Assembly: GCA_013178295.1 (NCBI GenBank)
Contig: JABLWW010000008.1
Coordinates: 124,001 to 188,000 of the forward strand
From: Anaerolineae bacterium
GTDB taxonomy: Bacteria; Chloroflexota; Anaerolineae; Anaerolineales; Anaerolineaceae
DNA length: 64,000 nucleotides
Reading direction: 5' to 3'
Below the pieces are notes generated by a model, which did no database searches, was not told the DNA's origin, and worked only from the letters and a program-made list of their open reading frames with translations. The position numbers and the translations under genes are program-made. Shown here piece by piece: positions 1-64,000 of this stretch; the first letter of the stretch is position 1, and every line of letters starts with the position of its first letter.

Positions 1-1166
1 AGGACTCCGGGGCGGTGCGCGAGAAGCTTACCAGCAAAGTGTTGGGGTACTTTGAAGTGCCTACCGAAAAACCGCATACCAAGACGGCAGTTGTTCAAAT
101 CGGTTTTCCCATTGATGCTTGGGATATTAATCTCAATATTCCAATGATGCTTTTAACCATTGCCGGTAACTGCTTTGCCTTTCCTACCAAAATTCGCCTT
201 TTGGATGTCTTCTTCCCCAAAGAGCTGGTTGCCCGTTTTCAGGGACCCAAGTATGGCATTCAAGGCATACGGGAGAAGCTCAATGTCCATGGGCGTCCGC
301 TGGTGTTGCATATCATTAAGCCCAAGATGGGAATGACTCCCGAAGAGACGGCAAATCAGGTTTACCAGACAGCTTTGGGTGGTGCCGACATTTGTAAGGA
401 TGACGAGATGCTTAGCGACCTCTCTAATTCCCCCTGGGAGAAACGATTGGAAGCTGTGCTTAAAGCAATCGAAAAAGCGGAGCGTGAAACGGGACAAAAG
501 ATGCTTTACATGCTCTCCATAACAGATGAAGTGAATCGTATCAACGAAAAGGCACGCAAGGCAGTTGCTATGGGCGCCACAGGATTGCTGCTGGCGTATT
601 CTGCGGGACCTTCTGCGCTGCGCCTGTTGACAGAGGATCCAGAGGTAAAAGCGCCAGTGTTGTTGCATGTTTCTCACATGGTCAGTCAGATACCCATGAT
701 CAGTTTTCCAGTGTTTTCTAAGCTGTGCCGTTTGTGCGGGGCAGATATGATGCTGTCGCCTTGCATCTGGACAAGCATTCCAATGGTTTCTCCTGAGGAG
801 GCAGCGCGCAATTATCAGGTCATGGTGGCGCCAATGTATCATATCAAGCCTACATTCCCAATGCCTTGTGCAGGCATGTATCCAGGTCTGATACCTGCGC
901 TGATGGAAGAGTTTGGTATTGATCAGGTAATTCCGGCTGGCGGTGGTATGCTGGGGCATAAGATGGGCTATACGGCTGGTGCAAAAGCCTGGCGTCAGGC
1001 AATTGATGCCACCCTTAACGATGTTCCCCTGGTGGAAGCTGCCAAGGATAAACCAGAGCTGAAGGCAGCTATTGAGCAATGGGGAATACGAAAACGCCCG
1101 CAGACCGCCTGGGGGTACATGGGGAAGAATTTCAATCCCTGCTTTGCAGACAAGAATCTGGAATAG
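1..1166 (+). CDS. RuBisCO-like protein (form IV type), 5' end cut by window edge
   Basis: The reading frame is open to the window edge (in frame from base 3), so the start codon lies outside; about 387 residues are visible against roughly 410-430 in the family. RuBisCO large-subunit hallmarks are present: KPKMG (first active-site lysine region, near base 320) and GGADICKDDE (carbamylated-lysine/Mg-binding motif, near base 378), then LHVSHM and a C-terminal Gly-rich AGGGMLGHKMG. Where true RuBisCO has the loop-6 VGKLEG lysine, the sequence reads LSPCIWTSIPM, so loop 6 and its lysine are missing. This points to a form IV protein that does not fix CO2. Family members act as enolases, isomerases or (trans)carboxylases/decarboxylases, for example in methionine salvage or apionate catabolism. 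Neighbouring transketolase and E1/E2 genes favour sugar-acid catabolism; the exact reaction is unknown. Confidence 0.9.
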   Translation, partial: DSGAVREKLTSKVLGYFEVPTEKPHTKTAVVQIGFPIDAWDINLNIPMMLLTIAGNCFAFPTKIRLLDVFFPKELVARFQGPKYGIQGIREKLNVHGRPLVLHIIKPKMGMTPEETANQVYQTALGGADICKDDEMLSDLSNSPWEKRLEAVLKAIEKAERETGQKMLYMLSITDEVNRINEKARKAVAMGATGLLLAYSAGPSALRLLTEDPEVKAPVLLHVSHMVSQIPMISFPVFSKLCRLCGADMMLSPCIWTSIPMVSPEEAARNYQVMVAPMYHIKPTFPMPCAGMYPGLIPALMEEFGIDQVIPAGGGMLGHKMGYTAGAKAWRQAIDATLNDVPLVEAAKDKPELKAAIEQWGIRKRPQTAWGYMGKNFNPCFADKNLE

Positions 1167-1187
1167 GGCATTTGTTTGAAGATAACG

Positions 1188-1214
1188 CACGGCTGCAAGA
1201 TTGCAGCCGTGTTT
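1188..1214 (+). terminator. Hairpin terminator after the RuBisCO-like gene
   Basis: CACGGCTGCAA at 1188-1198 and TTGCAGCCGTG at 1201-1211 are perfect inverted repeats (11 bp arms, though the innermost pairs must open to form a loop), followed by TTT. It lies 22 bp after the stop codon. The hairpin also argues against starting the next gene upstream of it, although that frame is open. Confidence 0.6.
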
Positions 1215-1268
1215 GAATGTCGGGTCGGTTATGAATTGCAACAGAAGATGAGGCAGAGAACATCTGAA

Positions 1269-2258
1269 ATGGATAAGGATATGACGTCTGGTTCTAACAC
1301 TTTGGGCGCAGACCGGTTGCTGGCGATGTACCAAATGATGAGATTGATTCGGCGGTTTGAAGAGACGGCGAACGAGTTGTATATGCAGGGGCGTATTCCC
1401 TCAACATTGCACCTGTACATTGGACAGGAAGCGGTGGCGGCGGGGGTGAGTGCTGTTTTGCGCAAGGAGGATTACGTGGTGAGCACGCACCGTCCGCATG
1501 GTCATGCATTGGCGAAAGGGGTTACCGCACGGGCAATTATGGCAGAACTGTTTGGGAAAGCGACAGGTGCGTGTAAGGGAAAGGGCGGATCAATGCACGT
1601 TGGCGATATGCGTATGGGGATGTTGCCAGCCATTGCGATTGTGGGCGGCAATGTGCCAATCGCTGCCGGTTTGGCTTTGGCAGCAAAGATGCAGCGCAAA
1701 GATGTTGTGGCGGTATGTTATTTTGGTGACGGGGCGGCAAATGAAGGTGCCTGGCATGAGGCATTGAACTGTGCCGCGATTTGGGATTTGCCAGTGGTCT
1801 TTGTGTGCGAAAACAATCTCTACGCAGCATCCACCCCTTTCAAACAGGCGTATAAGGTCGAGAATATTGCCCGGCGGGCTGATGCGTATGGGATGCCGGG
1901 GGTCGTGGTGGACGGAAATGACGTGCTGGCGGTGTACACTGCGGCGCACGAAGCTGTGCAGCGGGCGCGTCGAGGTGAGGGGCCAACCCTGATGGAGTGC
2001 TTGACTTATCGTCTGTGCGGTCATTCGCGTTCTGACCCGCGCACGTATCGTACCAAGGAAGAGGAAAAAAGCTGGAAGCAAAAAGACCCTATCCCGCGTT
2101 TTCGGCAGTATCTGCTTACAAATTGTGCTGTCAGTGATGAGGAATTGCGTGCTGTGGACGAGAGTGTCGAAGAGGAAATACAAGAAGCCATCCGATTTGC
2201 TGAGAACAGCCCGCTGCCGAAGCCAGATGACTTGTATACTGATGTGTTCAAGGAGTGA
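1269..2258 (+). CDS. TPP-dependent 2-oxoacid/acetoin dehydrogenase E1, alpha subunit
   Basis: Alpha subunit of a thiamine-diphosphate E1 component (pyruvate/acetoin dehydrogenase AcoA/PdhA family), which decarboxylates the 2-oxoacid or cleaves acetoin and passes the acyl group to lipoyl-E2. The HRPHGHALAKG segment and the TPP motif GDGAANEG (about residue 152) with downstream ENN are present. The 329-residue length is normal. The frame is open upstream to 1176, but that would run through the terminator hairpin; 1269 (ATG) or 1281 (ATG, AAGG just before it) are the credible starts. E1 beta follows after 3 bp, then E2. No E3 is nearby. Substrate specificity cannot be told apart from sequence alone. 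Confidence 0.9.
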   Translation: MDKDMTSGSNTLGADRLLAMYQMMRLIRRFEETANELYMQGRIPSTLHLYIGQEAVAAGVSAVLRKEDYVVSTHRPHGHALAKGVTARAIMAELFGKATGACKGKGGSMHVGDMRMGMLPAIAIVGGNVPIAAGLALAAKMQRKDVVAVCYFGDGAANEGAWHEALNCAAIWDLPVVFVCENNLYAASTPFKQAYKVENIARRADAYGMPGVVVDGNDVLAVYTAAHEAVQRARRGEGPTLMECLTYRLCGHSRSDPRTYRTKEEEKSWKQKDPIPRFRQYLLTNCAVSDEELRAVDESVEEEIQEAIRFAENSPLPKPDDLYTDVFKE

Positions 2259-2261
2259 GCT

Positions 2262-3275
2262 ATGGCAATGATGACCATCGCAGAAGCCTTGCGACAGGCA
2301 ATACGCGAGGAAATGCAGCGAGATGAACGTGTTTTTTGTATTGGGGAGGATATCGGAATCCCCGGTGGGTTTGGCGGAGCCTTTACGGTAACGCTGGGGC
2401 TTTCGGATGAATTTGGGCATGAGCGCATTTTGGACACACCCATCTCGGAGGCTGCCATTGCCGGAATTGCTTTGGGCGCGGCGATTGCCGGGATGCGCCC
2501 AATTGCAGATGTGCAGTACGCTGACTTTTTGTTCAATATGATGGATCAACTGGTCAATGAAGCCGCCAAGATGCGCTACATGTCGGGAGGGACACTATCG
2601 GTACCAATGGTGATGCGTGCACCTGTGGGTGCCACCGCGCGCGGTGCGCAGCATGCCCAGAGTGTGGAAGCCTTCTTCACCCATGTGCCAGGGCTGAAGG
2701 TGGTTTGCCCGGCAACTGCGTACGATGCCAAGGGGTTGCTAAAAAGCGCAGTGCGGGATGAGAACCCCGTGCTGGTTTTTGAGCATAAGCTGCTCTATGG
2801 CTCAAAAGGCCCGCGTACCGAAAAGGGTTCCATTAGTCCTGTGGGTGAGGTGCCAGAAGATGACTATACCGTGCCGATTGGCAAAGGCGTTGTTCGACGC
2901 AAGGGAAAGGATGTTACCATTGTAGCCAATCTCTTGATGTTGTATCGCTCGCTGGCTGCGGCTGAGGAACTGTCTCGCAAGGGGGTGGAGGCGGAGGTGA
3001 TCGATCCGCGCAGCCTGGTGCCTCTGGACGAGGATCTGATTCTCGAGTCGGTCAAGAAAACCGGGCGGCTGTTGATTGTTGAGGAAGATAACCTGAGCGG
3101 CGGCTGGGGTGCGGAAGTGGCGGCGCGCATGGCGGATAGTGGGTTTTTCTGGCTCGATGCCCCCATCAAGCGGGTGGCAGCGCCGGATGTTCCACCGCCG
3201 TTTTCGCCGCTTCTGGAACGTGAATATGTCCCCAGTGAGACAAAAATTGTCGAAACGGTTCTGTCAATGCTCTGA
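2262..3275 (+). CDS. TPP-dependent 2-oxoacid/acetoin dehydrogenase E1, beta subunit
   Basis: Transketolase-like beta subunit that completes the E1 heterotetramer with the preceding gene. Typical features are the GEDIG start of the pyrimidine-binding domain (about residue 28), TPISEAAIAGIALGAA, the ARGAQHAQSVEAFF segment and the C-terminal transketolase domain (IDPRSLVPLD, LLIVEED). The 337 residues match the family. The start lies 3 bp after the E1 alpha stop, indicating translational coupling. A second paralogue is on the opposite strand at 9706-10686. Assignment to the family is firm; pyruvate, acetoin or another 2-oxo substrate is not decidable here. Confidence 0.92.
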   Translation: MAMMTIAEALRQAIREEMQRDERVFCIGEDIGIPGGFGGAFTVTLGLSDEFGHERILDTPISEAAIAGIALGAAIAGMRPIADVQYADFLFNMMDQLVNEAAKMRYMSGGTLSVPMVMRAPVGATARGAQHAQSVEAFFTHVPGLKVVCPATAYDAKGLLKSAVRDENPVLVFEHKLLYGSKGPRTEKGSISPVGEVPEDDYTVPIGKGVVRRKGKDVTIVANLLMLYRSLAAAEELSRKGVEAEVIDPRSLVPLDEDLILESVKKTGRLLIVEEDNLSGGWGAEVAARMADSGFFWLDAPIKRVAAPDVPPPFSPLLEREYVPSETKIVETVLSML

Positions 3276-3287
3276 GCAGGAGGAAAT

Positions 3288-4568
3288 ATGGCGGTGGATA
3301 TTCTGATGCCCCCCCTTAGCCAGACGATGGATACGCTGGTGCTTGTGGCATGGCTGAAGAAAGAAGGGGATCGGGTTGCAAAAGGCGAGCCTCTTTTTAC
3401 GGTGGAGACAGACAAAGCCACGCTGGAGGTGGAAGCGCCGGGTGAAGGCATATTGCGGGTTCTGGCGTCGCCTGGCGAGGAGATAAAAGCCGGGGTACTC
3501 ATTGGAAGACTTGTTGCGGAGAAAGATGACACAACTTTTTTGCCTAGCGTGGGTAAATCTGTGCAGGGTGAAGAACAAGACAAAAGCCGCCAGGCGGAGA
3601 AACAAGAAATTGGGCTGGGGGAGTATGGCTGCCTTGAGGGGGAAAACGGAGGAAAACCCCCGGCTGCCTGGGAGGCAGGGCGCGAGGGACGGGTCTTTAT
3701 CAGCCCGCGCGCCAGACGGTTGATGACGCAGGAGGGCTTATCCCCTGATATGTTGCGGGGGCGCGGCAGCGGGCCGCTGGGGGCTTTTATTGAACGGGAT
3801 GTGCTGGCAATGATACAGCGCTCTAGCACCCAGCCTGCCACGAAGTTGAACGTGCCCCCTGCTGAGATTACCAAGCCATCCTATGCACAGCAGGTGAAAC
3901 TTGACCTTTCCCGCAGAACAGTTGCCCGCCGTATGTTGGAGAGTCATACTAGCGTCCCTCCGGTAACGTATACGCGTGAAGTGGATGTAACTGCCCTGGT
4001 GCAGCTGCGCCAGGCAGTGTTGCGGCGATTGCCCTCTTGGGAAACCCGCCTCACATATACGGATTTTCTGATTTTTACTGTCAGCCGGGCACTGGTGAAG
4101 CACCCCTATTTGAATGCAACATTTGATGAGGAGACTTTTCTCCAATATACACAGGTCAACATGGCGCTGGCAATTGATACCGGGCACGAACTGGTTGCGC
4201 CGGTCATTCCAGGTGCCGAAAAGAAGCGCCTAGCAGAACTGGCAAATGCGCGGGCGGATTTAGTTGAGCGCGCTCGCAGAGGAGAACTTGAGGCGCATGA
4301 GTTGAAAGGCGCAACGTTTACACTGACCAATCTTGGGGCGTTGGGGATTGATCATTTTACCCCAATGATTACCCCTCCGCAGGTGGCAGTCCTGGGCGTT
4401 GGGCGTATTCGCCAGATCGCTGCTGTTTTTCAGGGAGAGATTCAGATTCGCAACGTGATGAATTTGCTTTTGACCTGCGATCACCGTGTCATTGATGGAG
4501 CACCGGCGGCGCGGTTTCTCGATTGTGTTGCGCAGCTTCTCGAGTCGCCTGAGCTGATGATGCTCTAG
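3288..4568 (+). CDS. Dihydrolipoamide acyltransferase (E2)
   Basis: E2 core of the complex: takes the acyl group from E1 on a lipoyl arm and transfers it to CoA. Domains in order: lipoyl domain (residues 1-77) with lipoyl-lysine motif ETDKATLEVEAP (Lys about 43); linker; peripheral-subunit-binding domain (about 136-172, ISPRARRLMTQEGL); catalytic acyltransferase domain (about 200-426) ending with the active-site DHRVIDG (about 398-404). AGGAGG precedes the ATG by 4 bp. Last gene of the plus-strand E1-E2 set; it converges on the cupin gene with only 25 bp between the two stop codons and no clear terminator. Confidence 0.92.
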   Translation: MAVDILMPPLSQTMDTLVLVAWLKKEGDRVAKGEPLFTVETDKATLEVEAPGEGILRVLASPGEEIKAGVLIGRLVAEKDDTTFLPSVGKSVQGEEQDKSRQAEKQEIGLGEYGCLEGENGGKPPAAWEAGREGRVFISPRARRLMTQEGLSPDMLRGRGSGPLGAFIERDVLAMIQRSSTQPATKLNVPPAEITKPSYAQQVKLDLSRRTVARRMLESHTSVPPVTYTREVDVTALVQLRQAVLRRLPSWETRLTYTDFLIFTVSRALVKHPYLNATFDEETFLQYTQVNMALAIDTGHELVAPVIPGAEKKRLAELANARADLVERARRGELEAHELKGATFTLTNLGALGIDHFTPMITPPQVAVLGVGRIRQIAAVFQGEIQIRNVMNLLLTCDHRVIDGAPAARFLDCVAQLLESPELMML

Positions 4569-4593
4569 CCATCCAGTTTTTTGCCGTTCAGGG

Positions 4594-4977
4594 TTACGAT
4601 GTCTTTATCTCTTCCGGGCGGATGTTATCCACCTGCCCATAGAAGAAGAGAATTTCCAGATACCCCCCAGGCTCGCATTCGAAAACATGCCATTCCAGGG
4701 CGGGAATATGTATTAGCGTACCGGGCTGTAATGCCAGGCGCTGATTGAGCTGATCTTTTGCGCTTCCCCAGCAAACCCATGATCGCTGCGCGTCAAGGAC
4801 GTAGACACTCTCTTCAGCGTGGTGATGAGGTTCTGCTGGGCCAATTTCGGCAGAAAAACGAGCAAAACCAATCGTCATCCGCCCGCTTATGGAGAATCCA
4901 TCTTTGCCAATGGCTTTCCAGATATGCCTGCCCGGCAAAACTTCTGGCGAGAGGTCTTCTTTTTTGATGAGCTTCAT
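4594..4977 (-). CDS. Small cupin-domain protein
   Basis: 127-residue single-domain cupin. The first cupin motif is visible as PHHHAEESVYVL (metal-ligand histidines plus Glu, about residues 51-62) and the second as PGTLIHIPALEWHVFECE with a further His. Such proteins bind a divalent metal and act as sugar isomerases, dioxygenases or ligand sensors; no specific reaction can be assigned. It is the last gene of the ten-gene minus-strand operon, 22 bp after the metallo-beta-lactamase-fold gene, so it probably serves the same sugar or sugar-acid pathway under LacI control. Confidence 0.75.
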   Translation of the reverse strand: MKLIKKEDLSPEVLPGRHIWKAIGKDGFSISGRMTIGFARFSAEIGPAEPHHHAEESVYVLDAQRSWVCWGSAKDQLNQRLALQPGTLIHIPALEWHVFECEPGGYLEILFFYGQVDNIRPEEIKTS

Positions 4978-4999
4978 GGTTTTTCCTTAAACTTTTTAT

Positions 5000-5791
5000 T
5001 TAGTAACCAATTTTGCCGCCGGGGTGTTTTTCCAGAACGCGCGGGTCATACATGGGGACAAGGATGTCTGCTTCTCTGCGGATGCGGTCGTAAGCTTCCA
5101 GGGCTTCGTACATGTTCTCGTTGATACCTAAAAGCCTGCCTTCAGCGATATGCTCGTAGCGGAACATGCAATCAGAGAAAATGACGTTGCCCTCGCGGGT
5201 CTTCACCTTCACCGCAATTGAACTGCGGTGGTGTACTCCCACCCAAAAGACATCAATACCAGGCAAGATCTGGCATTCGTTCTTCATCATGTCCATGCGA
5301 TCCCAGGCTTCCACAAAGAAGTAATGAATGTCTTGCGGGGAGAAGCACACCGGCATCACGTCGTGAGGGTGTTTTTTGTAGCGGGGGGCGAACATATCCG
5401 CCCACCCCTCGCGGTTGACATGGATCTGGGCATTGCGGAATTTGACTGCTCCGCCCAGGGCATAAGGCTGCAAGGGGGTCAGGATCAGATGTTGCACATC
5501 ATCTGGGTGGACGCCCAGGGCGGCAAGACGCTTCTCGATGTGATCCTCGTCATACACGACAAGCTGGTGGCGCATGTTGGTTCCCGCACCCCATTTACTG
5601 TTAAGCCATTCCAGCCTTTCGAGAGGTGGACCACTGTTGACCAGGACAACATTACCACCACCGCGCACCAGCATGGCATAGACTGTCAAAGGTTCCCATT
5701 GGTCATCGCCAAAATTGGACATCCAGTATATTTCGGCGCCAGGGGTTTCTGGAAATTGCCCTACTTTCAGCACATCAACCTGATAGTCCAT
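5000..5791 (-). CDS. Metallo-beta-lactamase-fold protein with degenerate metal site
   Basis: 263 residues from ATG 5791. The frame is open further to 6001, but that would overlap the upstream E2 gene and has no family support. Fold landmarks are VVLVNSGPP (first strands), DDVQHLILT, the AGxL-like ALGG, FRNAQIHVNREGW, VGVHHRSSIAV and FSDCMF. The segment that normally carries HxHxDH reads TPLQPYALGG, so all the canonical ligands are replaced (Pro, Gln, Tyr, Ala). The later landmarks (Gly-His-His and SDC) are partly kept. It is therefore probably not a standard binuclear zinc hydrolase; it may bind metal differently or be a non-catalytic member. It sits between E2 and the cupin in the LacI-controlled operon. 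Confidence 0.75.
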   Translation of the reverse strand: MDYQVDVLKVGQFPETPGAEIYWMSNFGDDQWEPLTVYAMLVRGGGNVVLVNSGPPLERLEWLNSKWGAGTNMRHQLVVYDEDHIEKRLAALGVHPDDVQHLILTPLQPYALGGAVKFRNAQIHVNREGWADMFAPRYKKHPHDVMPVCFSPQDIHYFFVEAWDRMDMMKNECQILPGIDVFWVGVHHRSSIAVKVKTREGNVIFSDCMFRYEHIAEGRLLGINENMYEALEAYDRIRREADILVPMYDPRVLEKHPGGKIGY

Positions 5792-5826
5792 TGTTTTATC
5801 CTCCGAAACTGAACGAATTTGTTTTT

Positions 5827-7059
5827 TTAGGGATTGCGCATTCCCTGAAGAGAAACCAGCAATTCGCACAGGTCGCTCATAAAAGCAGCTGCATCTGCCC
5901 CGTCGGCAACACGGTGATCCACAGCCAGACACAGCCGCATAGTAGGTTGCAGGGTGATTTTCCCGGCATCTGCGATTGGTCTTTCGGCGATAGCGCCACA
6001 AGCCAAGATTGCAGCCTGAGGCGGGTTGATGATGGGGTCGAAATCATCTACGCCAAAGCTCCCCAGATTGGTCAGGGTGAATGTGGCATTGCTGATATCG
6101 TTCCATTCCAGCTTTGCCTGACGTGCTTTTTCTGCCAAAAGCGCTCTTTTGCGCACGATCTCTTCCAGGGGTAGCTTCTCGATGCTGTGGATGACGCCTA
6201 CGACCAACCCCCTTTGGGTGGCGATGGCTATTCCGGTGTTGATTGTGGTGTAGCTGTGGATTTCCCCATCTTTCCATGAGGCATTCATCAGAGGGTGTTT
6301 GGGTAGAGTCATTGCCAGAGCGCGCAGGAAGAAATCGGTATAGGTGAGGTGAAGGCCAAGTTTTTTCTCAAATTCTGGCAAGAGATAGTTGCGCAGTTCT
6401 ACCAGACGTGCGAGAACGATTTCCTTGCGCAGGTAGAAATGGGGAATGGTCTGGTAGCTTTCAGTCATCCGTTGGGCAGAGACGCGGCGGGTTTGATTCA
6501 AGCCAATGACGCGGTAGGGGATAGGCTGGCCGGCTTGCGTTTCGGGTGATGTTGACGGGGAAGTAAGCGGGGAGGAGTTTTTCTTCTGCTCAATGGTTTG
6601 CAGGATGTCTGCTTCAACGATTCTTCCCTGTGGCCCGCTGCCCTTGAGGGTTTCCCAGTCAATTTGGTGTTCGAGCGCCAGCTTTTTTGCCAGAGGTGAA
6701 ATTTTTATCGGCGCATCCGAAGAAGTCGCGCCAGCGGTCGCGACAGTGTATTCGCTTTCGGGCGAGCGGGCTGTGAGGGTCTGGGACGCTTTGCTTTGCA
6801 GGGTTGGCAATGTCTCGCCTTTATCGCCGATATAGGCAATGACGGTTTCAAGCGGGATAGCGGCATCACCTGCAGGGTAAAGGATTTTCAACAACGTGCC
6901 GCTGGCAGGCGCCTCAACGTCCAGAGCGACTTTATCGGTCTCGACATTCAAAAGAGGCTCACCCGCTTGTACTGTCTCACCTTCTGTTTTGTACCATGCC
7001 AGTATTTTCCCCTCGGTCATGGTGAGACCCAATTTGGGCATAATAACTTCTGTAGCCAT
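5827..7059 (-). CDS. Dihydrolipoamide acyltransferase (E2), second copy
   Basis: 410 residues with lipoyl domain (1-77; ETDKVALDVEAP, lipoyl Lys about 43), peripheral-subunit-binding domain (about 117-151, ISPLAKKLALEHQID) and acyltransferase domain (about 180-410) with DHRVADG near residue 378 as the catalytic His motif. It is the E2 partner of the minus-strand E1 pair (9706-11668) but is separated from it by the LacI and two SDR genes. Its start codon overlaps the stop of the upstream SDR by one base, indicating coupling. It is clearly diverged from the E2 at 3288-4568, so the two complexes probably serve different substrates. Confidence 0.92.
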   Translation of the reverse strand: MATEVIMPKLGLTMTEGKILAWYKTEGETVQAGEPLLNVETDKVALDVEAPASGTLLKILYPAGDAAIPLETVIAYIGDKGETLPTLQSKASQTLTARSPESEYTVATAGATSSDAPIKISPLAKKLALEHQIDWETLKGSGPQGRIVEADILQTIEQKKNSSPLTSPSTSPETQAGQPIPYRVIGLNQTRRVSAQRMTESYQTIPHFYLRKEIVLARLVELRNYLLPEFEKKLGLHLTYTDFFLRALAMTLPKHPLMNASWKDGEIHSYTTINTGIAIATQRGLVVGVIHSIEKLPLEEIVRKRALLAEKARQAKLEWNDISNATFTLTNLGSFGVDDFDPIINPPQAAILACGAIAERPIADAGKITLQPTMRLCLAVDHRVADGADAAAFMSDLCELLVSLQGMRNP

Positions 7060-7823
7060 TAGTCGATGAATAGACCTCCGTTCACATTGATGGTCGCGCC
7101 CGTGATGAAACTGGCGCTGTCTGAGGCAAGAAAGACAGCCACCTCAGCAATGTCTTCCGGCTTTCCTAGTCTTCCTAATGGAATCTGCTTGCACAGCGCC
7201 TGAAGGGTTGCTTTTGGCCAGGCTTGCGTCAGGGGCGTATCGGTGGTGGCAGGGGCAATGTTATTTACCGTGACGCCGTAAGGCGCAAGCGTTTTAGCAA
7301 GCTGTTTCCCCAACACCATCAACCCAGCTTTGGATGCGGAATAATGTGCCCCAACGGCAATTCCACCTGTCTGCCCTGCCAGCGAGCCGATGTTGATAAT
7401 CCGTCCGCAAACACCTGCCCGGCGCAGATAAGGAAGCGCCGCCTGACACATGAGAAAAGCGCCGGTGAGATTGATGGCAATGACTCTGTTCCATTCCTCA
7501 AGTGTGATTTGGTCGAATGCACACAATGGGCTGATACCGGCGTTGTTAACCAGGATGTGCAATTGTCCAAATTGTTGCACAGTTGCGTCAACCGCGTTTT
7601 TGACCATTTCCGGGTCGCTGATATCGCATGATATCGCCAGCGCTTTTGCGCCATATTCTCTGATGTGCTGCGCTGTTTCTTCTGCTGCTTTGCTGTGAAT
7701 ATCTATACAGGCGACTGAAGCCCCGCAGCAACCGAACTGCTGCGCGATTGCCCGCCCGATGCCAGAAGCAGCACCGGTAACAATTGCAACACGTTCAGCC
7801 AGGGGTTTTCTTTGCGCTTGCAT
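7059..7823 (-). CDS. SDR-family oxidoreductase
   Basis: Short-chain dehydrogenase of 254 residues with the NAD(P) motif TGAASGIG (about 16-23), NNAG (about 90), catalytic Ser in NIGSLAG and YSASK (Tyr/Lys), and the C-terminal ITGATINVNGG typical of classical SDRs. An acidic residue after beta-2 (CIDIH) suggests NAD preference (inference). It lies 10 bp downstream of a second SDR and is coupled to E2. A role as polyol or sugar-acid dehydrogenase in the operon pathway is likely, substrate unknown. Confidence 0.85.
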   Translation of the reverse strand: MQAQRKPLAERVAIVTGAASGIGRAIAQQFGCCGASVACIDIHSKAAEETAQHIREYGAKALAISCDISDPEMVKNAVDATVQQFGQLHILVNNAGISPLCAFDQITLEEWNRVIAINLTGAFLMCQAALPYLRRAGVCGRIINIGSLAGQTGGIAVGAHYSASKAGLMVLGKQLAKTLAPYGVTVNNIAPATTDTPLTQAWPKATLQALCKQIPLGRLGKPEDIAEVAVFLASDSASFITGATINVNGGLFID

Positions 7824-7833
7824 GCGTGTTTTC

Positions 7834-8595
7834 TCATTGAAAATTGATTAAAATACCGCCGTCAGCCACCAGTGTGGCACCTGTGCAGTAGGAAGCCTCC
7901 TCTGAGGCGAAAAACAGCACAGGTCCAACGATGTCTTCAGGATCACCGATGCCCTTGATTGGCGTGCGTTTCTTGAAATAGGCGACTTTTTCGGGGTTCG
8001 AAAGGTCTTGGCGGTTGATGTCTGTCAGGATGGGTCCAGGCAGGACGCAATTGCTGGTAATGCCGTAAGCTCCGAGCGAGATTGCCATGCAGGCGGATAA
8101 CATGTTAATCCCCGCTTTGCTGGCGCAATAGTGCGCCTGCTGAGCGCCTCCTACCATCGAAGAAATCGAGCCGATGTGGATAATTTTGCCTTTGATCCCC
8201 TTTTCTATCATTACTCTGGCGACTGCCTGGGAGCACAAGAAATAGCCTTTGAGATTGACCGCCAGTACACGATCCCAAAGCTCCTCGCTGATGTTGAGAA
8301 AATCCTCAAAAGGACATATTCCCGCATCGTTTACCAGAATATCAATGTGTCCGAATGTCTCCAGTGTCTTTTGTACCATGTCAAGGACATCTTTCTGGCT
8401 GGAAGTGTCAGTTTTGACGAAAAGCCCTCTGCCGCCCAGCTCAGTTACTCGCTGGGCGGTGTTCTTTCCCTCTTCCTGGCGAATATCTGCTACTACCACG
8501 CTGGCACCTTCGCGCCCAAAACCCTCCGCAATCGCTTTGCCGATTCCCCGCGCTGCGCCGGTGACAATCACCACTTTATTCTCAAATCTCCTCAT
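7834..8595 (-). CDS. SDR-family oxidoreductase
   Basis: Classical SDR, 253 residues from ATG 8595, chosen because AAGGAGGT lies about 7 bp upstream; the frame is open a little further to 8661 without such a site. Motifs: TGAARGIG, VVVADIR (acidic end of beta-2, NAD-type), NDAG in place of NNAG, Ser in HIGSISS, and YCASK. The C-terminal CTGATLVADGG is standard. Follows the LacI gene by 69 bp and precedes the other SDR by 10 bp. The two SDRs are related but not near-identical, suggesting successive oxidations or reductions of a sugar derivative. Confidence 0.85.
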   Translation of the reverse strand: MRRFENKVVIVTGAARGIGKAIAEGFGREGASVVVADIRQEEGKNTAQRVTELGGRGLFVKTDTSSQKDVLDMVQKTLETFGHIDILVNDAGICPFEDFLNISEELWDRVLAVNLKGYFLCSQAVARVMIEKGIKGKIIHIGSISSMVGGAQQAHYCASKAGINMLSACMAISLGAYGITSNCVLPGPILTDINRQDLSNPEKVAYFKKRTPIKGIGDPEDIVGPVLFFASEEASYCTGATLVADGGILINFQ

Positions 8596-8664
8596 GTGAG
8601 AGACCTCCTTTTCTGTAGGGATGAGCATACGACAGAATTTGGACAAAAACCTCAAGATCATGCT

Positions 8665-9672
8665 TTATCCTGTGGCGCCACACGAATCCCGAACAACCAG
8701 TTCTGTATCCAGGATGATGTTAATGGGATGGAGATGGGAAGAGCTGTTGTTGATGCGCTGAAGAAGAATATCCATTGCTTTCACTCCCACCTCATCTTTT
8801 GGATACGCCACAGTGGTCAGGCTGACTTTAAACAAATCAGCAAATGGCACGTCGTCGTGTCCGACAACGGCGACATCTCCAGGAACCGAGAGACCATTTT
8901 TGAGAACAGTTGAGATGAATCCCATTGCCAGCATGTCGTTGGAACAGAAGATTGCAGTGGGGCGGTTGCTTGTGGAAAGCCATAACTGTCCTGCGCACTG
9001 TCCTCCTTCCAGATTGTTTTTGTCCACCTGATAGTGGCGATTGAGAAGGATACCGGCGTCCTGAAGGGCGGATTTTAAGCCTTTTAGCCGCTCCTGTTCT
9101 GGAATGTTCAGAGGGTCGCTGCTGCTCACATAACCGATGTTGCGATGCCCGTTGCGGAGAAGGTGCTTGCCCACCATGTTTCCGCTTTTCTGGTTGTCCA
9201 CATTTACGGAGAAAAACCCTGGAGCCGAACGTCCTACCAAGACAACGGGAACGCCGTCTGTCTCCAGCGCTACCAGGTGTTCTAGTTCGGCAAGCAGCGG
9301 TGTGGCGATGACTCCTGCTGTGCGAATACGCCGGAAGCGGTCAATCACAGCCTTCTCCATTTCGAGCTGGCGCTGTGATTCTCCCAAAAAGACCATAAAA
9401 TTGTTTTGGTGTGCTATGGATTCGATTGCGCGCACGACGGGCACATAAAAGGGGTTGCTCAACTCCAGCACCAGACAACCGATCAAGTGGGAGGAAGTGC
9501 TGACCAGGTTCTGCGCCCACAGGTTGGGGGTGTAATTCAACTGACGGGCAAGTTGCAAGACTCGTTTGCGGGTGTCTTCGGAGACGCGTGGACTTCCAGC
9601 CAGCGCGCGTGATACAGTGGAGGGGTTGACACCTAGCTCTTCAGCGATTTGTTTGATGGTGACGGATACCAA
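8665..9672 (-). CDS. LacI-family transcriptional regulator
   Basis: 335 residues: N-terminal LacI helix-turn-helix (TIKQIAEELGVNPSTVSRAL, hinge helix following at about 45-60) and a periplasmic-binding-like sugar sensor (about 62-335; FCSNDMLAMGF, VVGHDDVPFAD). It is encoded inside the operon it most likely controls, between E1 beta and the SDRs. The operon promoter carries two CAAACGTTTG-centred palindromes of the kind bound by LacI proteins, so autoregulated, inducer-relieved repression is the simplest model. The inducer would be the sugar or intermediate of this operon. Confidence 0.92.
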   Translation of the reverse strand: MVSVTIKQIAEELGVNPSTVSRALAGSPRVSEDTRKRVLQLARQLNYTPNLWAQNLVSTSSHLIGCLVLELSNPFYVPVVRAIESIAHQNNFMVFLGESQRQLEMEKAVIDRFRRIRTAGVIATPLLAELEHLVALETDGVPVVLVGRSAPGFFSVNVDNQKSGNMVGKHLLRNGHRNIGYVSSSDPLNIPEQERLKGLKSALQDAGILLNRHYQVDKNNLEGGQCAGQLWLSTSNRPTAIFCSNDMLAMGFISTVLKNGLSVPGDVAVVGHDDVPFADLFKVSLTTVAYPKDEVGVKAMDILLQRINNSSSHLHPINIILDTELVVRDSCGATG

Positions 9673-9705
9673 CGCTATTTCCTTTCCAGTCTGCAGGCTT
9701 TGTTC

Positions 9706-10686
9706 TCATGAGAAGAATCCACGCACAGCCTGGATGATCTTTTCTTCACTGGGGATGGCTGCCATTTCAAGCGCTCCGCTGTATGGGAGAGGGACATCTT
9801 CTGAAGTGAGACGGACAATTGGAGCATCCAGGTAGTCAAAGACCTCTTCGTAAGCGCGGGTTACTACCTCGGCAGCAAAACCTCCAGTACGAGCGCCCTC
9901 ATTGACCACCAGAAGACGATGCGTTTTCTTAACCGAAGTGGCGATTGTTTCAATATCCAGCGGTTTCAGCGTGCGCGGGTCAACCACTTCGACCTCAATA
10001 CCTTCTTCGGCGAGTTTTTCGGCTGCTGAAAGCGCCAGCAAAACCATACGCGAGGTTGCCACCACAGTGATGTGATTGCCCACGCGTTTCACATCGGCTT
10101 TGCCAATGGGGATTGTCCATTCACCTTCCGGCACTGCCCCTTTGGTGTTGTAGAGCAGTTTGTGCTCAATGAAGATGACCGGGTTGTCATCACGGATGGC
10201 GGATTTGAGCAAGCCTTTGGCATCGCGTGGGGTAGAGGGCTGTATCACAATCAGACCGGGCACGTGAACGTACCAGGCTTCCAGGCTCTGAGAGTGTTGG
10301 GCTGCATTTCCGCGCCCGCCACCACCCTGTGTGCGGAAAACGATAGGCACACTGGTTTTGCCGCCAAACATATAGCGCGCTTTGGCTGCTTGGTTGACGA
10401 TGGGGTCCATTGCCAAACAGGCAAAGTCAATATACATCAACTCAACCACCGGGCGCAAGCCAGCCAGCGCAGCGCCAACGCCAATGGCAGTAAACCCATT
10501 TTCGCTGATGGGAGTATCTACAGCGCGCTTTTCGCCAAAGCGTTCATAGATGCCTTTTGATATTTTTAGAACGCCGCCGTATTGCCCGACATCCTCACCC
10601 ATGATGAAAACGGCTAGGTCGCGCTCCATCTCTTCTAATAGCGCTTCGTTCAATGCTTCACGGTATTCAATGATTCGCTCCGCCAT
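9706..10686 (-). CDS. TPP-dependent 2-oxoacid/acetoin dehydrogenase E1, beta subunit (second copy)
   Basis: 326 residues from ATG 10686, with AAGGAGGAAAC just upstream; the frame remains open to 10905 but that part lies over the E1 alpha gene. Motifs: FIMGEDVGQYGG, DTPISENGFTAIGVGAAL, RTQGGGGRGNAAQHSQS, and a transketolase C-terminal domain with VDPRTLKPLD and RLLVVNEG. Forms the E1 tetramer with 10703-11668. The QGGGGR..AQHSQS segment is typical of the pyruvate/acetoin branch. Its E2 partner is at 5827-7059; no E3 is encoded nearby. Confidence 0.92.
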   Translation of the reverse strand: MAERIIEYREALNEALLEEMERDLAVFIMGEDVGQYGGVLKISKGIYERFGEKRAVDTPISENGFTAIGVGAALAGLRPVVELMYIDFACLAMDPIVNQAAKARYMFGGKTSVPIVFRTQGGGGRGNAAQHSQSLEAWYVHVPGLIVIQPSTPRDAKGLLKSAIRDDNPVIFIEHKLLYNTKGAVPEGEWTIPIGKADVKRVGNHITVVATSRMVLLALSAAEKLAEEGIEVEVVDPRTLKPLDIETIATSVKKTHRLLVVNEGARTGGFAAEVVTRAYEEVFDYLDAPIVRLTSEDVPLPYSGALEMAAIPSEEKIIQAVRGFFS

Positions 10687-10702
10687 GGATATTGTTTCCT
10701 CC

Positions 10703-11668
10703 TTATGCGTAGATGTCCTCCCATAATGCAGAGGGGGGCGGTTCGGGGCTGTTAAGCGCAAATTGGGCGGCATGTTCAATACGCTGATGTACATCTGCTT
10801 TGATCTGTTGCAATTGCTCAATGCTGGCGATCTCTTGCTGGATGAGATGCTTTTCAAAACGCAGGATTGGGTCTCGCTCTTCGGTTTGCCATGTTTCGAC
10901 TTCACCCTTGATGCGGTAGTTCAGAGGGTCTCCAATAGTATGCCCCATAATGCGGTACGTGTTTGCGACAATCAAGGTTGGCCCCTGCCCTATGCGAGCC
11001 CGTTTAACGGCTTCTGCTGCTGTCTCGTATACTTTCAGAACGTCATTCCCATCAATGGCAACTGCCGGAAAACCGAAGGGGATGGCGCGTTTGGTCAGGT
11101 CGCTGTCTGCAAAATAGCGGTCGGTGTAGCTGAATTCAGCAAACCGGTTGCGTTCACACACATAAATCACCGGCAATTTCCAAAGGGCTGCCATGTTGGC
11201 GCATTCGTAGAATACCCCCTGGTTGATCGCTCCGTCTCCAAAAAAGCTGACGGCGACGCGCCCATCGTCGCGGTAATAACAGGCAAAAGCGGCGCCGGTT
11301 GCCAGACCGATTCCGCCACCAACGATGCCGTTGGCCCCCAAATTTCCTATGGAAAGGTCAGCAATGTGCATGGAACCGCCCTTTCCTTTGCAGTAGCCAT
11401 TTGCCTTGCCCAGCAGTTCAGCCATCATCAGGTCGGGATTGCCGCCTTTGGCAAGCAGATGACCGTGCCCGCGGTGTGTGCTGGTAATGTAATCATTCTG
11501 CTCCAATGCTGCGCACACACCTACCGCAATAGCTTCTTGACCGATATACATGTGTGTGCTTCCCCGCATGACGTTTTTCATGAAAAAGTCGCGAGCCTGT
11601 TCCTCGAAAACACGGATTAGCAGCATCTTGCGGTACATTTCAATCTGTGTGTCATCGTGGGCTATCAT
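10703..11668 (-). CDS. TPP-dependent 2-oxoacid/acetoin dehydrogenase E1, alpha subunit (second copy)
   Basis: 321 residues with STHRGHGHLLAKG, KGGSMHIAD, and the TPP motif GDGAINQGVFYE (about residue 165) followed by CERN in place of the usual ENN. Phosphorylation-loop-like YRIMGHTIGDP is present. Starts 1 bp after the transketolase C-half stop, so the two are translationally coupled. Together with the following E1 beta and the distal E2 it makes an acetoin- or pyruvate-dehydrogenase-like complex. Its tight link to a split transketolase suggests that the transketolase product is further processed by this complex (inference). Confidence 0.92.
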   Translation of the reverse strand: MIAHDDTQIEMYRKMLLIRVFEEQARDFFMKNVMRGSTHMYIGQEAIAVGVCAALEQNDYITSTHRGHGHLLAKGGNPDLMMAELLGKANGYCKGKGGSMHIADLSIGNLGANGIVGGGIGLATGAAFACYYRDDGRVAVSFFGDGAINQGVFYECANMAALWKLPVIYVCERNRFAEFSYTDRYFADSDLTKRAIPFGFPAVAIDGNDVLKVYETAAEAVKRARIGQGPTLIVANTYRIMGHTIGDPLNYRIKGEVETWQTEERDPILRFEKHLIQQEIASIEQLQQIKADVHQRIEHAAQFALNSPEPPPSALWEDIYA

Positions 11669-11669
11669 G

Positions 11670-12629
11670 TTAACCTCTCAACTCAGGATTTAAAGCAATA
11701 CTTTGCATAATGCGATGTGTTATGCTTTCTGCGTCCATACCCAGTTTGCGAAACAGATCCTTTGGATTGCCCGATTCGGAGAATACATCAGGAACGCCAA
11801 AGCGTAAAATGCGGCGGGGGCAGGCTTCTGATAGAATCTCCGCTACAGCTGCTCCAAGACCGCCGACAATGTTATGATCTTCAAGTGTGGCAATCAATGG
11901 CGTTTGCTGTGCGGCTTCGATGATTGCATCCTGATCAATAGGTTTGATGGTGTGCATGTCAATCAGCCCGGCCTGAATGCCATGCTGAGCGAGGCGTTCT
12001 ACAACCTCCAGGCCAATGGAAACCATCACTCCTGTAGCCACCAGCGTCAGGTGCACCCCGTTGTGCAGCCGGATACTTTTTCCAATGGAGAAAGGCTGGT
12101 TTTTGTCATAGAGGATGGGAACAGGGTTTCTTCCCATGCGGAAGTAAACCGGGCCCTGGTGTTGGATGACCTGCCGCAGCAGGGCGGAGGCCGCGATGGC
12201 GTCGGCGGGCGAGACAACCGTCATATTGGGCATGGCGCGCGTGATGGCGATATCCTCTGTTGCCTGATGTGTGGGGCCATCCCAGCCCACCTCAATACCG
12301 CCATGCGACGCCGCGATTTTTACATTGAGGTTGGCGTAGCAGATAAAGCTGCGGATCTGCTCACATGCTCGCATGGTGGCAAAGGTGGCGTAGGTGCAGG
12401 CGATGGGTATCAAGCCGGTGGTTGCCAGACCAGCTGCGCTGATCATCATGTTTTGTTCTGCCACGCCAAAATTGATGTGTCTGTTGGGATATTGCTGTGC
12501 AAAGTGGAAGGTATGCAGCGAAGAAGAAATATCAGCATCCAAAACGACAAGATTGGGAATCTCAGCGCCGAGTTCCAGCAGTGTTTCGCCGAAGGCAACC
12601 CGCATGGGTTTAAGCAGGGCGTTTGCCAC
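11670..12629 (-). CDS. Transketolase, C-terminal half (split enzyme)
   Basis: 319 residues from GTG 12629, whose G is the last base of the N-half stop codon (TAGTG arrangement) with AGGAG in front; the frame is open to 12665 but that part lies within the N-half gene. It carries the pyrimidine-binding domain (DADISSSLHTF, FGVAEQNMM with the catalytic Glu, about residues 65-75) and the transketolase C-terminal domain (IDMHTIKPID, ATLEDHNIVGG). Works with the N-half to transfer two-carbon ketol units between sugar phosphates. Two-subunit transketolases occur in many bacteria and include apulose-4-phosphate transketolase (AptAB), which makes a specialised sugar substrate possible. Confidence 0.9.
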   Translation of the reverse strand: MANALLKPMRVAFGETLLELGAEIPNLVVLDADISSSLHTFHFAQQYPNRHINFGVAEQNMMISAAGLATTGLIPIACTYATFATMRACEQIRSFICYANLNVKIAASHGGIEVGWDGPTHQATEDIAITRAMPNMTVVSPADAIAASALLRQVIQHQGPVYFRMGRNPVPILYDKNQPFSIGKSIRLHNGVHLTLVATGVMVSIGLEVVERLAQHGIQAGLIDMHTIKPIDQDAIIEAAQQTPLIATLEDHNIVGGLGAAVAEILSEACPRRILRFGVPDVFSESGNPKDLFRKLGMDAESITHRIMQSIALNPELRG

Positions 12630-13465
12630 TAATTCTCCTCCTCTGCAAGCTCTTTCAATGCCCACTCCAATTGTTCCTTGTTGGGAGCTTTACCGTGCCA
12701 TGCAGCATTATCTTCCATAAACGAAACGCCCTTGCCTTTGATCGTGTAGGCGATGATCACGGCAGGCTTCTGGCGCGGCTGACAGCTCCAGACAAAAGCA
12801 TCCAATATCTGGGTAAAATCGTGTCCATAAATTTTTCTCACGTCCCAGTTCATTGCCAGCCATTTTTCCTCAACTGGGTGCAGGGATACAATTTCGTCGG
12901 TGCGTCCATCTACCTGCGAGCGGTTGTAATCGTAGATGCAGATTAGATGATTCAATTTCTGGTGACCTGCCAGCATGGCAGCCTCCCACGTACAGCCTTC
13001 CTGTGCGTCACCGTCGCCGATAAGGACAAAGACCCGAAAAGTTTTTCCTGTAATGCGTGCGCCGAGAGCCATACCTACCCCAGCGCCAAGACCATTCCCC
13101 AACGGACCGGCGGTCATTTCAACCCCAGGGGTCTTTTTCATGTCAGGGTGTCCCTGTAAAATGCTGCCGCAGCATCGAAAAGTAGCAAGTTGTTCAATGG
13201 GGAAAAAGCCGCGCAGGGCTAACGTGGCATATAACCCGGCGCAGGCATGCCCTTTGGAGAGGATAAAGCGATCGCGGTCTTCCCATGCAGGATTCTTGGG
13301 ATCGATACGCATGACGTGGAAATATAACGCGGCGAGGATGTCGGCTTCGGAGAGCGAACCTCCTGGATGACCACTGCCTGCGTTGGCAATCATACGGACG
13401 GATTCAATGCGGATGCGCTTTGCAATGCGTTGTAGAGAAAGAATGGTCTCCGGGTTATGTTTCAT
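12629..13465 (-). CDS. Transketolase, N-terminal half (split enzyme)
   Basis: 278 residues from ATG 13465; an upstream in-frame extension to 13576 would cover the promoter and operators and is rejected. The TPP/Mg-binding half: ANAGSGHPGGSLSEADIL, FILSKGHACAGLYA, GPLGNGLGAGVGMA, and GDGDAQEGCTWEA followed by YDYNRSQVDG. First gene of the ten-gene minus-strand operon, so it is the first product made on induction. Forms a functional enzyme only with the C-half encoded directly downstream. Confidence 0.92.
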   Translation of the reverse strand: MKHNPETILSLQRIAKRIRIESVRMIANAGSGHPGGSLSEADILAALYFHVMRIDPKNPAWEDRDRFILSKGHACAGLYATLALRGFFPIEQLATFRCCGSILQGHPDMKKTPGVEMTAGPLGNGLGAGVGMALGARITGKTFRVFVLIGDGDAQEGCTWEAAMLAGHQKLNHLICIYDYNRSQVDGRTDEIVSLHPVEEKWLAMNWDVRKIYGHDFTQILDAFVWSCQPRQKPAVIIAYTIKGKGVSFMEDNAAWHGKAPNKEQLEWALKELAEEEN

Positions 13466-13492
13466 GGATTTGGGGGGGGAAGTTCGGTTGCG

Positions 13493-13502
13493 CAAACGTT
13501 TG
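13493..13502. promoter_or_regulatory. LacI-type operator, promoter-distal copy
   Basis: CAAACGTTTG perfect palindrome with a central CG, as in LacI/PurR-family operators. Its centre is 36 bp from the centre of the second palindrome, downstream of the predicted -10 box of the minus-strand operon, so binding would block the early transcribed region. The likely ligand is the LacI protein encoded at 8665-9672. Confidence 0.65.
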
Positions 13503-13514
13503 TCTGATAGTTTT

Positions 13515-13542
13515 ATTGTAGCACAATACAAACGTTTGTCAA
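13515..13542 (-). promoter_or_regulatory. Promoter of the minus-strand transketolase/E1/E2 operon
   Basis: On the minus strand TTGACA (13542-13537), 16 bp spacer and TACAAT (13520-13515) form a near-consensus sigma-70-type promoter about 50 bp before the first start codon. The -35 box overlaps an ACAAACGTTTGT palindrome, a layout expected for repression by the LacI protein of the operon. Confidence 0.7.
13528..13539. promoter_or_regulatory. LacI-type operator overlapping the -35 box
   Basis: ACAAACGTTTGT is a perfect 12 bp palindrome that shares its 10 bp core with the copy at 13493-13502. It covers part of the -35 box and spacer of the predicted promoter. Two identical cores spaced 36 bp apart suit cooperative binding of a LacI dimer pair. 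Confidence 0.7.
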
Positions 13543-13641
13543 GACATATCCGCGTTCTGTGAATAAAAATTTTCATATTGTGCTTATTTATTTCTTAATG
13601 TGCGGGAAAATATTAAGGTAACAACAAATTTCATCAATAAA

Positions 13642-13670
13642 TTGACAAAAGCAGCCAAAAATACTATACT
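13642..13670 (+). promoter_or_regulatory. Promoter of the rhamnulokinase/rhamnose isomerase unit
   Basis: TTGACA (13642-13647), 17 bp spacer and TATACT (13665-13670), about 60 bp upstream of the kinase ATG. It diverges from the minus-strand operon promoter, about 100 bp away. No copy of the CAAACGTTTG palindrome lies within it, so it is probably under different control (DeoR at 16735 is the candidate). Confidence 0.65.
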
Positions 13671-13728
13671 ATTTTTGTTATCACAGGTTTTCCCTTTTGC
13701 ACACATATTTTCTTTAGGACAGGTGAAT

Positions 13729-15213
13729 ATGAAAGAGACAGTTCACTTTGCGGCGATTGATTTGGGAGCAGAGAGCGGGCGTGTCATTCTAGGTACTTTG
13801 GCTGAGGAGCGCATTTGCCTGGACGAGATTCACCGCTTTGCGAATGGTCCAGTGCGGTTGCCGGATGGGCTGCATTGGGATGTGCTGCACATCTGGTCCG
13901 AAATCAAACATGGTATTGCCACGCTGGCAAAGAGCGGCAAACAGCTAGCGGGTATTGGTCTGGATACGTGGGGAGTGGATTTTGCCCTGCTGGACGCCCA
14001 GGGGATTCTGCTGGGCAATCCGTATCATTATCGCGATGCACGCACCAATGGAATGCTGGAAGCTGCTTTTCAGCGCGTCCCGCGCCAGGAAATTTTTGAT
14101 CAGACCGGGATTCAATTTATGCAGATTAACACACTGTACCAGCTTCTCTCAATGGTGCTGAACAATTCGGCACAGTTGGACGCCGCCCGTACTTTTCTGA
14201 CCATCCCTGACCTTTTCAATTACTGGCTGAGTGGGCGCATGGTCTGTGAATTTACCAATGCGACAACCACCCAGTGTTATAGCCCACGTCAGGACGGTTG
14301 GGCGCTGGGGTTGCTGGAGAGACTGCATATCCCTGTGGATATTTTTCCGCAGATTGTGCCTCCAGGCACCTTGCTGGGCGGCTTGCAACCGTATCTGTGT
14401 GAGGAGTTGGGGGTGGATTCTGTTCCAGTGATTGCCCCGGCTTGCCATGATACCGGGTCGGCAGTGGCGGCAGTACCTGCTGAACACTCTCATATTGCCT
14501 GGATCAGTTCGGGCACCTGGTCTGTTATGGGCACGGAAGCATCTGAACCGGGCATATCAGAGCGCACGTTGAAATACAATTTCACGAATGAAGGCGGCGT
14601 AGGAGGCAAATGGCGGCTTTCTAAAAATGTGATGGGACTGTGGATTGTTCAGGAATGCCGACGCACCTGGGCGCGCCAGGGAGAGGAATTGAGCTATGAC
14701 CAGCTCACCGACTTGGCAGAACGGGCGCGTCCTTTACAGGCAGTTATTGACCCTGATCATATGGATTTTCTGATGCCTGGCAACATGCCGGAGAGGATAC
14801 GGGCTTACTGTGAGCGCACCGCGCAGCCGGTTCTCAGGGAGAAAGGTGCTGTTGTGCGTTGTGTGCTTGAAAGCATTGCGCTGAAGTATCGTTGGGTTCT
14901 TGAACGGCTGGAGGAGATTGTCGGGTATCGGCTTGACCCGCTACATATCATAGGCGGCGGGACGAAAAACCGCCTTTTGAACCAGTTGGTGGCAGACGCT
15001 ACCGGGCGCAAGGTGGTAACTGGCCCGGTTGAAGCCACTGCAATTGGAAATTGCCTGATGCAGGCGGTTGCGGTTGGGTCTCTGCCTTCTATCCAGGCTG
15101 GGCGTGACATGGTGCGCAGGTCTTTTGCGATGGATGTGTATCTACCGCGCCGTAGTCAGGATCAGGAGTGGGAGAAGTGTTATCGCAGGTTGCTTGATCT
15201 GCTGCAGGAGTGA
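13729..15213 (+). CDS. rhaB: L-rhamnulokinase (FGGY kinase family)
   Basis: 494 residues from ATG 13729; the frame is open back to 13600, but that would cover the promoter. Phosphorylates L-rhamnulose at O1 with ATP. FGGY-kinase features: AAIDLGAESGRV (N-terminal phosphate-binding loop), LDTWGVDFALLD, YHYRDARTNG, IPDLFNYWLSG and TNATTTQCY, all characteristic of rhamnulokinases; the C-terminal ATPase motif is IIGGGTKNRLLNQ (about residue 408). The rhamnose isomerase gene follows 24 bp downstream and the transporter and mutarotase lie in the next unit, which supports the specific assignment. Confidence 0.93.
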   Translation: MKETVHFAAIDLGAESGRVILGTLAEERICLDEIHRFANGPVRLPDGLHWDVLHIWSEIKHGIATLAKSGKQLAGIGLDTWGVDFALLDAQGILLGNPYHYRDARTNGMLEAAFQRVPRQEIFDQTGIQFMQINTLYQLLSMVLNNSAQLDAARTFLTIPDLFNYWLSGRMVCEFTNATTTQCYSPRQDGWALGLLERLHIPVDIFPQIVPPGTLLGGLQPYLCEELGVDSVPVIAPACHDTGSAVAAVPAEHSHIAWISSGTWSVMGTEASEPGISERTLKYNFTNEGGVGGKWRLSKNVMGLWIVQECRRTWARQGEELSYDQLTDLAERARPLQAVIDPDHMDFLMPGNMPERIRAYCERTAQPVLREKGAVVRCVLESIALKYRWVLERLEEIVGYRLDPLHIIGGGTKNRLLNQLVADATGRKVVTGPVEATAIGNCLMQAVAVGSLPSIQAGRDMVRRSFAMDVYLPRRSQDQEWEKCYRRLLDLLQE

Positions 15214-15237
15214 GATTTTTTGTAAAGAGGAGAGATA

Positions 15238-16512
15238 ATGAACAATCGTTTGAGCGAAGCATCCATACGAAGTGCTTATGAAGCAGCGCGCGAGCGCTAT
15301 GCACAGTTTGGAGTAGATACGGATAAAGTGCTTGACAGGTTACGGGAGGTCTCACTCAGTCTGCATTGCTGGCAGGGGGATGATGTCAGCGGGTTTGAGA
15401 ACCCAGAAGGGGAACTCGGCGGCGGAATCGCCGCAACGGGCAATTATCCGGGAAAAGCCAGGAATGCCGATGAGTTGCGCAGTGATTTGGATATAGCGTA
15501 TCGTTTGATACCTGGCAGGCATCGTTTGAATCTGCATGCCATTTATGCCGAAACTGGCGGGCAGAGAGTTGAACGGGATGCGTTGCGCCCGGAGCACTTT
15601 TCCGCCTGGCTGGATTGGGCAAAAACGAATGGGCACGCTCTGGATTTTAACCCTACCTGCTTTTCGCATGAGAAAGCTGCCAGCGGTTTTACTTTGTCTT
15701 CAAGCGATGAGGGAGTTCGACGTTTCTGGGTGAATCATTGCATTGCTTGCCGTAAGATTGGCGAAGCATTTGGCAAAGCGCTCGGTAGCACCTGTGTCAC
15801 CAATATCTGGATACCAGATGGATACAAAGATGTTCCTGCGGATCGCAAGACGCCGCGCGCGTTGCTTGAGAAATCTTTGGATGAGATATTGGCTGAAAAG
15901 ATTGACCGCCGCTATAACCTGGACGCTGTTGAGCCGAAACTGTTTGGGATTGGCTCCGAAAGCTACGTGGTAGGTTCGCATGAGTTTTATCTTGGCTATG
16001 CGGTGACCAGGGATATTTTGCTGACGCTGGACACAGGACATTTTCATCCGACCGAAAGCGTTGCGGATAAGATTTCGGCGACGCTTTTCTTTGTCAAAGA
16101 GCTGCTACTGCATGTCAGCCGCGGCGTGCGCTGGGATAGTGATCATGTTGTCATCCTCAGTGATGAACTGCAATCTTTGATGCAGGAGGTTGTACGCGGA
16201 GATTACCTGGAGCGCGTGCATATCGGGCTCGATTATTTTGATGCCAGTATTAACCGTGTGGCGGCATGGGTGATTGGTGCGCGCAGCACCCAGCGGGCTC
16301 TTTTGATGGCGTTGCTTGAACCCAGCCACCTGTTGAGAAAATATGAGCAGGAGGGGGATTACACTTCGCGGCTGGCGCTTCTCGAAGAGGTGAGAGCGCT
16401 TCCATCTTCGGCTGTTTGGGAATATTTCTGTCTTGTGCAGTCGGTGCCGGTTGGGACTGCGTTCTTGGATGACATCAAGTCTTATGAAAAGGCAGTGATG
16501 CTACACCGATAG
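15238..16512 (+). CDS. rhaA: L-rhamnose isomerase
   Basis: 424 residues, close to the usual length of about 420. Converts L-rhamnose to L-rhamnulose in a metal-dependent TIM-barrel. Conserved stretches include SLHCWQGDDVSGFE near the N-terminus, GNYPGKARNADELR, RLNLHAIYAE, DFNPTCFSHEKA, IWIPDGYKD and LDTGHFHPTE, with metal-ligand His/Asp/Glu residues in WDSDHVVILSDE. AAAGAGGAGAG precedes the ATG. It ends the rhaBA unit, which is closed by a strong terminator. Confidence 0.95.
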   Translation: MNNRLSEASIRSAYEAARERYAQFGVDTDKVLDRLREVSLSLHCWQGDDVSGFENPEGELGGGIAATGNYPGKARNADELRSDLDIAYRLIPGRHRLNLHAIYAETGGQRVERDALRPEHFSAWLDWAKTNGHALDFNPTCFSHEKAASGFTLSSSDEGVRRFWVNHCIACRKIGEAFGKALGSTCVTNIWIPDGYKDVPADRKTPRALLEKSLDEILAEKIDRRYNLDAVEPKLFGIGSESYVVGSHEFYLGYAVTRDILLTLDTGHFHPTESVADKISATLFFVKELLLHVSRGVRWDSDHVVILSDELQSLMQEVVRGDYLERVHIGLDYFDASINRVAAWVIGARSTQRALLMALLEPSHLLRKYEQEGDYTSRLALLEEVRALPSSAVWEYFCLVQSVPVGTAFLDDIKSYEKAVMLHR

Positions 16513-16540
16513 CCTTGCCAGAAATCGCTGTTTGATCCAG

Positions 16541-16576
16541 CCGCAGCGCCGGGGGAAAGCGCTGCGGTTTTTTTTT
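16541..16576 (+). terminator. Rho-independent terminator after rhaA
   Basis: CCGCAGCGC (16541-16549) pairs perfectly with GCGCTGCGG (16559-16567) and is followed by nine T residues. It separates the rhaBA unit from the DeoR-transporter unit. Confidence 0.93.
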
Positions 16577-16644
16577 GTAAAATACAATCGGGAAGAGTTT
16601 TGCTTAGCCTCAAAACTCGAAAAATATTGAAATCTTAAAATTTA

Positions 16645-16673
16645 TTGACAATCAATTGAGTTTTTTATATAAT
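16645..16673 (+). promoter_or_regulatory. Consensus promoter of the DeoR-transporter operon
   Basis: TTGACA (16645-16650), 17 bp spacer, TATAAT (16668-16673): an exact sigma-70 consensus, about 60 bp before the DeoR start. The spacer begins with an AT-rich palindrome TCAATTGA (16653-16660), a possible operator for autoregulation (speculative). A consensus promoter without repression would be very strong, so tight repression is likely. Confidence 0.75.
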
Positions 16674-16734
16674 ATAAAAAGTAATCTCCAAGAATAATCA
16701 AAATTTACACATCGTTTAAAGGCGATAGACCCCT

Positions 16735-17553
16735 ATGACGTCTTTTGAGCGGCAGCAACGGATTATTAGTCTGCTAAGGGAGCAGCCAGGGATGAAGATT
16801 CCCGACCTGGCAAAGCAACTGGATGTGTCGCAAGGCACCATTCGGAATGACCTGGATGCTTTGGAGCAGGCAGGGCATCTTTCGCGGGTGCGCGGCGGTG
16901 CAATTCTGCGGGACGAACGGCAATTTCTCAGCCCCTCTTTTGCGGCGCGGGCATTGGTCAATGCGGATAAGAAACAACGCATTGCCCGTGCTGCGGCGGA
17001 GTTGGTTGAGGATGGCGATTCGATCATCCTGGATGCCAGCACCACAGTTTTTGCAATGGTGCCCTTTTTGAAAAAGTACCGCAATCTCACCATTGTTACC
17101 AATGGGATTACCATGGGCAAGGCGTTGTCTGAGAACTCATCCCACACGGTGATTTTGATTGGCGGGGTGATACGCGCCTTTACGGACTCGGTCTCAGGGC
17201 ATCTTTCCGAAGAGGTACTTGACCGGTTACATGTCAAAACCGCCTTTGTTTCCTGTTCGGGTATTTCACTGGAGGCGGGTTTGACGGAGGTAGATATTCA
17301 TCAGATTGACGTCAAACGCAAAATGATACGCAGCGCTGACCGGGTGGTTGCGCTGGTGGATTCGAGCAAGTTTAATAAGGTGGATTTGAGTTCTTTTGCC
17401 AGCATTGCAGAGCTTTCTCAGATTATTACGGATGCTGATATTCCTGCTGAATACTATGAACAGTTCAAACGAAACTGTACTGTTCTGACTGTCTGTGCTG
17501 CTAACTCGACTTCTTCTCTGAACCCCTGTGGAGCAGATGGCGCAAGTCGGTAA
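16735..17553 (+). CDS. DeoR-family transcriptional regulator of rhamnose genes
   Basis: 272 residues. N-terminal DeoR helix-turn-helix (about 4-57: KIPDLAKQLDVSQGTIRNDL then LSRVRGGAI) and C-terminal DeoRC sugar-phosphate sensor (about 78-235; DGDSIILDASTT, VTNGI, GGVIRAFTDSVSG, and DSSKFNKVDLSSFA). AAAGGCGA precedes the ATG. DeoR proteins usually repress sugar operons and respond to a phosphorylated intermediate; here rhamnulose-1-phosphate or its cleavage products would fit. It heads the ABC-transporter operon and is thus probably autoregulated. Confidence 0.92.
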   Translation: MTSFERQQRIISLLREQPGMKIPDLAKQLDVSQGTIRNDLDALEQAGHLSRVRGGAILRDERQFLSPSFAARALVNADKKQRIARAAAELVEDGDSIILDASTTVFAMVPFLKKYRNLTIVTNGITMGKALSENSSHTVILIGGVIRAFTDSVSGHLSEEVLDRLHVKTAFVSCSGISLEAGLTEVDIHQIDVKRKMIRSADRVVALVDSSKFNKVDLSSFASIAELSQIITDADIPAEYYEQFKRNCTVLTVCAANSTSSLNPCGADGASR

Positions 17554-17615
17554 AGTCCTTTGCCTGCGGCAGTAAGGCGTCGCAGTTTGACCCCAAAGAT
17601 TAATGAGGAGTATGA

Positions 17616-19127
17616 ATGGAAAAACCCGTTATTGAGACGAGACATATTTCCAAGCGCTTTGATATGACCCAGGCGCTGTGTGATGTCTCACTTGATCTCT
17701 ACCCCGGCGAGGTGCATGCGCTGGTTGGCGAGAATGGGGCTGGCAAATCAACTCTGATAAAGATTCTAACCGGCATCCATCGGCCAGATGAGGGAGAGAT
17801 ATTGCTGGATGGAAAGGCAGTGCAAATCCATAACTCGCAGGATGCACAGGCGTTGGGTATTGCGGCGATTTACCAGGAGCCAATGGTTTTTCCTGATCTG
17901 AACGTGGCGGAGAACATCTTCATCAGCCACCAGGATCGGGGCAAGTTTGTGCGTTGGGGCAAAATGTATAAAGATGCCGAGGCTGTTCTGGCAAAACTGG
18001 ATGTCAAGCTGAATGTGCGCAGCCAGGCACGCGGCTTGACCCTGGCGGCGCAACAGGCAGTTGAGATTGCCAAGGCAATTTCGCTTCAGGCGCGGGTACT
18101 GATTATGGATGAACCTACCGCTTCTCTGTCGGCGCATGAGGTGCAGCAGCTTTTTAAGCTGATACGTTCATTGCGCAGTCAGGGCGTCTCCATTCTGTTT
18201 ATTGGACATCGCCTTGAGGAGGTGTTTGAGATATCTGACCGTATTACTGTCTTGCGAGATGGGATGAAAATCAGCTCAAAACTGCGCAGCGAAGCAACCA
18301 CAGAGGGTGTCATTCGCGATATGGTTGGGCGTGAAATCAAGGATTTCTTTTTGAAAGGTGCCACCAAGCGCGGCGACCTTTTGATGTCTGTGCGCAACCT
18401 CAGCAAAGCGGGGGTTTTTCGGGGGATCAGTTTTGATGTTTATGGCGGTGAGGTGCTTGGCTTTGCCGGTTTGATTGGCTCGCGCCGCACAGATGTCTGT
18501 TTAGCATTGTTTGGCATCGAACCGGCGGATAGTGGGGAAATCATCTTTGAAGGCAAACCGCAAAAGATACGTTCCCCGCAGCAGGCGCTTGAACTGGGGA
18601 TTACCTATGCGTCTGAAGACCGTCGTAAGCTGGGTTTGACTATGCCCATGAGCATTGCCTCCAATATTTCGCTTCCTATGTTGCCGCGCTACATGAATGT
18701 GTTGGGACTTATTCGCAGACATGAGGAGATAGCCGCAGCTGAGGAATTTCGCCGCAGGCTGATGATACGGGCTGAGTCGGTCAATGTCCCTGTCGAGAGG
18801 CTCTCGGGCGGCAATCAGCAGAAGGTCATGCTCAGCAAATGGCTGAATGCCAATCCCAAGGTACTCATCCTCGATGAGCCGACGCGCGGCATTGACGTGG
18901 GGGCAAAGGCAGAAGTGCATCACATGATCAATGATTTGACCGATCGCGGTCTGGCAGTGATATTGGTCTCTTCAGACCTCCCTGAGGTGCTGGCAATGAG
19001 CGATCGCATCCTGGTGATGCGTGAGGGCAGACAGATGGGCATCTTCGAGAAAGCGCAAGCGACAGAGGAAACAATTATGACAGCTGCAATGGGACAAAAC
19101 CACAACGTTGCGGAGGTGGCTGCATGA
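17616..19127 (+). CDS. Sugar ABC transporter ATP-binding protein (two ABC domains), probably rhamnose
   Basis: 503 residues with two tandem ABC domains, the architecture of carbohydrate-uptake CUT2 ATPases (RbsA/RhaT type). First domain: Walker [11 protein letters not shown] (about 39-48), Walker [11 protein letters not shown]. Second domain: a non-canonical nucleotide loop ([12 protein letters not shown]), signature SGGNQQK (about 395), Walker [19 protein letters not shown] lies 5 bp before the ATG. The stop overlaps the first permease start (ATGA). Powers import of the sugar bound by the duplicated binding protein. Confidence 0.93.
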
Positions 19128-20191
19128 AGCGTCTGTTAAGCATGACCAGCCCTGAACGTGTTCGTGAGTTGATCCTCATCTTATTGATTGTTTTGGTGAG
19201 TCTCTTTTTTAGCTCACAGATACCAAATTATTTCAATGCACGCTTCTTTAACCGTGTTTCTACCAGTGTGGCGATCACAGCAGTGATCGCGATTGGGCAA
19301 ACGCTGGTTTTCTTGACCCGCAATTTTGACCTGTCTGTGGGTTCAATTGTTGGATTTACAGCGTATTTTGTCGGGCAGCAACTAACGCGCAACAACGATA
19401 TTCCACCCGCGCTGGCGGTTTTGATGGCAGTCGGCATAGGCGTTGTGATGGGGGCAATCAACGGTGTGATCATTTCCTACGGGAGGGTACCCTCCATCAT
19501 CACAACCATCGGCACGCTGGCGGTCTATCGCACGTTGCTGATTGAATTTTCGGATGCCCAGACAGTTTTGACGGCAAAGCTGCCGAAGTGGGTGGTTGAC
19601 CTGCCGCGTGTTAACATTATCAGCTTTGGCGATTTAGATATCCGTCTGGTGGTTGGCATTATGTTGCTGGTGGTGGTCATCTTTCAGTTTGTGTTGACAT
19701 ATTTACCGTTTGGGCGCAGACTGTATGCCATCGGCAGTAACCCTGAGGCAGCCCGCAATGCCGGTTTTCCCTCTCAACAGATTGTTTTTATTGCTTTTGT
19801 GCTAAGCGGGGCACTTTCTGGGCTGGCGGGTTTCTTATTCCTGGCGCGTTTTGGAAATGTGACGGTGGTGGCTGGGCAGGGTCTGGAATTTGCCTCTATT
19901 GCTGCCATTGTGGTAGGTGGCGTGAGTAACAATGGGGGATCCGGTACCGTGTTTGGGGCGCTTTTGGGCGCCATCATGATTGACTTGCTTGAGAATAGCC
20001 TTATTCGCTGGCTGGCGATCAGCGAATTCTGGCGGGATGCCATCCTGGGAATGCTGATCCTGTTGGCAGTGGCATCGGATAAGCTTGTCTTGTCAAAATT
20101 GCGCAGCATCTGGACACGCAGCGAACTGCAGATCACTGACGAGACTGTTGTGGAAAAACAGGAGGCAGAGCATCATGTTGCAAAAGCGTAA
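19124..20191 (+). CDS. Sugar ABC transporter permease (CUT2 type)
   Basis: 355 residues, polytopic (about 8-10 hydrophobic segments) with the CUT2 signature [16 protein letters not shown] (about 64-80) and the EAA-like loop [14 protein letters not shown]. Overlaps the ATPase stop by 4 bp and the second permease start by 17 bp, so the three are coupled. Forms the membrane channel with the following permease. The C-terminal about 30 residues are polar, presumably cytoplasmic. Confidence 0.92.
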
Positions 20192-21188
20192 CCTTTTCTT
20201 GAACAGCCTTGCGAAGTTAAAAAGCTGGGAAGGCTTTCTGCTTTTCCTGTTGGCGGTTATTTTTATCATCAATAGCCAGCAGACCTCTGCATATCTCAGT
20301 GTTCAGAACCAGATCAATCTCTTCATTCTTTCTATCGAAAAGATTATCGTTGTGCTTACCATGACCTTTTTGATCATCAATGCGGAGATTGATCTGTCGG
20401 CGCCTTCGATCATGGGGCTAGCAGCCTGCCTAATGGCATGGCTGTATACACAGGGGGTACCCTTGCCGCTGGCGCTGGCGATTTGTCTGTTGGTCGGAGT
20501 GCTTTGTGGGTTGTTTAACGGGCTGTGGATAGCCTACGCCAACCTTTCTTCACTGGTGGTTACCCTGGCAATGTTGATCTGTTACCGAGGGTTGGCAAGG
20601 GTGTTTTTGGAGGATAAATCTATTGGGGGCTTTCCGGAGTGGTTCAATTTGCTGGGGCAAAAGCCATTGATTGGGCCATTTCCTTTGGCGATGATCGTCT
20701 TCTTCGTCCTGCTTGTCATTGCAGTGGTTATCTTGCAGTACTCAGGGTTTGGACGGCATGTGTTTGTCATTGGCAATAATGCCGAGGTAGCTCGTTATTC
20801 AGGGGTCAGGGTCAAGCGTGTCAAGATGCTGCTGTATGTTGCTTCGGGCTTTGTTTCTGCTTTGGCTGGGCTTCTTTTTGCTGCCAGACTGGGCGCCGTG
20901 CGCGGCGATACTGCTTTGGGATTCGAACTAGATATTATCACCATGGTTTTGCTGGGAGGGGTGAGTATCTTCGGCGGTTCGGGGTCGCTATTTGGTGTCT
21001 TTTTATCTATTCTGATTGTGCTTAATCTTCGTAATGGCATGTCGCTGGCAAACTTGACTGGTCATCTTCAGACAGGGGTCATTGGGGCATTGCTGATTTT
21101 CTCTGTGCTTGCGCCAAACATCTTTGCACAGGTGAGAGCGGCTTTCCGGCGGCGGCGCGTTGCGGCTGCCAGAGACGAAGCATGCTGA
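20175..21188 (+). CDS. Sugar ABC transporter permease (CUT2 type), second subunit
   Basis: 337 residues from ATG 20175, preceded by GGAGG; the frame is open further up (20085), but that would lie deep in the previous gene. The CUT2 signature is [19 protein letters not shown] (about 66-85), and the cytoplasmic loop is [14 protein letters not shown]. Distinct from the first permease, so the channel is a heterodimer as in rhamnose (RhaPQ) and autoinducer-2 systems. A 113 bp gap with AAGGAGG follows before the binding-protein gene. Confidence 0.92.
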
Positions 21189-21301
21189 TTCAGAAAATAT
21201 GATGTTCAAGAAAGGAGGAGGAAAGCGGATTTGTAGCAAGTTGTGTCTTGTAAAGAATATGCTGTAAAAAAAACTGTTGATTATTCCTAAGGAGGCAAAT
21301 A

Positions 21302-23440
21302 ATGAAACGCACGTTTGTAAGGATTGTTGCTTTGATTACCATCTTGAGCTTGCTGCTGATTGCATGCCAGCCCAAACCGACAGAAGCCCCAAAGCCAGCT
21401 GAGCCTGCAGCGCCAGCCGAGCCTGCCAAGCCTGCTGAACCTGCGCCTGCTGAGCCAGCCAAACCAGCAGCCGGAGTGGTGGAAGCTACCCCGGGGCAAA
21501 CCGTAGATATGGTACTGCTGCCCAAGTTCCTGGGTATTCTGGTGTTTGATCAGGCAAACCAGGGCGCGATGGAAGCGCATAAAGAGTTGGGCAACAAGGG
21601 CAAACTGGAGTTTCTTGGTCCGACGCCGGAGAACAGCGTTGCCGGGCAGATTGATATTGTAACGACTGCCACTACACAGGGTGTGGATGCCATCATGATC
21701 TCCAACAATGCGGGCGACCAGATTGCCCCAGCCGCCAAAGCGGCGCGCGATAAGGGCATCACGGTGGTTACCTGGGATTCGCCGATACCGTCCGCCGAAG
21801 GCGAGCAGGTCTTTGTCGCACAGGTGGATTTCGACGAGACTGGTGTGGTGATGGCGGACATGGCGCTTTCGATTCTGGGTGAAGACGGCGGCAAGTTTGC
21901 GGTGTTGTCGGCGTCGCCGGATGCAGCCAATCAGAATGCCTGGATTGCGGCGATGAAGGAAGCGTTGAAGGACCCGAAGTATGCAAAGCTGGAGCTGCTG
22001 GATGTGGTGTATGGCAATGACCAGTCAGAAGACAGCTACAACCAGGCGCTGGCGCTGGTGGACAAATACCCGGACATGGAATTGATCATGGCGCCGACCA
22101 CGGTAGGCATTGCGGCGGCAGCCAAAGCCATGCAAGATGAAGGGCTGTGCGACAAGGTGAAGGTATCTGGTCTGGGTCTGCCAGCCGAAATGGTTTCGTA
22201 TACCCTCAACGGTTGCGCGCCGGAGTTTGCCCTGTGGAGCTTTGTTGACCTGGGATATTTGACTTATTATGTCTCGTACCTGTTGGCGACGGGTGCTATC
22301 AAGGGTGAAGTCGGCGAGACTTTCAAAGCCGGGCGTATGGGTGTCTACACGATCGAGAAAGACCCAACCCGCGAAAAAGGTTTACGCGTTTTGATGGGCC
22401 CCTTCAAGGTGTACAACAAGGATAACGTTGAAGCTGAGGCTGGCCCCCAGGAGGAAGCTGGCGGCACCCCGGTCAAAGCTGAAAAGGGCAAAAATATAGA
22501 TATGGTACTGCTGCCCAAGTTCCTGGGTATTCTGGTGTTTGATCAGGCAAACAATGGTGCGATGGAAGCGCACAAAGAATTGGAGAACACAGGCAAATTG
22601 GAGTTTCTTGGTCCGACGCCGGAGAACAGCGTTGCCGGGCAGATTGATATTGTAACGACTGCCACTACACAGGGTGTGGATGCCATCATGATCTCCAACA
22701 ATGCGGGCGACCAGATTGCCCCAGCCGCCAAAGCGGCGCGCGATAAGGGCATCACGGTGGTTACCTGGGATTCGCCGATACCGTCCGCCGAAGGCGAGCA
22801 GGTCTTTGTCGCACAGGTGGATTTCGACGAGACTGGTGTGGTGATGGCGGACATGGCGCTTTCGATTCTGGGTGAAGACGGCGGCAAGTTTGCGGTGTTG
22901 TCGGCGTCGCCGGATGCAGCCAATCAGAATGCCTGGATTGCGGCGATGAAGGAAGCGTTGAAGGACCCGAAGTATGCAAAGCTGGAGCTGCTGGATGTGG
23001 TGTATGGCAATGACCAGTCAGAAGACAGCTACAACCAGGCGCTGGCGCTGGTGGACAAATACCCGGACATGGAATTGATCATGGCGCCGACCACGGTAGG
23101 CATTGCGGCGGCAGCCAAAGCCATGCAAGATGAAGGGCTGTGCGACAAGGTGAAGGTATCTGGTCTGGGTCTGCCAGCCGAAATGGTGGAGTTCACCCTC
23201 AATGGCTGTGCGCCGGAGTTTGCCCTGTGGAGCTTTGTTGACCTGGGATATTTGACTTATTATGTCTCGTACCTGTTGGCGACGGGTGCCATCAAGGGTG
23301 AGGTCGGCGAACGCTTTGAAGCCGGGCGTATGGGCACCTACACCATTACCAAGGATCCGACTCGCGAAAAAGGTTTGCGTGTTTTGATGGGGCCCTTCAC
23401 CGTTTACAACAAGGATAATGTTGAGGCAGCTGCCAAGTAG
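21302..23440 (+). CDS. Rhamnose-type ABC transporter binding lipoprotein, internal tandem duplication
   Basis: 712 residues, about twice a normal CUT2 sugar-binding protein. Signal peptide with lipobox LLLIAC (Cys at about 22), then an Ala/Pro/Glu-rich linker (about 23-60), then two complete periplasmic-binding domains (about 63-378 and 394-712) joined by a short Gly/Glu-rich linker. Each copy starts with [18 protein letters not shown] and ends near [17 protein letters not shown]. The repeat period is exactly 993 bp (331 codons), and 589 bp are identical at the DNA level. Only the first copy carries the lipoprotein signal, so both domains sit on one anchor. Context (rhaBAM, DeoR, CUT2 transporter) suggests L-rhamnose as ligand. 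Confidence 0.93.
21606..22194 (+). repeat. Direct repeat copy 1 inside the binding-protein gene
   Basis: Identical base for base to 22599-23187 (offset 993). Flanking parts of the two gene halves match in protein but differ at silent and some replacement sites, so the identical tract has sharp borders (C/T at 21605 versus 22598; T/G at 22195 versus 23188). Confidence 0.95.
22599..23187 (+). repeat. Direct repeat copy 2 inside the binding-protein gene
   Basis: Second member of the 589 bp perfect direct repeat; see 21606-22194. A shorter identical block (about 57 bp, starting near 21503 and 22496) lies just upstream and is separated from this one by several substitutions, giving a mosaic pattern. 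Confidence 0.95.
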
Positions 23441-23482
23441 CAATATTTGGCTTGAGTTGCGTTTACAAATTTAAGCGGGGCT

Positions 23483-23532
23483 CCCAATCGCGGTCTGATC
23501 AATGAGATGGCATACCAATGACCGGGATTGGG
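23483..23532 (+). other. Intercistronic hairpin between binding protein and mutarotase
   Basis: CCCAATCGCGGT (23483-23494) and ACCGGGATTGGG (23521-23532) are 12 bp inverted repeats with one mismatch and a 26 bp loop. No T-run follows, so it may stabilise the upstream mRNA or attenuate rather than terminate, which would fit the need for excess binding protein. Confidence 0.45.
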
Positions 23533-23585
23533 GGCTCCCTTCAAGAGCGATACCGCAGTGTATTTGCCAGAAACAGGAGTGAGCC

Positions 23586-23909
23586 ATGAAAAGAGTTGGT
23601 TTCTTGCTGAAGGTTAAGAAAGAGAAGATAGAAGAATATAAAGCACATCATCGGGCTGTGTGGCCTGAAATGCTTGAAGCTCTGCGTCGAACCGGTTGGC
23701 ATAATTATTCATTATTCATGCGTGAGGATGGGCTTCTTTTTGGCTATTTTGAAACCCCTGAGAGTTTTCAGGCAGCGCTGGCTGGTATGGCAAAGGAAGA
23801 GATTAATGCCAAGTGGCAGGATTTCATGGCGCCCTATTTTGAAGGACTGGGGGGTGCCCATGCAGACGAGAATATGATTGAGTTGGAAGAAGTTTTTCAT
23901 TTGGATTGA
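23586..23909 (+). CDS. rhaM: L-rhamnose mutarotase
   Basis: 107 residues, the usual size for RhaM (about 104). Interconverts alpha and beta anomers of L-rhamnose, supplying the form used by the isomerase. The family pattern is clear: KRVGFLLKVK, EYKAHHRAVWPEM with the catalytic His (about residue 21-22), GWHNYSLFMRE, LFGYFET, and W near residue 79 (KWQDFMAPYFE). Lies 10 bp before the UroD-like gene. Its presence between the transporter and aldolase genes is the best single indicator that the locus is for rhamnose. Confidence 0.93.
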   Translation: MKRVGFLLKVKKEKIEEYKAHHRAVWPEMLEALRRTGWHNYSLFMREDGLLFGYFETPESFQAALAGMAKEEINAKWQDFMAPYFEGLGGAHADENMIELEEVFHLD

Positions 23910-23919
23910 GGTGATTGCG

Positions 23920-25020
23920 ATGAATTCGAAACAGCGTGTGCTCACCGCTCTGCGGCGAACGGGGATACCCGATCGTGTTCCCTTGCAATTTGACCTGTGT
24001 CGTTCACTTACTGATGCTTTTTGTCAGAAATATGGTATCCCTGCGCACTATACCACTTCGTATTATGAAGATGTTACGTATCGCATTTCGGCAAATGAGC
24101 TGCGGGTGGCAATGGGTAGCGATTGTGTTATTGTAGGCGCGAGCCTGCCGCGCGGCTATGAACATCCCGTGGATAAAGACGGCAATATGATTAACGAGTT
24201 TGGCATGGTCATGCGTCAGGGCCCTCTCTATATGGAGGTTATCAAACACCCTATGGCACATGTTCAGGAGCCGCAGGAGGTGCTGGATTTCCCTTTTCCA
24301 GACCCTCTGGCGGAGGGGCGCTATGATGACGCTGAGCAGTTGATCCAGAAATACAAAGCCGAGTATTTCATCGTTGGCGACATGGAATTGACAATGTATG
24401 ATATGATGCAACAGCTTGTTGGCACGGAAAAGCTGTTGGTTGATATGGCAGAAGGCAAACCCTACGTGGAAACCTTGATGGACAAGACAAAGGATTTTGC
24501 TTTGGCAGTTGGTAAAAAGCTGGTCTCAATGGGTGTGGATGGCATCTGGGCGGGGGACGACTTTGGCGCCCAGAATGGGATGATCATTTCCCCACGTATG
24601 TGGCGGCGTTACTTTAAGGAACGTTACCGTCAGGTTTATGCGGAGCTTAAGGCCTTGAACCCAGATATCTTAATCATGCAACATTGTGATGGGGCTGTGG
24701 CGCCCATACTAGATGACTGGATCGAAGTTGGTCTTGAGGTGTTTAACCCAGTACAGCCAAATGTGCCTGGTCATGAACCGCAGGAGTTGAAAGATAAGTT
24801 TGGTGAACGGTTATCTTTTTGGGGAGCTATTGATCAACAGCAATTGCTGCCCAAAGCCTCTGCCAAAGAGATTGAGGCAGATGTCGCTGAAAAGATTCGC
24901 ATTCTGGGTGCAGGCGGAGGATATATGTGTTCTCCGGCGCATATTATCCAGTCTGATACTTCTATGGAAAATGTGGAGGCGTTTATTCAAGCGGTCAAGA
25001 AACATGGAGTATATCGGTAG
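23920..25020 (+). CDS. Uroporphyrinogen decarboxylase-family protein (methyltransferase-like)
   Basis: 366 residues from ATG 23920; the frame is open back to 23878, which would overlap the mutarotase. Starts with NSKQRVLTALRRTGIPDRVP, the typical N-terminus of UroD/MtaA-like proteins in sugar and methyl-transfer loci, and has a TIM-barrel with WAGDDFGAQNG, a possible zinc site QHCDG (about residue 255) and FNPVQPN. No corrinoid protein is encoded nearby, so a methyl-transfer role is unsupported. Such genes recur next to rhamnose and other sugar operons with unknown function. It sits in the operon with 3 bp to the aldolase gene. Confidence 0.8.
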   Translation: MNSKQRVLTALRRTGIPDRVPLQFDLCRSLTDAFCQKYGIPAHYTTSYYEDVTYRISANELRVAMGSDCVIVGASLPRGYEHPVDKDGNMINEFGMVMRQGPLYMEVIKHPMAHVQEPQEVLDFPFPDPLAEGRYDDAEQLIQKYKAEYFIVGDMELTMYDMMQQLVGTEKLLVDMAEGKPYVETLMDKTKDFALAVGKKLVSMGVDGIWAGDDFGAQNGMIISPRMWRRYFKERYRQVYAELKALNPDILIMQHCDGAVAPILDDWIEVGLEVFNPVQPNVPGHEPQELKDKFGERLSFWGAIDQQQLLPKASAKEIEADVAEKIRILGAGGGYMCSPAHIIQSDTSMENVEAFIQAVKKHGVYR

Positions 25021-25023
25021 CTT

Positions 25024-25794
25024 ATGAGGTCCCCCGCACAAACTCTCGAAGAACTTATACAGATGTCGCACCGGCTGGCACGACCGGAGATGGATTGTGT
25101 CATTCTTGGGGAAGGCAACACATCGGCGCGGGCAGATGATCACTCTTTTTGGGTAAAAGCCAGCGGCGTGCCGCTTTCGGCGATCAACGCAGCCGGGTTT
25201 GTGCGCGTGGTTTTTGAGCGGCTTGATGCCCTCTTGAAGGTGGCAGACCTTGCTGATGAGGATGTCCGTAGGGCGTTGGAATCGGCAAAAGCAGACCCTA
25301 ATGCACCGGGGCACCCTTCTGTAGAGACACTTTTGCATGCCTTACTGCTTGGTCTTGAGGGGGTGAATTTTGTTGGTCATACGCACCCTACGGCGATCAA
25401 TGCGCTTGCCTGTTCTCGGGCGTTTCCTGAGGCGTTTCTGGGGCGCCTGTTTCCGGATGAAATTGTATTGTGTGGGGTGGCGCCGCTGCTGATACCCTAT
25501 ACAGACCCAGGCATTCCTCTGGCGCGCAAGGTAAGAGAGTGTCTCAATGAATACCTTGATCGTTATGGGGAACGGCCGCGCATCGTGATTATGCAAAATC
25601 ATGGCTTCATTGCTTTGGGGGCTACGGCACAGCAGGTTGAAGATGTGACCATGATGGCAAACAAAGCTGCACGGGTGCTTTTGGGGGCGTATATTGTCGG
25701 AGGTCCACGTTTCCTTTCGCAGAAGGACGTGGATCGTATTCATACCCGCCCGGATGAACTCTATCGCAGGCAGAAACTTGGGCTTGGGGATTGA
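25024..25794 (+). CDS. Class II aldolase/adducin-family protein, candidate rhamnulose-1-phosphate aldolase
   Basis: 256 residues. Class II aldolase features: GEGNTSAR (phosphate-binding loop, about residue 29), KASG, metal-ligand histidines in GHTHPTA (about 118-121) and a third His in MQNHGF (about 190). With rhamnose isomerase and rhamnulokinase present and no other aldolase of this class in the locus, cleavage of L-rhamnulose-1-phosphate to dihydroxyacetone phosphate and L-lactaldehyde is the likely role; the sequence is not close enough to RhaD by eye to be certain. Its stop overlaps the TTG start of the next gene. Confidence 0.8.
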   Translation: MRSPAQTLEELIQMSHRLARPEMDCVILGEGNTSARADDHSFWVKASGVPLSAINAAGFVRVVFERLDALLKVADLADEDVRRALESAKADPNAPGHPSVETLLHALLLGLEGVNFVGHTHPTAINALACSRAFPEAFLGRLFPDEIVLCGVAPLLIPYTDPGIPLARKVRECLNEYLDRYGERPRIVIMQNHGFIALGATAQQVEDVTMMANKAARVLLGAYIVGGPRFLSQKDVDRIHTRPDELYRRQKLGLGD

Positions 25795-27143
25795 AACACG
25801 TGCACCTGCTGGAAGCGCAGCTCAATGATTTCTCAGCCCAAACGCGCCACGTAGCGCTGATCGCGTTGGCCAAGTTGGCAGGTGAGGGAAAAGTGCCTTG
25901 CTCCTCTGTGGCGGAGGTGGCAAATATGCACTGCCATACATTCTATTCCTATAATGCTTATGGCTATTCTCCCAGTGGTATTGCCTGGCTGGCGCGCTCG
26001 CGTGGGTATAAACTGATGGGGATTGTGGATTTTGACGTTTTGGATGGCGTAGATGAGTTCCTGGAGGCCTGCGATCTGGTTGGTGTGCGCGGCAGCGCAG
26101 GTCTGGAGACACGAATCTATGTCCCTCAATTTGCGACGCGCGAGATCAACTCTCCCGGGGAACCGGGGGTGGCGTATCACATGGGAATAGGGTTCACTTC
26201 TTGTACTGTGCCACCCGAAGCGCAAAGTATTCTGGCTGATATGCGTCAGAGGGCTGAACAACGCAATCGGGATATGCTGGCGCGCCTCAATGGATATCTT
26301 GACCCATTGAAACTGGATTATGATGCGGAGGTTCTACCACTGACGCCCTCTGGCAACGCAACTGAGCGTCATATCCTGGCAGCCTACACACGTGCGGCTG
26401 AGCAGCGTGTCAATGACCCGTTGAAGTTTTGGTCACAAAAGCTGGATATGGAGGCGGAGAAGCTGGCGGAGATTATGGCAAATCCCGTTAACTTCCACAA
26501 CCATCTGCGTTCAAAGCTGATGAAGCGTGGTGGTGTGGGCTATGTCCAGCCGGGAGCGGACACCTTTCCTGAAGCAGAAGAGGTGAACCGTCTGACGCTG
26601 GCTTGTGGCGCTTTACCCTGTGCTGCCTGGTTGGATGGGCTTTCGGATGGGGAACAGGCAATGCAGGAATTGTTGCAGCTATTGATGGACGGTGGTGTGG
26701 TTGCCCTCAATATTATCCCTGACCGCAACTGGAACATCGCTGACCCCGAACTGAAGCGCCGCAAGGTGCAGAACCTGTACGAAGTTGTCTCGCTGGCGCG
26801 GGCGCTGGATTTACCGCTCAATGTTGGCACGGAGATGAACAGCCCGGGACAAAAGCTGGTGGATGATTTTTCTGCTCCTGAGCTTGAACCGCTGCGTCAG
26901 GCATTTATGGATGGTGCATATTTTATTTATGGGCACACGCTGCTTCAGCGCCTTGCCGGGATGGGCTACCAGAGCGAGTGGGCAAGGGACTTTTTCCCGG
27001 AGCGAAGTCAGCGCAACGTGTTTTATACCCAAATTGGCAAGGTTGCGCATCCCGGTGCGGACATTTTGCAGCAGATACGCATCGAAATGTCACCGGAGGA
27101 TGTTTTAAAGCTGCTGAGCGAGCTTTGCTCTTTTTCTTTATAG
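25791..27143 (+). CDS. PHP-domain (polymerase and histidinol phosphatase-like) protein
   Basis: 450 residues from TTG 25791, which overlaps the aldolase stop (TTGA); GTG at 25800 is an alternative. A PHP motif NMHCHTFYSYN (about 45-55) starts the metal site, followed by GIVDFDVLDGVDEF and GLETRIYVP. Later His-containing segments NFHNHLRSK, NVGTEMNSPGQ and YGHTLLQRL resemble metal-site or active-site parts. PHP proteins hydrolyse phosphoesters with several divalent metals. At 450 residues it is longer than a simple PHP phosphatase. A role as sugar-phosphate phosphatase in this operon is plausible but unproven. Confidence 0.7.
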   Translation: MKHVHLLEAQLNDFSAQTRHVALIALAKLAGEGKVPCSSVAEVANMHCHTFYSYNAYGYSPSGIAWLARSRGYKLMGIVDFDVLDGVDEFLEACDLVGVRGSAGLETRIYVPQFATREINSPGEPGVAYHMGIGFTSCTVPPEAQSILADMRQRAEQRNRDMLARLNGYLDPLKLDYDAEVLPLTPSGNATERHILAAYTRAAEQRVNDPLKFWSQKLDMEAEKLAEIMANPVNFHNHLRSKLMKRGGVGYVQPGADTFPEAEEVNRLTLACGALPCAAWLDGLSDGEQAMQELLQLLMDGGVVALNIIPDRNWNIADPELKRRKVQNLYEVVSLARALDLPLNVGTEMNSPGQKLVDDFSAPELEPLRQAFMDGAYFIYGHTLLQRLAGMGYQSEWARDFFPERSQRNVFYTQIGKVAHPGADILQQIRIEMSPEDVLKLLSELCSFSL

Positions 27144-27155
27144 GAACGTTGTGTT

Positions 27156-28862
27156 ATGGATAAACTGGAAATTTATAAGCGCGCAGTTTCGCCGCTCCCT
27201 TTGCGTTATCAGTTATGGCCGCTATATGGGGCAGGCTTTGAAAATATGGGTGTCAATGGCAAACCGATTGAGGTGCCTATGCCATCCGTTGGGTCGGACG
27301 AACTGCTCATTCGGCATGACGCCTGCGGCTTGTGTTTTTCGGACACAAAAGTGATTGACCAGGGGGAAGCACACCCGCGCATTCAGCGGGATATGAAAAA
27401 GGAACCGGTGGTGCTGGGTCATGAAGTGTGCTTTACAGTGGTAGATGTGGGCGAGAACCTGCGCGGGCAGTATCGTGTGGGGGATCGCTTTACTCTGGAA
27501 ACGGATATTGTATATCAGGGTGTTGGGATGGCGTATGGTTACCTGATCCAGGGAGGGCTGTCACAGTATTCTATTATTGATCAGCGCATTATGCAAAGCG
27601 ATCATGGCAATTATCTCATTGCCGTTTCGCCTGAGCGCAGTTATGCCGAGATAGCGCTTGCTGAGCCATGGGCTTGTGTGGTGGCTGCATACCGCTTGGA
27701 ATACCGCACTGGGATCAAAGCGGGAGGAACGTTGTGGGTAATTGGCAGCGGCGGGAGAAAAGCATATACCATCAGCGCCGGTTTTGATGAGATTTCCCAT
27801 CCGGCACGGCTGATGCTGACCAATATCCCGGAGGGGTTTGCATCCTGGCTGAAAGCGCGGGCAAGGCAGCTTGGGGTTGAAGTTCTTGACGTTCCGGATG
27901 TTGCCGCGCCGCCGCTGGATCAGGTGGATGATATCGTTTTGCTCGGAGCTGACGCTGATCTGGTCGAAAAGGTTAGTCCGCGTCTGGCATATTTTGGTGT
28001 TATGGTTTTAATGGACGATCAGCCCATGCCGCGTAAAACGGCTGTGGATGTGGGCAGAATACACTACAACCGCTGGGTGTATCTTGGAAGTCAAGGCAGC
28101 GATGTCAGCGCGGCATATCGGGATGTGCCGGTGCGGTCTGCGCTGCGCCCCGGCGGACGGGCGTGGTTTATTGGCGCTGCAGGCCCTATGGGACGTATGC
28201 ATGTCCAGCGGGCGATTCAGTTTTCTGATCCGCCAGCAACGATTGTGTGTACCGATGTCAGCGACCAACGGCTGGAAGAACTATGCACCAGCTTTGGGGA
28301 AGAGGCGCGTGCAAAGGGTGTTGAGTGGATTTGTCTCAACCCTCTCAAGAAGGCAGAATATGAGCGGGGGATGGAGCGTTTTCGACAGGATGGTTTTGAT
28401 GATATTGTGGTTATGGTGCCTTCCCCTGCGATCATTGCGGATGCTTATGGCTGGCTGGCGAAGCGCGGGGTGATGAATGTTTTTGCAGGCGTGGCGCGTG
28501 GCACTTTAGCCCAGATTGACCTGAGTGATGCGTATCGAAAGGACACGCGGGTGATTGGGCATTCCGCCTCGGTGATGAGCGATATGGAACTGGTGTTACA
28601 GAAGACCAATTGTGGTGAACTGTCTCCGATCCGTTCGGTGGCAGCGATTGGTTCGTTGAGTGCAGCGTTGGAAGGTTTGCGGGCGGTCAAAGAAGCCAGG
28701 ATACCGGGTAAAATCCTGATATATCCTCATATTCGCGAATTCCCTTTGACGGTGCTGCCGGATTTGAAGGATAAGCTGCCGACGGTCTTTGCTCGACTAC
28801 ATGCCGGGCGTGAGTGGACCAAGGAAGCAGAAGAAGAATTTTTGCGCTTGATGTTGCCGTGA
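27156..28862 (+). CDS. Oversized zinc-type dehydrogenase with two Rossmann units
   Basis: 568 residues, against about 340-400 for ordinary medium-chain dehydrogenases. N-terminal GroES-like domain (about 15-180) with DACGLCFSDTKV (catalytic Cys) and VLGHEV (His); no structural-zinc Cys cluster. Then a first Rossmann-like unit (about 192-330; LWVIGSGGRKAY, DDIVLLGADADLVEKV, RIHYNRWVYLGSQGSD) and a second (about 345-500; RAWFIGAAGPMGRMHVQRAI, DDIVVMVPSPAII, RVIGHSASVMSD). It distantly resembles L-sorbose-1-phosphate reductase-type enzymes (inference). In the rhamnose operon it may act on lactaldehyde or a sugar phosphate. Confidence 0.75.
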   Translation: MDKLEIYKRAVSPLPLRYQLWPLYGAGFENMGVNGKPIEVPMPSVGSDELLIRHDACGLCFSDTKVIDQGEAHPRIQRDMKKEPVVLGHEVCFTVVDVGENLRGQYRVGDRFTLETDIVYQGVGMAYGYLIQGGLSQYSIIDQRIMQSDHGNYLIAVSPERSYAEIALAEPWACVVAAYRLEYRTGIKAGGTLWVIGSGGRKAYTISAGFDEISHPARLMLTNIPEGFASWLKARARQLGVEVLDVPDVAAPPLDQVDDIVLLGADADLVEKVSPRLAYFGVMVLMDDQPMPRKTAVDVGRIHYNRWVYLGSQGSDVSAAYRDVPVRSALRPGGRAWFIGAAGPMGRMHVQRAIQFSDPPATIVCTDVSDQRLEELCTSFGEEARAKGVEWICLNPLKKAEYERGMERFRQDGFDDIVVMVPSPAIIADAYGWLAKRGVMNVFAGVARGTLAQIDLSDAYRKDTRVIGHSASVMSDMELVLQKTNCGELSPIRSVAAIGSLSAALEGLRAVKEARIPGKILIYPHIREFPLTVLPDLKDKLPTVFARLHAGREWTKEAEEEFLRLMLP

Positions 28863-28874
28863 TGGAGGTGATCG

Positions 28875-29888
28875 GTGAAGGTATTGCGACTTTACGCGGC
28901 ACATGATTTGCGCCTGGATGATGACTCCGTTCCGCAACCTGCTGCTGGCGAGGTGCTGGTGCGGGTTACGGCGGTGAGCCTGTGCGGATCAGATTTGCAC
29001 TGGTTTTCGGAGGGAGGAATTGGACCTGCCCGTGTGGAGGAGGGCCCCGTCACGCTGGGACATGAAATGGCAGGGATAATTTCTAGCGGTGATCACCGGG
29101 GACAACGTGTTGCCATAGACCCTGCGATTCCCTGTGGTGTGTGTGAGTTCTGTCAGCAGGGCAACCCGAATTTTTGTGAGCGGCTGCGCTTTGCGGGCGA
29201 TGGCACAACCGATGGTGGTTTGCGGGAGTATATTGTCTGGCCAGAACGCTGTTTGTATCCCCTGCCAGATTCGATTGGTGATGCCGAAGCGGCTTTACTT
29301 GAGGCGCTGGGAATTGCTTTGCATAGCGCCGACCTGTGTCATTTTAGGGCGGCGATGCGTGTGGGAATCTTTGGCTGTGGGCCGATTGGGCTATTGATGG
29401 TGCAGATGGCGCGTCTTTCGGGTGCTGTTCAGATTATTGCCACAGACCGCCTGCCGCATCGTTTGGAAGCTGCCCGCGCCTATGGTGCTACGCATACATT
29501 TCTATCGGACGGCGGCGGGGAGAATGAGGCGGTTTTGGGCTGCACCGGTGGGCGCGGGGTGGATGTGGCTGTTGAGGCGGCTGGCGAAAATGCTGCGGTT
29601 GAGACGTCCATTGCTGCCTGCAAACCCGGCGGGCGGGTGGTGCTGATAGGCATACCGGCTGACGATCGTACTGTTTTCAATGCTTCTGTGGCGCGGCGAA
29701 AGGGGCTGACGATAAAAATTTGTCGTCGGATGAAACACACTTACCCGCGGGCGATTGCTTTGGTGCAAAGTGGTTTGGTGGATGTTCGTTCTCTGATCAC
29801 CCATCGCTACCCACTTGGGCAGGCAAACGAGGCTTTTGCTCAAGCCGAAAAACGCACAGGTATAAAGGTTGTTCTGGAAATGAAATAG
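28875..29888 (+). CDS. Zinc-dependent polyol/sugar dehydrogenase (MDR family)
   Basis: 337 residues from GTG 28875, with GGAGGTGATC before it. Classical medium-chain dehydrogenase: catalytic zinc CGSDLHW and GHEMAG, structural-zinc cysteines CGVCEFCQQGNPNFC (about 89-103), NAD-binding GIFGCGPIGLL (about 163), and an acidic residue after beta-2 (ATDRLPHR). Closest in pattern to L-idonate 5-dehydrogenase and sorbitol dehydrogenases. Follows the oversized dehydrogenase by 12 bp. Substrate not determinable; lactaldehyde, polyols or aldonates are options. Confidence 0.87.
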   Translation: MKVLRLYAAHDLRLDDDSVPQPAAGEVLVRVTAVSLCGSDLHWFSEGGIGPARVEEGPVTLGHEMAGIISSGDHRGQRVAIDPAIPCGVCEFCQQGNPNFCERLRFAGDGTTDGGLREYIVWPERCLYPLPDSIGDAEAALLEALGIALHSADLCHFRAAMRVGIFGCGPIGLLMVQMARLSGAVQIIATDRLPHRLEAARAYGATHTFLSDGGGENEAVLGCTGGRGVDVAVEAAGENAAVETSIAACKPGGRVVLIGIPADDRTVFNASVARRKGLTIKICRRMKHTYPRAIALVQSGLVDVRSLITHRYPLGQANEAFAQAEKRTGIKVVLEMK

Positions 29889-29951
29889 AGCCTCCGGTAT
29901 GGGCATGGTTTCCTGTTGATGATTTTGTTCGGGTGAAGGAAGATTGAACTG

Positions 29952-30752
29952 ATGGAAAAGCAACTACAAGATCGCATCGCAATTGTTACTGGCGGCGCCC
30001 AGGGGTTGGGGCAGGCTATCTGCTTGCGGCTGGCAAGGGAGGGCTGCCATGTGGTTGTGGCGGATGTGCAGAAGGAAAAGGCGCAGGAGACTGCTCGAAT
30101 GATCATGACAGACACTGGGTCTCGTGCTCTGGCGTTGAAGGTGGATGTGACCGACGAGCATCAAGTGGAGCAGATGGTTGGGCAGACGGTGAAGGAGTTT
30201 GGGCGTCTGGATATCCTCGTTGCCAATGCGGGGATTCTGATTGCCGAAGAAATTACCGAGTTCCCGGCTGAAAAATGGCGCGCGGTGATGATGGTTAATC
30301 TGTTTGGATATTTTTTGACTGCAAAACATGCTGCGCGGGTCATGAAAGCTCAGCGTAAGGGGGTCATCATTGAGATTAACTCGAAGTCTGGAAAGAAAGG
30401 CAGTTTCAAAAATTCAGCATACGCCGCGTCTAAATTTGGTGGGATTGGTCTGACACAGAGCATTGCGCTTGAGCTGGCGGAACACGGGGTGCGAGTCAAC
30501 GCGGTGTGCCCTGGTAATCTTCTTGATTCGCCCCTGTGGACTGAAGGACCAAACTCTCTTTTTAAGCAATATGCCCGTAAGTGGGGCATTACTGAGGAAG
30601 AAGTGCGCAAGAAGTACATTGATCAGGTGCCCATGAAGCGCCCATGTACCTATGAAGACGTGTGCAATGTGGTGGTCTTTCTGGCTTCGGATCAATCGAG
30701 TTATATGACCGGGCAGGCAATCAACGTGACTGGCGGGCAGGAGATGCGGTGA
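29952..30752 (+). CDS. SDR resembling sorbitol-6-phosphate 2-dehydrogenase
   Basis: 266 residues. SDR motifs TGGAQGLG, NAGI and YAASK with Ser in INSKSGK. Beyond the general fold, the run INSKSGKKGSFKNSAYAASK, then GGIGLTQS, GNLLDSPLW, DQVPMKR and the terminal TGQAINVTGGQ closely follow enterobacterial SrlD as I remember it, so a polyol-phosphate or related dehydrogenase is likely. No PTS genes that would make sorbitol-6-phosphate are in the window. Its final GTGA forms the start/stop overlap with the DUF89 gene. Confidence 0.83.
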   Translation: MEKQLQDRIAIVTGGAQGLGQAICLRLAREGCHVVVADVQKEKAQETARMIMTDTGSRALALKVDVTDEHQVEQMVGQTVKEFGRLDILVANAGILIAEEITEFPAEKWRAVMMVNLFGYFLTAKHAARVMKAQRKGVIIEINSKSGKKGSFKNSAYAASKFGGIGLTQSIALELAEHGVRVNAVCPGNLLDSPLWTEGPNSLFKQYARKWGITEEEVRKKYIDQVPMKRPCTYEDVCNVVVFLASDQSSYMTGQAINVTGGQEMR

Positions 30753-31936
30753 ATCTGCCCTCCCCTTTGATGACATCTGAGATCGGTTCGTATGCGCGTG
30801 CTACGATCCTGCAGCGTAAGCCGCAAATCATCAGTCAGGTGTTAGAGGACAACGCCTACCCGTTGGAAATTGTGCGCGCGGTGAAAGAGTTTGCTGATGA
30901 GATCGCCTCGCGCCCATTGCAACCGTTGGTTGAGGATGCCCCGGACGTCAATGCATGGAACGCTGAGCTGCAAAAGTATGCTGGAAAAACCTGGCTGGAA
31001 ATCCCCTGGTATTTCGCCGAAACATTCTTTTACCGCCGCCTGCTGGAGGCAGTACGCTATTTTCAACCTGGTGTGTGGTATCGCTGTGACCCGTTTGCCA
31101 GCGCGAAGCAGCGCCAGATTGAGGGCGATATTGCCCGGCTTTGCTCCGAATGGCAGGACATAGATGACCTTCCGCCAAAAAGCGCTTTTGAGACCCTTGT
31201 ATATTCCTCACTGTGGGGCAACCGCGCAGATTTAAGCAATTTTGATATCCGCCGCGAAGCAATCAGCGGCGCGGCGGCAGGCAATGAAAAACGGCATGTG
31301 TTAATAGATCATGCACACGATCTGTATACCCTGCTCTCTGCAGGAGTGCCACGCGTGGATTTCATTGCTGATAATGCGGGTGTTGACGTTCTCTTTGACC
31401 TGGTGCTGGCGGATTTTCTTCTAAGGCAGGCTTGGACGGACAATGTCGTGTTTCATCTAAAAAATCAGCCTTTTTTTGTCTCGGATGCCATGCCAGATGA
31501 TGTGCTGGCAATGGTCAATGTGTTGCTAAAGAACCCTCAGACTGCTTTCTGTGAGTTGGGCGCACGTCTCGAAGGGCATCTTGCAACAGGAAAACTGGCT
31601 CTGCGCGATGACCCTTTCTGGACAAGCTGGAAAATGTACCGTCAAATGCCAGCGCATTTACAGGCAGAGCTAGCCAATGCTGGTCTGGTTTTTATCAAGG
31701 GGGATGTGAATTATCGCCGTTTGTTGGACGACGCACACTGGCAGCACACGGCGCGGATGGAGGAGATTGCTGCTTATTTCCCTACGCCGTTTGTTATCCT
31801 GCGGACGCTTAAGAGCGAGATCATGGTGGGATTACAGCCTGGACAGGCAGAAGCTTTACGCAATGAAGACCCTGAATGGCTGCTGAATGGCAAACGCGGC
31901 GTGATACAGCTTGTCTTGCCATCCGGGTGTTCCTGA
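30749..31936 (+). CDS. DUF89/ARMT1-type metal-dependent phosphatase
   Basis: 395 residues from GTG 30749, chosen because it overlaps the SDR stop (GTGA) and has CAGGAG in front; an upstream in-frame start at 30662 would overlap the SDR by 90 bp. DUF89 signatures: FIADNAGVDVLFDL (Asp-Asn metal site, about 201-214) and FIKGDVNYRRLLDD (about 313-326). These match the subfamily of damage-control phosphatases that includes human ARMT1. They dephosphorylate aberrant or excess sugar phosphates such as fructose-1-phosphate, which makes sense at the end of a sugar-phosphate-generating operon. Last gene before the terminator. Confidence 0.85.
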   Translation: MNLPSPLMTSEIGSYARATILQRKPQIISQVLEDNAYPLEIVRAVKEFADEIASRPLQPLVEDAPDVNAWNAELQKYAGKTWLEIPWYFAETFFYRRLLEAVRYFQPGVWYRCDPFASAKQRQIEGDIARLCSEWQDIDDLPPKSAFETLVYSSLWGNRADLSNFDIRREAISGAAAGNEKRHVLIDHAHDLYTLLSAGVPRVDFIADNAGVDVLFDLVLADFLLRQAWTDNVVFHLKNQPFFVSDAMPDDVLAMVNVLLKNPQTAFCELGARLEGHLATGKLALRDDPFWTSWKMYRQMPAHLQAELANAGLVFIKGDVNYRRLLDDAHWQHTARMEEIAAYFPTPFVILRTLKSEIMVGLQPGQAEALRNEDPEWLLNGKRGVIQLVLPSGCS

Positions 31937-31956
31937 CATTAAAAAATTAAGAGACT

Positions 31957-32005
31957 GCGCAAACACCGTTTGGGATACCCAACGGTGTTTGCGCTATTGT
32001 CTTTT
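31957..32005 (+). terminator. Terminator of the rhamnose transporter/catabolism operon
   Basis: GCGCAAACACCGTT..GGG (31957-31974) pairs with CCCAACGGTGTTTGCGC (31978-31994) with one bulged base and a 3-base loop, followed by TATTGTCTTTT. Strong and long; it closes the unit started at 16645. Confidence 0.85.
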
Positions 32006-32078
32006 GGGGCTTTTGATGTATGATAGTTATGATAGCTAGTGAAGTTAGTCGTAATATGGGCGGTGCGCAGGGTGCAGG

Positions 32079-34532
32079 ATGAACGTAGGGCAGCCGAGAA
32101 GATGGTCTGATCGGTTATGGGTACGCCTGGTATTATTTTCTGCGGCGTATCTGTTTGCCGCGTGGCTGGGTAGAGCATTCTCATTCAATCTCGATGACCG
32201 GCCGCCAGCTTTTGTAACCTTTTGGCCTCCTGCCGGGCTTTTAGTGGGTGTGCTGCTCATGCAGCCAGTGCGTCTGTGGGGCTGGTTTTTTGTGGCAGCC
32301 CTTCCTTCCCACCTGATCTATTATGGTCTGTATCATCACACCCCGTTATGGGTGAACTTCCTGTTTTTTCTTTGCGCAGCGATTGAGGCGCTGGTGGGGG
32401 CTGGGCTTATCAGACGTCTCAACCCTGGGCGTTTTACTATGTTGTCGGTGAGAGAAGTCTCCAGCCTGATGTTCTTTTCCGCTGTGTTCAGCACCGCGCT
32501 GGGAGCGTTGATAGGTGCAGGGGTATCCTCTTTAGCTGACGCGCGCCAGTTTTTGCCAGCCTGGCAGATATGGTGGGCGGCGGATGCATTGGGGGTGATT
32601 GTGTTTGCGCCTCTGCTGATTGTGTTGCTGGATTATCGCATCTATATGACCTGGCCGCGCCGAAAGTGGCACTGGCAGCAGGTGGTTGTGTTTTCGGTAG
32701 TGTTTGTTTTCCTGGTGTGGTATGTCTTTCAATACACCGATGCATTTGTCTATCTGGATGAATTGTTAATCCTGTTGGTTTTGCTTCGTTTAGCAGTGCT
32801 GACAGGCCCAATAGGGGCAGTGCTGGGTGTACTTTACCTGGCGCTTGTGGTCGTTTATCAAACAATGCTGGGGGTTGGGGATTTGGCTATCCTGTACCCT
32901 TCTGTTGCTTCGCTAACTACAGCGCTGCTGGCGTACCTGGGTGTCCCCGTTTTTATTGTGTACGCGATGACAGCCGCCATTGCAGAACGCCAGCGTGTTT
33001 TCTCTGAACTGATGGAGAGCAAACGGCAGTACGAATTTCTGATTGAAAATCAGGGAGAGGGCATAGGGATTGTAGATGCTGATGAAAAGTTTTTATTCTG
33101 TAACCGTGCCGCTGAGCAGATTTTTGGTGTTGGAGTGGGACAGCTGGTAGGAAGAAATTTGCGCGAGTTTCTCAAACCGAACCAACTGATGGAGGTGCTG
33201 CAACAAACCCAAAAACGGCGCGCGGGAGAATCCAGCGAGTACGAGCTGGAGATTCGCCGTCCGGATGGTCAGGCGCGCTGGCTGTTGGTAACTGCCACAC
33301 CGCGTTTTGATGAAACCGGGGCGTTTACAGGCACCTATGGTGTGTTTCGCGATATTACCAGCCGCAAGTTTGCCGAAGAGGTTATGCGCCAGAATGAACA
33401 GCTTTTTAAGCAGTTCTTTGAATTATCGCCCATCGGTGTGGCGGTTACTTCTCTGGAAGGACGTTATTTATATGTCAATCGCAGATTATGCGACGCTTTG
33501 GGGTATTCTGAGCAGGAGCTATTGAGGTTGTCGTATGAGGATGTCTCTTACCGCGATGAGGCTGAACTGCAGAAGAATCGAGAATTACGTCAGGCGTTGC
33601 TCAAAGGCGAAATCTCTGAATTTGAAATAGAAAAGCGCTTCGTCAGAAAAAGCGGCGAGGTGTTGTGTGTTATTCTGCGGGTAACGCTTGTGTGTGATTC
33701 ACAAAGCACGCCTTTGTATTACATTGGCCAGTTTCTGGATATTACCGAGCGCAAGAAACTGGAAGCAGAAGTGCTTTTGGCGCAGAGGATGGCAGGGTTG
33801 GGAACGCTGGCGGGCGGAGTTGCGCACGAGATCAATACTCCCCTGCAAATTATTGTTGGGTCGAGTGAGACCCTGATAAAAAGGCTGCGTGAAGGGGTTC
33901 TGGACAACGATAAACTGCTGCGTGGGCTGGAGAGAATCAATCAAAGCGCTTGGCGTGTGGCTGAAATTATTCGCTCACTGATGATGTATGCACATCCTTC
34001 TGCTGACGTGCGCCAGTGGGCAAATCTCAATGATGTGATACGTGATACGTTGCTTCTGATGGAATATCAGCTTAAGAGCTGGTCGAATGTCACAGTACAG
34101 ACTGACCTCGCGGCGGATTTGCCTCAGTTATATTGTGAGCGCGGGCAGATATCCCAGATGTTGATCAATCTTTTGAACAATGCCCACGACGCAATCCCTC
34201 AGGGAGGAGAGATTATTCTGCGCACGCAATATGATGCTGAATCACGCTGTATTCTTCTTCAGGTCAGTGATGATGGGGAAGGGATACCGCCGCAGATTCG
34301 GGACAAAATATTTGATCCGTTTTTTACCACCAAAGAAGTCGGCAAGGGGACAGGCTTGGGGCTTTCTATTGTGGCAGGGATTGTCAAAGCGCATTCAGGA
34401 AAGATCAGTGTCGAAAGTGCTCCTGGCAGAGGAACGACCATCACTGTCTCCTTTACGCAAGATGTGCAAGTGGAAGAAGCCGAAAGGACGGCAAGGCAGG
34501 ATGATTCTGCTGGGCGTTATGATGGGGGTTGA
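32079..34532 (+). CDS. MASE1-PAS-PAS sensor histidine kinase
   Basis: 817 residues. N-terminal MASE1 membrane sensor with about eight hydrophobic segments (residues 15-310; FWPPAGLLVGVL). Two PAS domains (about 320-435, with GIGIVDADEKFLFCNRAAEQIFG; and about 440-560, with SPIGVAVTSLEGRYLYVNRRL), each ending in a PAC-like stretch. Dimerisation/phospho-acceptor segment GGVAHEINTPLQ (His about 584). HATPase_c with N-box NLLNNAHDAI, G1 DDGEGIPP, F-box FDPFFTTK and G2 GTGLGLSI. No receiver domain and no response-regulator gene adjacent, so its partner is elsewhere. Starts 74 bp after the preceding terminator. Confidence 0.93.
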   Translation: MNVGQPRRWSDRLWVRLVLFSAAYLFAAWLGRAFSFNLDDRPPAFVTFWPPAGLLVGVLLMQPVRLWGWFFVAALPSHLIYYGLYHHTPLWVNFLFFLCAAIEALVGAGLIRRLNPGRFTMLSVREVSSLMFFSAVFSTALGALIGAGVSSLADARQFLPAWQIWWAADALGVIVFAPLLIVLLDYRIYMTWPRRKWHWQQVVVFSVVFVFLVWYVFQYTDAFVYLDELLILLVLLRLAVLTGPIGAVLGVLYLALVVVYQTMLGVGDLAILYPSVASLTTALLAYLGVPVFIVYAMTAAIAERQRVFSELMESKRQYEFLIENQGEGIGIVDADEKFLFCNRAAEQIFGVGVGQLVGRNLREFLKPNQLMEVLQQTQKRRAGESSEYELEIRRPDGQARWLLVTATPRFDETGAFTGTYGVFRDITSRKFAEEVMRQNEQLFKQFFELSPIGVAVTSLEGRYLYVNRRLCDALGYSEQELLRLSYEDVSYRDEAELQKNRELRQALLKGEISEFEIEKRFVRKSGEVLCVILRVTLVCDSQSTPLYYIGQFLDITERKKLEAEVLLAQRMAGLGTLAGGVAHEINTPLQIIVGSSETLIKRLREGVLDNDKLLRGLERINQSAWRVAEIIRSLMMYAHPSADVRQWANLNDVIRDTLLLMEYQLKSWSNVTVQTDLAADLPQLYCERGQISQMLINLLNNAHDAIPQGGEIILRTQYDAESRCILLQVSDDGEGIPPQIRDKIFDPFFTTKEVGKGTGLGLSIVAGIVKAHSGKISVESAPGRGTTITVSFTQDVQVEEAERTARQDDSAGRYDGG

Positions 34533-34698
34533 TCTTGCTGCTATGAGAGGAAATGTTCCCTGGTGTTTGTCATCCCGAATTATAGGCTGTAGTTTGGCGT
34601 TATAATAACCCGATTGCGCTCTCTTCTTCAGCCCGATGACATATCTGCTGGCGGAGGGGGATTTGGAAAGACGCCATTTTTTCGGATAGGGTATCAGA

Positions 34699-35451
34699 AT
34701 GCAAGTTAAAGGGAAAACAGCATTGGTTACAGGGGCCCAACGCAGGTTGGGACGGCGCATTGCGTTGGGTTTGGCAGAGGCAGGGGCAAATCTTGTTGTG
34801 GCGCATTATGAAGAGCATGATCTGGCGGCAAGCGCGGTTCGCGAGGCGTGCGATATGGGGGTGGAAGTTATACGGGTGGAAATTAACCTTGCTGACAAAG
34901 ACAGCATCCGCAACGCTGCTCATGAGGCTTTGGAACACTTTGGCTGTATTGACATTCTGGTCAACAGCGCCTCTTTTTATCAAAAAACGCCGTTTCCGAA
35001 TGTGGATACCAGCAACTGGGAGACTTCGCTGGCGATCATTCTCAATGGGCCGTTTTACCTTTCAAATGAGCTGGCGCCCAAAATGTTGGAAAAGGGTGAG
35101 GGAGTGATTATCAATATTACAGACCTGTCAGTGTGGGAAGCCTGGCCGCAGTACACGGGTCATTGTGTGGCAAAAGCTGGGCTGTGGGCATTGACGCGCC
35201 AGATGGCGCTGGAACTGGCGCCGCATGTGCGGGTAAATGCTATTGCGCCGGGCCCTATGATCCCGCCTGTGGACTATGACGAGGCGAAAATCGCCCGTAC
35301 AGCGGACAAAACGTTGATGAATCGCTGGGGCGACCCGGCGGATGTGGTCAGAACGGTGCTCTATATGGTTGAGACCGATTACTTGACGGGGGAGCTGATC
35401 GCAGTGGACGGAGGACAGCGGCTTGCGCATCGCAAGTATGAAGAAGGGTAG
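34699..35451 (+). CDS. SDR-family protein with His at the catalytic Tyr position
   Basis: 250 residues. The nucleotide motif TGAQRRLGRRIA resembles the TGAxRRLG version seen in pteridine reductase/FolM-like SDRs. NSASFY replaces NNAG. In the YxxxK position the sequence is HCVAK, so the general-acid Tyr is His; a Tyr lies four residues further upstream (QYTGHCVAK). Ser is present in NITDLSVW only with shifted spacing. The C-terminal LTGELIAVDGGQRL is normal. Function is uncertain: a reductase with altered chemistry or a binding protein. Separated by 45 bp from the aldolase gene, likely co-transcribed. Confidence 0.8.
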   Translation: MQVKGKTALVTGAQRRLGRRIALGLAEAGANLVVAHYEEHDLAASAVREACDMGVEVIRVEINLADKDSIRNAAHEALEHFGCIDILVNSASFYQKTPFPNVDTSNWETSLAIILNGPFYLSNELAPKMLEKGEGVIINITDLSVWEAWPQYTGHCVAKAGLWALTRQMALELAPHVRVNAIAPGPMIPPVDYDEAKIARTADKTLMNRWGDPADVVRTVLYMVETDYLTGELIAVDGGQRLAHRKYEEG

Positions 35452-35496
35452 AAAGTTTGAAAGAGTTATATATTTTGTTTTGTCAAAAGGTGAATA

Positions 35497-36276
35497 ATGG
35501 ATAATGTTAGAAGAATGAAGCGAATCTTTCAACCGGATGGGAAAACCCTGATTATGGCGTATGAACACACAGCTATTTTTGGGCCGGGCAAAGGACTGGA
35601 AAGACCGGGCGAGACGATCCGAAAAGCAATTGCTGGTGGTGTGGATGCGGTCATGACCTCTTACGGCATTGCACGCCATTTTGCCGCCGATCTTGCTTCT
35701 GTGGGACTGGTGCTGCGCGCAGATGGTGCCGCCACAAAACTGGGAGCAGATGTAGCTGCGCCGGTGTGGTTTGGCGTTGAAGAGGCTTTGCGTTTGGGGG
35801 CGGATGCGCTGTGCGTTTCTGCCTATCCGGGTGATGTTAAAGAAATGGATACACTCAACAATCTGGTGGAAGTTACCACTGAGGCGCACATCTGGGGGCT
35901 GGCAGTTCAGGCAGAGATGGTGCCGGGGGGTATGGGTAGTTCTCCGGAATACCGCACTCTGGAAAATGTTGCCCTGGCAGCGCGAGTTGGGATTGAGCTG
36001 GGCGGCGATTGGGTCAAAATCCCTTATGTGGAACCTTTTGCTGAGGTGGTAAAAGTTTGTTTTAAGCCGGTGGTCATTATGGGCGGGCGCAAACGCGGTA
36101 CCGTGGAGGAGTTTTTAACGGAAATTAAGGCGGCAATGGATGCTGGAGCAGCCGGGGGCACGATTGGCAGAAACATCTTTGAGGCTGACGACCCGCAAGC
36201 GATGGCTGCCGCGGTAGCAGCTATCATTCATCAAGGCGTTTCAGTTGATGAAGCGCTGAGATTGGCGAAAGGATAA
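35497..36276 (+). CDS. DhnA/FbaB-type class I aldolase-family protein
   Basis: 259 residues from ATG 35497, with AAAGGTGA upstream. A DeoC/LacD/FbaB-like TIM barrel: MAYEHTAIFGPG near the start, GVDAVMTSYGIAR, GADALCVSAYPG, VQAEMVPGG, and GGDWVKIPYVE with the probable Schiff-base lysine (about residue 173), then VVIMGGRKRGT and GAAGGTIGRNIFE phosphate-binding loops. Family members include archaeal-type fructose-bisphosphate aldolase and aldolases for unusual ketose phosphates or for 3,7-dideoxy sugars. Paired with the preceding SDR; specific substrate unknown. Confidence 0.85.
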   Translation: MDNVRRMKRIFQPDGKTLIMAYEHTAIFGPGKGLERPGETIRKAIAGGVDAVMTSYGIARHFAADLASVGLVLRADGAATKLGADVAAPVWFGVEEALRLGADALCVSAYPGDVKEMDTLNNLVEVTTEAHIWGLAVQAEMVPGGMGSSPEYRTLENVALAARVGIELGGDWVKIPYVEPFAEVVKVCFKPVVIMGGRKRGTVEEFLTEIKAAMDAGAAGGTIGRNIFEADDPQAMAAAVAAIIHQGVSVDEALRLAKG

Positions 36277-36302
36277 AGCGGGCATTGTAGATTTTGCAGT
36301 GA

Positions 36303-36331
36303 TTGTTTTTTAGAAGAAATAATTGTACAAT
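36303..36331 (+). promoter_or_regulatory. Candidate promoter upstream of the lipoprotein gene
   Basis: TTGTTT (36303-36308), 17 bp spacer, TACAAT (36326-36331), 50 bp before the lipoprotein ATG, in an AT-rich gap after the aldolase gene. Confidence 0.45.
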
Positions 36332-36381
36332 GATGCTAACTGGTCTTGTCCTTGCTTAGAATATAGAAATGGAAGGGTAAA

Positions 36382-37149
36382 ATGTCAAAAAAGTTTCTGC
36401 GCATCACGCTGGGTGCTATTGTTCTTGCTGCCGCTGTGCTGGCGTGTGGTACCAAGACCAGCCCACAGCCAACAGTTGCTCCTCCTCCGTCTGCCGAACT
36501 GCCAAAAGCTGAACCCACCCAACTGCCTCCTACGCCAGCCTCTACGCCAACAAAGGAGTGGATTGCACCTGAGGGGTTAGAAGGCTGGTCGGAAGAAGAT
36601 GTGCAGCAAATGACGGACAAGCTTTACAATGCTTCAGATGAAGAGCTGGCAGAGATGCTTGCTGATATGAACGAAGAAGAGATTGCCGAGCTGGATGCGC
36701 TTTTGACGTATGTCAATGACCAGCAGCTAACTGACAGGGTAATCACTATCTATCAGACGCTGCTAAAACCCTCCGCTGGTGATGAACCGTGGCGGATGGC
36801 GCCGATGGAGGGAGCGGAGCTTCTTCTGAGCGTAAAGGATGGCGAGGTGCCGCCGGATTGGATGGATATTGTCAGCTATCATGCCAAGGCTCAGGCATTG
36901 CCACCTGGTTATTATGTAGAGATTTATTTTCTGCCCAATGGCACCAAGCTCAAGGAAGTGCGTACCCACTACATTGCTGTAGCAGGTGAGCAGGGGATGA
37001 AAAAAGCCCGTGATGAGGATTTTCGCGCGGGCGATGGACTGATTACCTGGCTTTCGGCAACGGCAAAAACCAAGAAATATTCGGTATACTACAATCCTGG
37101 TACCGAGCAGCCCTGGTGCATTGTCTTTTATTCCAATCCTGATCTCTAA
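36382..37149 (+). CDS. Lipoprotein of unknown function
   Basis: 255 residues. Signal peptide with lipobox AAAVLAC (Cys about 22), followed by a Pro/Thr/Glu-rich spacer (about 25-55) as in other surface lipoproteins of this organism. An acidic helical segment (about 60-115, rich in EEL/DEEE patterns) is followed by a compact C-terminal domain (about 130-255) with GYYVEIYFLPNGTKLKE and YSVYYNPG. I do not recognise the domain. Lies 15 bp upstream of the AllH-like gene and may be co-transcribed, but a functional link is not evident. Confidence 0.8.
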   Translation: MSKKFLRITLGAIVLAAAVLACGTKTSPQPTVAPPPSAELPKAEPTQLPPTPASTPTKEWIAPEGLEGWSEEDVQQMTDKLYNASDEELAEMLADMNEEEIAELDALLTYVNDQQLTDRVITIYQTLLKPSAGDEPWRMAPMEGAELLLSVKDGEVPPDWMDIVSYHAKAQALPPGYYVEIYFLPNGTKLKEVRTHYIAVAGEQGMKKARDEDFRAGDGLITWLSATAKTKKYSVYYNPGTEQPWCIVFYSNPDL

Positions 37150-37164
37150 ACTTTGAGGAGCAGT

Positions 37165-38046
37165 GTGAGTGCAGTATCATCGGGTGTACATCCCCGGTTG
37201 ATCCAGGCGCGCTCCATCAGCCGTGTGGTATGGGAACATCTGGGCGCTCTGCCGCAGTTTGTCAGTCTTCTGGGGTGTTTTGAGCGCAGCATTGACCTGC
37301 TCGCGGGTGAAGAGGTGATTGCGCTTGTAACCCCGCAGATAGACAATGGCCCTTTTTATATTGTGGTGGATCGTTTGCCGGATAAGCCTTTGCCTGAACA
37401 GATAAAAGCTGACTGGTATGGACAAGTATTATCTCTTGGTGAGTGGACGATAGATTTTTCGCTGCCGCCACCGGTGTGGGAGCCGCGTGTCAACTGGGAG
37501 GAGGTTGCTCTTTCCCGTCAGTCGCTTGCGTGCTTGCGAAAGCTGGTGCAGGAGGACGCCAAGCGGCGAGGCTGTCACTCACTTTTCAGCGCGGTTGTGC
37601 TGGGGAGCGTACCGCCGCTGGCGGAGGAGTTGGGTAAAGCTTTATCCGCTCTGGACATTGATGGGGTTTCATTCTGTGCTGCCAGGATAGCCGGTCTTGG
37701 GATGGGGTTGACGCCTGCTGGTGATGACTTTCTTGCCGGTGTGATGCTGGCGTTGCAAGCCTATGCTGCATTACCCGCCGAGCAGAAGAGAATGCTTTTA
37801 CAGGCGGTGTATACTGCTGCGGAGAACCGTTCGACGCGCTTGAGTAGAGCCTATCTCAAGGCAGCCTACGAGGGTATGGCGGATGCACACTGGCATCGTC
37901 TGTTGTATTCCCTGACAGATGGGAGAGAGACCGTTCTCTGCAAGACGGTAGCAGAGGTGCTGCATTTTGGGGAGACCTCGGGCTTGGATATGGCAAACGG
38001 CTTTGTCTGGGTGTTTGACGTGTTTGAGATACCACAACCTGTGTGA
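37165..38046 (+). CDS. DUF2877 protein, AllH-like (oxamate carbamoyltransferase subunit)
   Basis: 293 residues from GTG 37165, which has GAGGAG 5 bp upstream; a TTG at 37153 is in frame but would include that site. The family motif GLGMGLTPAGDDFLAGVMLA is present (about 178-197). In E. coli the equivalent protein (YlbF/AllH) works with FdrA/AllF and YlbE/AllG as the oxamate carbamoyltransferase, converting oxalurate and phosphate to oxamate and carbamoyl phosphate (established for that system). Homologues of both partners are at 39464 and 41258, so the set of three is complete in this window. Confidence 0.83.
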   Translation: MSAVSSGVHPRLIQARSISRVVWEHLGALPQFVSLLGCFERSIDLLAGEEVIALVTPQIDNGPFYIVVDRLPDKPLPEQIKADWYGQVLSLGEWTIDFSLPPPVWEPRVNWEEVALSRQSLACLRKLVQEDAKRRGCHSLFSAVVLGSVPPLAEELGKALSALDIDGVSFCAARIAGLGMGLTPAGDDFLAGVMLALQAYAALPAEQKRMLLQAVYTAAENRSTRLSRAYLKAAYEGMADAHWHRLLYSLTDGRETVLCKTVAEVLHFGETSGLDMANGFVWVFDVFEIPQPV

Positions 38047-38103
38047 AGGCGGGCAAAGAGCTGTCCTGTGCTTTTTGTCAGTCATACGCTGGAGGATTGT
38101 CTT

Positions 38104-38133
38104 TTGTATTTTTGTGTATTCAGTGGTTATAAT
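38104..38133 (+). promoter_or_regulatory. Candidate promoter upstream of the cyclase gene
   Basis: TTGTAT (38104-38109), 18 bp spacer, TATAAT (38128-38133), about 70 bp before the ATG at 38207 in a 160 bp gene-free gap. Confidence 0.45.
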
Positions 38134-38206
38134 AAATGCAAATTGTAGAAATTGGCGGATGTGCTTTCCGTCATCTTAATTTTTGATTTGAGAAGGAGAT
38201 AAATCT

Positions 38207-39088
38207 ATGAAACTCGTTGATCTCACCATCCCTTTGGGAATTGGCACACCTGCTTGGCCGACTTACGAGCCACTGCAGGTTAAGTATTTCAAACGTCTGG
38301 CGCCCAATGGCGCCAATGGTCAGTTGCTGACCCATTCCAATCATCTTGGAACGCATCTGGATGGCGAAATTCATTTCTATACGCCGGGCAAAGATATGGC
38401 GGAGTTAGACTTTGATTTTCTGTATCATGAGGCCTCCATTGTTGATCTCTCGGATGTGGTGGCTGACTATGATGTCTACACGTCGGAGATGATCGAATCA
38501 AAGGTCAAGGTTCAAGAAGGTGATATCCTCATCATCCATACAGGTTTCCATCATTTTGGCTGGGATATGCCTACTGCCAATGAGGTGCGTTACATGGTAC
38601 AGCATCCGGGTCCCGATCGTGAATTTGCCGAATGGGCAAAGAAGAAAAAGCTGCGCTGGATTGGTGTGGACTGTGGCTCCGCAGATCACCCCATGAATAC
38701 CATCATTCGCCAGTGGATGCCGCGCCAGGCAAAACAGGCAGAGACCCATTTCAAGCACAAATATGGCAAAACGCTGGAAGAGTTCTTTACTGACGATAAA
38801 TATCAGCTGATGCATATCGAAATGTTCCCGGATGGCATAATCCATGCCGAGTGTCTGGCAGGGGATATTGACTTGCTGCTCAATCGTCGTGTTACCGTGG
38901 GGATGTTCCCCTGGCGTTTTGTGGATGGAGAGTCCAGCATCGCGCGTTGCGCTGCTTTTGTCGAGGATGCAGAGTATGCCGAGCTGATGAAAAAGAAAGA
39001 AAAAATGCCCAAGACGAAATTTGGGGATGCTTATGACCCCAAACATGTTGAGAACCTGAATAAACAGGTCATGGCGCGCAAATACTAA
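38207..39088 (+). CDS. Cyclase-family (kynurenine formamidase-like) metal hydrolase
   Basis: 293 residues, preceded by GAAGGAGAT. Cyclase-family fold: VDLTIPLGIGTPAWP at the N-terminus, metal motif SNHLGTHLDGEIHF (about 44-57; His, His, Asp and a later His), GDILIIHTGFH, and GVDCGSADHPMN (about 152-163). Enzymes of this superfamily open cyclic amides or hydrolyse N-formyl groups (kynurenine formamidase, isatin hydrolase). A 40-residue C-terminal tail after the core is charged. All visible metal ligands are retained, so it is probably active. It lies between allH-like and allFG-like genes, suggesting hydrolysis of a cyclic ureide or imide. Confidence 0.87.
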   Translation: MKLVDLTIPLGIGTPAWPTYEPLQVKYFKRLAPNGANGQLLTHSNHLGTHLDGEIHFYTPGKDMAELDFDFLYHEASIVDLSDVVADYDVYTSEMIESKVKVQEGDILIIHTGFHHFGWDMPTANEVRYMVQHPGPDREFAEWAKKKKLRWIGVDCGSADHPMNTIIRQWMPRQAKQAETHFKHKYGKTLEEFFTDDKYQLMHIEMFPDGIIHAECLAGDIDLLLNRRVTVGMFPWRFVDGESSIARCAAFVEDAEYAELMKKKEKMPKTKFGDAYDPKHVENLNKQVMARKY

Positions 39089-39100
39089 TTCTGTTTTTTC

Positions 39101-39139
39101 GCCGGGGCGGTGTGAAATGCCGCCCCGGCTTTTTTTTTT
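39101..39139 (+). terminator. Rho-independent terminator after the cyclase gene
   Basis: GCCGGGGCGG (39101-39110) pairs perfectly with CCGCCCCGGC (39120-39129) across a 9-base loop and is followed by ten T residues. Confidence 0.95.
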
Positions 39140-39463
39140 GTTGTGTATACAACGGTGTCTTATGTAATTTAAAAAAAGTGACTTTAAGATGGTTTCGGCG
39201 GCTAACCTATTGAAATGGAGGGGCGTTAATTGACACAGGGGGTATCTGGTGCTATACTTTTTCTGATGGGTAAGACAACGCCTGGACATTTTGCGTCCCT
39301 GCTGGTGATGCCCAAATGAAAGTGTAACGTTGCTTTATTGGTGATAACAAATTGACTGACTTTGGGACAGATGGCGCACGATGCTCTTTAATGCGATGGT
39401 ATTATTTGGGGTATTCCCGTGCTGCGCTTATAAAAATTTCATACACAGTTTATTGGAGGTACA
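39140..39463 (+). other. Gene-free region with promoter and long leader before the FdrA-like gene
   Basis: No credible coding frame. It starts with a small palindrome GTTGT-GTAT-ACAAC (39140-39153), similar in style to GntR-type operators, and holds a good promoter at 39230-39258. From there about 200 nt would be transcribed before the FdrA-like start. That leader contains a local hairpin GGAC..GTCC (near 39283-39297) and several short complementary G/C-rich stretches. I do not recognise a known riboswitch in it. The AAAATTTC..TTGGAGG part ends with the ribosome binding site. Confidence 0.5.
39230..39258 (+). promoter_or_regulatory. Promoter of the FdrA-like/AllG-like operon
   Basis: TTGACA (39230-39235), 17 bp spacer, TATACT (39253-39258). 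Transcription from about 39265 would leave a leader of about 200 nt. Confidence 0.65.
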
Positions 39464-41188
39464 ATGGCAGTAATTAAAACCGAGGTTCGGGCGGGCGCAT
39501 ATTACGACTCTGCGTTCCTTATGCAGTTGCAGCGCTCGCTGGCGGGCTTGCCGGGCATTCAGGATGCCGGGGTGGTCATGGGCACCGAGTCAAACAAGGA
39601 GCTTTTGGCGCATATTAATCTGGTTTCTCCTGAATTGCAGGCGGCTAAACCGGATGATTTGGTGATTGTCGTCAGGGGTGAAACGGAGGCGGCTGCACTG
39701 GAAGCGCTGGGGAAGGTGGATGAGCTGATCTCACAACGCAAGTCGAGCGCGCCGGAGCGTGAGATGCGCGCCCTGAGCCTGGAAACGGCAGATCAGCGCT
39801 TTCCTGGTGCTGCGTGGACGCTGATTTCTGTTGCCGGGCGTTATGCCGCAGGTGTTGCCCGCGATGCACTGCGCAGGGGAAAGCATGTTTTCCTGTTCAG
39901 TGATAATGTTCCTGTTGAAGAGGAGATTGAACTCAAGAAAATTTCCTCTGAGAAGGGGTTACTGGTCATGGGGCCTGATTGCGGCACAGCGATGATTGGC
40001 GGTATTGGGCTGGGTTTTGCCAATAAAATTCGCAAAGGACCCATTGGTATTGTAGCTGCGGCGGGTACAGGCTTGCAGCACGTTGCTTCGCGCATTCACC
40101 AGCTTGGTTCGGGCATCACCTATGGGATTGGCACAGGCGGACGCGATCTTTCTGAGAAGGTGGGGGCGACAACTTTTCGCCAGGGGATAGATATTCTCAG
40201 CCGTGACCCCGAGACCAAGGTGATTGTTCTGGTGTCCAAACCTCCGGCGCCTAAAGTGGCTGAAGAGGTGCTGCAAATGGCGAAGCGTGCCGGAAAACCG
40301 GTGGTTGTTTCCATGGTCAGCCGACCGGTAAATGCTCGTCGGGTAGGAAACCTTCACTTTGCCACCACGATGGATGAAGCGGCTGAGCTGGCGGTTGCAC
40401 TGGTCAAGGGCGTTTCTGGCAAGACGGAGGATTTGAAGCTGGAGCGTTTTGCCAGCGGGCAGCGCTATCTGCGCGGTTTGTTCTCTGGCGGCACACTGGC
40501 TTATGAAGCTCAATATATTCTGCAAAATTATTTACCTAAAGTGTGGGCAAATGCGCCGCTTAATAAAGAAAACAAGCTGCCCAATTCATTTGTCAGCCAG
40601 GAGCATACGATTGTAGACCTTGGTGAGGACGAGTTTACTGTTGGGCGTTTGCATCCGATGATGGACAATGAATTGCGCATCCGCCGTTTGATGGAAGAAG
40701 CCAATGATCCCTCTGTAGCGGTTATCATGTTAGATGTGGTCATTGGTTTTGGCTCGCACCCTGACCCCGCCAGTGAACTGGCGCCTGCCATTGCCAAGGC
40801 AAAAGAGACTGCGGCGAAAGCTGGTCGTTATCTGGAAGTTGTGGCAGTGGTTACCGGCACCGATGAGGACCCGCAAGACTTGAACAAGCAGATTGAGTTG
40901 CTTAAAGGCGCTGGCGCCTGGGTTTCGACCAGCAATGAGGAGATGGTCAGCTATGCGGGGCGCTTGCTGGAAGCGTTGAACAGCGCTGAGCAGGCTGGGG
41001 TGCCGGCGTTTACCCCAGCCGATTTGTCAGTGCTGCAAAAGCCGCTTGCAGCCATTAATCTTGGACTGGAGTCGTTTGCTGCCAACCTGGAAGCTCAAGA
41101 AGCGCCAGTGGTGCATGTGGAATGGCGCCCCCCCGCCGGTGGTAATGAAAAGTTGATCTCCATTCTTGAGAAGATGAAGGCAAAATAA
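39464..41188 (+). CDS. FdrA-family protein, AllF-like (oxamate carbamoyltransferase subunit)
   Basis: 574 residues with the FdrA pattern: an N-terminal domain (1-90), then a succinyl-CoA-synthetase-alpha-like part with VMGPDCGTAMIGGIGLGFAN (about 166-185), GIVAAAGTGLQHVASRIHQL, GIGTGGRDLSEKVGA, and a second domain beginning near RGLFSGGTLAYEAQ (about 339) followed by IVDLGEDEFTVGRLHPMMD. GGAGG is 5 bp before ATG. In E. coli FdrA (AllF) is part of the three-protein oxamate carbamoyltransferase; AllG-like follows after 69 bp and AllH-like is upstream. Catalysis of oxalurate phosphorolysis, or of an analogous carbamoyl transfer, is the likely role. Confidence 0.9.
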   Translation: MAVIKTEVRAGAYYDSAFLMQLQRSLAGLPGIQDAGVVMGTESNKELLAHINLVSPELQAAKPDDLVIVVRGETEAAALEALGKVDELISQRKSSAPEREMRALSLETADQRFPGAAWTLISVAGRYAAGVARDALRRGKHVFLFSDNVPVEEEIELKKISSEKGLLVMGPDCGTAMIGGIGLGFANKIRKGPIGIVAAAGTGLQHVASRIHQLGSGITYGIGTGGRDLSEKVGATTFRQGIDILSRDPETKVIVLVSKPPAPKVAEEVLQMAKRAGKPVVVSMVSRPVNARRVGNLHFATTMDEAAELAVALVKGVSGKTEDLKLERFASGQRYLRGLFSGGTLAYEAQYILQNYLPKVWANAPLNKENKLPNSFVSQEHTIVDLGEDEFTVGRLHPMMDNELRIRRLMEEANDPSVAVIMLDVVIGFGSHPDPASELAPAIAKAKETAAKAGRYLEVVAVVTGTDEDPQDLNKQIELLKGAGAWVSTSNEEMVSYAGRLLEALNSAEQAGVPAFTPADLSVLQKPLAAINLGLESFAANLEAQEAPVVHVEWRPPAGGNEKLISILEKMKAK

Positions 41189-41257
41189 TTTAACAATGCT
41201 GCTCGCGCATGGAAGTTACAAGTGTCCTGCCGGGCAGTAATTTTTTTGGAGGATAGA

Positions 41258-42508
41258 ATGGCAGTTGATATTGAAAAAGCAAATCAGCAGGTTGTTGAAC
41301 GGATGATGGAAGCCCGTCCGGTGGTGGTAGGTGTTGGAAAGGCGCGCGATGTTATCCCCGGCATGAAGGATAACCTGTTACTACATGCTGGACCGCCAAT
41401 CACATGGGATCGCATGGCGGGGCCAGTCAAAGGAGCGGCTTATGGAGCACTGATTTTTGAAGGCATGGCAAAGGATGACAAAGAAGCTCAGGCGCTGATC
41501 GAGTCGGGGAAAATAGAGTTCGCCCCCTGTCACCATTATGGCTCAGCAGGTCCCATGGCGGGGTTGATGTCTCCCTCTATGATGGTATATATTGTTGAAG
41601 ATAAGGTCAGCGGGCGCAAGTGCTTTTCTGGGTTGAATGAAGGGCGCGGCAAGGTGTTGCGTATGGGTGCCTACAGTCCGGATGTGATTGCCAAGCTCAA
41701 ATGGATGAATGATGTCTTGGGGCCAACGCTGGATGCCGCTCTTAAGGACTGTGGCGGAATTGACTTGCGGGCTTTGTTGGGCAAGGCGTTGCACATGGCA
41801 GATGATGGGCATAACCGCCTGGACGCGGCATCAATTTTATATACGACCCAGTTGGCGCCCTCGATTGTCAAAACGGCGAAGGATACCAATACCGCGGCTG
41901 AGGTGATCAAGTTCTTGGGCGATAATGCGCTCAGCATTCTCAATCCGGTCATGGCGGGCTGCAAGGCGATGTGCGATGCTGGACATGGTGTTGAAGGCAG
42001 CACGATTGTTACTGTCATGGCGCGTAATGGCACCGATTTTGGTATTCGGGTGAGTGGCTTGGGCGACCGCTGGTTTACTGGCCCAGCTGGGAAGGTCAAG
42101 GCGCTTTACTTCCCTGGTTTTACCGAGAAGGATGCCAATCCAGATATTGGCGACAGTGTGATTACCGAAACGGCGGGGATTGGCGGTTTTGCCATGGCAA
42201 CCGCACCAGCCATTGTTACCTTTATCGGCGGTGTGGCAAAGGATGCAATTAACACCACACTGGATATGTATGAGATCTGCTACACAGAGCATAAGTACTT
42301 TACGATTCCGTTCCTTGATTTTCGTGGCACGCCGACGGGGATTGACATCCGCAAGGTGGTTGAGAAGGGTATCCTACCGCGGGTGAATACAGGGGTTGCT
42401 CATAAAGATCCGGGTGTTGGTCAGGTTGGCGCTGGCGTGGTTACACCTCCGGCAAATATCTTTGAAGATGCCCTGGTGGCTTTTGCCGAAAAGTATGGAT
42501 ATGCGTAA
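41258..42508 (+). CDS. DUF1116 protein, YlbE/AllG-like (oxamate carbamoyltransferase subunit)
   Basis: 416 residues from ATG 41258, with TTGGAGGATAG just before it; the frame is open back to 41222 without a site. Family-typical stretches: PVVVGVGKARDVIPGM near the start, LLHAGPPITWDRMAGPVKGA (about 44-63), FAPCHHYGSAGPMAGL, DGHNRLDAASILYTTQLAP, VARNGTDFGIRVSG-like (about 250) and DPGVGQVGAGVVTPP near the end. The middle is hydrophobic but not clearly membrane-spanning. Second subunit of the AllFGH-type enzyme; directly followed by the double-cyclase gene, so the two activities are likely used together. Confidence 0.9.
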   Translation: MAVDIEKANQQVVERMMEARPVVVGVGKARDVIPGMKDNLLLHAGPPITWDRMAGPVKGAAYGALIFEGMAKDDKEAQALIESGKIEFAPCHHYGSAGPMAGLMSPSMMVYIVEDKVSGRKCFSGLNEGRGKVLRMGAYSPDVIAKLKWMNDVLGPTLDAALKDCGGIDLRALLGKALHMADDGHNRLDAASILYTTQLAPSIVKTAKDTNTAAEVIKFLGDNALSILNPVMAGCKAMCDAGHGVEGSTIVTVMARNGTDFGIRVSGLGDRWFTGPAGKVKALYFPGFTEKDANPDIGDSVITETAGIGGFAMATAPAIVTFIGGVAKDAINTTLDMYEICYTEHKYFTIPFLDFRGTPTGIDIRKVVEKGILPRVNTGVAHKDPGVGQVGAGVVTPPANIFEDALVAFAEKYGYA

Positions 42509-42542
42509 ACCGTTCAAATAGATATTCTCTAAGGAGTTAATG

Positions 42543-44219
42543 ATGGATCGCGAAGCATTTATCAAAATGATGGCTGATGCCAAGATGTATGACCTGACCC
42601 AGGGATGCAGTATCTTTACGCCTCCCTGGCCGGGCGAAAAAGCGCTTGAGGTGCATTTCTTCAAACGCCTCACTGGAGCGTATGGCGGCGGACAGGGTGC
42701 GAATGGGCAGATCCTTAACTGGAGCAATACGGTGGGTACGCATCTGGTTGGCGAAACAGCTTTCCACTCTGGCGGGCGCGCGATTTCGGATATCCCACTT
42801 AAAGACCTTAGCGGTCCCGGTGTCATTGTGGATATTTCCGATATGGTGTCGGACTATAGCCTCTATACCCCTGAGATGATCATGAAGAAAGCCACTGTCA
42901 AGAAGGGCGATATTTTGATCATCAACACGGGCTATCATCGCTATTCGTGGGATTTACCGGACACCTATAATCCTAACGCGCAGGGCGGGGTGGAATCTAA
43001 AGAGTTTGGTTTTTATGTGCGCCATCCGGGTCCCTCGCCGGATTTCTTCAAGTGGGCGTTGGATATGAAATTGAAGCTGATCGGTGTGGATTGCGGCTGT
43101 GCTGAGCACCCCATGAATACGCCGATTCGCCGTATGCACGAAAATCATTTCCAGGCTGCTGAAGCAAAGCTGAAAAAGGAATATGGCAAGAGCTGGGACG
43201 AGATGTTCCCACAGGATGAATACTATGAAATGACCCACATCACCATGCCCAAGGCGCATTTGCTCTTTGTGGAAGCCATTGTGGGAGAAATTGACAAGCT
43301 CAAAAACCAGCGTGCCTGGATCACCGTTCAGCCCATCCCCTTCATGGAAGTTGAGGCAGCATGGGCGCGGGTGGTTGCCTGGCAGGCGCCGGATGGAATG
43401 AGCGAGGAAGCTTTCTTCCAGGCAATGGAATCTGCTGAGATGCTTGACCTGACGGTTCCATTTAGCGTTCGCTCGCCGCAATGGGCAAATTATGTTCCGC
43501 TTTCGGTAACGTATACCAAGCGCGTTGGCGGACAGCATTTTGGCATGGGGCGCAACGGCTCGATTTGTAATGCTTCTATTCACCTGGCGACGCACATGGA
43601 TGGTGAAAAGCACTTCTGGCCTGCTGGGCGCACCATTGGCGAGACGCCGCTGGAAGAGTGGGTTGGCCCTGGCGTGGTTGCCGATATTTCGAGCATGGTA
43701 AGCAATTCCAGTGTATATACCCCCGATATGATTAAATCGGTGGTGGATATTCGCCCCGGAGATATTCTGATTATTAAGACCGGCTGGTATAAATATGGCT
43801 GGTGCAGTGAGGACTCTGACGAGTTTCGCTATATGATTAAACATCCGGGTCCTTCACCCGACTTTGCCAAGTGGGCTTACGATATGAAGATCAAGTGGAT
43901 TGGTGTGGACTGTGTGGCAGCCGATCATCCCATGAACACCATTCAGAGGCTCTGGCATCCCAAGACCTTTGCCGAAGCCAATGCCAAGCTCAAGAGAGAT
44001 TTTGGCAAAGACTGGGATGAGATGTTCCCACTGGATCAGTATTATCAGGACATGCACCTGAATCTCTTCCCGCATCATATTGTCCATGCCGAGAATCTGG
44101 GCGGACAGCTGGCGATTACCCCCAGCGGACGTTACTACATTGGCTGCTTTGTGCAAAAGGCAATGGAAGCCGAGTCGATGTGGGGACGCTTTGTTGCTTT
44201 CCGCGAAGGCAAATCGTAG
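42543..44219 (+). CDS. Double cyclase-family protein (two fused hydrolase domains)
   Basis: 558 residues from ATG 42543 (an adjacent ATG at 42540 is only 3 bp from AAGGAG, so the second fits better). Two full cyclase domains: about 1-285 and 288-558, each with its own start (MYDLTQGCSIFTPPWPG; MLDLTVPFSVRSPQW), GDILII.TG, HPGPSPDF and GVDC..A.HPMNT motifs. Domain 2 keeps the metal motif IHLATHMDGEKHF. In domain 1 the same place reads NTVGTHLVGETAF: the first His is Thr and the Asp is Val, so it may be catalytically dead. Each half is related to the single-domain cyclase at 38207. Probably one active and one structural or regulatory domain. Confidence 0.88.
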   Translation: MDREAFIKMMADAKMYDLTQGCSIFTPPWPGEKALEVHFFKRLTGAYGGGQGANGQILNWSNTVGTHLVGETAFHSGGRAISDIPLKDLSGPGVIVDISDMVSDYSLYTPEMIMKKATVKKGDILIINTGYHRYSWDLPDTYNPNAQGGVESKEFGFYVRHPGPSPDFFKWALDMKLKLIGVDCGCAEHPMNTPIRRMHENHFQAAEAKLKKEYGKSWDEMFPQDEYYEMTHITMPKAHLLFVEAIVGEIDKLKNQRAWITVQPIPFMEVEAAWARVVAWQAPDGMSEEAFFQAMESAEMLDLTVPFSVRSPQWANYVPLSVTYTKRVGGQHFGMGRNGSICNASIHLATHMDGEKHFWPAGRTIGETPLEEWVGPGVVADISSMVSNSSVYTPDMIKSVVDIRPGDILIIKTGWYKYGWCSEDSDEFRYMIKHPGPSPDFAKWAYDMKIKWIGVDCVAADHPMNTIQRLWHPKTFAEANAKLKRDFGKDWDEMFPLDQYYQDMHLNLFPHHIVHAENLGGQLAITPSGRYYIGCFVQKAMEAESMWGRFVAFREGKS

Positions 44220-44230
44220 TTTTTAATAAT

Positions 44231-44271
44231 TTGCAGACTTGCGGGTTGTATTATTGCCTGCAAGTCTGCAA
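44231..44271 (+). terminator. Hairpin after the double-cyclase gene
   Basis: TTGCAGACTTGC (44231-44242) and GCAAGTCTGCAA (44260-44271) are a perfect 12 bp inverted repeat with a 17-base loop, 11 bp after the stop. No T-run follows, so it may be a weak terminator or a processing site. Confidence 0.55.
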
Positions 44272-44286
44272 TACAGATTGCGCAAC

Positions 44287-44799
44287 ATGCTCACGGAACT
44301 GGACTGTTATCGTCATCGTTTGGATCATCTTCATCAATGGGTGATTGACCTTGTGGCAGACTTGCCGGTAGAAGTACTGAATTGGCGCCCTTTTGAAACG
44401 GGAGAACAGGCTGAGGTAAATTCTTTGGCTGTTCTGACGGCGCATATTGCCGGAACAGAGCATTTCTGGATGGCAGAAGTGATTGACCAGCAGCCGGCAA
44501 CGCGCAACCGGCAAGCAGAATTTGCCTGCTGTGCTGGGAATGCAGATGAAATGGTTCAAATACTTGAAAAAACAGCACTTGAAACCCGTGATGTATTTGC
44601 TCGTCTTTGTAATGCCGATTTGGATGATGTCCGTATGGTAGATGGGCATACAGTGTATGTGCGTTGGGCGATTACACAGGCAATCGAGCATACTGCGCTC
44701 CATTTTGGACACATGCAAATGACGTATCAAATGTTTCAGCAGGGCAAATGTAAGCCGACGCCCTTCTGGTATGCGTATTTGCCGTCAGAGGGTGTTTGA
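44287..44799 (+). CDS. DinB-family four-helix protein
   Basis: 170 residues from ATG 44287; the frame extends to 44239 but would then begin inside the hairpin. DinB/YfiT-like: a four-helix bundle with three His positions for a metal, LTAHIAGTEHFW (about 57-68) and IEHTALHFGHMQMTYQ (about 136-151). Members include mycothiol- and bacillithiol-dependent transferases and proteins of unknown activity. No Shine-Dalgarno sequence is obvious. Position between two catabolic gene sets may be incidental. Confidence 0.8.
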   Translation: MLTELDCYRHRLDHLHQWVIDLVADLPVEVLNWRPFETGEQAEVNSLAVLTAHIAGTEHFWMAEVIDQQPATRNRQAEFACCAGNADEMVQILEKTALETRDVFARLCNADLDDVRMVDGHTVYVRWAITQAIEHTALHFGHMQMTYQMFQQGKCKPTPFWYAYLPSEGV

Positions 44800-44849
44800 A
44801 GTGGAATTTTTGTGTCATAGATTCTTTATTTTAAAGGAGGCTGTGTATA

Positions 44850-45725
44850 ATGAAGCCTGCAGCGTTTGAATATTATGCCCCTGTCAGCGTTGAGGAGGCG
44901 CTTGATCTTCTCGACCAGCTTGGTTATGATGGGAAGATACTGGCTGGCGGACAGAGCCTGATCCCGGCGATGAACTTTCGCATGGCTCAACCGCATGCTC
45001 TGGTGGATTTGAATAGGGTAAAAGAACTGTTCTATATCAAGTCTGCGCCGGACGGCAGTTTGCTGATTGGCGCAATGACGCGAGATGTTACGGTGGAGTT
45101 TGACAAAATGGTTGCCGAACGTCTGCCGGTGGTTACCGAGACCATGCCATTGGTTGGTTATTATCAGAACCGCACGCGCGGCACCTATGGCGGCAATCTG
45201 GCACACGCTGACCCCACCGGGCAGCTGCCAACCATCTCTGTTGCACTTGGCGCCCGCGCCCATATTCGTAGCAAAACGGGTGAGCGCTGGGTAGAAATGG
45301 ATGATTTTTATCTGGGACCGTTCACGACGATACTTGAGCCGCAGGAGATGCTGGTAGAGGTGGCTTACCCGGCGCTGCCGCCGCGCTCGGCTGCCAGCTT
45401 TAAGGAATTCACCCGCCAGGTTGGCGCGACGCCAATGGTGGGTGTGGCTGTGTTGGTAACCCTGGATGACAAAAATCGTTTTAAGAATGCTAAGATTGCT
45501 TATCTGGGCGTTGGCGAAAAACCTTATGCGGCAACAGAGTGTGTCAAAGTATTGCTGGGGCAAGAAGCCACAGCTGAAGCCATTCGGGCAGCTGCGGAAA
45601 CCGCGGCACAAAAGGATGTTGACCCCGGCACGGACATTCACGGCACGGCAGATTATCGGCGTAACTTAGTCAATGTCCTGACGCGCAAAGCGCTGACACA
45701 GGCAGTACAAAGCGCCAAGAAGTAA
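44850..45725 (+). CDS. Molybdenum hydroxylase FAD-binding subunit (CoxM type), set 1
   Basis: 291 residues; AAAGGAGG precedes the ATG. FAD-binding PCMH domain with LAGGQSLIPAMNFRMAQP (about 32-49) and TYGGNLAHADPTGQLP (about 113-128) that hold FAD, and a CO-dehydrogenase-flavoprotein C-terminal domain (about 180-285). Passes electrons from the Fe-S subunit to its acceptor. First of three genes in M-S-L order, so the enzyme is a heterotrimer of the xanthine oxidase superfamily. The set shares the region with the AllFGH-like and ring-opening genes. Confidence 0.93.
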   Translation: MKPAAFEYYAPVSVEEALDLLDQLGYDGKILAGGQSLIPAMNFRMAQPHALVDLNRVKELFYIKSAPDGSLLIGAMTRDVTVEFDKMVAERLPVVTETMPLVGYYQNRTRGTYGGNLAHADPTGQLPTISVALGARAHIRSKTGERWVEMDDFYLGPFTTILEPQEMLVEVAYPALPPRSAASFKEFTRQVGATPMVGVAVLVTLDDKNRFKNAKIAYLGVGEKPYAATECVKVLLGQEATAEAIRAAAETAAQKDVDPGTDIHGTADYRRNLVNVLTRKALTQAVQSAKK

Positions 45726-45741
45726 GTTGTGGAGGATAAAC

Positions 45742-46221
45742 ATGAGCAAAAAAGTAGATATCAAAGTGACGGTAAATGGAAAGCTGTATGAACGCTCTGT
45801 TGAACCTCGCATGTTGTTGAGCGATTTCATCCGTCATGAGCTGGGATTGACGGGGACGCATACAGGCTGCGAACATGGCGTGTGCGGCACTTGTACCGTG
45901 TGGTTTGACGGCGAGCCGGTGCGTTCCTGTCTGATGTTTGCAGTTCAGGCGGATGGTCATGAGGTGCATACAGTGGAAAGTCTAGGAACGCCGGACAATC
46001 TGCATCCTTTACAGCAGGCGTTTATGGAAAAGCATGCCCTTCAGTGTGGTTTTTGCACGCCGGGAATGTTGATGACTTTCGCTCACTTTATTCAGCGTCA
46101 CCCCAATCCTACGGATGAGGAAATCCGTGAGGCAATGGCAGGCAATCTTTGTCGCTGCACCGGGTATGAAAATATTGTGGAAGCGGTAAAACTGGCTGCC
46201 CAGCGGATGGCTGGAAAGTAA
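45742..46221 (+). CDS. Molybdenum hydroxylase 2Fe-2S subunit (CoxS type), set 1
   Basis: 159 residues from ATG 45742, with GGAGG 7 bp upstream. Plant-ferredoxin-type N-terminal cluster CEHGVCGTCTVWFDG with a fourth Cys in VRSC, and a C-terminal helical cluster domain with CGFCTPGML and NLCRCTGYENIV. Carries electrons from molybdenum to FAD. Sits 16 bp after the FAD subunit and 13 bp before the catalytic subunit. Confidence 0.95.
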   Translation: MSKKVDIKVTVNGKLYERSVEPRMLLSDFIRHELGLTGTHTGCEHGVCGTCTVWFDGEPVRSCLMFAVQADGHEVHTVESLGTPDNLHPLQQAFMEKHALQCGFCTPGMLMTFAHFIQRHPNPTDEEIREAMAGNLCRCTGYENIVEAVKLAAQRMAGK

Positions 46222-46234
46222 GGCGAGGAGGTGG

Positions 46235-48598
46235 ATGATGACAACTGAAGTGAAAACCAAGGTGATTGGCAAAAGCGTTTGGCGGAATGAAGACCCTCGT
46301 CTGCTAACCGGGATGGCGCAGTTCGTGGACGATATTGAACTGCCCGGAATGTTGCATGCAGCTTTTTATCGCAGCGATTATGCCCATGCACGCATCAAGA
46401 GCATTGATGTTTCGGCGGCGCGTGCCCGTCCGGGGGTGGTTGCTGTTTATACAGCCGAGGATTTTGGAGATTATTGGCATGTGGGACCATTGCAGGTGCC
46501 GCCGCCTTTAGCGATCAAGGGTGCTCAGTTTAACGCTCGTCCGCTGGTGCCGATTGCCAAGGATAAGGTGCGTTACTCGGGTGAGCCGCTTGCGGTGGTG
46601 CTGGCGGAGAGCCGCTACATTGCTGAGGATGCGTTGGCGGATATCTATGCCGATTTAGAGCCTTTGCCTGCGGTAACGGATATGGAAAAGGCGCTGGAAC
46701 CCGGCGCTCCGCTGGTGCATGATGACCTTGGCACCAATCTGGCGGCAGATGTGTATCAGCAGGTGGGCGATTATGAGGCAGCAAAAGCCAAAGCTGATGT
46801 GGTCATTGCCCGCCGCTTTTTCAAAGACCGTTGCGCCGGAGGCGCCATGGAAAACCGCGGCATTGTCTGCGCGTGGGATGAAAAAGCGCAAAAAATGACA
46901 GTTTGGTGCGGTACGCAGGCGCCTATCCCCATGCGCAATGCCATTGCCAAGAATCTGGGGCTTTCTGAAGATCAGGTGCGCCTGGTGATTCCTTTCATTG
47001 GTGGCGGCTTTGGGCCTAAGGTGATGACTTCCATGCCGGATGATGTGCTTTTGCCCTGGCTTTCGCGCAAACTTAACCGCCCGATCAAGTGGATTGAAGA
47101 CCGGCGAGAGAACTTCCTGGCAACCACCTCGGAGCGCGACCAGATCCACTATGCCGAGATTGCGCTCACCAAAGATGGGAAGATACTGGGCGTCAAAGAC
47201 GTTTTTTATCACAACACTGGTGCATACGATCCCTATGGCATGACAGTGCCGTTGAATACCCAGACGCATACACTGGGGCAGTATGATGTGCCCAACTTCT
47301 ATACCCAGATCAAAATGGTATTCACCAACAAGATGGTGGTTACCCCGGTACGCGGTGCAGGGCGCAACTATGGCGTTTTTGTTATGGAGCGCTTGATGGA
47401 TTTGGCCGCCAAAGAGCTGAAGATGGATCCGGTAGAAATCCGTATGAAGAACCTGATCCAGCCCCATCAACTGCCGTATAAAACGGGCATCATTGGGCAG
47501 GATTTTGTAGAGAATGTCTTGGATAGCGGAGACTATCCTGCCTCGCTCAAGAAAGCGGTTGAGATGATTGGCTACGAGAAGTTCGTCAAAGAGGAACAGC
47601 CGCGCCTGCGCGCCGAAGGCAAATGGGTGGGGATTGGTGTGGTTAACTTTGTTGAGGGTACTGCTGTGGGCCCGTATGAGGGGGCGCGGGTTACGGTTGG
47701 TAATAATGGCAAAGTCGTTGTCCTTACAGGCTGCTCCACGCAGGGGCAGGCACACTTCACTACCTTTGCGCAGCTTGTCGCCGAGCAGCTAGGTGTGGAT
47801 GTCAAAGATGTCCATGTAACCACTGGCGATACCGACCAGTTCCACTGGGGGGCGGGCACTTTTGCCAGCCGCGGTATTACCGTAGCTGGCAGTGCAGTAT
47901 ATGCCGCGGCGACCAAGGTGCGGGCAAAGGCACTTTCGCTGGCGAGCAAACTACTGGAAACCCCTGAAGAAGAACTGGAACTTGCGGATGGCGTTGTTCG
48001 CGTTGCTGATCTTCCTTCTAAATTTATCCCCTTGGGCGAACTGGCAATGAAAGCCAATCCGACGCGCGGCACCATTGAACCAGGTGTAGAACCCGGTCTC
48101 GAAGCTACCGCTTACTATGCACCACCGCACGGCGCGACTGGCTACGGCACCAACGCCATTATTCTTGAGGTGGACAAAGAGACCTTTGATGTCAAGATCA
48201 GACGCTTTGTGTTTGTCCACGACTGCGGCACTGTGGTCAACCCAATGGTGGCAGAAGCCCAGATTCACGGCGGGGTGCAGATGGGCATTGGTACGGCTTT
48301 CTTTGAGCAGCTGGTGTATGATGACAATGGGCAGCTGCTGAATGCCTCGTTCCAGGATTATCTGATGCCCAAGGCAACCGATATGCCGATGAAGATGGAA
48401 TTGGGGCATCTCAGTGTGCCCTCGCCTCTCAACCCGCTGGGCTTGAAAGGGCTTGGCGAAGCAGGCGCCATTCCGCCGCCGGCGGCATACGCGCAGGCAA
48501 TTGAGAATGCCATTCATGACGTGGATTTTGAGATACTGGATATGCCGCTTAACCCCAGCCGGTTGTACGAGCTGGTCAAAGCAGCCAGGAAAAAATAA
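46235..48598 (+). CDS. Molybdenum hydroxylase catalytic subunit (CoxL/XdhA-like), set 1
   Basis: 787 residues. Begins with KVIGKSVWRNEDPRLLTG typical of the CoxL-like group; molybdopterin-binding motifs PFIGGGFGPKV (about 253), VRGAGRNYGVFVMERLMD (about 378) and the catalytic Glu in KGLGEAGAIPPPAAYAQAI (about 735-753). The usual GGGFGGK is GGGFGPK here. CO dehydrogenase's active-site loop AYRCSFR is absent, so CO oxidation is unlikely; hydroxylation of an N-heterocycle or aldehyde is expected. It carries RGAGRN where xanthine dehydrogenases have RGFG, unlike the second set at 56935. Ends at a terminator. Confidence 0.93.
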   Translation: MMTTEVKTKVIGKSVWRNEDPRLLTGMAQFVDDIELPGMLHAAFYRSDYAHARIKSIDVSAARARPGVVAVYTAEDFGDYWHVGPLQVPPPLAIKGAQFNARPLVPIAKDKVRYSGEPLAVVLAESRYIAEDALADIYADLEPLPAVTDMEKALEPGAPLVHDDLGTNLAADVYQQVGDYEAAKAKADVVIARRFFKDRCAGGAMENRGIVCAWDEKAQKMTVWCGTQAPIPMRNAIAKNLGLSEDQVRLVIPFIGGGFGPKVMTSMPDDVLLPWLSRKLNRPIKWIEDRRENFLATTSERDQIHYAEIALTKDGKILGVKDVFYHNTGAYDPYGMTVPLNTQTHTLGQYDVPNFYTQIKMVFTNKMVVTPVRGAGRNYGVFVMERLMDLAAKELKMDPVEIRMKNLIQPHQLPYKTGIIGQDFVENVLDSGDYPASLKKAVEMIGYEKFVKEEQPRLRAEGKWVGIGVVNFVEGTAVGPYEGARVTVGNNGKVVVLTGCSTQGQAHFTTFAQLVAEQLGVDVKDVHVTTGDTDQFHWGAGTFASRGITVAGSAVYAAATKVRAKALSLASKLLETPEEELELADGVVRVADLPSKFIPLGELAMKANPTRGTIEPGVEPGLEATAYYAPPHGATGYGTNAIILEVDKETFDVKIRRFVFVHDCGTVVNPMVAEAQIHGGVQMGIGTAFFEQLVYDDNGQLLNASFQDYLMPKATDMPMKMELGHLSVPSPLNPLGLKGLGEAGAIPPPAAYAQAIENAIHDVDFEILDMPLNPSRLYELVKAARKK

Positions 48599-48606
48599 TC
48601 AAAAAG

Positions 48607-48655
48607 GGCAGGCAGGTGGTAAAATATTGCCACTTGCCTGCCATATCATTTTTCA
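48607..48655 (+). terminator. Terminator after molybdenum hydroxylase set 1
   Basis: GGCAGGCAGGTGG (48607-48619) pairs with CCACTTGCCTGCC (48630-48642; one G-T pair), followed by ATATCATTTTTC. Confidence 0.75.
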
Positions 48656-48697
48656 AATTTATGTAAAATTATATTAATTCTAGGAGATAGGTATCTA

Positions 48698-49327
48698 ATG
48701 AAACTTGAAGGTGAACATGTTTTTAAGGGGCCGCGTGAAGCTGTGTGGCAAATGTTCCGCGATCCTGAGGTTCTCGGTTCTGCGCTTCCAGGAACGCAAA
48801 GTCTGAATAAGATTAGCGACACTGAGTACGAAGCAACCATGAACGTTCGTATTGGCCCAGTTTCCGGGTCTTTTTCGGGCAAGCTGTTTGTATCCGATGA
48901 AAATCCGCCTGAGAGCTGCACGCTGACGGTGGATGGCCGCGGCGCGCCGGGTTTCGCTAAGGGCGTTGGCAAGGTGAAATTCACGGAAAACGGCGATGGG
49001 ACAACCTTGATGCAGTACGAGGGTGAATTGCAGGTTGGCGGTACGCTGGCAAGCGTTGGGCAGCGTATGCTGGATAGTGTGAGCAAAAGCATGATCCGCC
49101 AGGGGTTCGAGTCGCTGGATAAGGCATTGGAAGCCCGTCTGGCTGCTGGCGAAGGCAAAGTGGTGGATTACAAACCGCCCACGGAGGCAGAATTTGCCAA
49201 AGCCGTAGCCAAAGACATGGCAGGGGGTTTAACACAAGTGGCAGAGTTAAGGATGTTGATGTACATTGTGCCTGTCGCGTTAGTCGTACTGATTGTTGCC
49301 CTGATTGTCAGAGGTTGCGGCGGGTAA
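48698..49327 (+). CDS. CoxG-family SRPBCC protein with C-terminal membrane anchor
   Basis: 209 residues. The N-terminal 150 residues are a CoxG/SRPBCC domain (EHVFKGPREAVWQMFRDPEVL, then AMNVRIGPVSG-like ATMNVRIGPVSGSFSGKL). The C-terminus is a single hydrophobic helix MYIVPVALVVLIVALIVRG, so the protein is probably tail-anchored in the membrane. In CO-dehydrogenase operons CoxG recruits the molybdenum enzyme to the membrane (known for the family). Here it lies between hydroxylase set 1 and the permease and may dock one or both hydroxylases. A TAGGAGATAGG site precedes the ATG. Confidence 0.88.
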   Translation: MKLEGEHVFKGPREAVWQMFRDPEVLGSALPGTQSLNKISDTEYEATMNVRIGPVSGSFSGKLFVSDENPPESCTLTVDGRGAPGFAKGVGKVKFTENGDGTTLMQYEGELQVGGTLASVGQRMLDSVSKSMIRQGFESLDKALEARLAAGEGKVVDYKPPTEAEFAKAVAKDMAGGLTQVAELRMLMYIVPVALVVLIVALIVRGCGG

Positions 49328-49522
49328 AGGAGCCGCCCGCCCTGCTCGGACAGGATGAGCTTTTGTGCGGTGATGCGACAAGAAGAAAGGAGGTGAAGAA
49401 GCGCAAAGAGAGACACACACAATTTCGGGAAAGGTTGAAATAGGTTGAGGGTGCCTTTTCCCGCAAAGTAGTTCTTGTTTATATAAAAACTCTTTACCAA
49501 AGAAAGGAAGGAAGAAGATATT

Positions 49523-50938
49523 ATGACTACCGTGAAAGTAACAGGCTATTTGCCTCAGGATACTCCCGAATTTGGCAAGATGGTTCTGCTGGGCTTTCAG
49601 CATGTGCTGACCATGTTCCCAGCCACTGTGCTGTGCGCTTTGCTGATGCACTTTGATGTTTCAACCGTCTTGACCATTACCGGGTTGGGAACTGTGGTTG
49701 CTCTGCTGGGTGCTAAGTTCTCCATGGGCAACTACATTCCGTTGTATTATGGCTCCAGCTTTAGCTATATTGCCGCAGTGACCGCGGTGGTGGCAGTTAT
49801 GGAACCCGACTTGGCCTTCGGTCAGGTGGCGCAGGCTTCGACCATCTCGGTTGTGCAGGCAGGCTTCATTTGCACCGGCTTGATCAATGTGATTGTTGGT
49901 TTGATCATCCGCGTTTCCGGCGGCAAGGAAGCGATTGACAAAATTCTGCCTCCTGTAGTTACCGGCTCGGTCGCCTGTGTTATCGGTATTGGTCTGGGCG
50001 CTGCCGCTCTGGGCATGGCTTCCGGCACCTGCTGCGGTGTTGACGCAGCCGCCACGCCCGATTTGACGATCAAATGGTGGGTTGCGGCACTGATCACCCT
50101 GCTGGCGGCGGTGATCTTCTCCGTCTATCTGCAGGGTAAGGGCTTTATCGGCATGCTGCCAATTTTGCTAGCCGGCATCGTTGGTTACATTGTTGCCCTT
50201 CCATTGGGGCTGGTCAATCTACAGATTGTGTCCAATGTCATTACGGCGCCTCGTTTGACCTTCCCCGTGTTTAACAATCCGCTCACCGTAACGGTTCTGG
50301 TCGGTGTGGGTGTCATGGCGATCGCTACTATCCCAGAGTCCACCGCCCACCTGTACCAGATCAGCCTGTACGTTGACCACCTGGCAGAGGAGCTTGGGCG
50401 CGAGAAGCTGCGTCTTAACCGCTATATTGGCCTTAACCTGATGCTGGATGGTCTCAACGACATTGTCAACGGTATCTTTGGCTCGACGGCTGGCACCAAC
50501 TACGGCGAGAACAACTCGCTGATGGTGATCACCCGCAACTACTCCGGGCCTGTGCTGATCACGGCTGGCTGTATCTCGATCCTGCTCGGCTTTATTGGCC
50601 CGCTGAAGGATATCGTCAACAGCATTCCCACGGCGGTCTCCGGCGGCCTCTCCATCTATCTGTTTGGTGTGATTGGTATGCAGGGTATCGCGCTCATGAT
50701 GGCAGAGAAGGTCAATCTCTATGATCCTGGTCAGCTGGCTATCGGCGCCACGATTCTGATTGTGGGCATTGGCGGTAACATCGGCTATCCTGGTGGCTTC
50801 CTGCCCGTGCCGTTGCTGAAGGGCGTCTTCCCCTACGGCTGGCCGGCCATCGCCACTGGCGCGGTTGCAGGCATTCTGATGAACCTCATCTTTTTGTTCT
50901 GGAAGCCGCCTGTGGTACGTGGCCAGGCTGGACAATAA
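49523..50938 (+). CDS. NCS2-family nucleobase permease (uracil/xanthine type)
   Basis: 471 residues, highly hydrophobic, with about 12-14 membrane segments. NCS2 features: GFQHVLTMFPATVL near the start (about 29-42), GSSFSYIAAVTAVV (about 77), IPESTAHLYQISLYV (about 270, the substrate-site Glu region), GTNYGENNSLMVITRNYS (about 326-343). Imports uracil, xanthine, urate or a related ring by proton symport. The 195 bp upstream hold AAAGGAGG-like purine-rich runs but no clear promoter. Its place among ring-oxidising and ring-opening enzymes indicates that their substrate comes from outside the cell. Confidence 0.93.
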   Translation: MTTVKVTGYLPQDTPEFGKMVLLGFQHVLTMFPATVLCALLMHFDVSTVLTITGLGTVVALLGAKFSMGNYIPLYYGSSFSYIAAVTAVVAVMEPDLAFGQVAQASTISVVQAGFICTGLINVIVGLIIRVSGGKEAIDKILPPVVTGSVACVIGIGLGAAALGMASGTCCGVDAAATPDLTIKWWVAALITLLAAVIFSVYLQGKGFIGMLPILLAGIVGYIVALPLGLVNLQIVSNVITAPRLTFPVFNNPLTVTVLVGVGVMAIATIPESTAHLYQISLYVDHLAEELGREKLRLNRYIGLNLMLDGLNDIVNGIFGSTAGTNYGENNSLMVITRNYSGPVLITAGCISILLGFIGPLKDIVNSIPTAVSGGLSIYLFGVIGMQGIALMMAEKVNLYDPGQLAIGATILIVGIGGNIGYPGGFLPVPLLKGVFPYGWPAIATGAVAGILMNLIFLFWKPPVVRGQAGQ

Positions 50939-50953
50939 GTACGTGTAATAAAG

Positions 50954-50984
50954 GGCAGCTGTCAGGGTTAACCTGGCAGCTGCC
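50954..50984 (+). terminator. Hairpin after the permease gene
   Basis: GGCAGCTGTCAGG (50954-50966) pairs with CCTGGCAGCTGCC (50972-50984) with one G-T pair; no T-run directly after. First of two hairpins in this gap. Confidence 0.55.
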
Positions 50985-51001
50985 AGGATAGGAAGCTCAA
51001 G

Positions 51002-51037
51002 GCTCCCCGCTTTCACCCTGGATGTCGGGGAGCTTTT
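51002..51037 (+). terminator. Second hairpin terminator after the permease gene
   Basis: GCTCCCCG (51002-51009) pairs with CGGGGAGC (51026-51033), followed by TTTTC. Only about 20 bp ahead of the ribosome binding site of the next gene. Confidence 0.7.
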
Positions 51038-51070
51038 CATCAAAGATGATTTGTGGAGGCGGCTGAGAGA

Positions 51071-51928
51071 ATGATTTTGGTTACAGGGGCTTCTGGTAAA
51101 ACAGGGCGGGCAGTTATTTCTGCCTTGACAAGGCGGCAGGCGAGTGTGCGCGCTCTGGTGCGCCGCGATGATCAGGTGCAGGGCTTGAGGGCGCTTGGTG
51201 CAGCGGAGGTTGTCGTTGGGGACCTGCGCAACGCCCAAGTTCTTTCACAGGCGGCAAAGGGCGTCAAGGCTATCTATCACATCTGTCCCAATGTAAGCCC
51301 GTTTGAGGTCGAGATTGGTAGTGCAGTGATTTTGGCAGCGCGCCAGGAGCATGTCAGCCATTTTGTCTTTCACTCGGTGCTTCACCCCCAGATTGAAGAG
51401 ATGCCGCATCACTGGCTGAAAATGCGTGTGGAAGAGAGACTTTTTGAGTCGGGTTTGCCGTTTACGATACTGCAACCAGCGGCATATATGCAAAATATTC
51501 TGGCGAATCGAGATGCAATGCACAATGAGGGCATCTTTGCTGTTCCTTATGCGCCGGAAACACGGTTGAGCATGGTTGACCTGGAAGATGTCGCCGAGGT
51601 AGCTGCCCGCGTGCTGCTTGCGCCTGAGGAGCATCTTATGGCAACGTATGAGCTGTGTGGCTGCCAGGCGGTCAGCCAGATCGAGGTGGCAGAGATTTTT
51701 GGTCAGGCGTTTGGGCGGCAGGTGACGGCAAGAGCCATCCCGCGTGAAGAGTGGGCGCTCCGGATGCAAGAATTGGGCATGGATGCATACGCTCTGAATA
51801 CGCTGCTGCGCATGTTTGTTTATTACGAGACATACGGCTTTCACGGGAATCCAAAGGTGCTGAGCTGGTTGTTGCAGCGTGCGCCGACTTCCCTCGAAGA
51901 TTTTGCTGCCAGGGTAGCGGCAGGGTAA
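51071..51928 (+). CDS. NmrA-like NAD(P)-binding protein
   Basis: 285 residues from ATG 51071; an in-frame GTG at 51053 is also possible but overlaps the GGAGG site. Atypical SDR: MILVTGASGKTGRAVISAL (NADP-type GxxGxxG at the N-terminus), then VVGDLRN, FVFHSVLHPQ and LQPAAYMQN, with no YxxxK. Resembles NmrA/quinone-oxidoreductase-2-type proteins that act as redox sensors or reductases. The C-terminal part ARAIPREEWALRMQELGMD is typical of the group. Precedes two small unknown genes; its role in the pathway is unclear. Confidence 0.85.
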   Translation: MILVTGASGKTGRAVISALTRRQASVRALVRRDDQVQGLRALGAAEVVVGDLRNAQVLSQAAKGVKAIYHICPNVSPFEVEIGSAVILAARQEHVSHFVFHSVLHPQIEEMPHHWLKMRVEERLFESGLPFTILQPAAYMQNILANRDAMHNEGIFAVPYAPETRLSMVDLEDVAEVAARVLLAPEEHLMATYELCGCQAVSQIEVAEIFGQAFGRQVTARAIPREEWALRMQELGMDAYALNTLLRMFVYYETYGFHGNPKVLSWLLQRAPTSLEDFAARVAAG

Positions 51929-51936
51929 AGGAGATT

Positions 51937-52431
51937 ATGGAGAAAACAAGAAGCCAGCATTACAACTATGCTTTTGAAGCCATTCCCATCCTGTTTCACA
52001 GCCAGACAGATGGGTTTATGAAGTATCTTGAAAAAGACGGGGTGAAGTTTCTGCGTTTCTGGTGGGATCATGTGGGCGATAAGCTGGAAGAGGCACAAAG
52101 AGTCCCGTGGCGGGGACTGGACTTTGAGGTCGAACCTTTGGATGGAAAACGCAAACTGGTATGGGTTACCCTGCCAAAGCCGAGCCATGACGAGGAAGCG
52201 TATTTTCTTGCGCTTCTGGCAAGCCCTGAACAGCGTTTTGCCTGGGTGCGGCTGCCGAATACGCGGGTGTTTGTCTTGCGCCGTTGGGATAATATAGCAG
52301 AGCCGCCCCGCACGCTTTTTGGCGAACTGACCCCGCGTGCCCTGTTTCGCAAATTGGGAGAGGGAATTGAGCCAAGCAAAGAGGCTTTCAAAGAGGCTGT
52401 TCGCAGGATGGTGCGGAGGAAGGGCAAATGA
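51937..52431 (+). CDS. Conserved hypothetical protein
   Basis: 164 residues from ATG 51937, with AAAGGAG 6 bp upstream; the frame is open back to 51751 but that overlaps the NmrA gene. Soluble, basic C-terminus, rich in Trp and Phe (FLRFWWDHVGDKL), with an alpha/beta profile (LVWVTLPKPS, RFAWVRLPNTRVFVLRRW). I recognise no domain. Its stop overlaps the start of the next small membrane protein by 4 bp, suggesting the pair is made together. Confidence 0.75.
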   Translation: MEKTRSQHYNYAFEAIPILFHSQTDGFMKYLEKDGVKFLRFWWDHVGDKLEEAQRVPWRGLDFEVEPLDGKRKLVWVTLPKPSHDEEAYFLALLASPEQRFAWVRLPNTRVFVLRRWDNIAEPPRTLFGELTPRALFRKLGEGIEPSKEAFKEAVRRMVRRKGK

Positions 52432-52775
52432 AGATCGAAATTACCCCCGGCTTGATTATCACGGCGGTTGCCATGCTGATTTTTTATTTCCGTGTGGCAA
52501 TGCTGCGCGGGCGCAAGCGGCGTCTGATGCGTGAAGAAGCTTTGAAGAGACGCCGTGATAAATCAAAGGACAGTAAGAAGGCGCCTTTACCGCAAAAGGA
52601 CTTCTTCACCCCCCAGTATCAGGTGAGGAGTTGGGCGCTGGTGGGGGCATCGGTATTGCTAATGCTGGTGGGCGTGATTATGTATACTGCAAAGTGGTTC
52701 CCGTCGGCATATCAGCCCTACTGGTGGATTGCTGCAACGGCAGGCGTGCTGTTGCTGACATTTAGCATTGAATGA
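52428..52775 (+). CDS. Small membrane protein, two transmembrane segments
   Basis: 115 residues. An N-terminal hydrophobic segment (about 5-23), a very basic middle (RGRKRRLMREEALKRRRDK, about 27-45), then two C-terminal hydrophobic stretches (about 68-84 and 95-112) separated by a short Trp/Pro loop. The charge pattern places the basic part in the cytoplasm. No recognised family. Coupled by a 4 bp overlap to the preceding gene. Confidence 0.7.
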   Translation: MKIEITPGLIITAVAMLIFYFRVAMLRGRKRRLMREEALKRRRDKSKDSKKAPLPQKDFFTPQYQVRSWALVGASVLLMLVGVIMYTAKWFPSAYQPYWWIAATAGVLLLTFSIE

Positions 52776-52855
52776 AGCTGTGAAAAATTGTAAGATGATA
52801 ATACCGCACAGATAGTAAAAATTTTTCATCTGAACTCTGAAAGGTCTATGTTGTG

Positions 52856-54100
52856 ATGAACACTTCAATTTCTCTTATCCCTCAGAATGTGGTTGATCAT
52901 CTCAGAGAACTTCATGCACTGACAGGCAATGCTGCTGGGTCACAGCGGCTTGCATGGACGGGAACCTGGGGCACAGCGCGCGATTGGCTGCGCCAAAAGC
53001 TGGAGCAACTGCCGGTGGAAATAGAAGTTGATGAAGCTGCTAACACCTGGGCGACACTTAAAGGGGCTTCTCCAAAGGCGCTGGTGATGGGCAGCCATAT
53101 CGATTCGGTCGCCAATGGCGGCTGGCTGGATGGCTGTTTGGGGGTTGTTACTGCTCTGGAAGTGCTGCGTCATCTTGCCGCCCAGGGTGTACCGCCGGTT
53201 ACGGTTCGTTTGGTCAATTGGGCGGATGAAGAGGGAGCACGTTTTGGGCGCAGTCTTTTTGGCGCCAGCGCTGTAAGTGGCAACTTTGATCCCGATGAGC
53301 TTCGTAAACTTACGGACAAAGAGGGCGTCAGGCTTGTGGACGCGGTGGCTAAATTTGGCGTTGACCTTGACCGTGCCAAAGAAGCTGGCAGGCAGCTTAA
53401 AAACACTGCGGCTTATCTTGAACTGCATATTGAGCAAGGTCCTGTGCTGGAGAGCCTGAATATGCCGCTTGGTGCTGTTTTGGGTACTTTGGGTGTTGAG
53501 CGGCACAAAATTACTTTTACAGGACAAACGGCACATGCTGGCTCAACACCAATGGAAATGCGCCGCGATGCGCTGGCGGCCGCCGCCAGACTTGAGCTTG
53601 AGATACGTGAAATTGCCAAGCGTCATGGTGGTGTGTGTACTATGGGGGGCGTTTTTACCCGCCCTGGCATTGTTACTGCGGTCGTTGGGCAGTGCGATGC
53701 TTTGCTCGATCAGCGTCATCTTGACGCGCCAACGCTGGCGCGTATGTTGCAAGAGGCAAAAGAAGCCAGCCAGCGTTTTGCGCAGGAGGAGAAGGTGGAT
53801 GTAGAATGGCAGCGTTTGTGGCAGATTGACCCGATCTTCTTCCACCCCGATTTAGTTGCCCTGTGTGAAGAATCGATCCGCGAAACCTGTGGTGTGGTGC
53901 ATCGCCTGCCCAGTGGACCCTTGCATGACGCAGCGGAGGTCGCCCGCGCCGGTGTTCCTACTGTGATGATGTTTGCCCAAAGTCTGTATGGTCTGTCTCA
54001 CACTAAAGAAGAGGACACACGCGAAGAGCATTTGCTGTTTGCTGTTGAGGCTTTTGACCGCCTGGCGGCGAAAACAATAGATTGGATTTTGAAGCACTAG
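52856..54100 (+). CDS. M20-family amidohydrolase (allantoate amidohydrolase / N-carbamoyl-amino-acid hydrolase)
   Basis: 414 residues from ATG 52856 (a GTG at 52853 is adjacent). All metal-site motifs of the hydantoinase/carbamoylase group of M20 are present: GSHIDSVANGGWLDGCLG (about 80-97), NWADEEGARFG (about 121-131), LELHIEQGPVLE (about 186-197), GQTAHAGSTPM (about 222-232), and LPSGPLHDAAE with SHTKEED near the C-terminus. It hydrolyses an N-carbamoyl (ureido) group to amine, CO2 and ammonia, or allantoate to ureidoglycine. The hydantoinase gene follows after 17 bp, the classic pairing of ring opening and decarbamoylation. Confidence 0.9.
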   Translation: MNTSISLIPQNVVDHLRELHALTGNAAGSQRLAWTGTWGTARDWLRQKLEQLPVEIEVDEAANTWATLKGASPKALVMGSHIDSVANGGWLDGCLGVVTALEVLRHLAAQGVPPVTVRLVNWADEEGARFGRSLFGASAVSGNFDPDELRKLTDKEGVRLVDAVAKFGVDLDRAKEAGRQLKNTAAYLELHIEQGPVLESLNMPLGAVLGTLGVERHKITFTGQTAHAGSTPMEMRRDALAAAARLELEIREIAKRHGGVCTMGGVFTRPGIVTAVVGQCDALLDQRHLDAPTLARMLQEAKEASQRFAQEEKVDVEWQRLWQIDPIFFHPDLVALCEESIRETCGVVHRLPSGPLHDAAEVARAGVPTVMMFAQSLYGLSHTKEEDTREEHLLFAVEAFDRLAAKTIDWILKH

Positions 54101-54117
54101 ACGGAGTAAGATGCAAG

Positions 54118-55530
54118 ATGAAAACGTTAATCAAATCAGGCACAATTGTTACGGCTTCCGACACGCTTAAGGCAGATATTCTTATTGAGGATGAAAAGAT
54201 TGCGCTGATGGGCACTGACCTGCCGGCAGATGGAGCGCAGGTTGTGGACGCGCAGGGCAAGCTTGTCATGCCAGGCGGCATTGATGTGCACGTTCACTTT
54301 GATATGCCGTTTTTTGCCACCTTTTCATCGGATGATCATTATACGGGGAGTAAGGCAGCTGCCTTTGGTGGCACCACCACATACCTGGATTTTGTGCCTT
54401 TGGAAGGCGATTCGCCGCGCGCCAGCGTAGAAGCTTGGGGTAAAAAAGCCGAAAAGTCAGTGATTGACTATGGGTTTCACATTATGCTTTCCCGCTGGAA
54501 CCCAGCCGTTGAAGCTGAAATCCCCGGTCTGGTGAAAGATGGGGTTACCAGTCTCAAGGTGTTTACTGCTTATGAATCTCTGCGCATTTCGGATGCGGCG
54601 ATTTTTCAGGTGATGCGTTCTGCCAAAAAACACGGTTTGCTGACCATGTTGCACGCTGAGGGTGGCGAGGTGATTGACGTATTAATTGCTGAAGCGCTGG
54701 CGGCAGGACATACCACGCCGGAATACCATGCTCTGACACATCCGGCATGGGGGGCGGTGGGTGCGACGATGAAAGCCTGCTCACTGGCTGCTCAGGCGGA
54801 AACGCCTTTGTACATCGTGCACATGAACGCCGCAGGCGAAATGGATATGCTCAAATATGCCCGTGAGCATGGTGTGCCCGTGATGGGTGAGACCTGTCCG
54901 CAATATCTGTTTTTTGGCATTGACGATTTGCGCCGCCCGGATGGGGCAAAGTGGGTCTGCTCGCCGCCAGTGCGCTCGCCGGAGGATAATGCCCGCGTGT
55001 GGGAGGCGCTATGTGATGGCACCTTGCAGGTCTTGTCTACAGACCACTGCCCGTTTATGTACGATGGCACGACACCGATTATGTATGAGGGCAAGCCGTA
55101 TGCCTATCCGGGCAAAGAATTGGGGAAGGATAATTTCTCAAAAATTCCCAATGGGTTGCCTGGTGTGGGCGACCGTTTGCCTGTCTTTTGGAGTGAAGCG
55201 GTCAGCAAAGGGCGTATTTCTCCCAACCAGTTTGTGGCGCTCACAGCCACAAACCCGGCAAAGATCTTTGGCTTATATCCGCGCAAAGGCACTCTGGCGC
55301 CTGGTTCAGATGCAGATATTGCCATTTGGGATGCCAATAAACGGGTAACCTATGGGGTGAAAGTTGCTCAGCATCGCACCGATTACAACTTGTATGAGGG
55401 CTGGCAGCTGGTTGGCTTTCCTGAGAAAGTGTTTTCGCGCGGGCGTTTGATTGTTGACAATGGAGAATGGCATGGTCGCCCAGGAATGGGACAATATATC
55501 CATCGCAACCCCAACCCGCCCCTTTTATGA
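54118..55530 (+). CDS. Dihydropyrimidinase/hydantoinase-type cyclic amidohydrolase
   Basis: 470 residues from ATG 54118. Metal site: HVHFDMPF (about 57-64), the carboxylated lysine in TSLKVFTAYES (about 143-153), HAEGG and HMNAAGE (about 178 and 233), and STDHCPFMY (Asp, about 312). TCPQYLFF is a family landmark. The group opens dihydropyrimidine, hydantoin or allantoin rings to N-carbamoyl acids. Allantoinases and phenylhydantoinases share these features, so the substrate is open. Functionally it should feed the M20 carbamoylase encoded just upstream. Confidence 0.92.
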   Translation: MKTLIKSGTIVTASDTLKADILIEDEKIALMGTDLPADGAQVVDAQGKLVMPGGIDVHVHFDMPFFATFSSDDHYTGSKAAAFGGTTTYLDFVPLEGDSPRASVEAWGKKAEKSVIDYGFHIMLSRWNPAVEAEIPGLVKDGVTSLKVFTAYESLRISDAAIFQVMRSAKKHGLLTMLHAEGGEVIDVLIAEALAAGHTTPEYHALTHPAWGAVGATMKACSLAAQAETPLYIVHMNAAGEMDMLKYAREHGVPVMGETCPQYLFFGIDDLRRPDGAKWVCSPPVRSPEDNARVWEALCDGTLQVLSTDHCPFMYDGTTPIMYEGKPYAYPGKELGKDNFSKIPNGLPGVGDRLPVFWSEAVSKGRISPNQFVALTATNPAKIFGLYPRKGTLAPGSDADIAIWDANKRVTYGVKVAQHRTDYNLYEGWQLVGFPEKVFSRGRLIVDNGEWHGRPGMGQYIHRNPNPPLL

Positions 55531-55588
55531 GAGGGTGAGGTGTGCTGGTGCGATGCAATCTAATTTATAAAAGCGAAAGGTAGTAGAG

Positions 55589-56446
55589 ATGCAACCATTT
55601 GACTATTACAAACCAAAAACATTTGAAGAAGCGTTTGACTACCTGACCCTCCCCGGAAAAACGGTGTTTCCCCTTGCGGGCGCTACCGATTTTATCCCCT
55701 CCTATCGTGATGGTGTGTGGCAGGCGGATGCGGTTTGCGATATTAAGGCTCTTCCGGGCGTGCGCGATTTGCGTGAAACACCAGAGGGTCTATGGGTCGG
55801 CGCTTGTGTGCTGATGAGCGAGCTGGCCCGCTCTCCGCTTGTCAGAGCACATTGGGAAGTGCTGGCGCAGGGCGCTGAGGTAGTTGGTAGCGAACAGGTG
55901 CGCAACCGGGCAACCATTGGCGGTAACATGTGCACGGCTTCACCCTGTGCGGACACCCCGCCGCCGTTGTATGTTCTGGATGCGGTGGTTGTGTTGAAAA
56001 GCAAAGCTGGCGAGCGGCGTGTGCCGGTTACCGAATTTTTTACCTTTGTGCGCAAGACAGTGGTGCAAAAGGGTGAACTGGTAACGGGAGTGATCATTCC
56101 CAAGCCGCCAGCAGGCACGGTGGGAGAGTATCACAAGCTGTCGCGCCGTCAAGGCTGTGACCTTTCTCTGGTTTCGGTGGCAGTACTTGCTGCTCCGCGC
56201 AATGGTGGGTACGACTGGCGTATTGCCCTTGGCGCAGTGGCGCCAACCCCTATCCGTGTGCCTGACGCTGAAGCGATTTTGTCAAAGGGATGGGACGCGG
56301 CGTCAATTGATGAGGCAGCCAAAGCGGCTGAAAAGACAGCCAAGCCTATCACGGATGTTCGTTCCAGCGATGTCTACCGCTACGAGATGGTGCGTAACCT
56401 TACACGCCGTGCGGTGCGTAGTGTCGCAGAAAAATTGAAGAAATAG
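55589..56446 (+). CDS. Molybdenum hydroxylase FAD-binding subunit, set 2
   Basis: 285 residues; GAAAGGTAGTAGAG before the ATG. PCMH-type FAD domain with FPLAGATDFIPSYRDG (about 28-43) and RNRATIGGNMCTASPCADTPP split over two FAD loops (about 107-127), followed by the C-terminal CO-dehydrogenase flavoprotein domain. Clearly diverged from the set 1 subunit (GATDF in place of GGQSL), closer to xanthine dehydrogenase-type FAD subunits. Starts 59 bp after the hydantoinase gene. Confidence 0.92.
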   Translation: MQPFDYYKPKTFEEAFDYLTLPGKTVFPLAGATDFIPSYRDGVWQADAVCDIKALPGVRDLRETPEGLWVGACVLMSELARSPLVRAHWEVLAQGAEVVGSEQVRNRATIGGNMCTASPCADTPPPLYVLDAVVVLKSKAGERRVPVTEFFTFVRKTVVQKGELVTGVIIPKPPAGTVGEYHKLSRRQGCDLSLVSVAVLAAPRNGGYDWRIALGAVAPTPIRVPDAEAILSKGWDAASIDEAAKAAEKTAKPITDVRSSDVYRYEMVRNLTRRAVRSVAEKLKK

Positions 56447-56460
56447 AAGGAGGCAAAGCA

Positions 56461-56931
56461 ATGCTTCACGAGATTACGTTAACAGTGAATGGCGAACAAA
56501 GAACGGTTGCGGTCAAATCGCATCATACGTTGTTGAAGGTGTTACGTGAGCAGCTAGGCATTACCAGCCCAAAGATTGGCTGTGAGAATGGCGAGTGCGG
56601 CGCGTGCACGGTTCTGATGAATGGCAAGGCAGTTAACTCCTGTCTTGTGCTTGCCGTTGAGGCGGATGGAGCTGTTATTGAAACCGTCGAAAATCTAAGC
56701 AAAGAAGGTGAACTGCATCCTTTGCAGCAAGCCTTTGTGGAGCATAATGCTATTCAGTGCGGTTTTTGTACACCGGGTATGATTATGTCAGCCAAGGGGC
56801 TGCTGGACCGTAACCCTCACCCCACTGTGGATGAGGTCAAAGAGGCTTTGGCGGGTAATCTTTGCCGTTGCACGGGGTATATCCGCATTGTAGATGCAGT
56901 GATGGATGTTGCCAAGAAAGGAGATGCGTAG
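56461..56931 (+). CDS. Molybdenum hydroxylase 2Fe-2S subunit, set 2
   Basis: 156 residues; AGAAGGAGG about 6 bp before the ATG. CENGECGACTVLMNG with a fourth Cys in VNSC forms the ferredoxin-like cluster, and CGFCTPGMIMS plus NLCRCTGYIRIVD the helical cluster. Electron-transfer subunit of the second heterotrimer, 14 bp from the FAD subunit and 3 bp from the catalytic subunit. Confidence 0.95.
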   Translation: MLHEITLTVNGEQRTVAVKSHHTLLKVLREQLGITSPKIGCENGECGACTVLMNGKAVNSCLVLAVEADGAVIETVENLSKEGELHPLQQAFVEHNAIQCGFCTPGMIMSAKGLLDRNPHPTVDEVKEALAGNLCRCTGYIRIVDAVMDVAKKGDA

Positions 56932-56934
56932 ACG

Positions 56935-59274
56935 ATGGCCGGACGAGTAGAAACTACGGAACCCGTTGGTAAGAGCGTTCCGCGTATTGACGCCTACGAG
57001 AAGGTAACAGGTGCTGTCCAATATGTAGATGATATTCCCTTTGGCCCAAACCTTCTGTATGGCAAGTTTGTGCGTAGCCCCTATGCACATGCTCTGATTA
57101 AGTCAATCAACACCAGCAAGGCATTGGCTTTGCCGGGAGTGAAGGCGGTTGTAACTGGAAAAGAAGTACCCAATCGGATCGGTCTGTATCTCAAGGATCG
57201 CTTTGTGTTTCCACTTGACCGCGTGCGTTGGATCGGGGAACCTGTTGCCGGTGTGATCGCCATCAATGAAGAAATTGCTGAAGAGGCGGCCAAACTGGTA
57301 GAGGTTGAATACGAGGAGCTTCCCGCTGTTTTTGATCCCCGCGAGGCGATTAAGCCGGATGCGCCGCTGATTCACCCCGATTTAGGGAAATATGAAGTGG
57401 TGCCGTTTATCTTTCCTGAGCCGGGAACGAACATTTCGGAGCATTTTAAGTTACGCAAGGGCGATGTGGACTCTGCCTGGAGTCAGTGCGCGGCGATTGT
57501 GGAAGATGATTTCTTTGTTCCGCAAATACAGCATGTTCCCATCGAGCCGCACTGTGCCGTTGCACGCTGGGATAAGGATGGGACGGTAACTCTGTGGGCT
57601 GCTTCGCAGTCGCCTTTTGCGCAGCGCGATTTGATTGCACAGAGTCTGGATATTCCACATGGAAACTTACGGGTGATTGCCCCCTACGTTGGCGGCGGTT
57701 TTGGCGGCAAGGCAGGTGTTTCCATTGAAGCCAATGTGGTGGCAATGTCGCGAGCAGTGCCTGGATATCCGGTCAAGGTGCGCATGACGCGCGAAGAGGA
57801 ATTTTTGGGCACCAATGTCCGTCAAAGCTGCGCGGCACATTACAAAATTGGCTGCGATAAAGATGGCAACCTGCTGGCTTATGAATGCCAGTATTACTTT
57901 GGTGGCGGTGCATATAACGAATATGGCGTCAATATTACCCGTGCCGCCGGGTATTCATGCACTGGACCGTATGATGTGCCCAATGTGAAAGGCGATTCAT
58001 ATTGTGTGTATACCAACACGCAAGTAGGCAGCGCCATGCGCGGTTTTGGTATGCCTGAAATCCACTGGGGTCTGGAACAGATGATGGACCGTCTGGCAGA
58101 AAAGATTGGCATGGACAAAGCGGAGTTCCGCCGCCGCAACTGCGTGCGCCCTGGGGATAAAATCCTCACCGGTATGACCATGCCGCAAGTTGATTTGGTA
58201 AAGTGCATTGACCTGGTGACGAAAGCCATCAACTGGGATAAAAAGGACAAACCCTCTGCTCCACATAAGAAGCGCGGCAAGGGAATAGCCATCATGTGGA
58301 AAGCCCCGGCAATGCCGCCTAACCCTGGCAGTCAGGCAATTGTGCGTTTCAATGAAGATGCTTCTGTCAACGTCTTTGTCGGTGGGCAGGAGATTGGGCA
58401 GGGCACCTTTACGGTGATGGCGCAGATGGCTGCCGAAACGCTTGGTGTGCCGTATGAATGGGTGCGCATTACGGCTAATCCGGTGGACACTAAGTACAGC
58501 CCGTATGAATGGCAGACGGTTGCCAGCCGCCTCACCTGGTCAATGGGGAATGCGGTCAAAGCGGCTGCCGAAGATGCCCGCCAGAAGATTTTGCAGGTGG
58601 TGGCGGAGTATTGGAAGGAAGACCCCAAGGATCTGGATATCAAGAACGGTGTGGTGGTGTCTTACAAGTCAGAGCGCGAGCAGTCTCTCAAGAAGATGGT
58701 GGTCTATGGATTGCCGAACGAGAATTATGAAGGCTGGCAGGGTGGGCCGATTGTGGGGTCGGGCAAATTTATGCCCACCTATGTTACCGGGCTTGACCCT
58801 GAAACCGGGCAGGGTACGCGCGCTGTGGTGCATTACACGGTTGGCGCTCAGGCGGTGGATATCGAAGTGGACACAGAGACCGGGCAGATTGAAGTTCTCA
58901 AGATCGCCAGCGCGTATGATGTTGGCAAAGCCATCAACCCTGATCTGGTCATGACCCAGATTGAAGGCGGCGCTGTGCATGGGCTGAGCGCGGCTTATGA
59001 GGGCTTTTACTTTGATGAGAGGGGCAAATTAATCAACAACAGTCTGGTGGATTATAAGATCGCCACGGTGATGGATATTCCGAAGGAGATCCACGGCGAC
59101 ATTGTTGAGACGCCCCTCGAAGATGGCCCATGGGGAGCGCGTGGTGTTGGCGAACATGTGATGGTACAGACTGCACCGGCAATTGCCAATGCAATCAGCG
59201 ATGCAGTTGGTGTGCGCATCAACACGCTGCCGCTTTCTGCTGAGAAGGTCTATCTGGCGATGATGAAAAAATAG
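56935..59274 (+). CDS. Molybdenum hydroxylase catalytic subunit, set 2 (xanthine dehydrogenase-like)
   Basis: 779 residues. VGKSVPRIDAYEKVTGAVQY at the N-terminus, molybdopterin motif PYVGGGFGGKAG (about 250), SAMRGFGMPEIHWGLEQMMD (about 366-385) with the Arg of the RGFG substrate-binding segment seen in xanthine dehydrogenase, GGQEIGQGTFTVMAQ, and the catalytic Glu in RGVGEHVMVQTAPAIANAI (about 738-756). These agree better with purine- or N-heterocycle-oxidising enzymes than does set 1. Xanthine, hypoxanthine or a related ring imported by the NCS2 permease is a reasonable substrate. No XdhC-type maturation gene is in the window. Confidence 0.92.
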   Translation: MAGRVETTEPVGKSVPRIDAYEKVTGAVQYVDDIPFGPNLLYGKFVRSPYAHALIKSINTSKALALPGVKAVVTGKEVPNRIGLYLKDRFVFPLDRVRWIGEPVAGVIAINEEIAEEAAKLVEVEYEELPAVFDPREAIKPDAPLIHPDLGKYEVVPFIFPEPGTNISEHFKLRKGDVDSAWSQCAAIVEDDFFVPQIQHVPIEPHCAVARWDKDGTVTLWAASQSPFAQRDLIAQSLDIPHGNLRVIAPYVGGGFGGKAGVSIEANVVAMSRAVPGYPVKVRMTREEEFLGTNVRQSCAAHYKIGCDKDGNLLAYECQYYFGGGAYNEYGVNITRAAGYSCTGPYDVPNVKGDSYCVYTNTQVGSAMRGFGMPEIHWGLEQMMDRLAEKIGMDKAEFRRRNCVRPGDKILTGMTMPQVDLVKCIDLVTKAINWDKKDKPSAPHKKRGKGIAIMWKAPAMPPNPGSQAIVRFNEDASVNVFVGGQEIGQGTFTVMAQMAAETLGVPYEWVRITANPVDTKYSPYEWQTVASRLTWSMGNAVKAAAEDARQKILQVVAEYWKEDPKDLDIKNGVVVSYKSEREQSLKKMVVYGLPNENYEGWQGGPIVGSGKFMPTYVTGLDPETGQGTRAVVHYTVGAQAVDIEVDTETGQIEVLKIASAYDVGKAINPDLVMTQIEGGAVHGLSAAYEGFYFDERGKLINNSLVDYKIATVMDIPKEIHGDIVETPLEDGPWGARGVGEHVMVQTAPAIANAISDAVGVRINTLPLSAEKVYLAMMKK

Positions 59275-59312
59275 TTTCTCGACGTTGCACATTGTTAAGG
59301 CGATAAGCGATA

Positions 59313-59351
59313 AACCAAGAACATCCCCCATAAAAGGGGATGTTCTTGGTT
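59313..59351. terminator. Long hairpin terminator after molybdenum hydroxylase set 2
   Basis: AACCAAGAACATCCCC (59313-59328) and GGGGATGTTCTTGGTT (59336-59351) form a perfect 16 bp stem with a 7-base loop; only a weak T content follows. Closes the catabolic region. Confidence 0.75.
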
Positions 59352-59415
59352 GTGTAGCAGGTTTGGTTTCCCGATCTATCTTCTCATAAAATTGGCATAA
59401 AACTTGCACCTCTTC

Positions 59416-59443
59416 TTGGAGACTCAGAAAAGGGATGTATAAT
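59416..59443 (+). promoter_or_regulatory. Candidate promoter of the large membrane-protein gene
   Basis: TTGGAG (59416-59421), 16 bp spacer, TATAAT (59438-59443), about 37 bp before the GTG at 59480. Confidence 0.5.
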
Positions 59444-59479
59444 ACCATCCTGCCTTTTGCTGTTTAAGGAATAATCCTT

Positions 59480-62056
59480 GTGTTTGACCTTTTTTACCTT
59501 CCGCTCTATCGCCTGAATGGGGAAGAACAACCGGACTTACCCGGCTTTCTGGCACTGATGGCGCCACGCAACGCCAACCGTCATCGTCAGGAAGAATGGC
59601 TGATGATCTTGTTGTCAATCGCACGCAATGACATCTTTTCGGATAGGGATTTGTGCCGCTTGCTTGAAAATGCGGCGCAAGGGTATTTCAAAACGGCGGG
59701 AACAGTAACCACCTGCCTGCGCCAGATGGTTGAACGGTTGAACGATCACCTTTTCCGCATCAATCGCAGGACGCAAGGCAAAACCCCGCGTTTAAGTGCT
59801 TCTCTGAATGTAGCAGTTTTGCGCAGGGATATTCTCTTCCTCTCGCAATCAGGTCCAACGCACTCGCTTTTGTTGGGGCATTCTCAAAGACTGGATTATT
59901 ATGAGACAAGCGGTGGGAGTGAACTGGGGCTTTCACAGGTGGCGCGCACATCTTACAACCAGACACAGGTACACCCTGGCGATATCCTGGTTTTCTTTCC
60001 TGATCCTCCTGATAATTTTGCGGCCTATGTGCCATCGGGCGAGCGGCGAATTTCACTCGAGCAGTTGCGCCGATCGTTATCTGGGCTTAATGTCGATCCG
60101 TTGCAAGCTGCGATTATTCAGTTCAAGGCAGGAAAAGGGGAACTACACCGTTTGAAGCCGCGTATTCCTCTGGAAACATCCTCAACAGGGGCGATATCTG
60201 CCCTGGAAGTGGCTGAAGAACCCGATGCAATCGGGAGCGCGGAAGAGGAGATTTCTCCAGTGGTTGAGGAAGGCGTTTCTCCCCCACAGGCTCTGCCGTC
60301 GCAACCGCCGCAGTTGGTGGGAACTCCCGCACCGCGGCAGGTACGCCCGGCTGGGATGCCACTGCGTATGGCAGCCCAACCAGCGGTCAAGCTTTCGCCG
60401 ATGGAGAAGATTCAGGCGCTGATTTTTGGCAAACAGTATGTATACCGTCAGAGGCAGCAGAAGGTGATGCGGGCGGTTGTTCCGCAGCGTTCCCGCCCGC
60501 TGTTCCCTGCTTCAGAGCAGAGCAAAACGCTTCGCCAGTCGGATGTTCAGCCTGCCACTCCACTGCATGAGCCTGCACAGACTCCGGCTTTGAAGCAGGA
60601 TATCTTATCATCATCTGCTCCCCCAGTTCGTGCGCAAGTTGCCTCGTCTCGGATGCCATCCGGGCAGCCTTTGGTCAAGCCCTCTTCTCAGGCAAATGAG
60701 TTTCTTTCCATACTGGTGAGCGGGGTGAAGAGCTTGAACATCCGCCGCCGATTGGCTTTTCTGTGGCAAGGTGGGAAAAAAGCGCAGCATAAAATTGGAA
60801 AAGGCGGCGAAAAACTTCTGACCAGCATCTTGCCGGAACAACCGCAGCAGACATTGACCATGTCTCCGGCATTGATGCTCTTTATTGCTTTGGCAGTCCC
60901 GCTGGTGGTGATTTCGTTTGCTGCCACGATTTACTTTCGAGAAGGTCCGGGACGGCAGCATCAGCTTTTGTTGGAACAGTCGCGCGACTTTGTCTTTCAG
61001 TCAAACGAACAATCCGACCCGTTGATGCAGCGCGCCAATCTTGTCCAGGCACTGGCGTTGCTTGATAAAGCAGAGAACTACCTTGTCTCGGACGCTTCGC
61101 GCAACATGCGCATTGAGATTCAGACTGCTCTGGATAAGGCGGACAGTGTGACGCGCGTTAATTTTGAACCTGTGGCGGAGGTGATTGCATCAGATGTGTT
61201 GGTCAAAAAGATACAGGCAAACACCACCGATGTATATCTGCTGGATGGCAGCTCTGGTTCTGTGTTGCGTTTGACGCGCTTTGAACAGAATTATGCCCGG
61301 GACAAAAATTTTGCCTGCTCACCGGGGCCCCTGGGGGGAGCAATTCTTGGACAGCTGGTGGATATTGTTTTGTTACCTGCTAATTCTAAAAAGGCAACGG
61401 TGCTGGGGATTGACCCCGCTGGGAATTTGCTCTATTGTATCCCCGGTAATCCGCCGCTTTCTAACGCGCTAATCCCGCCGGATACAGGTTGGGGCAAAAT
61501 CAGCGGTTTGTTCTTTGACCGTGGTTTTCTATATGTGATGGATATTGAGAGAAACTCGGTCTATATTTATACCGGCGATGCAGATATGGTGTTTCCCAAC
61601 CCGCCGCGCGAGTATTTTGACGATCAGATACCCAACATGGGGGATGTGATTGATTTTGAAGTTAACGCGGAAGACCTTTATCTCCTGCATCGCAGTGGAC
61701 GGATGACGCGCTGCACGTTTCGCATTCATGATCTAAACAAAACCCGCTGCAGCGAGGATGTGTATTACACCGACACACGCTATGGTAAAACAGAGCAATT
61801 GGTTACTTTTCCCGCCGCGCAGTTTATCGAAATGGTGCTGACGCTCCCCCCTGATCCTTCCCTGTTTATGCTGGACAGCAATACTCCAGCCATCTATCAT
61901 TTTGGGCCTACGCTGGTGTTTCATCGTCAACTGGAGATGCAGCTCTACCCGAATTTTGACAAGCCCAGAAGAGCAACCACTGCCTTTACCATAGCGCCGG
62001 GGAGAATTATCTGGTGGGCATTTGGTAATTTGGTGTTCTATGGGCAATTGCCATGA
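59480..62056 (+). CDS. Large one-pass membrane protein with phosphatase-like N-terminus
   Basis: 858 residues from GTG 59480, preceded by TAAGGA. The N-terminal 225 residues show a PPM/PP2C-like layout (SASLNVAVLRRDILFLSQSG, HPGDILVFFPDP) but lack the metal Asp motifs DGHGG, so any phosphatase activity is doubtful. Residues about 235-450 are a low-complexity Pro/Gln/Ala/Ser-rich linker. One transmembrane segment lies at about 465-487 (ALMLFIALAVPLVVISFAAT). The C-terminal 340 residues are extracytoplasmic with repeated beta-rich blocks (VYLLDGSSGSVLRL, FLYVMDIERNSVYIY, DLYLLHRSGRMTRC) like a propeller. Cytoplasmic pseudo-phosphatase coupled to an outside sensor is an inference. Confidence 0.8.
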   Translation: MFDLFYLPLYRLNGEEQPDLPGFLALMAPRNANRHRQEEWLMILLSIARNDIFSDRDLCRLLENAAQGYFKTAGTVTTCLRQMVERLNDHLFRINRRTQGKTPRLSASLNVAVLRRDILFLSQSGPTHSLLLGHSQRLDYYETSGGSELGLSQVARTSYNQTQVHPGDILVFFPDPPDNFAAYVPSGERRISLEQLRRSLSGLNVDPLQAAIIQFKAGKGELHRLKPRIPLETSSTGAISALEVAEEPDAIGSAEEEISPVVEEGVSPPQALPSQPPQLVGTPAPRQVRPAGMPLRMAAQPAVKLSPMEKIQALIFGKQYVYRQRQQKVMRAVVPQRSRPLFPASEQSKTLRQSDVQPATPLHEPAQTPALKQDILSSSAPPVRAQVASSRMPSGQPLVKPSSQANEFLSILVSGVKSLNIRRRLAFLWQGGKKAQHKIGKGGEKLLTSILPEQPQQTLTMSPALMLFIALAVPLVVISFAATIYFREGPGRQHQLLLEQSRDFVFQSNEQSDPLMQRANLVQALALLDKAENYLVSDASRNMRIEIQTALDKADSVTRVNFEPVAEVIASDVLVKKIQANTTDVYLLDGSSGSVLRLTRFEQNYARDKNFACSPGPLGGAILGQLVDIVLLPANSKKATVLGIDPAGNLLYCIPGNPPLSNALIPPDTGWGKISGLFFDRGFLYVMDIERNSVYIYTGDADMVFPNPPREYFDDQIPNMGDVIDFEVNAEDLYLLHRSGRMTRCTFRIHDLNKTRCSEDVYYTDTRYGKTEQLVTFPAAQFIEMVLTLPPDPSLFMLDSNTPAIYHFGPTLVFHRQLEMQLYPNFDKPRRATTAFTIAPGRIIWWAFGNLVFYGQLP

Positions 62057-62066
62057 AATGACATAT

Positions 62067-62097
62067 AGACCCCGAAGCTTCTCATGCGCCGGGGTCT
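62067..62097. terminator. Bidirectional hairpin between convergent genes
   Basis: AGACCCCG (62067-62074) pairs with CGGGGTCT (62090-62097) across a 15-base loop, in the 60 bp gap between the convergent stop codons. Confidence 0.5.
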
Positions 62098-62116
62098 CGT
62101 GGGTTGTGCCTTTTTA

Positions 62117-62926
62117 TCAGTAGGTTGTATTGTTGTAGAACCAGTTGTAGGCGTAGTAGCCTTGCGGGCTGTCGGCGCGGATGGCAATTTGGTATCTGCC
62201 AGCAAAGTAGGCGGGTATGGGGAATGTGGCTTCAAAACTGCCGCCAGAGCCTGCGGGGATTGTTCCTACAACCACACCGCCATACCCCAGTGTGCCGTAC
62301 TCATTCATGCGCACGGTGAATTCCTGGTAGGGGGGGAAGTTATTGGTCAGGATGGTTACGCTGGTATCCGCTACCACTGCCACAATGCTGAAGGTGGGTA
62401 TGGCGCCCCAGTAGGGATAATAATAGGGATTGGGCATGGCAGTGGGCAGGGCACCAGGTAAGGCTGTGGGGAGTGACGGCGTAGGAGCGGAGCCGCTTGG
62501 CGGGACATACCCCGCTGGCTGGGCGCCTGAGTCAATATTGTAAAACCAGTTATAGCTGTAGTAGTAACCAGTTGAACTATCGGTGCGGATGGCAATCATA
62601 TACTGACCTTTTAGTTCCGCGGGGATTGTGAAGGTCTGCGCGGGCAGGGTGCCGCCAGCTCCCGAAGCAATTGTCCCGACAACGACCCCGCCAATGCCCA
62701 GTGTGCCGTAGTATCCCATACGCACGGTAAAGACTTCATTGGCAGGCCAGTTGACTGGTTGGATGGTTACGGTATCCTGGGCATCTACGCTAACGATGTT
62801 GATGGTGGGAACAGTCCAGGCGTTTGCCTGATTGACGGCTGGCAGCAGAGCTGTTCCCAGCAAAACGACGACAAACAAGAAGCGGGCTGCTGTGGAAATG
62901 GGTAGTCTTTGAATTGAGGCGCTCAT
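62117..62926 (-). CDS. Secreted protein with two tandem beta-domain repeats
   Basis: 269 residues from ATG 62926, with TGGAGGG about 7 bp upstream; an ATG at 62941 would include that site. Signal peptide (about 9-37, FLFVVVLLGTALLPAVNQANA). Two repeats of about 90 residues, roughly 40-130 and 175-269, each with the order TVPTINIVSVDAQ-like strand, EFTVRM..YGTLG.GGVVVGTI, GGS or GGT, then a strand ending in Y.Y.YNWFYN. A Pro/Ser/Thr linker joins them. It looks like a cell-surface or extracellular beta-sandwich protein. No catalytic motif; function unknown. Upstream 100 bp is AT-rich. Confidence 0.82.
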   Translation of the reverse strand: MSASIQRLPISTAARFLFVVVLLGTALLPAVNQANAWTVPTINIVSVDAQDTVTIQPVNWPANEVFTVRMGYYGTLGIGGVVVGTIASGAGGTLPAQTFTIPAELKGQYMIAIRTDSSTGYYYSYNWFYNIDSGAQPAGYVPPSGSAPTPSLPTALPGALPTAMPNPYYYPYWGAIPTFSIVAVVADTSVTILTNNFPPYQEFTVRMNEYGTLGYGGVVVGTIPAGSGGSFEATFPIPAYFAGRYQIAIRADSPQGYYAYNWFYNNTTY

Positions 62927-63028
62927 GATGATTCCCTCCAAAAGATATAAATTAAGTATACATAGTATATATCGGATAAATCACAAAAAAAAGTAGTCTT
63001 ACAGTGTTTTGGACAATTGCTTGGGCCA

Positions 63029-64000
63029 CTATCTTTTGATTTTTGGCACCATCCAGAAGGCGCGGTCATCAATGGATGAACCGTTGTTCTGGACTTCGAG
63101 GATAAATTCTACAGACTTCCCTGCCAGGGCGTTGAGATCAAGGTCAACCTGTGTACGGTTGCCGTCGAATTTCTCCACCCAGCTTCCCAGGCTCTGAATT
63201 GGGCCACCATCTGCGCTGTATTTCAGGTTGAAGGTTACATCGCATGATGGGCTGGCTGCCAGACAGCCGAGCAGTGCCTGGAAGCGGTCCCCGGCAATGA
63301 CTTTGACCGGGGGATACCTTCCGGAAATCAGTCCGCTAGGGGCATTGTTGGGGATGGTGATGATGGCGATTTCGTCATCCTGATAGGCGGTTTCGATCAC
63401 CGGCGCAGGGGAACTGGTGATCGAACCGTTGGTAAAGTCATAAGCGGGGCTGGGGCAGGGGATGATCTTCCCGTTGGAGTTTATCCATTGCGCATAACAG
63501 TAGTACTGGGCAAAGTCCATGCGGATATTGGGGTCAAAGGTGGCAGTCGGCTGGCTGACGTTGATCTTGACCCAGAAAGCGATATCGGCATTGTTCCCAA
63601 TGCCAAAGACAATCCCTGTTGGACTGCGCAACATCCAGTAGCCTGCGTAGGAGCCTGCTGTTGGCGGGGAGATGAGATTAACTGCCACGTCAACGGTCTG
63701 ATTGGGCGGCACGGTGGCGTTGATATTGGTCGCGCCTGCGCCGCTCATCTGGTTGCCGCTGCTGAAGATGAGTTGATAGTCTGGAGTCCAGGTGCATGCG
63801 CCGTTATTTTGCAAACGCCAGACTTTGGTGAAGGGAGTGTTGGCATTGATAAACGTGTTGTCCGGATAGGTAACGTCAGCGATGAACAGTGCCCGGTTAC
63901 ACGGGATGGGCGTTGGGCTGGGGGGGAGCGGGGTCAAAGTTGGGACGGGGGTCAAGGTGGGTGGCACAGCGGTTGCTGTGTGCGGAAGCTCTGTGATGAT
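63029..64000 (-). CDS. Secreted NBR1-Ig-like-domain protein, N-terminus beyond window
   Basis: The frame is open to the right edge of the window, so the start codon lies outside; at least 323 residues are visible. A TPxPT-type linker (TLTPVPTLTPLPPSPTPIP) is followed by an NBR1-Ig-like ('next to BRCA1') domain (FIADVTYPDNTFINANTPF, KVWRLQNNGACTW, PPNQTVDVAVNLISPPTAGS, GYWMLRSPTGIVFG), then a beta-rich C-terminal domain with paired Cys (YYCYAQWINSNGKIIPCPSP; GCLAASPSC). Such domains are frequent in exported proteins of Anaerolineae and probably mediate surface binding. No catalytic residues are apparent. Confidence 0.85.
   Translation of the reverse strand: MITELPHTATAVPPTLTPVPTLTPLPPSPTPIPCNRALFIADVTYPDNTFINANTPFTKVWRLQNNGACTWTPDYQLIFSSGNQMSGAGATNINATVPPNQTVDVAVNLISPPTAGSYAGYWMLRSPTGIVFGIGNNADIAFWVKINVSQPTATFDPNIRMDFAQYYCYAQWINSNGKIIPCPSPAYDFTNGSITSSPAPVIETAYQDDEIAIITIPNNAPSGLISGRYPPVKVIAGDRFQALLGCLAASPSCDVTFNLKYSADGGPIQSLGSWVEKFDGNRTQVDLDLNALAGKSVEFILEVQNNGSSIDDRAFWMVPKIKR

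Follow-up and report, generated by a model that had tools for sequence, protein, structure and literature searches.

Gene content of the locus

The gene cluster considered here belongs to an uncultured Chloroflexota bacterium and occupies positions 37153-59274 of the window, the whole stretch of 64,000 nucleotides that was analysed. All named genes lie on the + strand (Table 1). The cluster encodes AllF, AllG and AllH, which represent all three subunit families of oxamic transcarbamylase, together with two PF04199 cyclases (Cyc1 and the tandem Cyc2), two three-subunit Mo-hydroxylases (MoA and MoB), an NCS2 permease, a dihydropyrimidinase and an M20 amidase. Every gene claimed by a sequence-only reading of this DNA is present. 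That reading had also remarked on AllFGH standing without allantoin genes or carbamate kinase; neither was found among the 40 window proteins given to Pfam (30 proteins, plus 10 from positions 1-27 kb), and the absence applies to these 40.

Table 1. Features of the cluster, with positions in the window and supporting matches
Feature	Position	Strand	Evidence
AllH-like subunit (DUF2877)	37153..38046	+	PF11392 over residues 180-286 only, 91 bits vs cut-off 25 (9.6e-26)
Cyc1, single-domain PF04199 hydrolase	38207..39088	+	PF04199, 102 bits; full metal motif NHLGTHLDGEIH
AllF (FdrA)	39464..41188	+	NF004760, 558 bits vs cut-off 433
AllG (DUF1116)	41222..42508	+	PF06545, 302 bits, 3e-90
Cyc2, tandem PF04199 hydrolase	42540..44219	+	PF04199 in two stretches
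DinB-like protein, accessory	44239..44799	+	PF12867
Mo-hydroxylase A, FAD (medium) subunit	44850..45725	+	PF00941, PF03450
Mo-hydroxylase A, 2Fe-2S (small) subunit	45727..46221	+	PF01799, PF00111
Mo-hydroxylase A, molybdopterin (large) subunit	46235..48598	+	PF02738, PF20256
CoxG-like protein	48698..49327	+	PF06240
NCS2 permease	49523..50938	+	PF00860; uracil-type residues
NmrA-like NAD(P)-binding protein	51053..51928	+	PF05368
226-aa ORF	51751..52431	+	no Pfam match
Cytochrome-b561-like ORF, weak	52428..52775	+	below Pfam cut-off
M20 amidase	52853..54100	+	TIGR01879, 299 bits vs cut-off 204
Dihydropyrimidinase-type hydantoinase	54082..55530	+	TIGR02033, 519 bits vs cut-off 393
Mo-hydroxylase B, FAD (medium) subunit	55589..56446	+	domain match
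Mo-hydroxylase B, 2Fe-2S (small) subunit	56461..56931	+	domain match
Mo-hydroxylase B, molybdopterin (large) subunit	56935..59274	+	XdhA-like, below all NCBIfam cut-offs listed

A conserved core and its linkage

Do these genes travel together? The tandem Cyc2 (both halves, at least 64% identity) occurs in 10 of 400 genomes of the phylum, the cluster's own genome counted, and in all ten it lies less than 300 bp from AllG on the same strand. Two sets of AllG loci, 80 and 40 with five loci common to both, were compared. A core of AllF, AllG, cyclase and Mo-hydroxylase is present in 49/80 loci of the first set and 15/40 of the second, and AllF-AllG sit within the Mo-hydroxylase genes, between MoM/MoS and MoL, in 16/80 and 6/40. 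Across 19 control regions at least 70 kb away there was no cyclase, MoM, MoS, AllF or AllG, and a single MoL. The linkage of the cluster genes is more than chance. Co-occurrence in relatives, which had been suggested as a check, is borne out chiefly within Chloroflexota, to which 44 of the 49 core loci belong; the others are from Caldisericota (2), Acidobacteriota (1) and Spirochaetota (1), with one locus lacking an assignment.

The hydantoinase and the M20 amidase had been counted as part of the same pathway. Both genes are present, but they stand outside the conserved core: the M20 label appears in 0/80 and 0/40 AllG loci, and hydantoinase in 7/80 and 4/40. The most fitting reading of the two is a reductive pyrimidine branch of their own, in which the M20 amidase is the predicted carbamoylase. 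It is the part that the window shares with the reductive pyrimidine pathway (dihydropyrimidinase, beta-ureidopropionase), from which the locus differs in that the pair is not in the core and that the PreA-like gene of the genome, at C3, is a distant relative (36% identity), with no PreT match within 18 kb around it.

Signatures of the proteins and of linked genes

The window permease aligns best to UraA and carries E272, H276 and E329 at the places of the uracil-binding residues Glu241, His245 and Glu290 of UraA (E241/H245/E290). Among 34 operon permeases, a figure that includes the window protein and two duplicates, these positions hold E in 34/34, H in 32/34 and E in 34/34. The window permease misses the NCBIfam uracil permease cut-off (NF007995, 209 bits vs 477). 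MoA and MoB each have the complete XDH-family set of FAD, 2Fe-2S and MoCo subunits. The nearest PDB entries for the MoA large subunit are CoxL (8uem) and quinoline 2-oxidoreductase (1t3q). MoA does not fit aerobic CO dehydrogenase, with NF040766 at 826 bits vs a cut-off of 950 and VRGAGR at the place aligned with the CSFR-type active-site loop of that enzyme. Both large subunits fall below every substrate-specific NCBIfam cut-off listed. MoA is a predicted uracil-type ring hydroxylase.

The HxxTHxDxxxH metal motif is present in Cyc1 and in the C-terminal half of Cyc2 (IHLATHMDGEKH), and the N-terminal half of Cyc2 is without it. Of 36 distinct tandem proteins, 32 have exactly one motif, four have none and none has two. 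Family and motif are those of kynurenine formamidase and isatin hydrolase, and a low-confidence model of Cyc2 resembles both folds; the tandem form with one motif-free half, and DGE where many single forms have DAP, set the proteins apart from PF04199 relatives. PF09663 (barbiturase/cyanuric acid hydrolase) has no match in the cluster's own genome, an assembly 97.8% complete. Among the f31 genomes a cyclase accompanies a PF09663 ring opener in 11 of the 18 genomes having the latter.

In E. coli, AllFGH chemistry is established as conversion of oxalurate to oxamate and carbamoyl phosphate (PMC11326118), and the window proteins share with that system the three subunit families and a predicted reversible N-acylurea cleavage forming carbamoyl phosphate. 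Here, unlike there, the genes are joined to cyclase and Mo-hydroxylase, neither allantoin genes nor a carbamate kinase turned up beside them among the 40 proteins, and the predicted substrate is ureidomalonate. In a FastTree phylogeny the window AllG falls within an 87-row group (support 100) with E. coli AllG outside, the place of the E. coli rows being unsure because of their long branches. The E. coli yahEFG-yahI-yahJ genes also contain AllHFG paralogues, with a carbamate kinase family protein and an amidohydrolase, but have no cyclase or Mo-hydroxylase annotated nearby. The sequence-only proposal that carbamoyl phosphate could yield ATP finds a carbamate kinase over cut-off in the same genome; the gene is unlinked, on a different contig (C17), and its label appears in 1/80 loci of the first set and 10/40 of the second.

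In some relatives the genes linked to the core speak for malonate, not oxalate. Malonamidase E2 is the best PDB match for both type II operon amidases tested, by modest margins (146 vs 135 bits and 178 vs 159 bits), and an Arg occupies the Arg158 place in 23 of 24 distinct amidases (at least 47%), the 24th being a 96-aa fragment. A MatB-like ligase is found in four distinct loci (L105, L112, L114, L122) and as a fragment in L051; the one tested, from L047 and a near-copy of that in L122, matches malonyl-CoA synthetase best (402 bits vs 294 for oxalate-CoA ligase). By plain label CoA ligases show no enrichment (6/80, 3/40, and 2/19 controls), and the two from control regions, 25-26% alike, have no MatB-like motif. 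CoA-transferases score for oxalate and also for larger diacids, below cut-off. G216 and the Spirochaetales locus L156 have two decarboxylase genes placed between MoB on one side and Cyc1 or AllF-AllG-Cyc1 on the other: an MmdA-type carboxyltransferase that stays below cut-off, and an OAD-beta that exceeds its own cut-off in both. OAD-beta is labelled in 2/80 and 0/40 AllG loci. Methylmalonyl-CoA decarboxylase is common in fermenters. The x241 family stands directly upstream of AllF in 15/80 loci of the first set, and in the cluster's own genome MmdA/OAD-beta-type decarboxylase genes adjoin two x241 copies on a contig other than the cluster's. Five Caldilineaceae loci also have a dihydropyrimidinase and a nitrilase; the nitrilase tested scores 199 bits for N-carbamoylputrescine amidohydrolase, 177-178 for beta-ureidopropionase and 182 for a fly homologue. 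In the cluster's own genome nothing is closely related to the operon amidase (43% over 165 residues), the nitrilase (28%) or the ligase (30%), so that the malonate evidence comes from relatives only.

A proposed oxidative pyrimidine route

From the observed gene content, conserved linkage and residue signatures we infer every substrate and reaction that follows. On balance we think it probable that the locus serves pyrimidine catabolism and that its core is an oxidative route which forms carbamoyl phosphate and runs through barbiturate, ureidomalonate and malonamate. The UraA-type carrier would import uracil or thymine, and a Mo-hydroxylase would hydroxylate the ring carbon adjoining nitrogen to give barbiturate or 5-methylbarbiturate. 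Hydrolysis of the ring, to ureidomalonate or the methylated equivalent, may then fall to a PF04199 cyclase, which would be a barbiturase from outside the PF09663 family and without relationship to it. By analogy with E. coli, AllF-AllG-AllH and phosphate would convert this N-acylurea into malonamate and carbamoyl phosphate, from which carbamate kinase could recover ATP. Malonamate would pass to malonate and ammonia through an amidase or nitrilase, a ligase or CoA-transferase would form malonyl-CoA, and acetyl- or propionyl-CoA would arise from a (methyl)malonyl-CoA decarboxylase that pumps Na+. The two oxidase/cyclase pairs, MoA with Cyc2 and MoB with Cyc1, may serve uracil and thymine, and the hydantoinase/M20 pair would be an adjoining reductive branch. 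A barbiturate route to malonate and urea by barbiturase and ureidomalonase is described in PMC3758960; barbiturate, ureidomalonate and malonate would be common to both, whereas here a cyclase would replace the PF09663 enzyme and phosphorolysis to carbamoyl phosphate would replace hydrolysis to urea. Several observations count against the proposed route: cyclase and PF09663 ring opener together in f31 genomes, the xanthine/urate-like carrier of haloarchaeal clusters, AllG and cyclase far apart in most f30 genomes with both, the few carbamate kinase and OAD-beta labels at AllG loci, the oxalate scores of CoA-transferases, and the frequency of methylmalonyl-CoA decarboxylase in fermenters.

It is rather unlikely that a different cyclic amide is oxidised and opened to another N-acylurea. 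The scores of the Mo large subunits below every listed substrate-specific cut-off would suit such a substrate, and TrzD (cyanuric acid hydrolase) adjoins FdrA-AllG on Aminobacter and Klebsiella plasmids, so that AllFG-type proteins accompany more than one ring; the UraA-type binding residues and the malonate-type linked genes argue against it.

The sequence-only reading had an imported purine, pyrimidine or hydantoin oxidised and a cyclic ureide, for example a parabanate-like ring, opened to oxalurate or an analogue. In that route as weighed here, a hydantoin- or purine-derived ring is converted to parabanate, opened by the cyclase to oxalurate and split by AllFGH into oxamate and carbamoyl phosphate. 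Its general logic of NCS2 import, Mo oxidation, cyclase ring opening and AllFGH cleavage is retained, but we regard parabanate as an unlikely ring. The cyclase is related in fold to isatin hydrolase, an enzyme that opens a five-membered alpha-keto lactam. Haloarchaeal clusters combine a cyclase 50% like Cyc1 with a Mo-hydroxylase and a QN-type (xanthine/urate-like) NCS2 carrier, as well as a further carrier whose motif is YGEN/YTEN. Allantoinase and allantoate amidohydrolase, both over cut-offs, lie near one f31 locus with cyclase and PF09663 (L181), and the CoA-transferase beside AllFG in L055 scores best, below cut-off, as CoA:oxalate CoA-transferase. These observations, and the action of E. 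coli AllFGH on oxalurate (PMC11326118), favour parabanate; the AllG group that leaves E. coli AllG outside and the ligase and amidase of relatives weigh against it. Opening of barbiturate to ureidomalonate is the better supported step because some relatives have malonate/methylmalonate-type enzymes and the permease is uracil-type.

Chance co-location of unrelated pathways is highly improbable. M20 in 0/120 and hydantoinase in 11/120 overlapping AllG loci speak for it, as do single-domain cyclases, which are often far from AllG, for example on different contigs or more than 500 kb apart in 10 of the 11 f30 genomes with both; the tandem cyclases beside AllG, AllF-AllG inside the Mo gene set and the nearly empty control regions argue against it.

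What would the barbiturate route mean for the cell? An energy-conserving version of it for uracil and thymine, in which Mo oxidation, a PF04199 barbiturase and AllFGH phosphorolysis yield ATP and a Na+ gradient, is a tentative reading, a serious candidate that falls short of probable. The cyclase with its conserved non-catalytic half would be a second, unrelated barbiturase, and the distinct AllFGH clade a malonamate carbamoyltransferase, a new activity that phosphorolyses ureidomalonate; ATP would come via carbamoyl phosphate and the Na+ gradient via (methyl)malonyl-CoA decarboxylation. If true, this would provide a genetic basis for the barbiturate branch of pyrimidine degradation, which PMC3758960 describes as rare, with the known hydrolases replaced by unrelated enzymes and the carbamoyl part of the ring turned into ATP. 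AllFGH would also become an N-acylurea phosphorylase family instead of a single enzyme of allantoin metabolism. Among the matches listed from the open-licence literature (titles, abstract starts and passages), no description of this gene set was found.

Several accessory genes recur in relatives. The NmrA-like gene is present in 22/80 AllG loci of the first set vs 1/19 control regions. DinB-like genes adjoin Cyc2 or Mo genes in some relatives too. The 226-aa ORF is found again beside NmrA in type I relatives, and the weak cytochrome-b561-like ORF is found again next to it.

Gene order and operon types

The clustering claimed by the sequence-only reading was borne out by the gene set read from sequence, all of it on the + strand. 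The order is AllH, a single-domain PF04199 cyclase (Cyc1), AllF, AllG, a tandem PF04199 cyclase (Cyc2), a DinB-like protein and the three subunits of a Mo-hydroxylase (MoA), followed by a CoxG-like protein, an NCS2 permease, an NmrA-like protein, two small ORFs, an M20 amidase, a dihydropyrimidinase and a second three-subunit Mo-hydroxylase (MoB). The assembly holding this DNA (G000:C20:124001-188000) is 3.95 Mb. Type I operons, which are Anaerolineaceae-like and the window's kind, run x241-AllF-AllG-Cyc2-MoA-CoxG-NCS2-NmrA. Here x241 is a GNAT-fold family without a Pfam match, found directly upstream of AllF in 15 of the 80 loci of set A (best 80 of 533 AllG matches); it is absent from the window, where AllH and Cyc1 occupy the upstream side instead. 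Type II operons run XdhC, medium and small Mo subunits, amidase, AllF, AllG, cyclase and large Mo subunit, and some members add AllH and a CoA ligase. In other AllG loci a nitrilase gene separates AllF from AllG, and some of these also have a family III CoA-transferase upstream. As the module AllF-AllG-Cyc1-NCS2-MoB exists separately, being found alone in two loci (L052 and L053), the window is the union of two modules found apart. CO dehydrogenase, suggested for MoA by CoxL as its best PDB match, was rejected: the loop at the active site is different and the score falls short of the cut-off.

Coordinates of features in the window, in other contigs of its genome (G000) and in AllG loci or matches elsewhere
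Location	Coordinates	Strand	Feature
Window	37153-59274	+	AllFGH-cyclase-Mo-hydroxylase cluster
Window	15-4568		RuBisCO-like large-chain protein, then 2-oxoacid dehydrogenase E1 and E2 genes
Window	59480-62056		858-aa ORF directly 3' of MoB, without Pfam match
Window	63029-63967	-	Protein with N_BRCA1_IG Ig-like domain
G000, contig C17 (L170)	3395-19587		Carbamate kinase cluster
G000, contig C5 (L218)	10418-11968		Two tandem x241 copies after Na+-pumping decarboxylase genes
L033, Aminobacter plasmid	13253-17385		AllF-AllG beside TrzD
L034, Klebsiella plasmid	10253-14385		AllF-AllG beside TrzD
L050	10020-10511		23S_rRNA_IVP-type protein between AllG and cyclase; similar-length ORFs at that place in several other loci
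L132	7942-9120		Cytochrome P450 between AllF and AllG; similar-length ORFs in L125, L131 and L141
G337, contig C1	520106		AllG match with one internal stop
G224, contig C22	128771		AllG match with one internal stop

Conservation of the linkage

How widely is this arrangement kept? AllG is present in 71 of 400 Chloroflexota genomes, the window's own included. Two sets of AllG loci were compared, both biased toward the window's relatives: set A, the best 80 of 533 confirmed matches (48 of the 80 on at least 17 kb, many on short contigs), and set B, 40 places hand-picked from the matches in the 400 genomes. The sets overlap in five places (L037/L077, the near-copies L047/L122, L048/L127, L049/L109 and L050/L114), gene labels are best BLAST hits against a self-chosen reference set, and AllG itself was lost by ORF picking in 5 of the 80 and 1 of the 40. 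For a locus to count as carrying the core, AllG had to share its strand with AllF no more than 2 kb away, a cyclase no more than 1 kb away and a Mo-hydroxylase gene no more than 6 kb away. The co-occurrence search called for by the sequence-only reading found this core in 49 loci of set A (best 80 of 533), of which 44 are from Chloroflexota, 2 from Caldisericota, 1 each from Acidobacteriota and Spirochaetota and 1 unassigned, and in 15 of the 40 of set B. AllF and AllG are nested between the medium/small and the large Mo subunit genes in 16 of 80 (best 80 of 533) and 6 of 40 loci, which links AllF-AllG and the Mo-hydroxylase in one pathway. Nineteen control regions (20 kb each, in 18 genomes, located on the AllG contigs but 70 kb or more away from that gene) held no cyclase, AllF, AllG or medium or small Mo subunit; they contained one large Mo subunit, two CoA ligases, one BMP protein and one NmrA-like protein. 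Cyc2 matches that cover both halves with at least 64% identity occur in 10 of the 400 genomes, the window's among them; in each of the ten the match shares AllG's strand and leaves a gap of about 20-285 bp to it. At 1e-20 all Cyc2 matches extend to 83 of 400 genomes, single-domain cyclases being commoner than tandem ones and often far from AllG; in family f30, AllG and cyclase are on separate contigs or more than 500 kb apart in 10 of the 11 genomes with both. In a FastTree phylogeny of 125 rows (duplicates included; long branches) the window AllG belongs to a group of 87 rows (support 100) from which all four reference AllG proteins are absent; 68 of these rows have cyclase and Mo-hydroxylase, 5 cyclase, 3 Mo-hydroxylase and 11 neither.

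A candidate oxidative pyrimidine route

Ureidomalonate is oxalurate plus one CH2, so that an AllFGH-type cleavage of it would yield malonamate and carbamoyl phosphate. In E. coli, AllFGH interconverts oxalurate and phosphate with oxamate and carbamoyl phosphate (PMC11326118, in excerpt), and the known oxidative pyrimidine route passes through barbiturate, which barbiturase and ureidomalonase convert to malonate and urea (PMC3758960, in excerpt). Based on these two chemistries, we propose that uracil or thymine would be oxidized to barbiturate, that a cyclase acting as barbiturase would open it to ureidomalonate, that this would be cleaved to malonamate and carbamoyl phosphate, and that malonamate would pass through malonate to malonyl-CoA. 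We hold this route to be somewhat probable, our confidence being lowered by the carbamate kinase counts at AllG loci and by the CoA ligases of the control regions. The dihydropyrimidinase with M20 in the window, or with a nitrilase in Caldilineaceae, would be consistent with a reductive pyrimidine branch alongside; the latter pair occurs in five Caldilineaceae loci, and the nitrilase tested is nearest to N-carbamoylputrescine amidohydrolase, then beta-ureidopropionase.

Three lines from sequence comparison, namely permease, type II amidase and linked ligase, favour a pyrimidine ring as the predicted substrate. UraA is the best solved relative of the NCS2 permease (138 bits versus 31 for UapA), and the Glu/His/Glu aligned to it, by what we take to be its binding-residue numbering, are kept in 34, 32 and 34 of 34 permeases (window and two duplicate loci included). 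For both type II amidases tested, malonamidase E2 is the best match, at 146 bits (runner-up 135) and 178 bits (runner-up 159), and an Arg three residues after the catalytic Ser, at the place of Arg158, is present in 23 of 24 distinct operon amidases (duplicates removed), the 24th being a fragment. The operon ligase matches malonyl-CoA synthetase with 402 bits, versus 294 for oxalate-CoA ligase, and is linked in four distinct loci and a fragment (duplicates removed). Scores of CoA-transferases near AllFG are split between oxalate and longer diacids, and the window's genome holds nothing closely related to the operon amidase, nitrilase or ligase.

G216, the closest relative and of the same family, has between MoB and Cyc1 an MmdA-type carboxyltransferase (802 bits, below the cut-off of 999), an OAD-beta gene and two small ORFs. 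Similarly, in Spirochaetales locus L156 MoB is separated from AllF-AllG-Cyc1 by an MmdA-type protein (790 bits) together with a Na+-pump beta subunit. The beta subunits of G216 and L156 each score above the TIGR01109 cut-off; in L148 the two labels are present, not adjacent. Contig C5 of the window's genome encodes a carboxyltransferase 75% and an OAD-beta 74% like those of G216. Through these relatives, the genes suggest that the carbon product would be malonyl or methylmalonyl.

The carbamate kinase label appears in 1 of 80 loci of set A (best 80 of 533) and 10 of 40 of set B, which implies that ATP recovery is not an operon feature in this clade. The carbamate kinase of the window's genome sits in another cluster, with two OTC-fold carbamoyltransferases, two PLP-dependent enzymes, a BMP-type ABC transporter and two large proteins without Pfam match, and is thus no proof of coupling to AllFGH. 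The joint reading, in which Mo oxidation to barbiturates, a cyclase barbiturase and a malonamate-carbamoyltransferase AllFGH would yield ATP and a Na+ gradient, is tentative, at a little under an even chance. Among the open-licence PMC papers listed in literature searches, none was seen to treat AllFGH together with cyclases and Mo-hydroxylases, and there is a fair chance that the whole combination is new; since every chemical step has a known parallel, the locus is rated a variant on known chemistry.

Cyclases, other ring openers and AllFG relatives

The tandem Cyc2 has lost the metal motif in its N-half; the motif occurs exactly once in 32 of 36 distinct tandem proteins, is missing from the other 4 and is never found twice. 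Its model, with a mean pLDDT of 69, is too weak for active-site arguments. The predicted cyclase barbiturase is unrelated to the PF09663 family, which has no member in the window's assembly. PF09663 as an interchangeable ring opener was rejected, the label being found in 0 of 80 (best 80 of 533) and 0 of 40 loci. Of the 18 genomes with PF09663, 11, all from family f31, have a cyclase no more than about 6 kb from it, so mutual exclusion does not follow; the cyclase step in f31 may differ from the window's. The one f31 form tested is nearest 5hy0, presumably of a class without known substrate. At one of the f31 loci with PF09663 and a cyclase, an allantoinase and an allantoate amidohydrolase, both above their cut-offs, stand a few kb away. 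Clusters in f31 genomes without AllFG (L178-L185; not all complete) combine NCS2, a malonyl-CoA-synthase-like ligase, cyclase, Mo-hydroxylase, the PF09663 ring opener, an amidase and a cytosine-deaminase-like amidohydrolase (below cut-off). L178 also has a phosphorylase-superfamily gene; its reading as a uridine phosphorylase was rejected, since its scores mark it as an MTA/SAH nucleosidase.

On two plasmids AllF-AllG are neighbours of TrzD, the cyanuric acid hydrolase, and in Peptoclostridium they are found near a cysteine hydrolase, so that the AllFG family probably acts on more than one N-acylurea; the plasmid enzyme may act on carboxybiuret or biuret. Both plasmid loci have a carbamate kinase next to FdrA-AllG/TrzD. 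Where nitrifier genomes carry AllFGH next to biuret hydrolase, they have been interpreted as those of oxalurate users (PMC12625717, in excerpt). Rhodococcus ruber pmega_2 was rejected as a Rieske version of this system: its DUF1116 protein is only 30% alike in the tested piece, FdrA is not annotated in the stretches examined, and two of its DUF1116 genes are separated by formate dehydrogenase genes. In Haloarchaea, a cyclase 50% like Cyc1 accompanies a Mo-hydroxylase and a QN-type permease, which suggests that these clusters handle purines.
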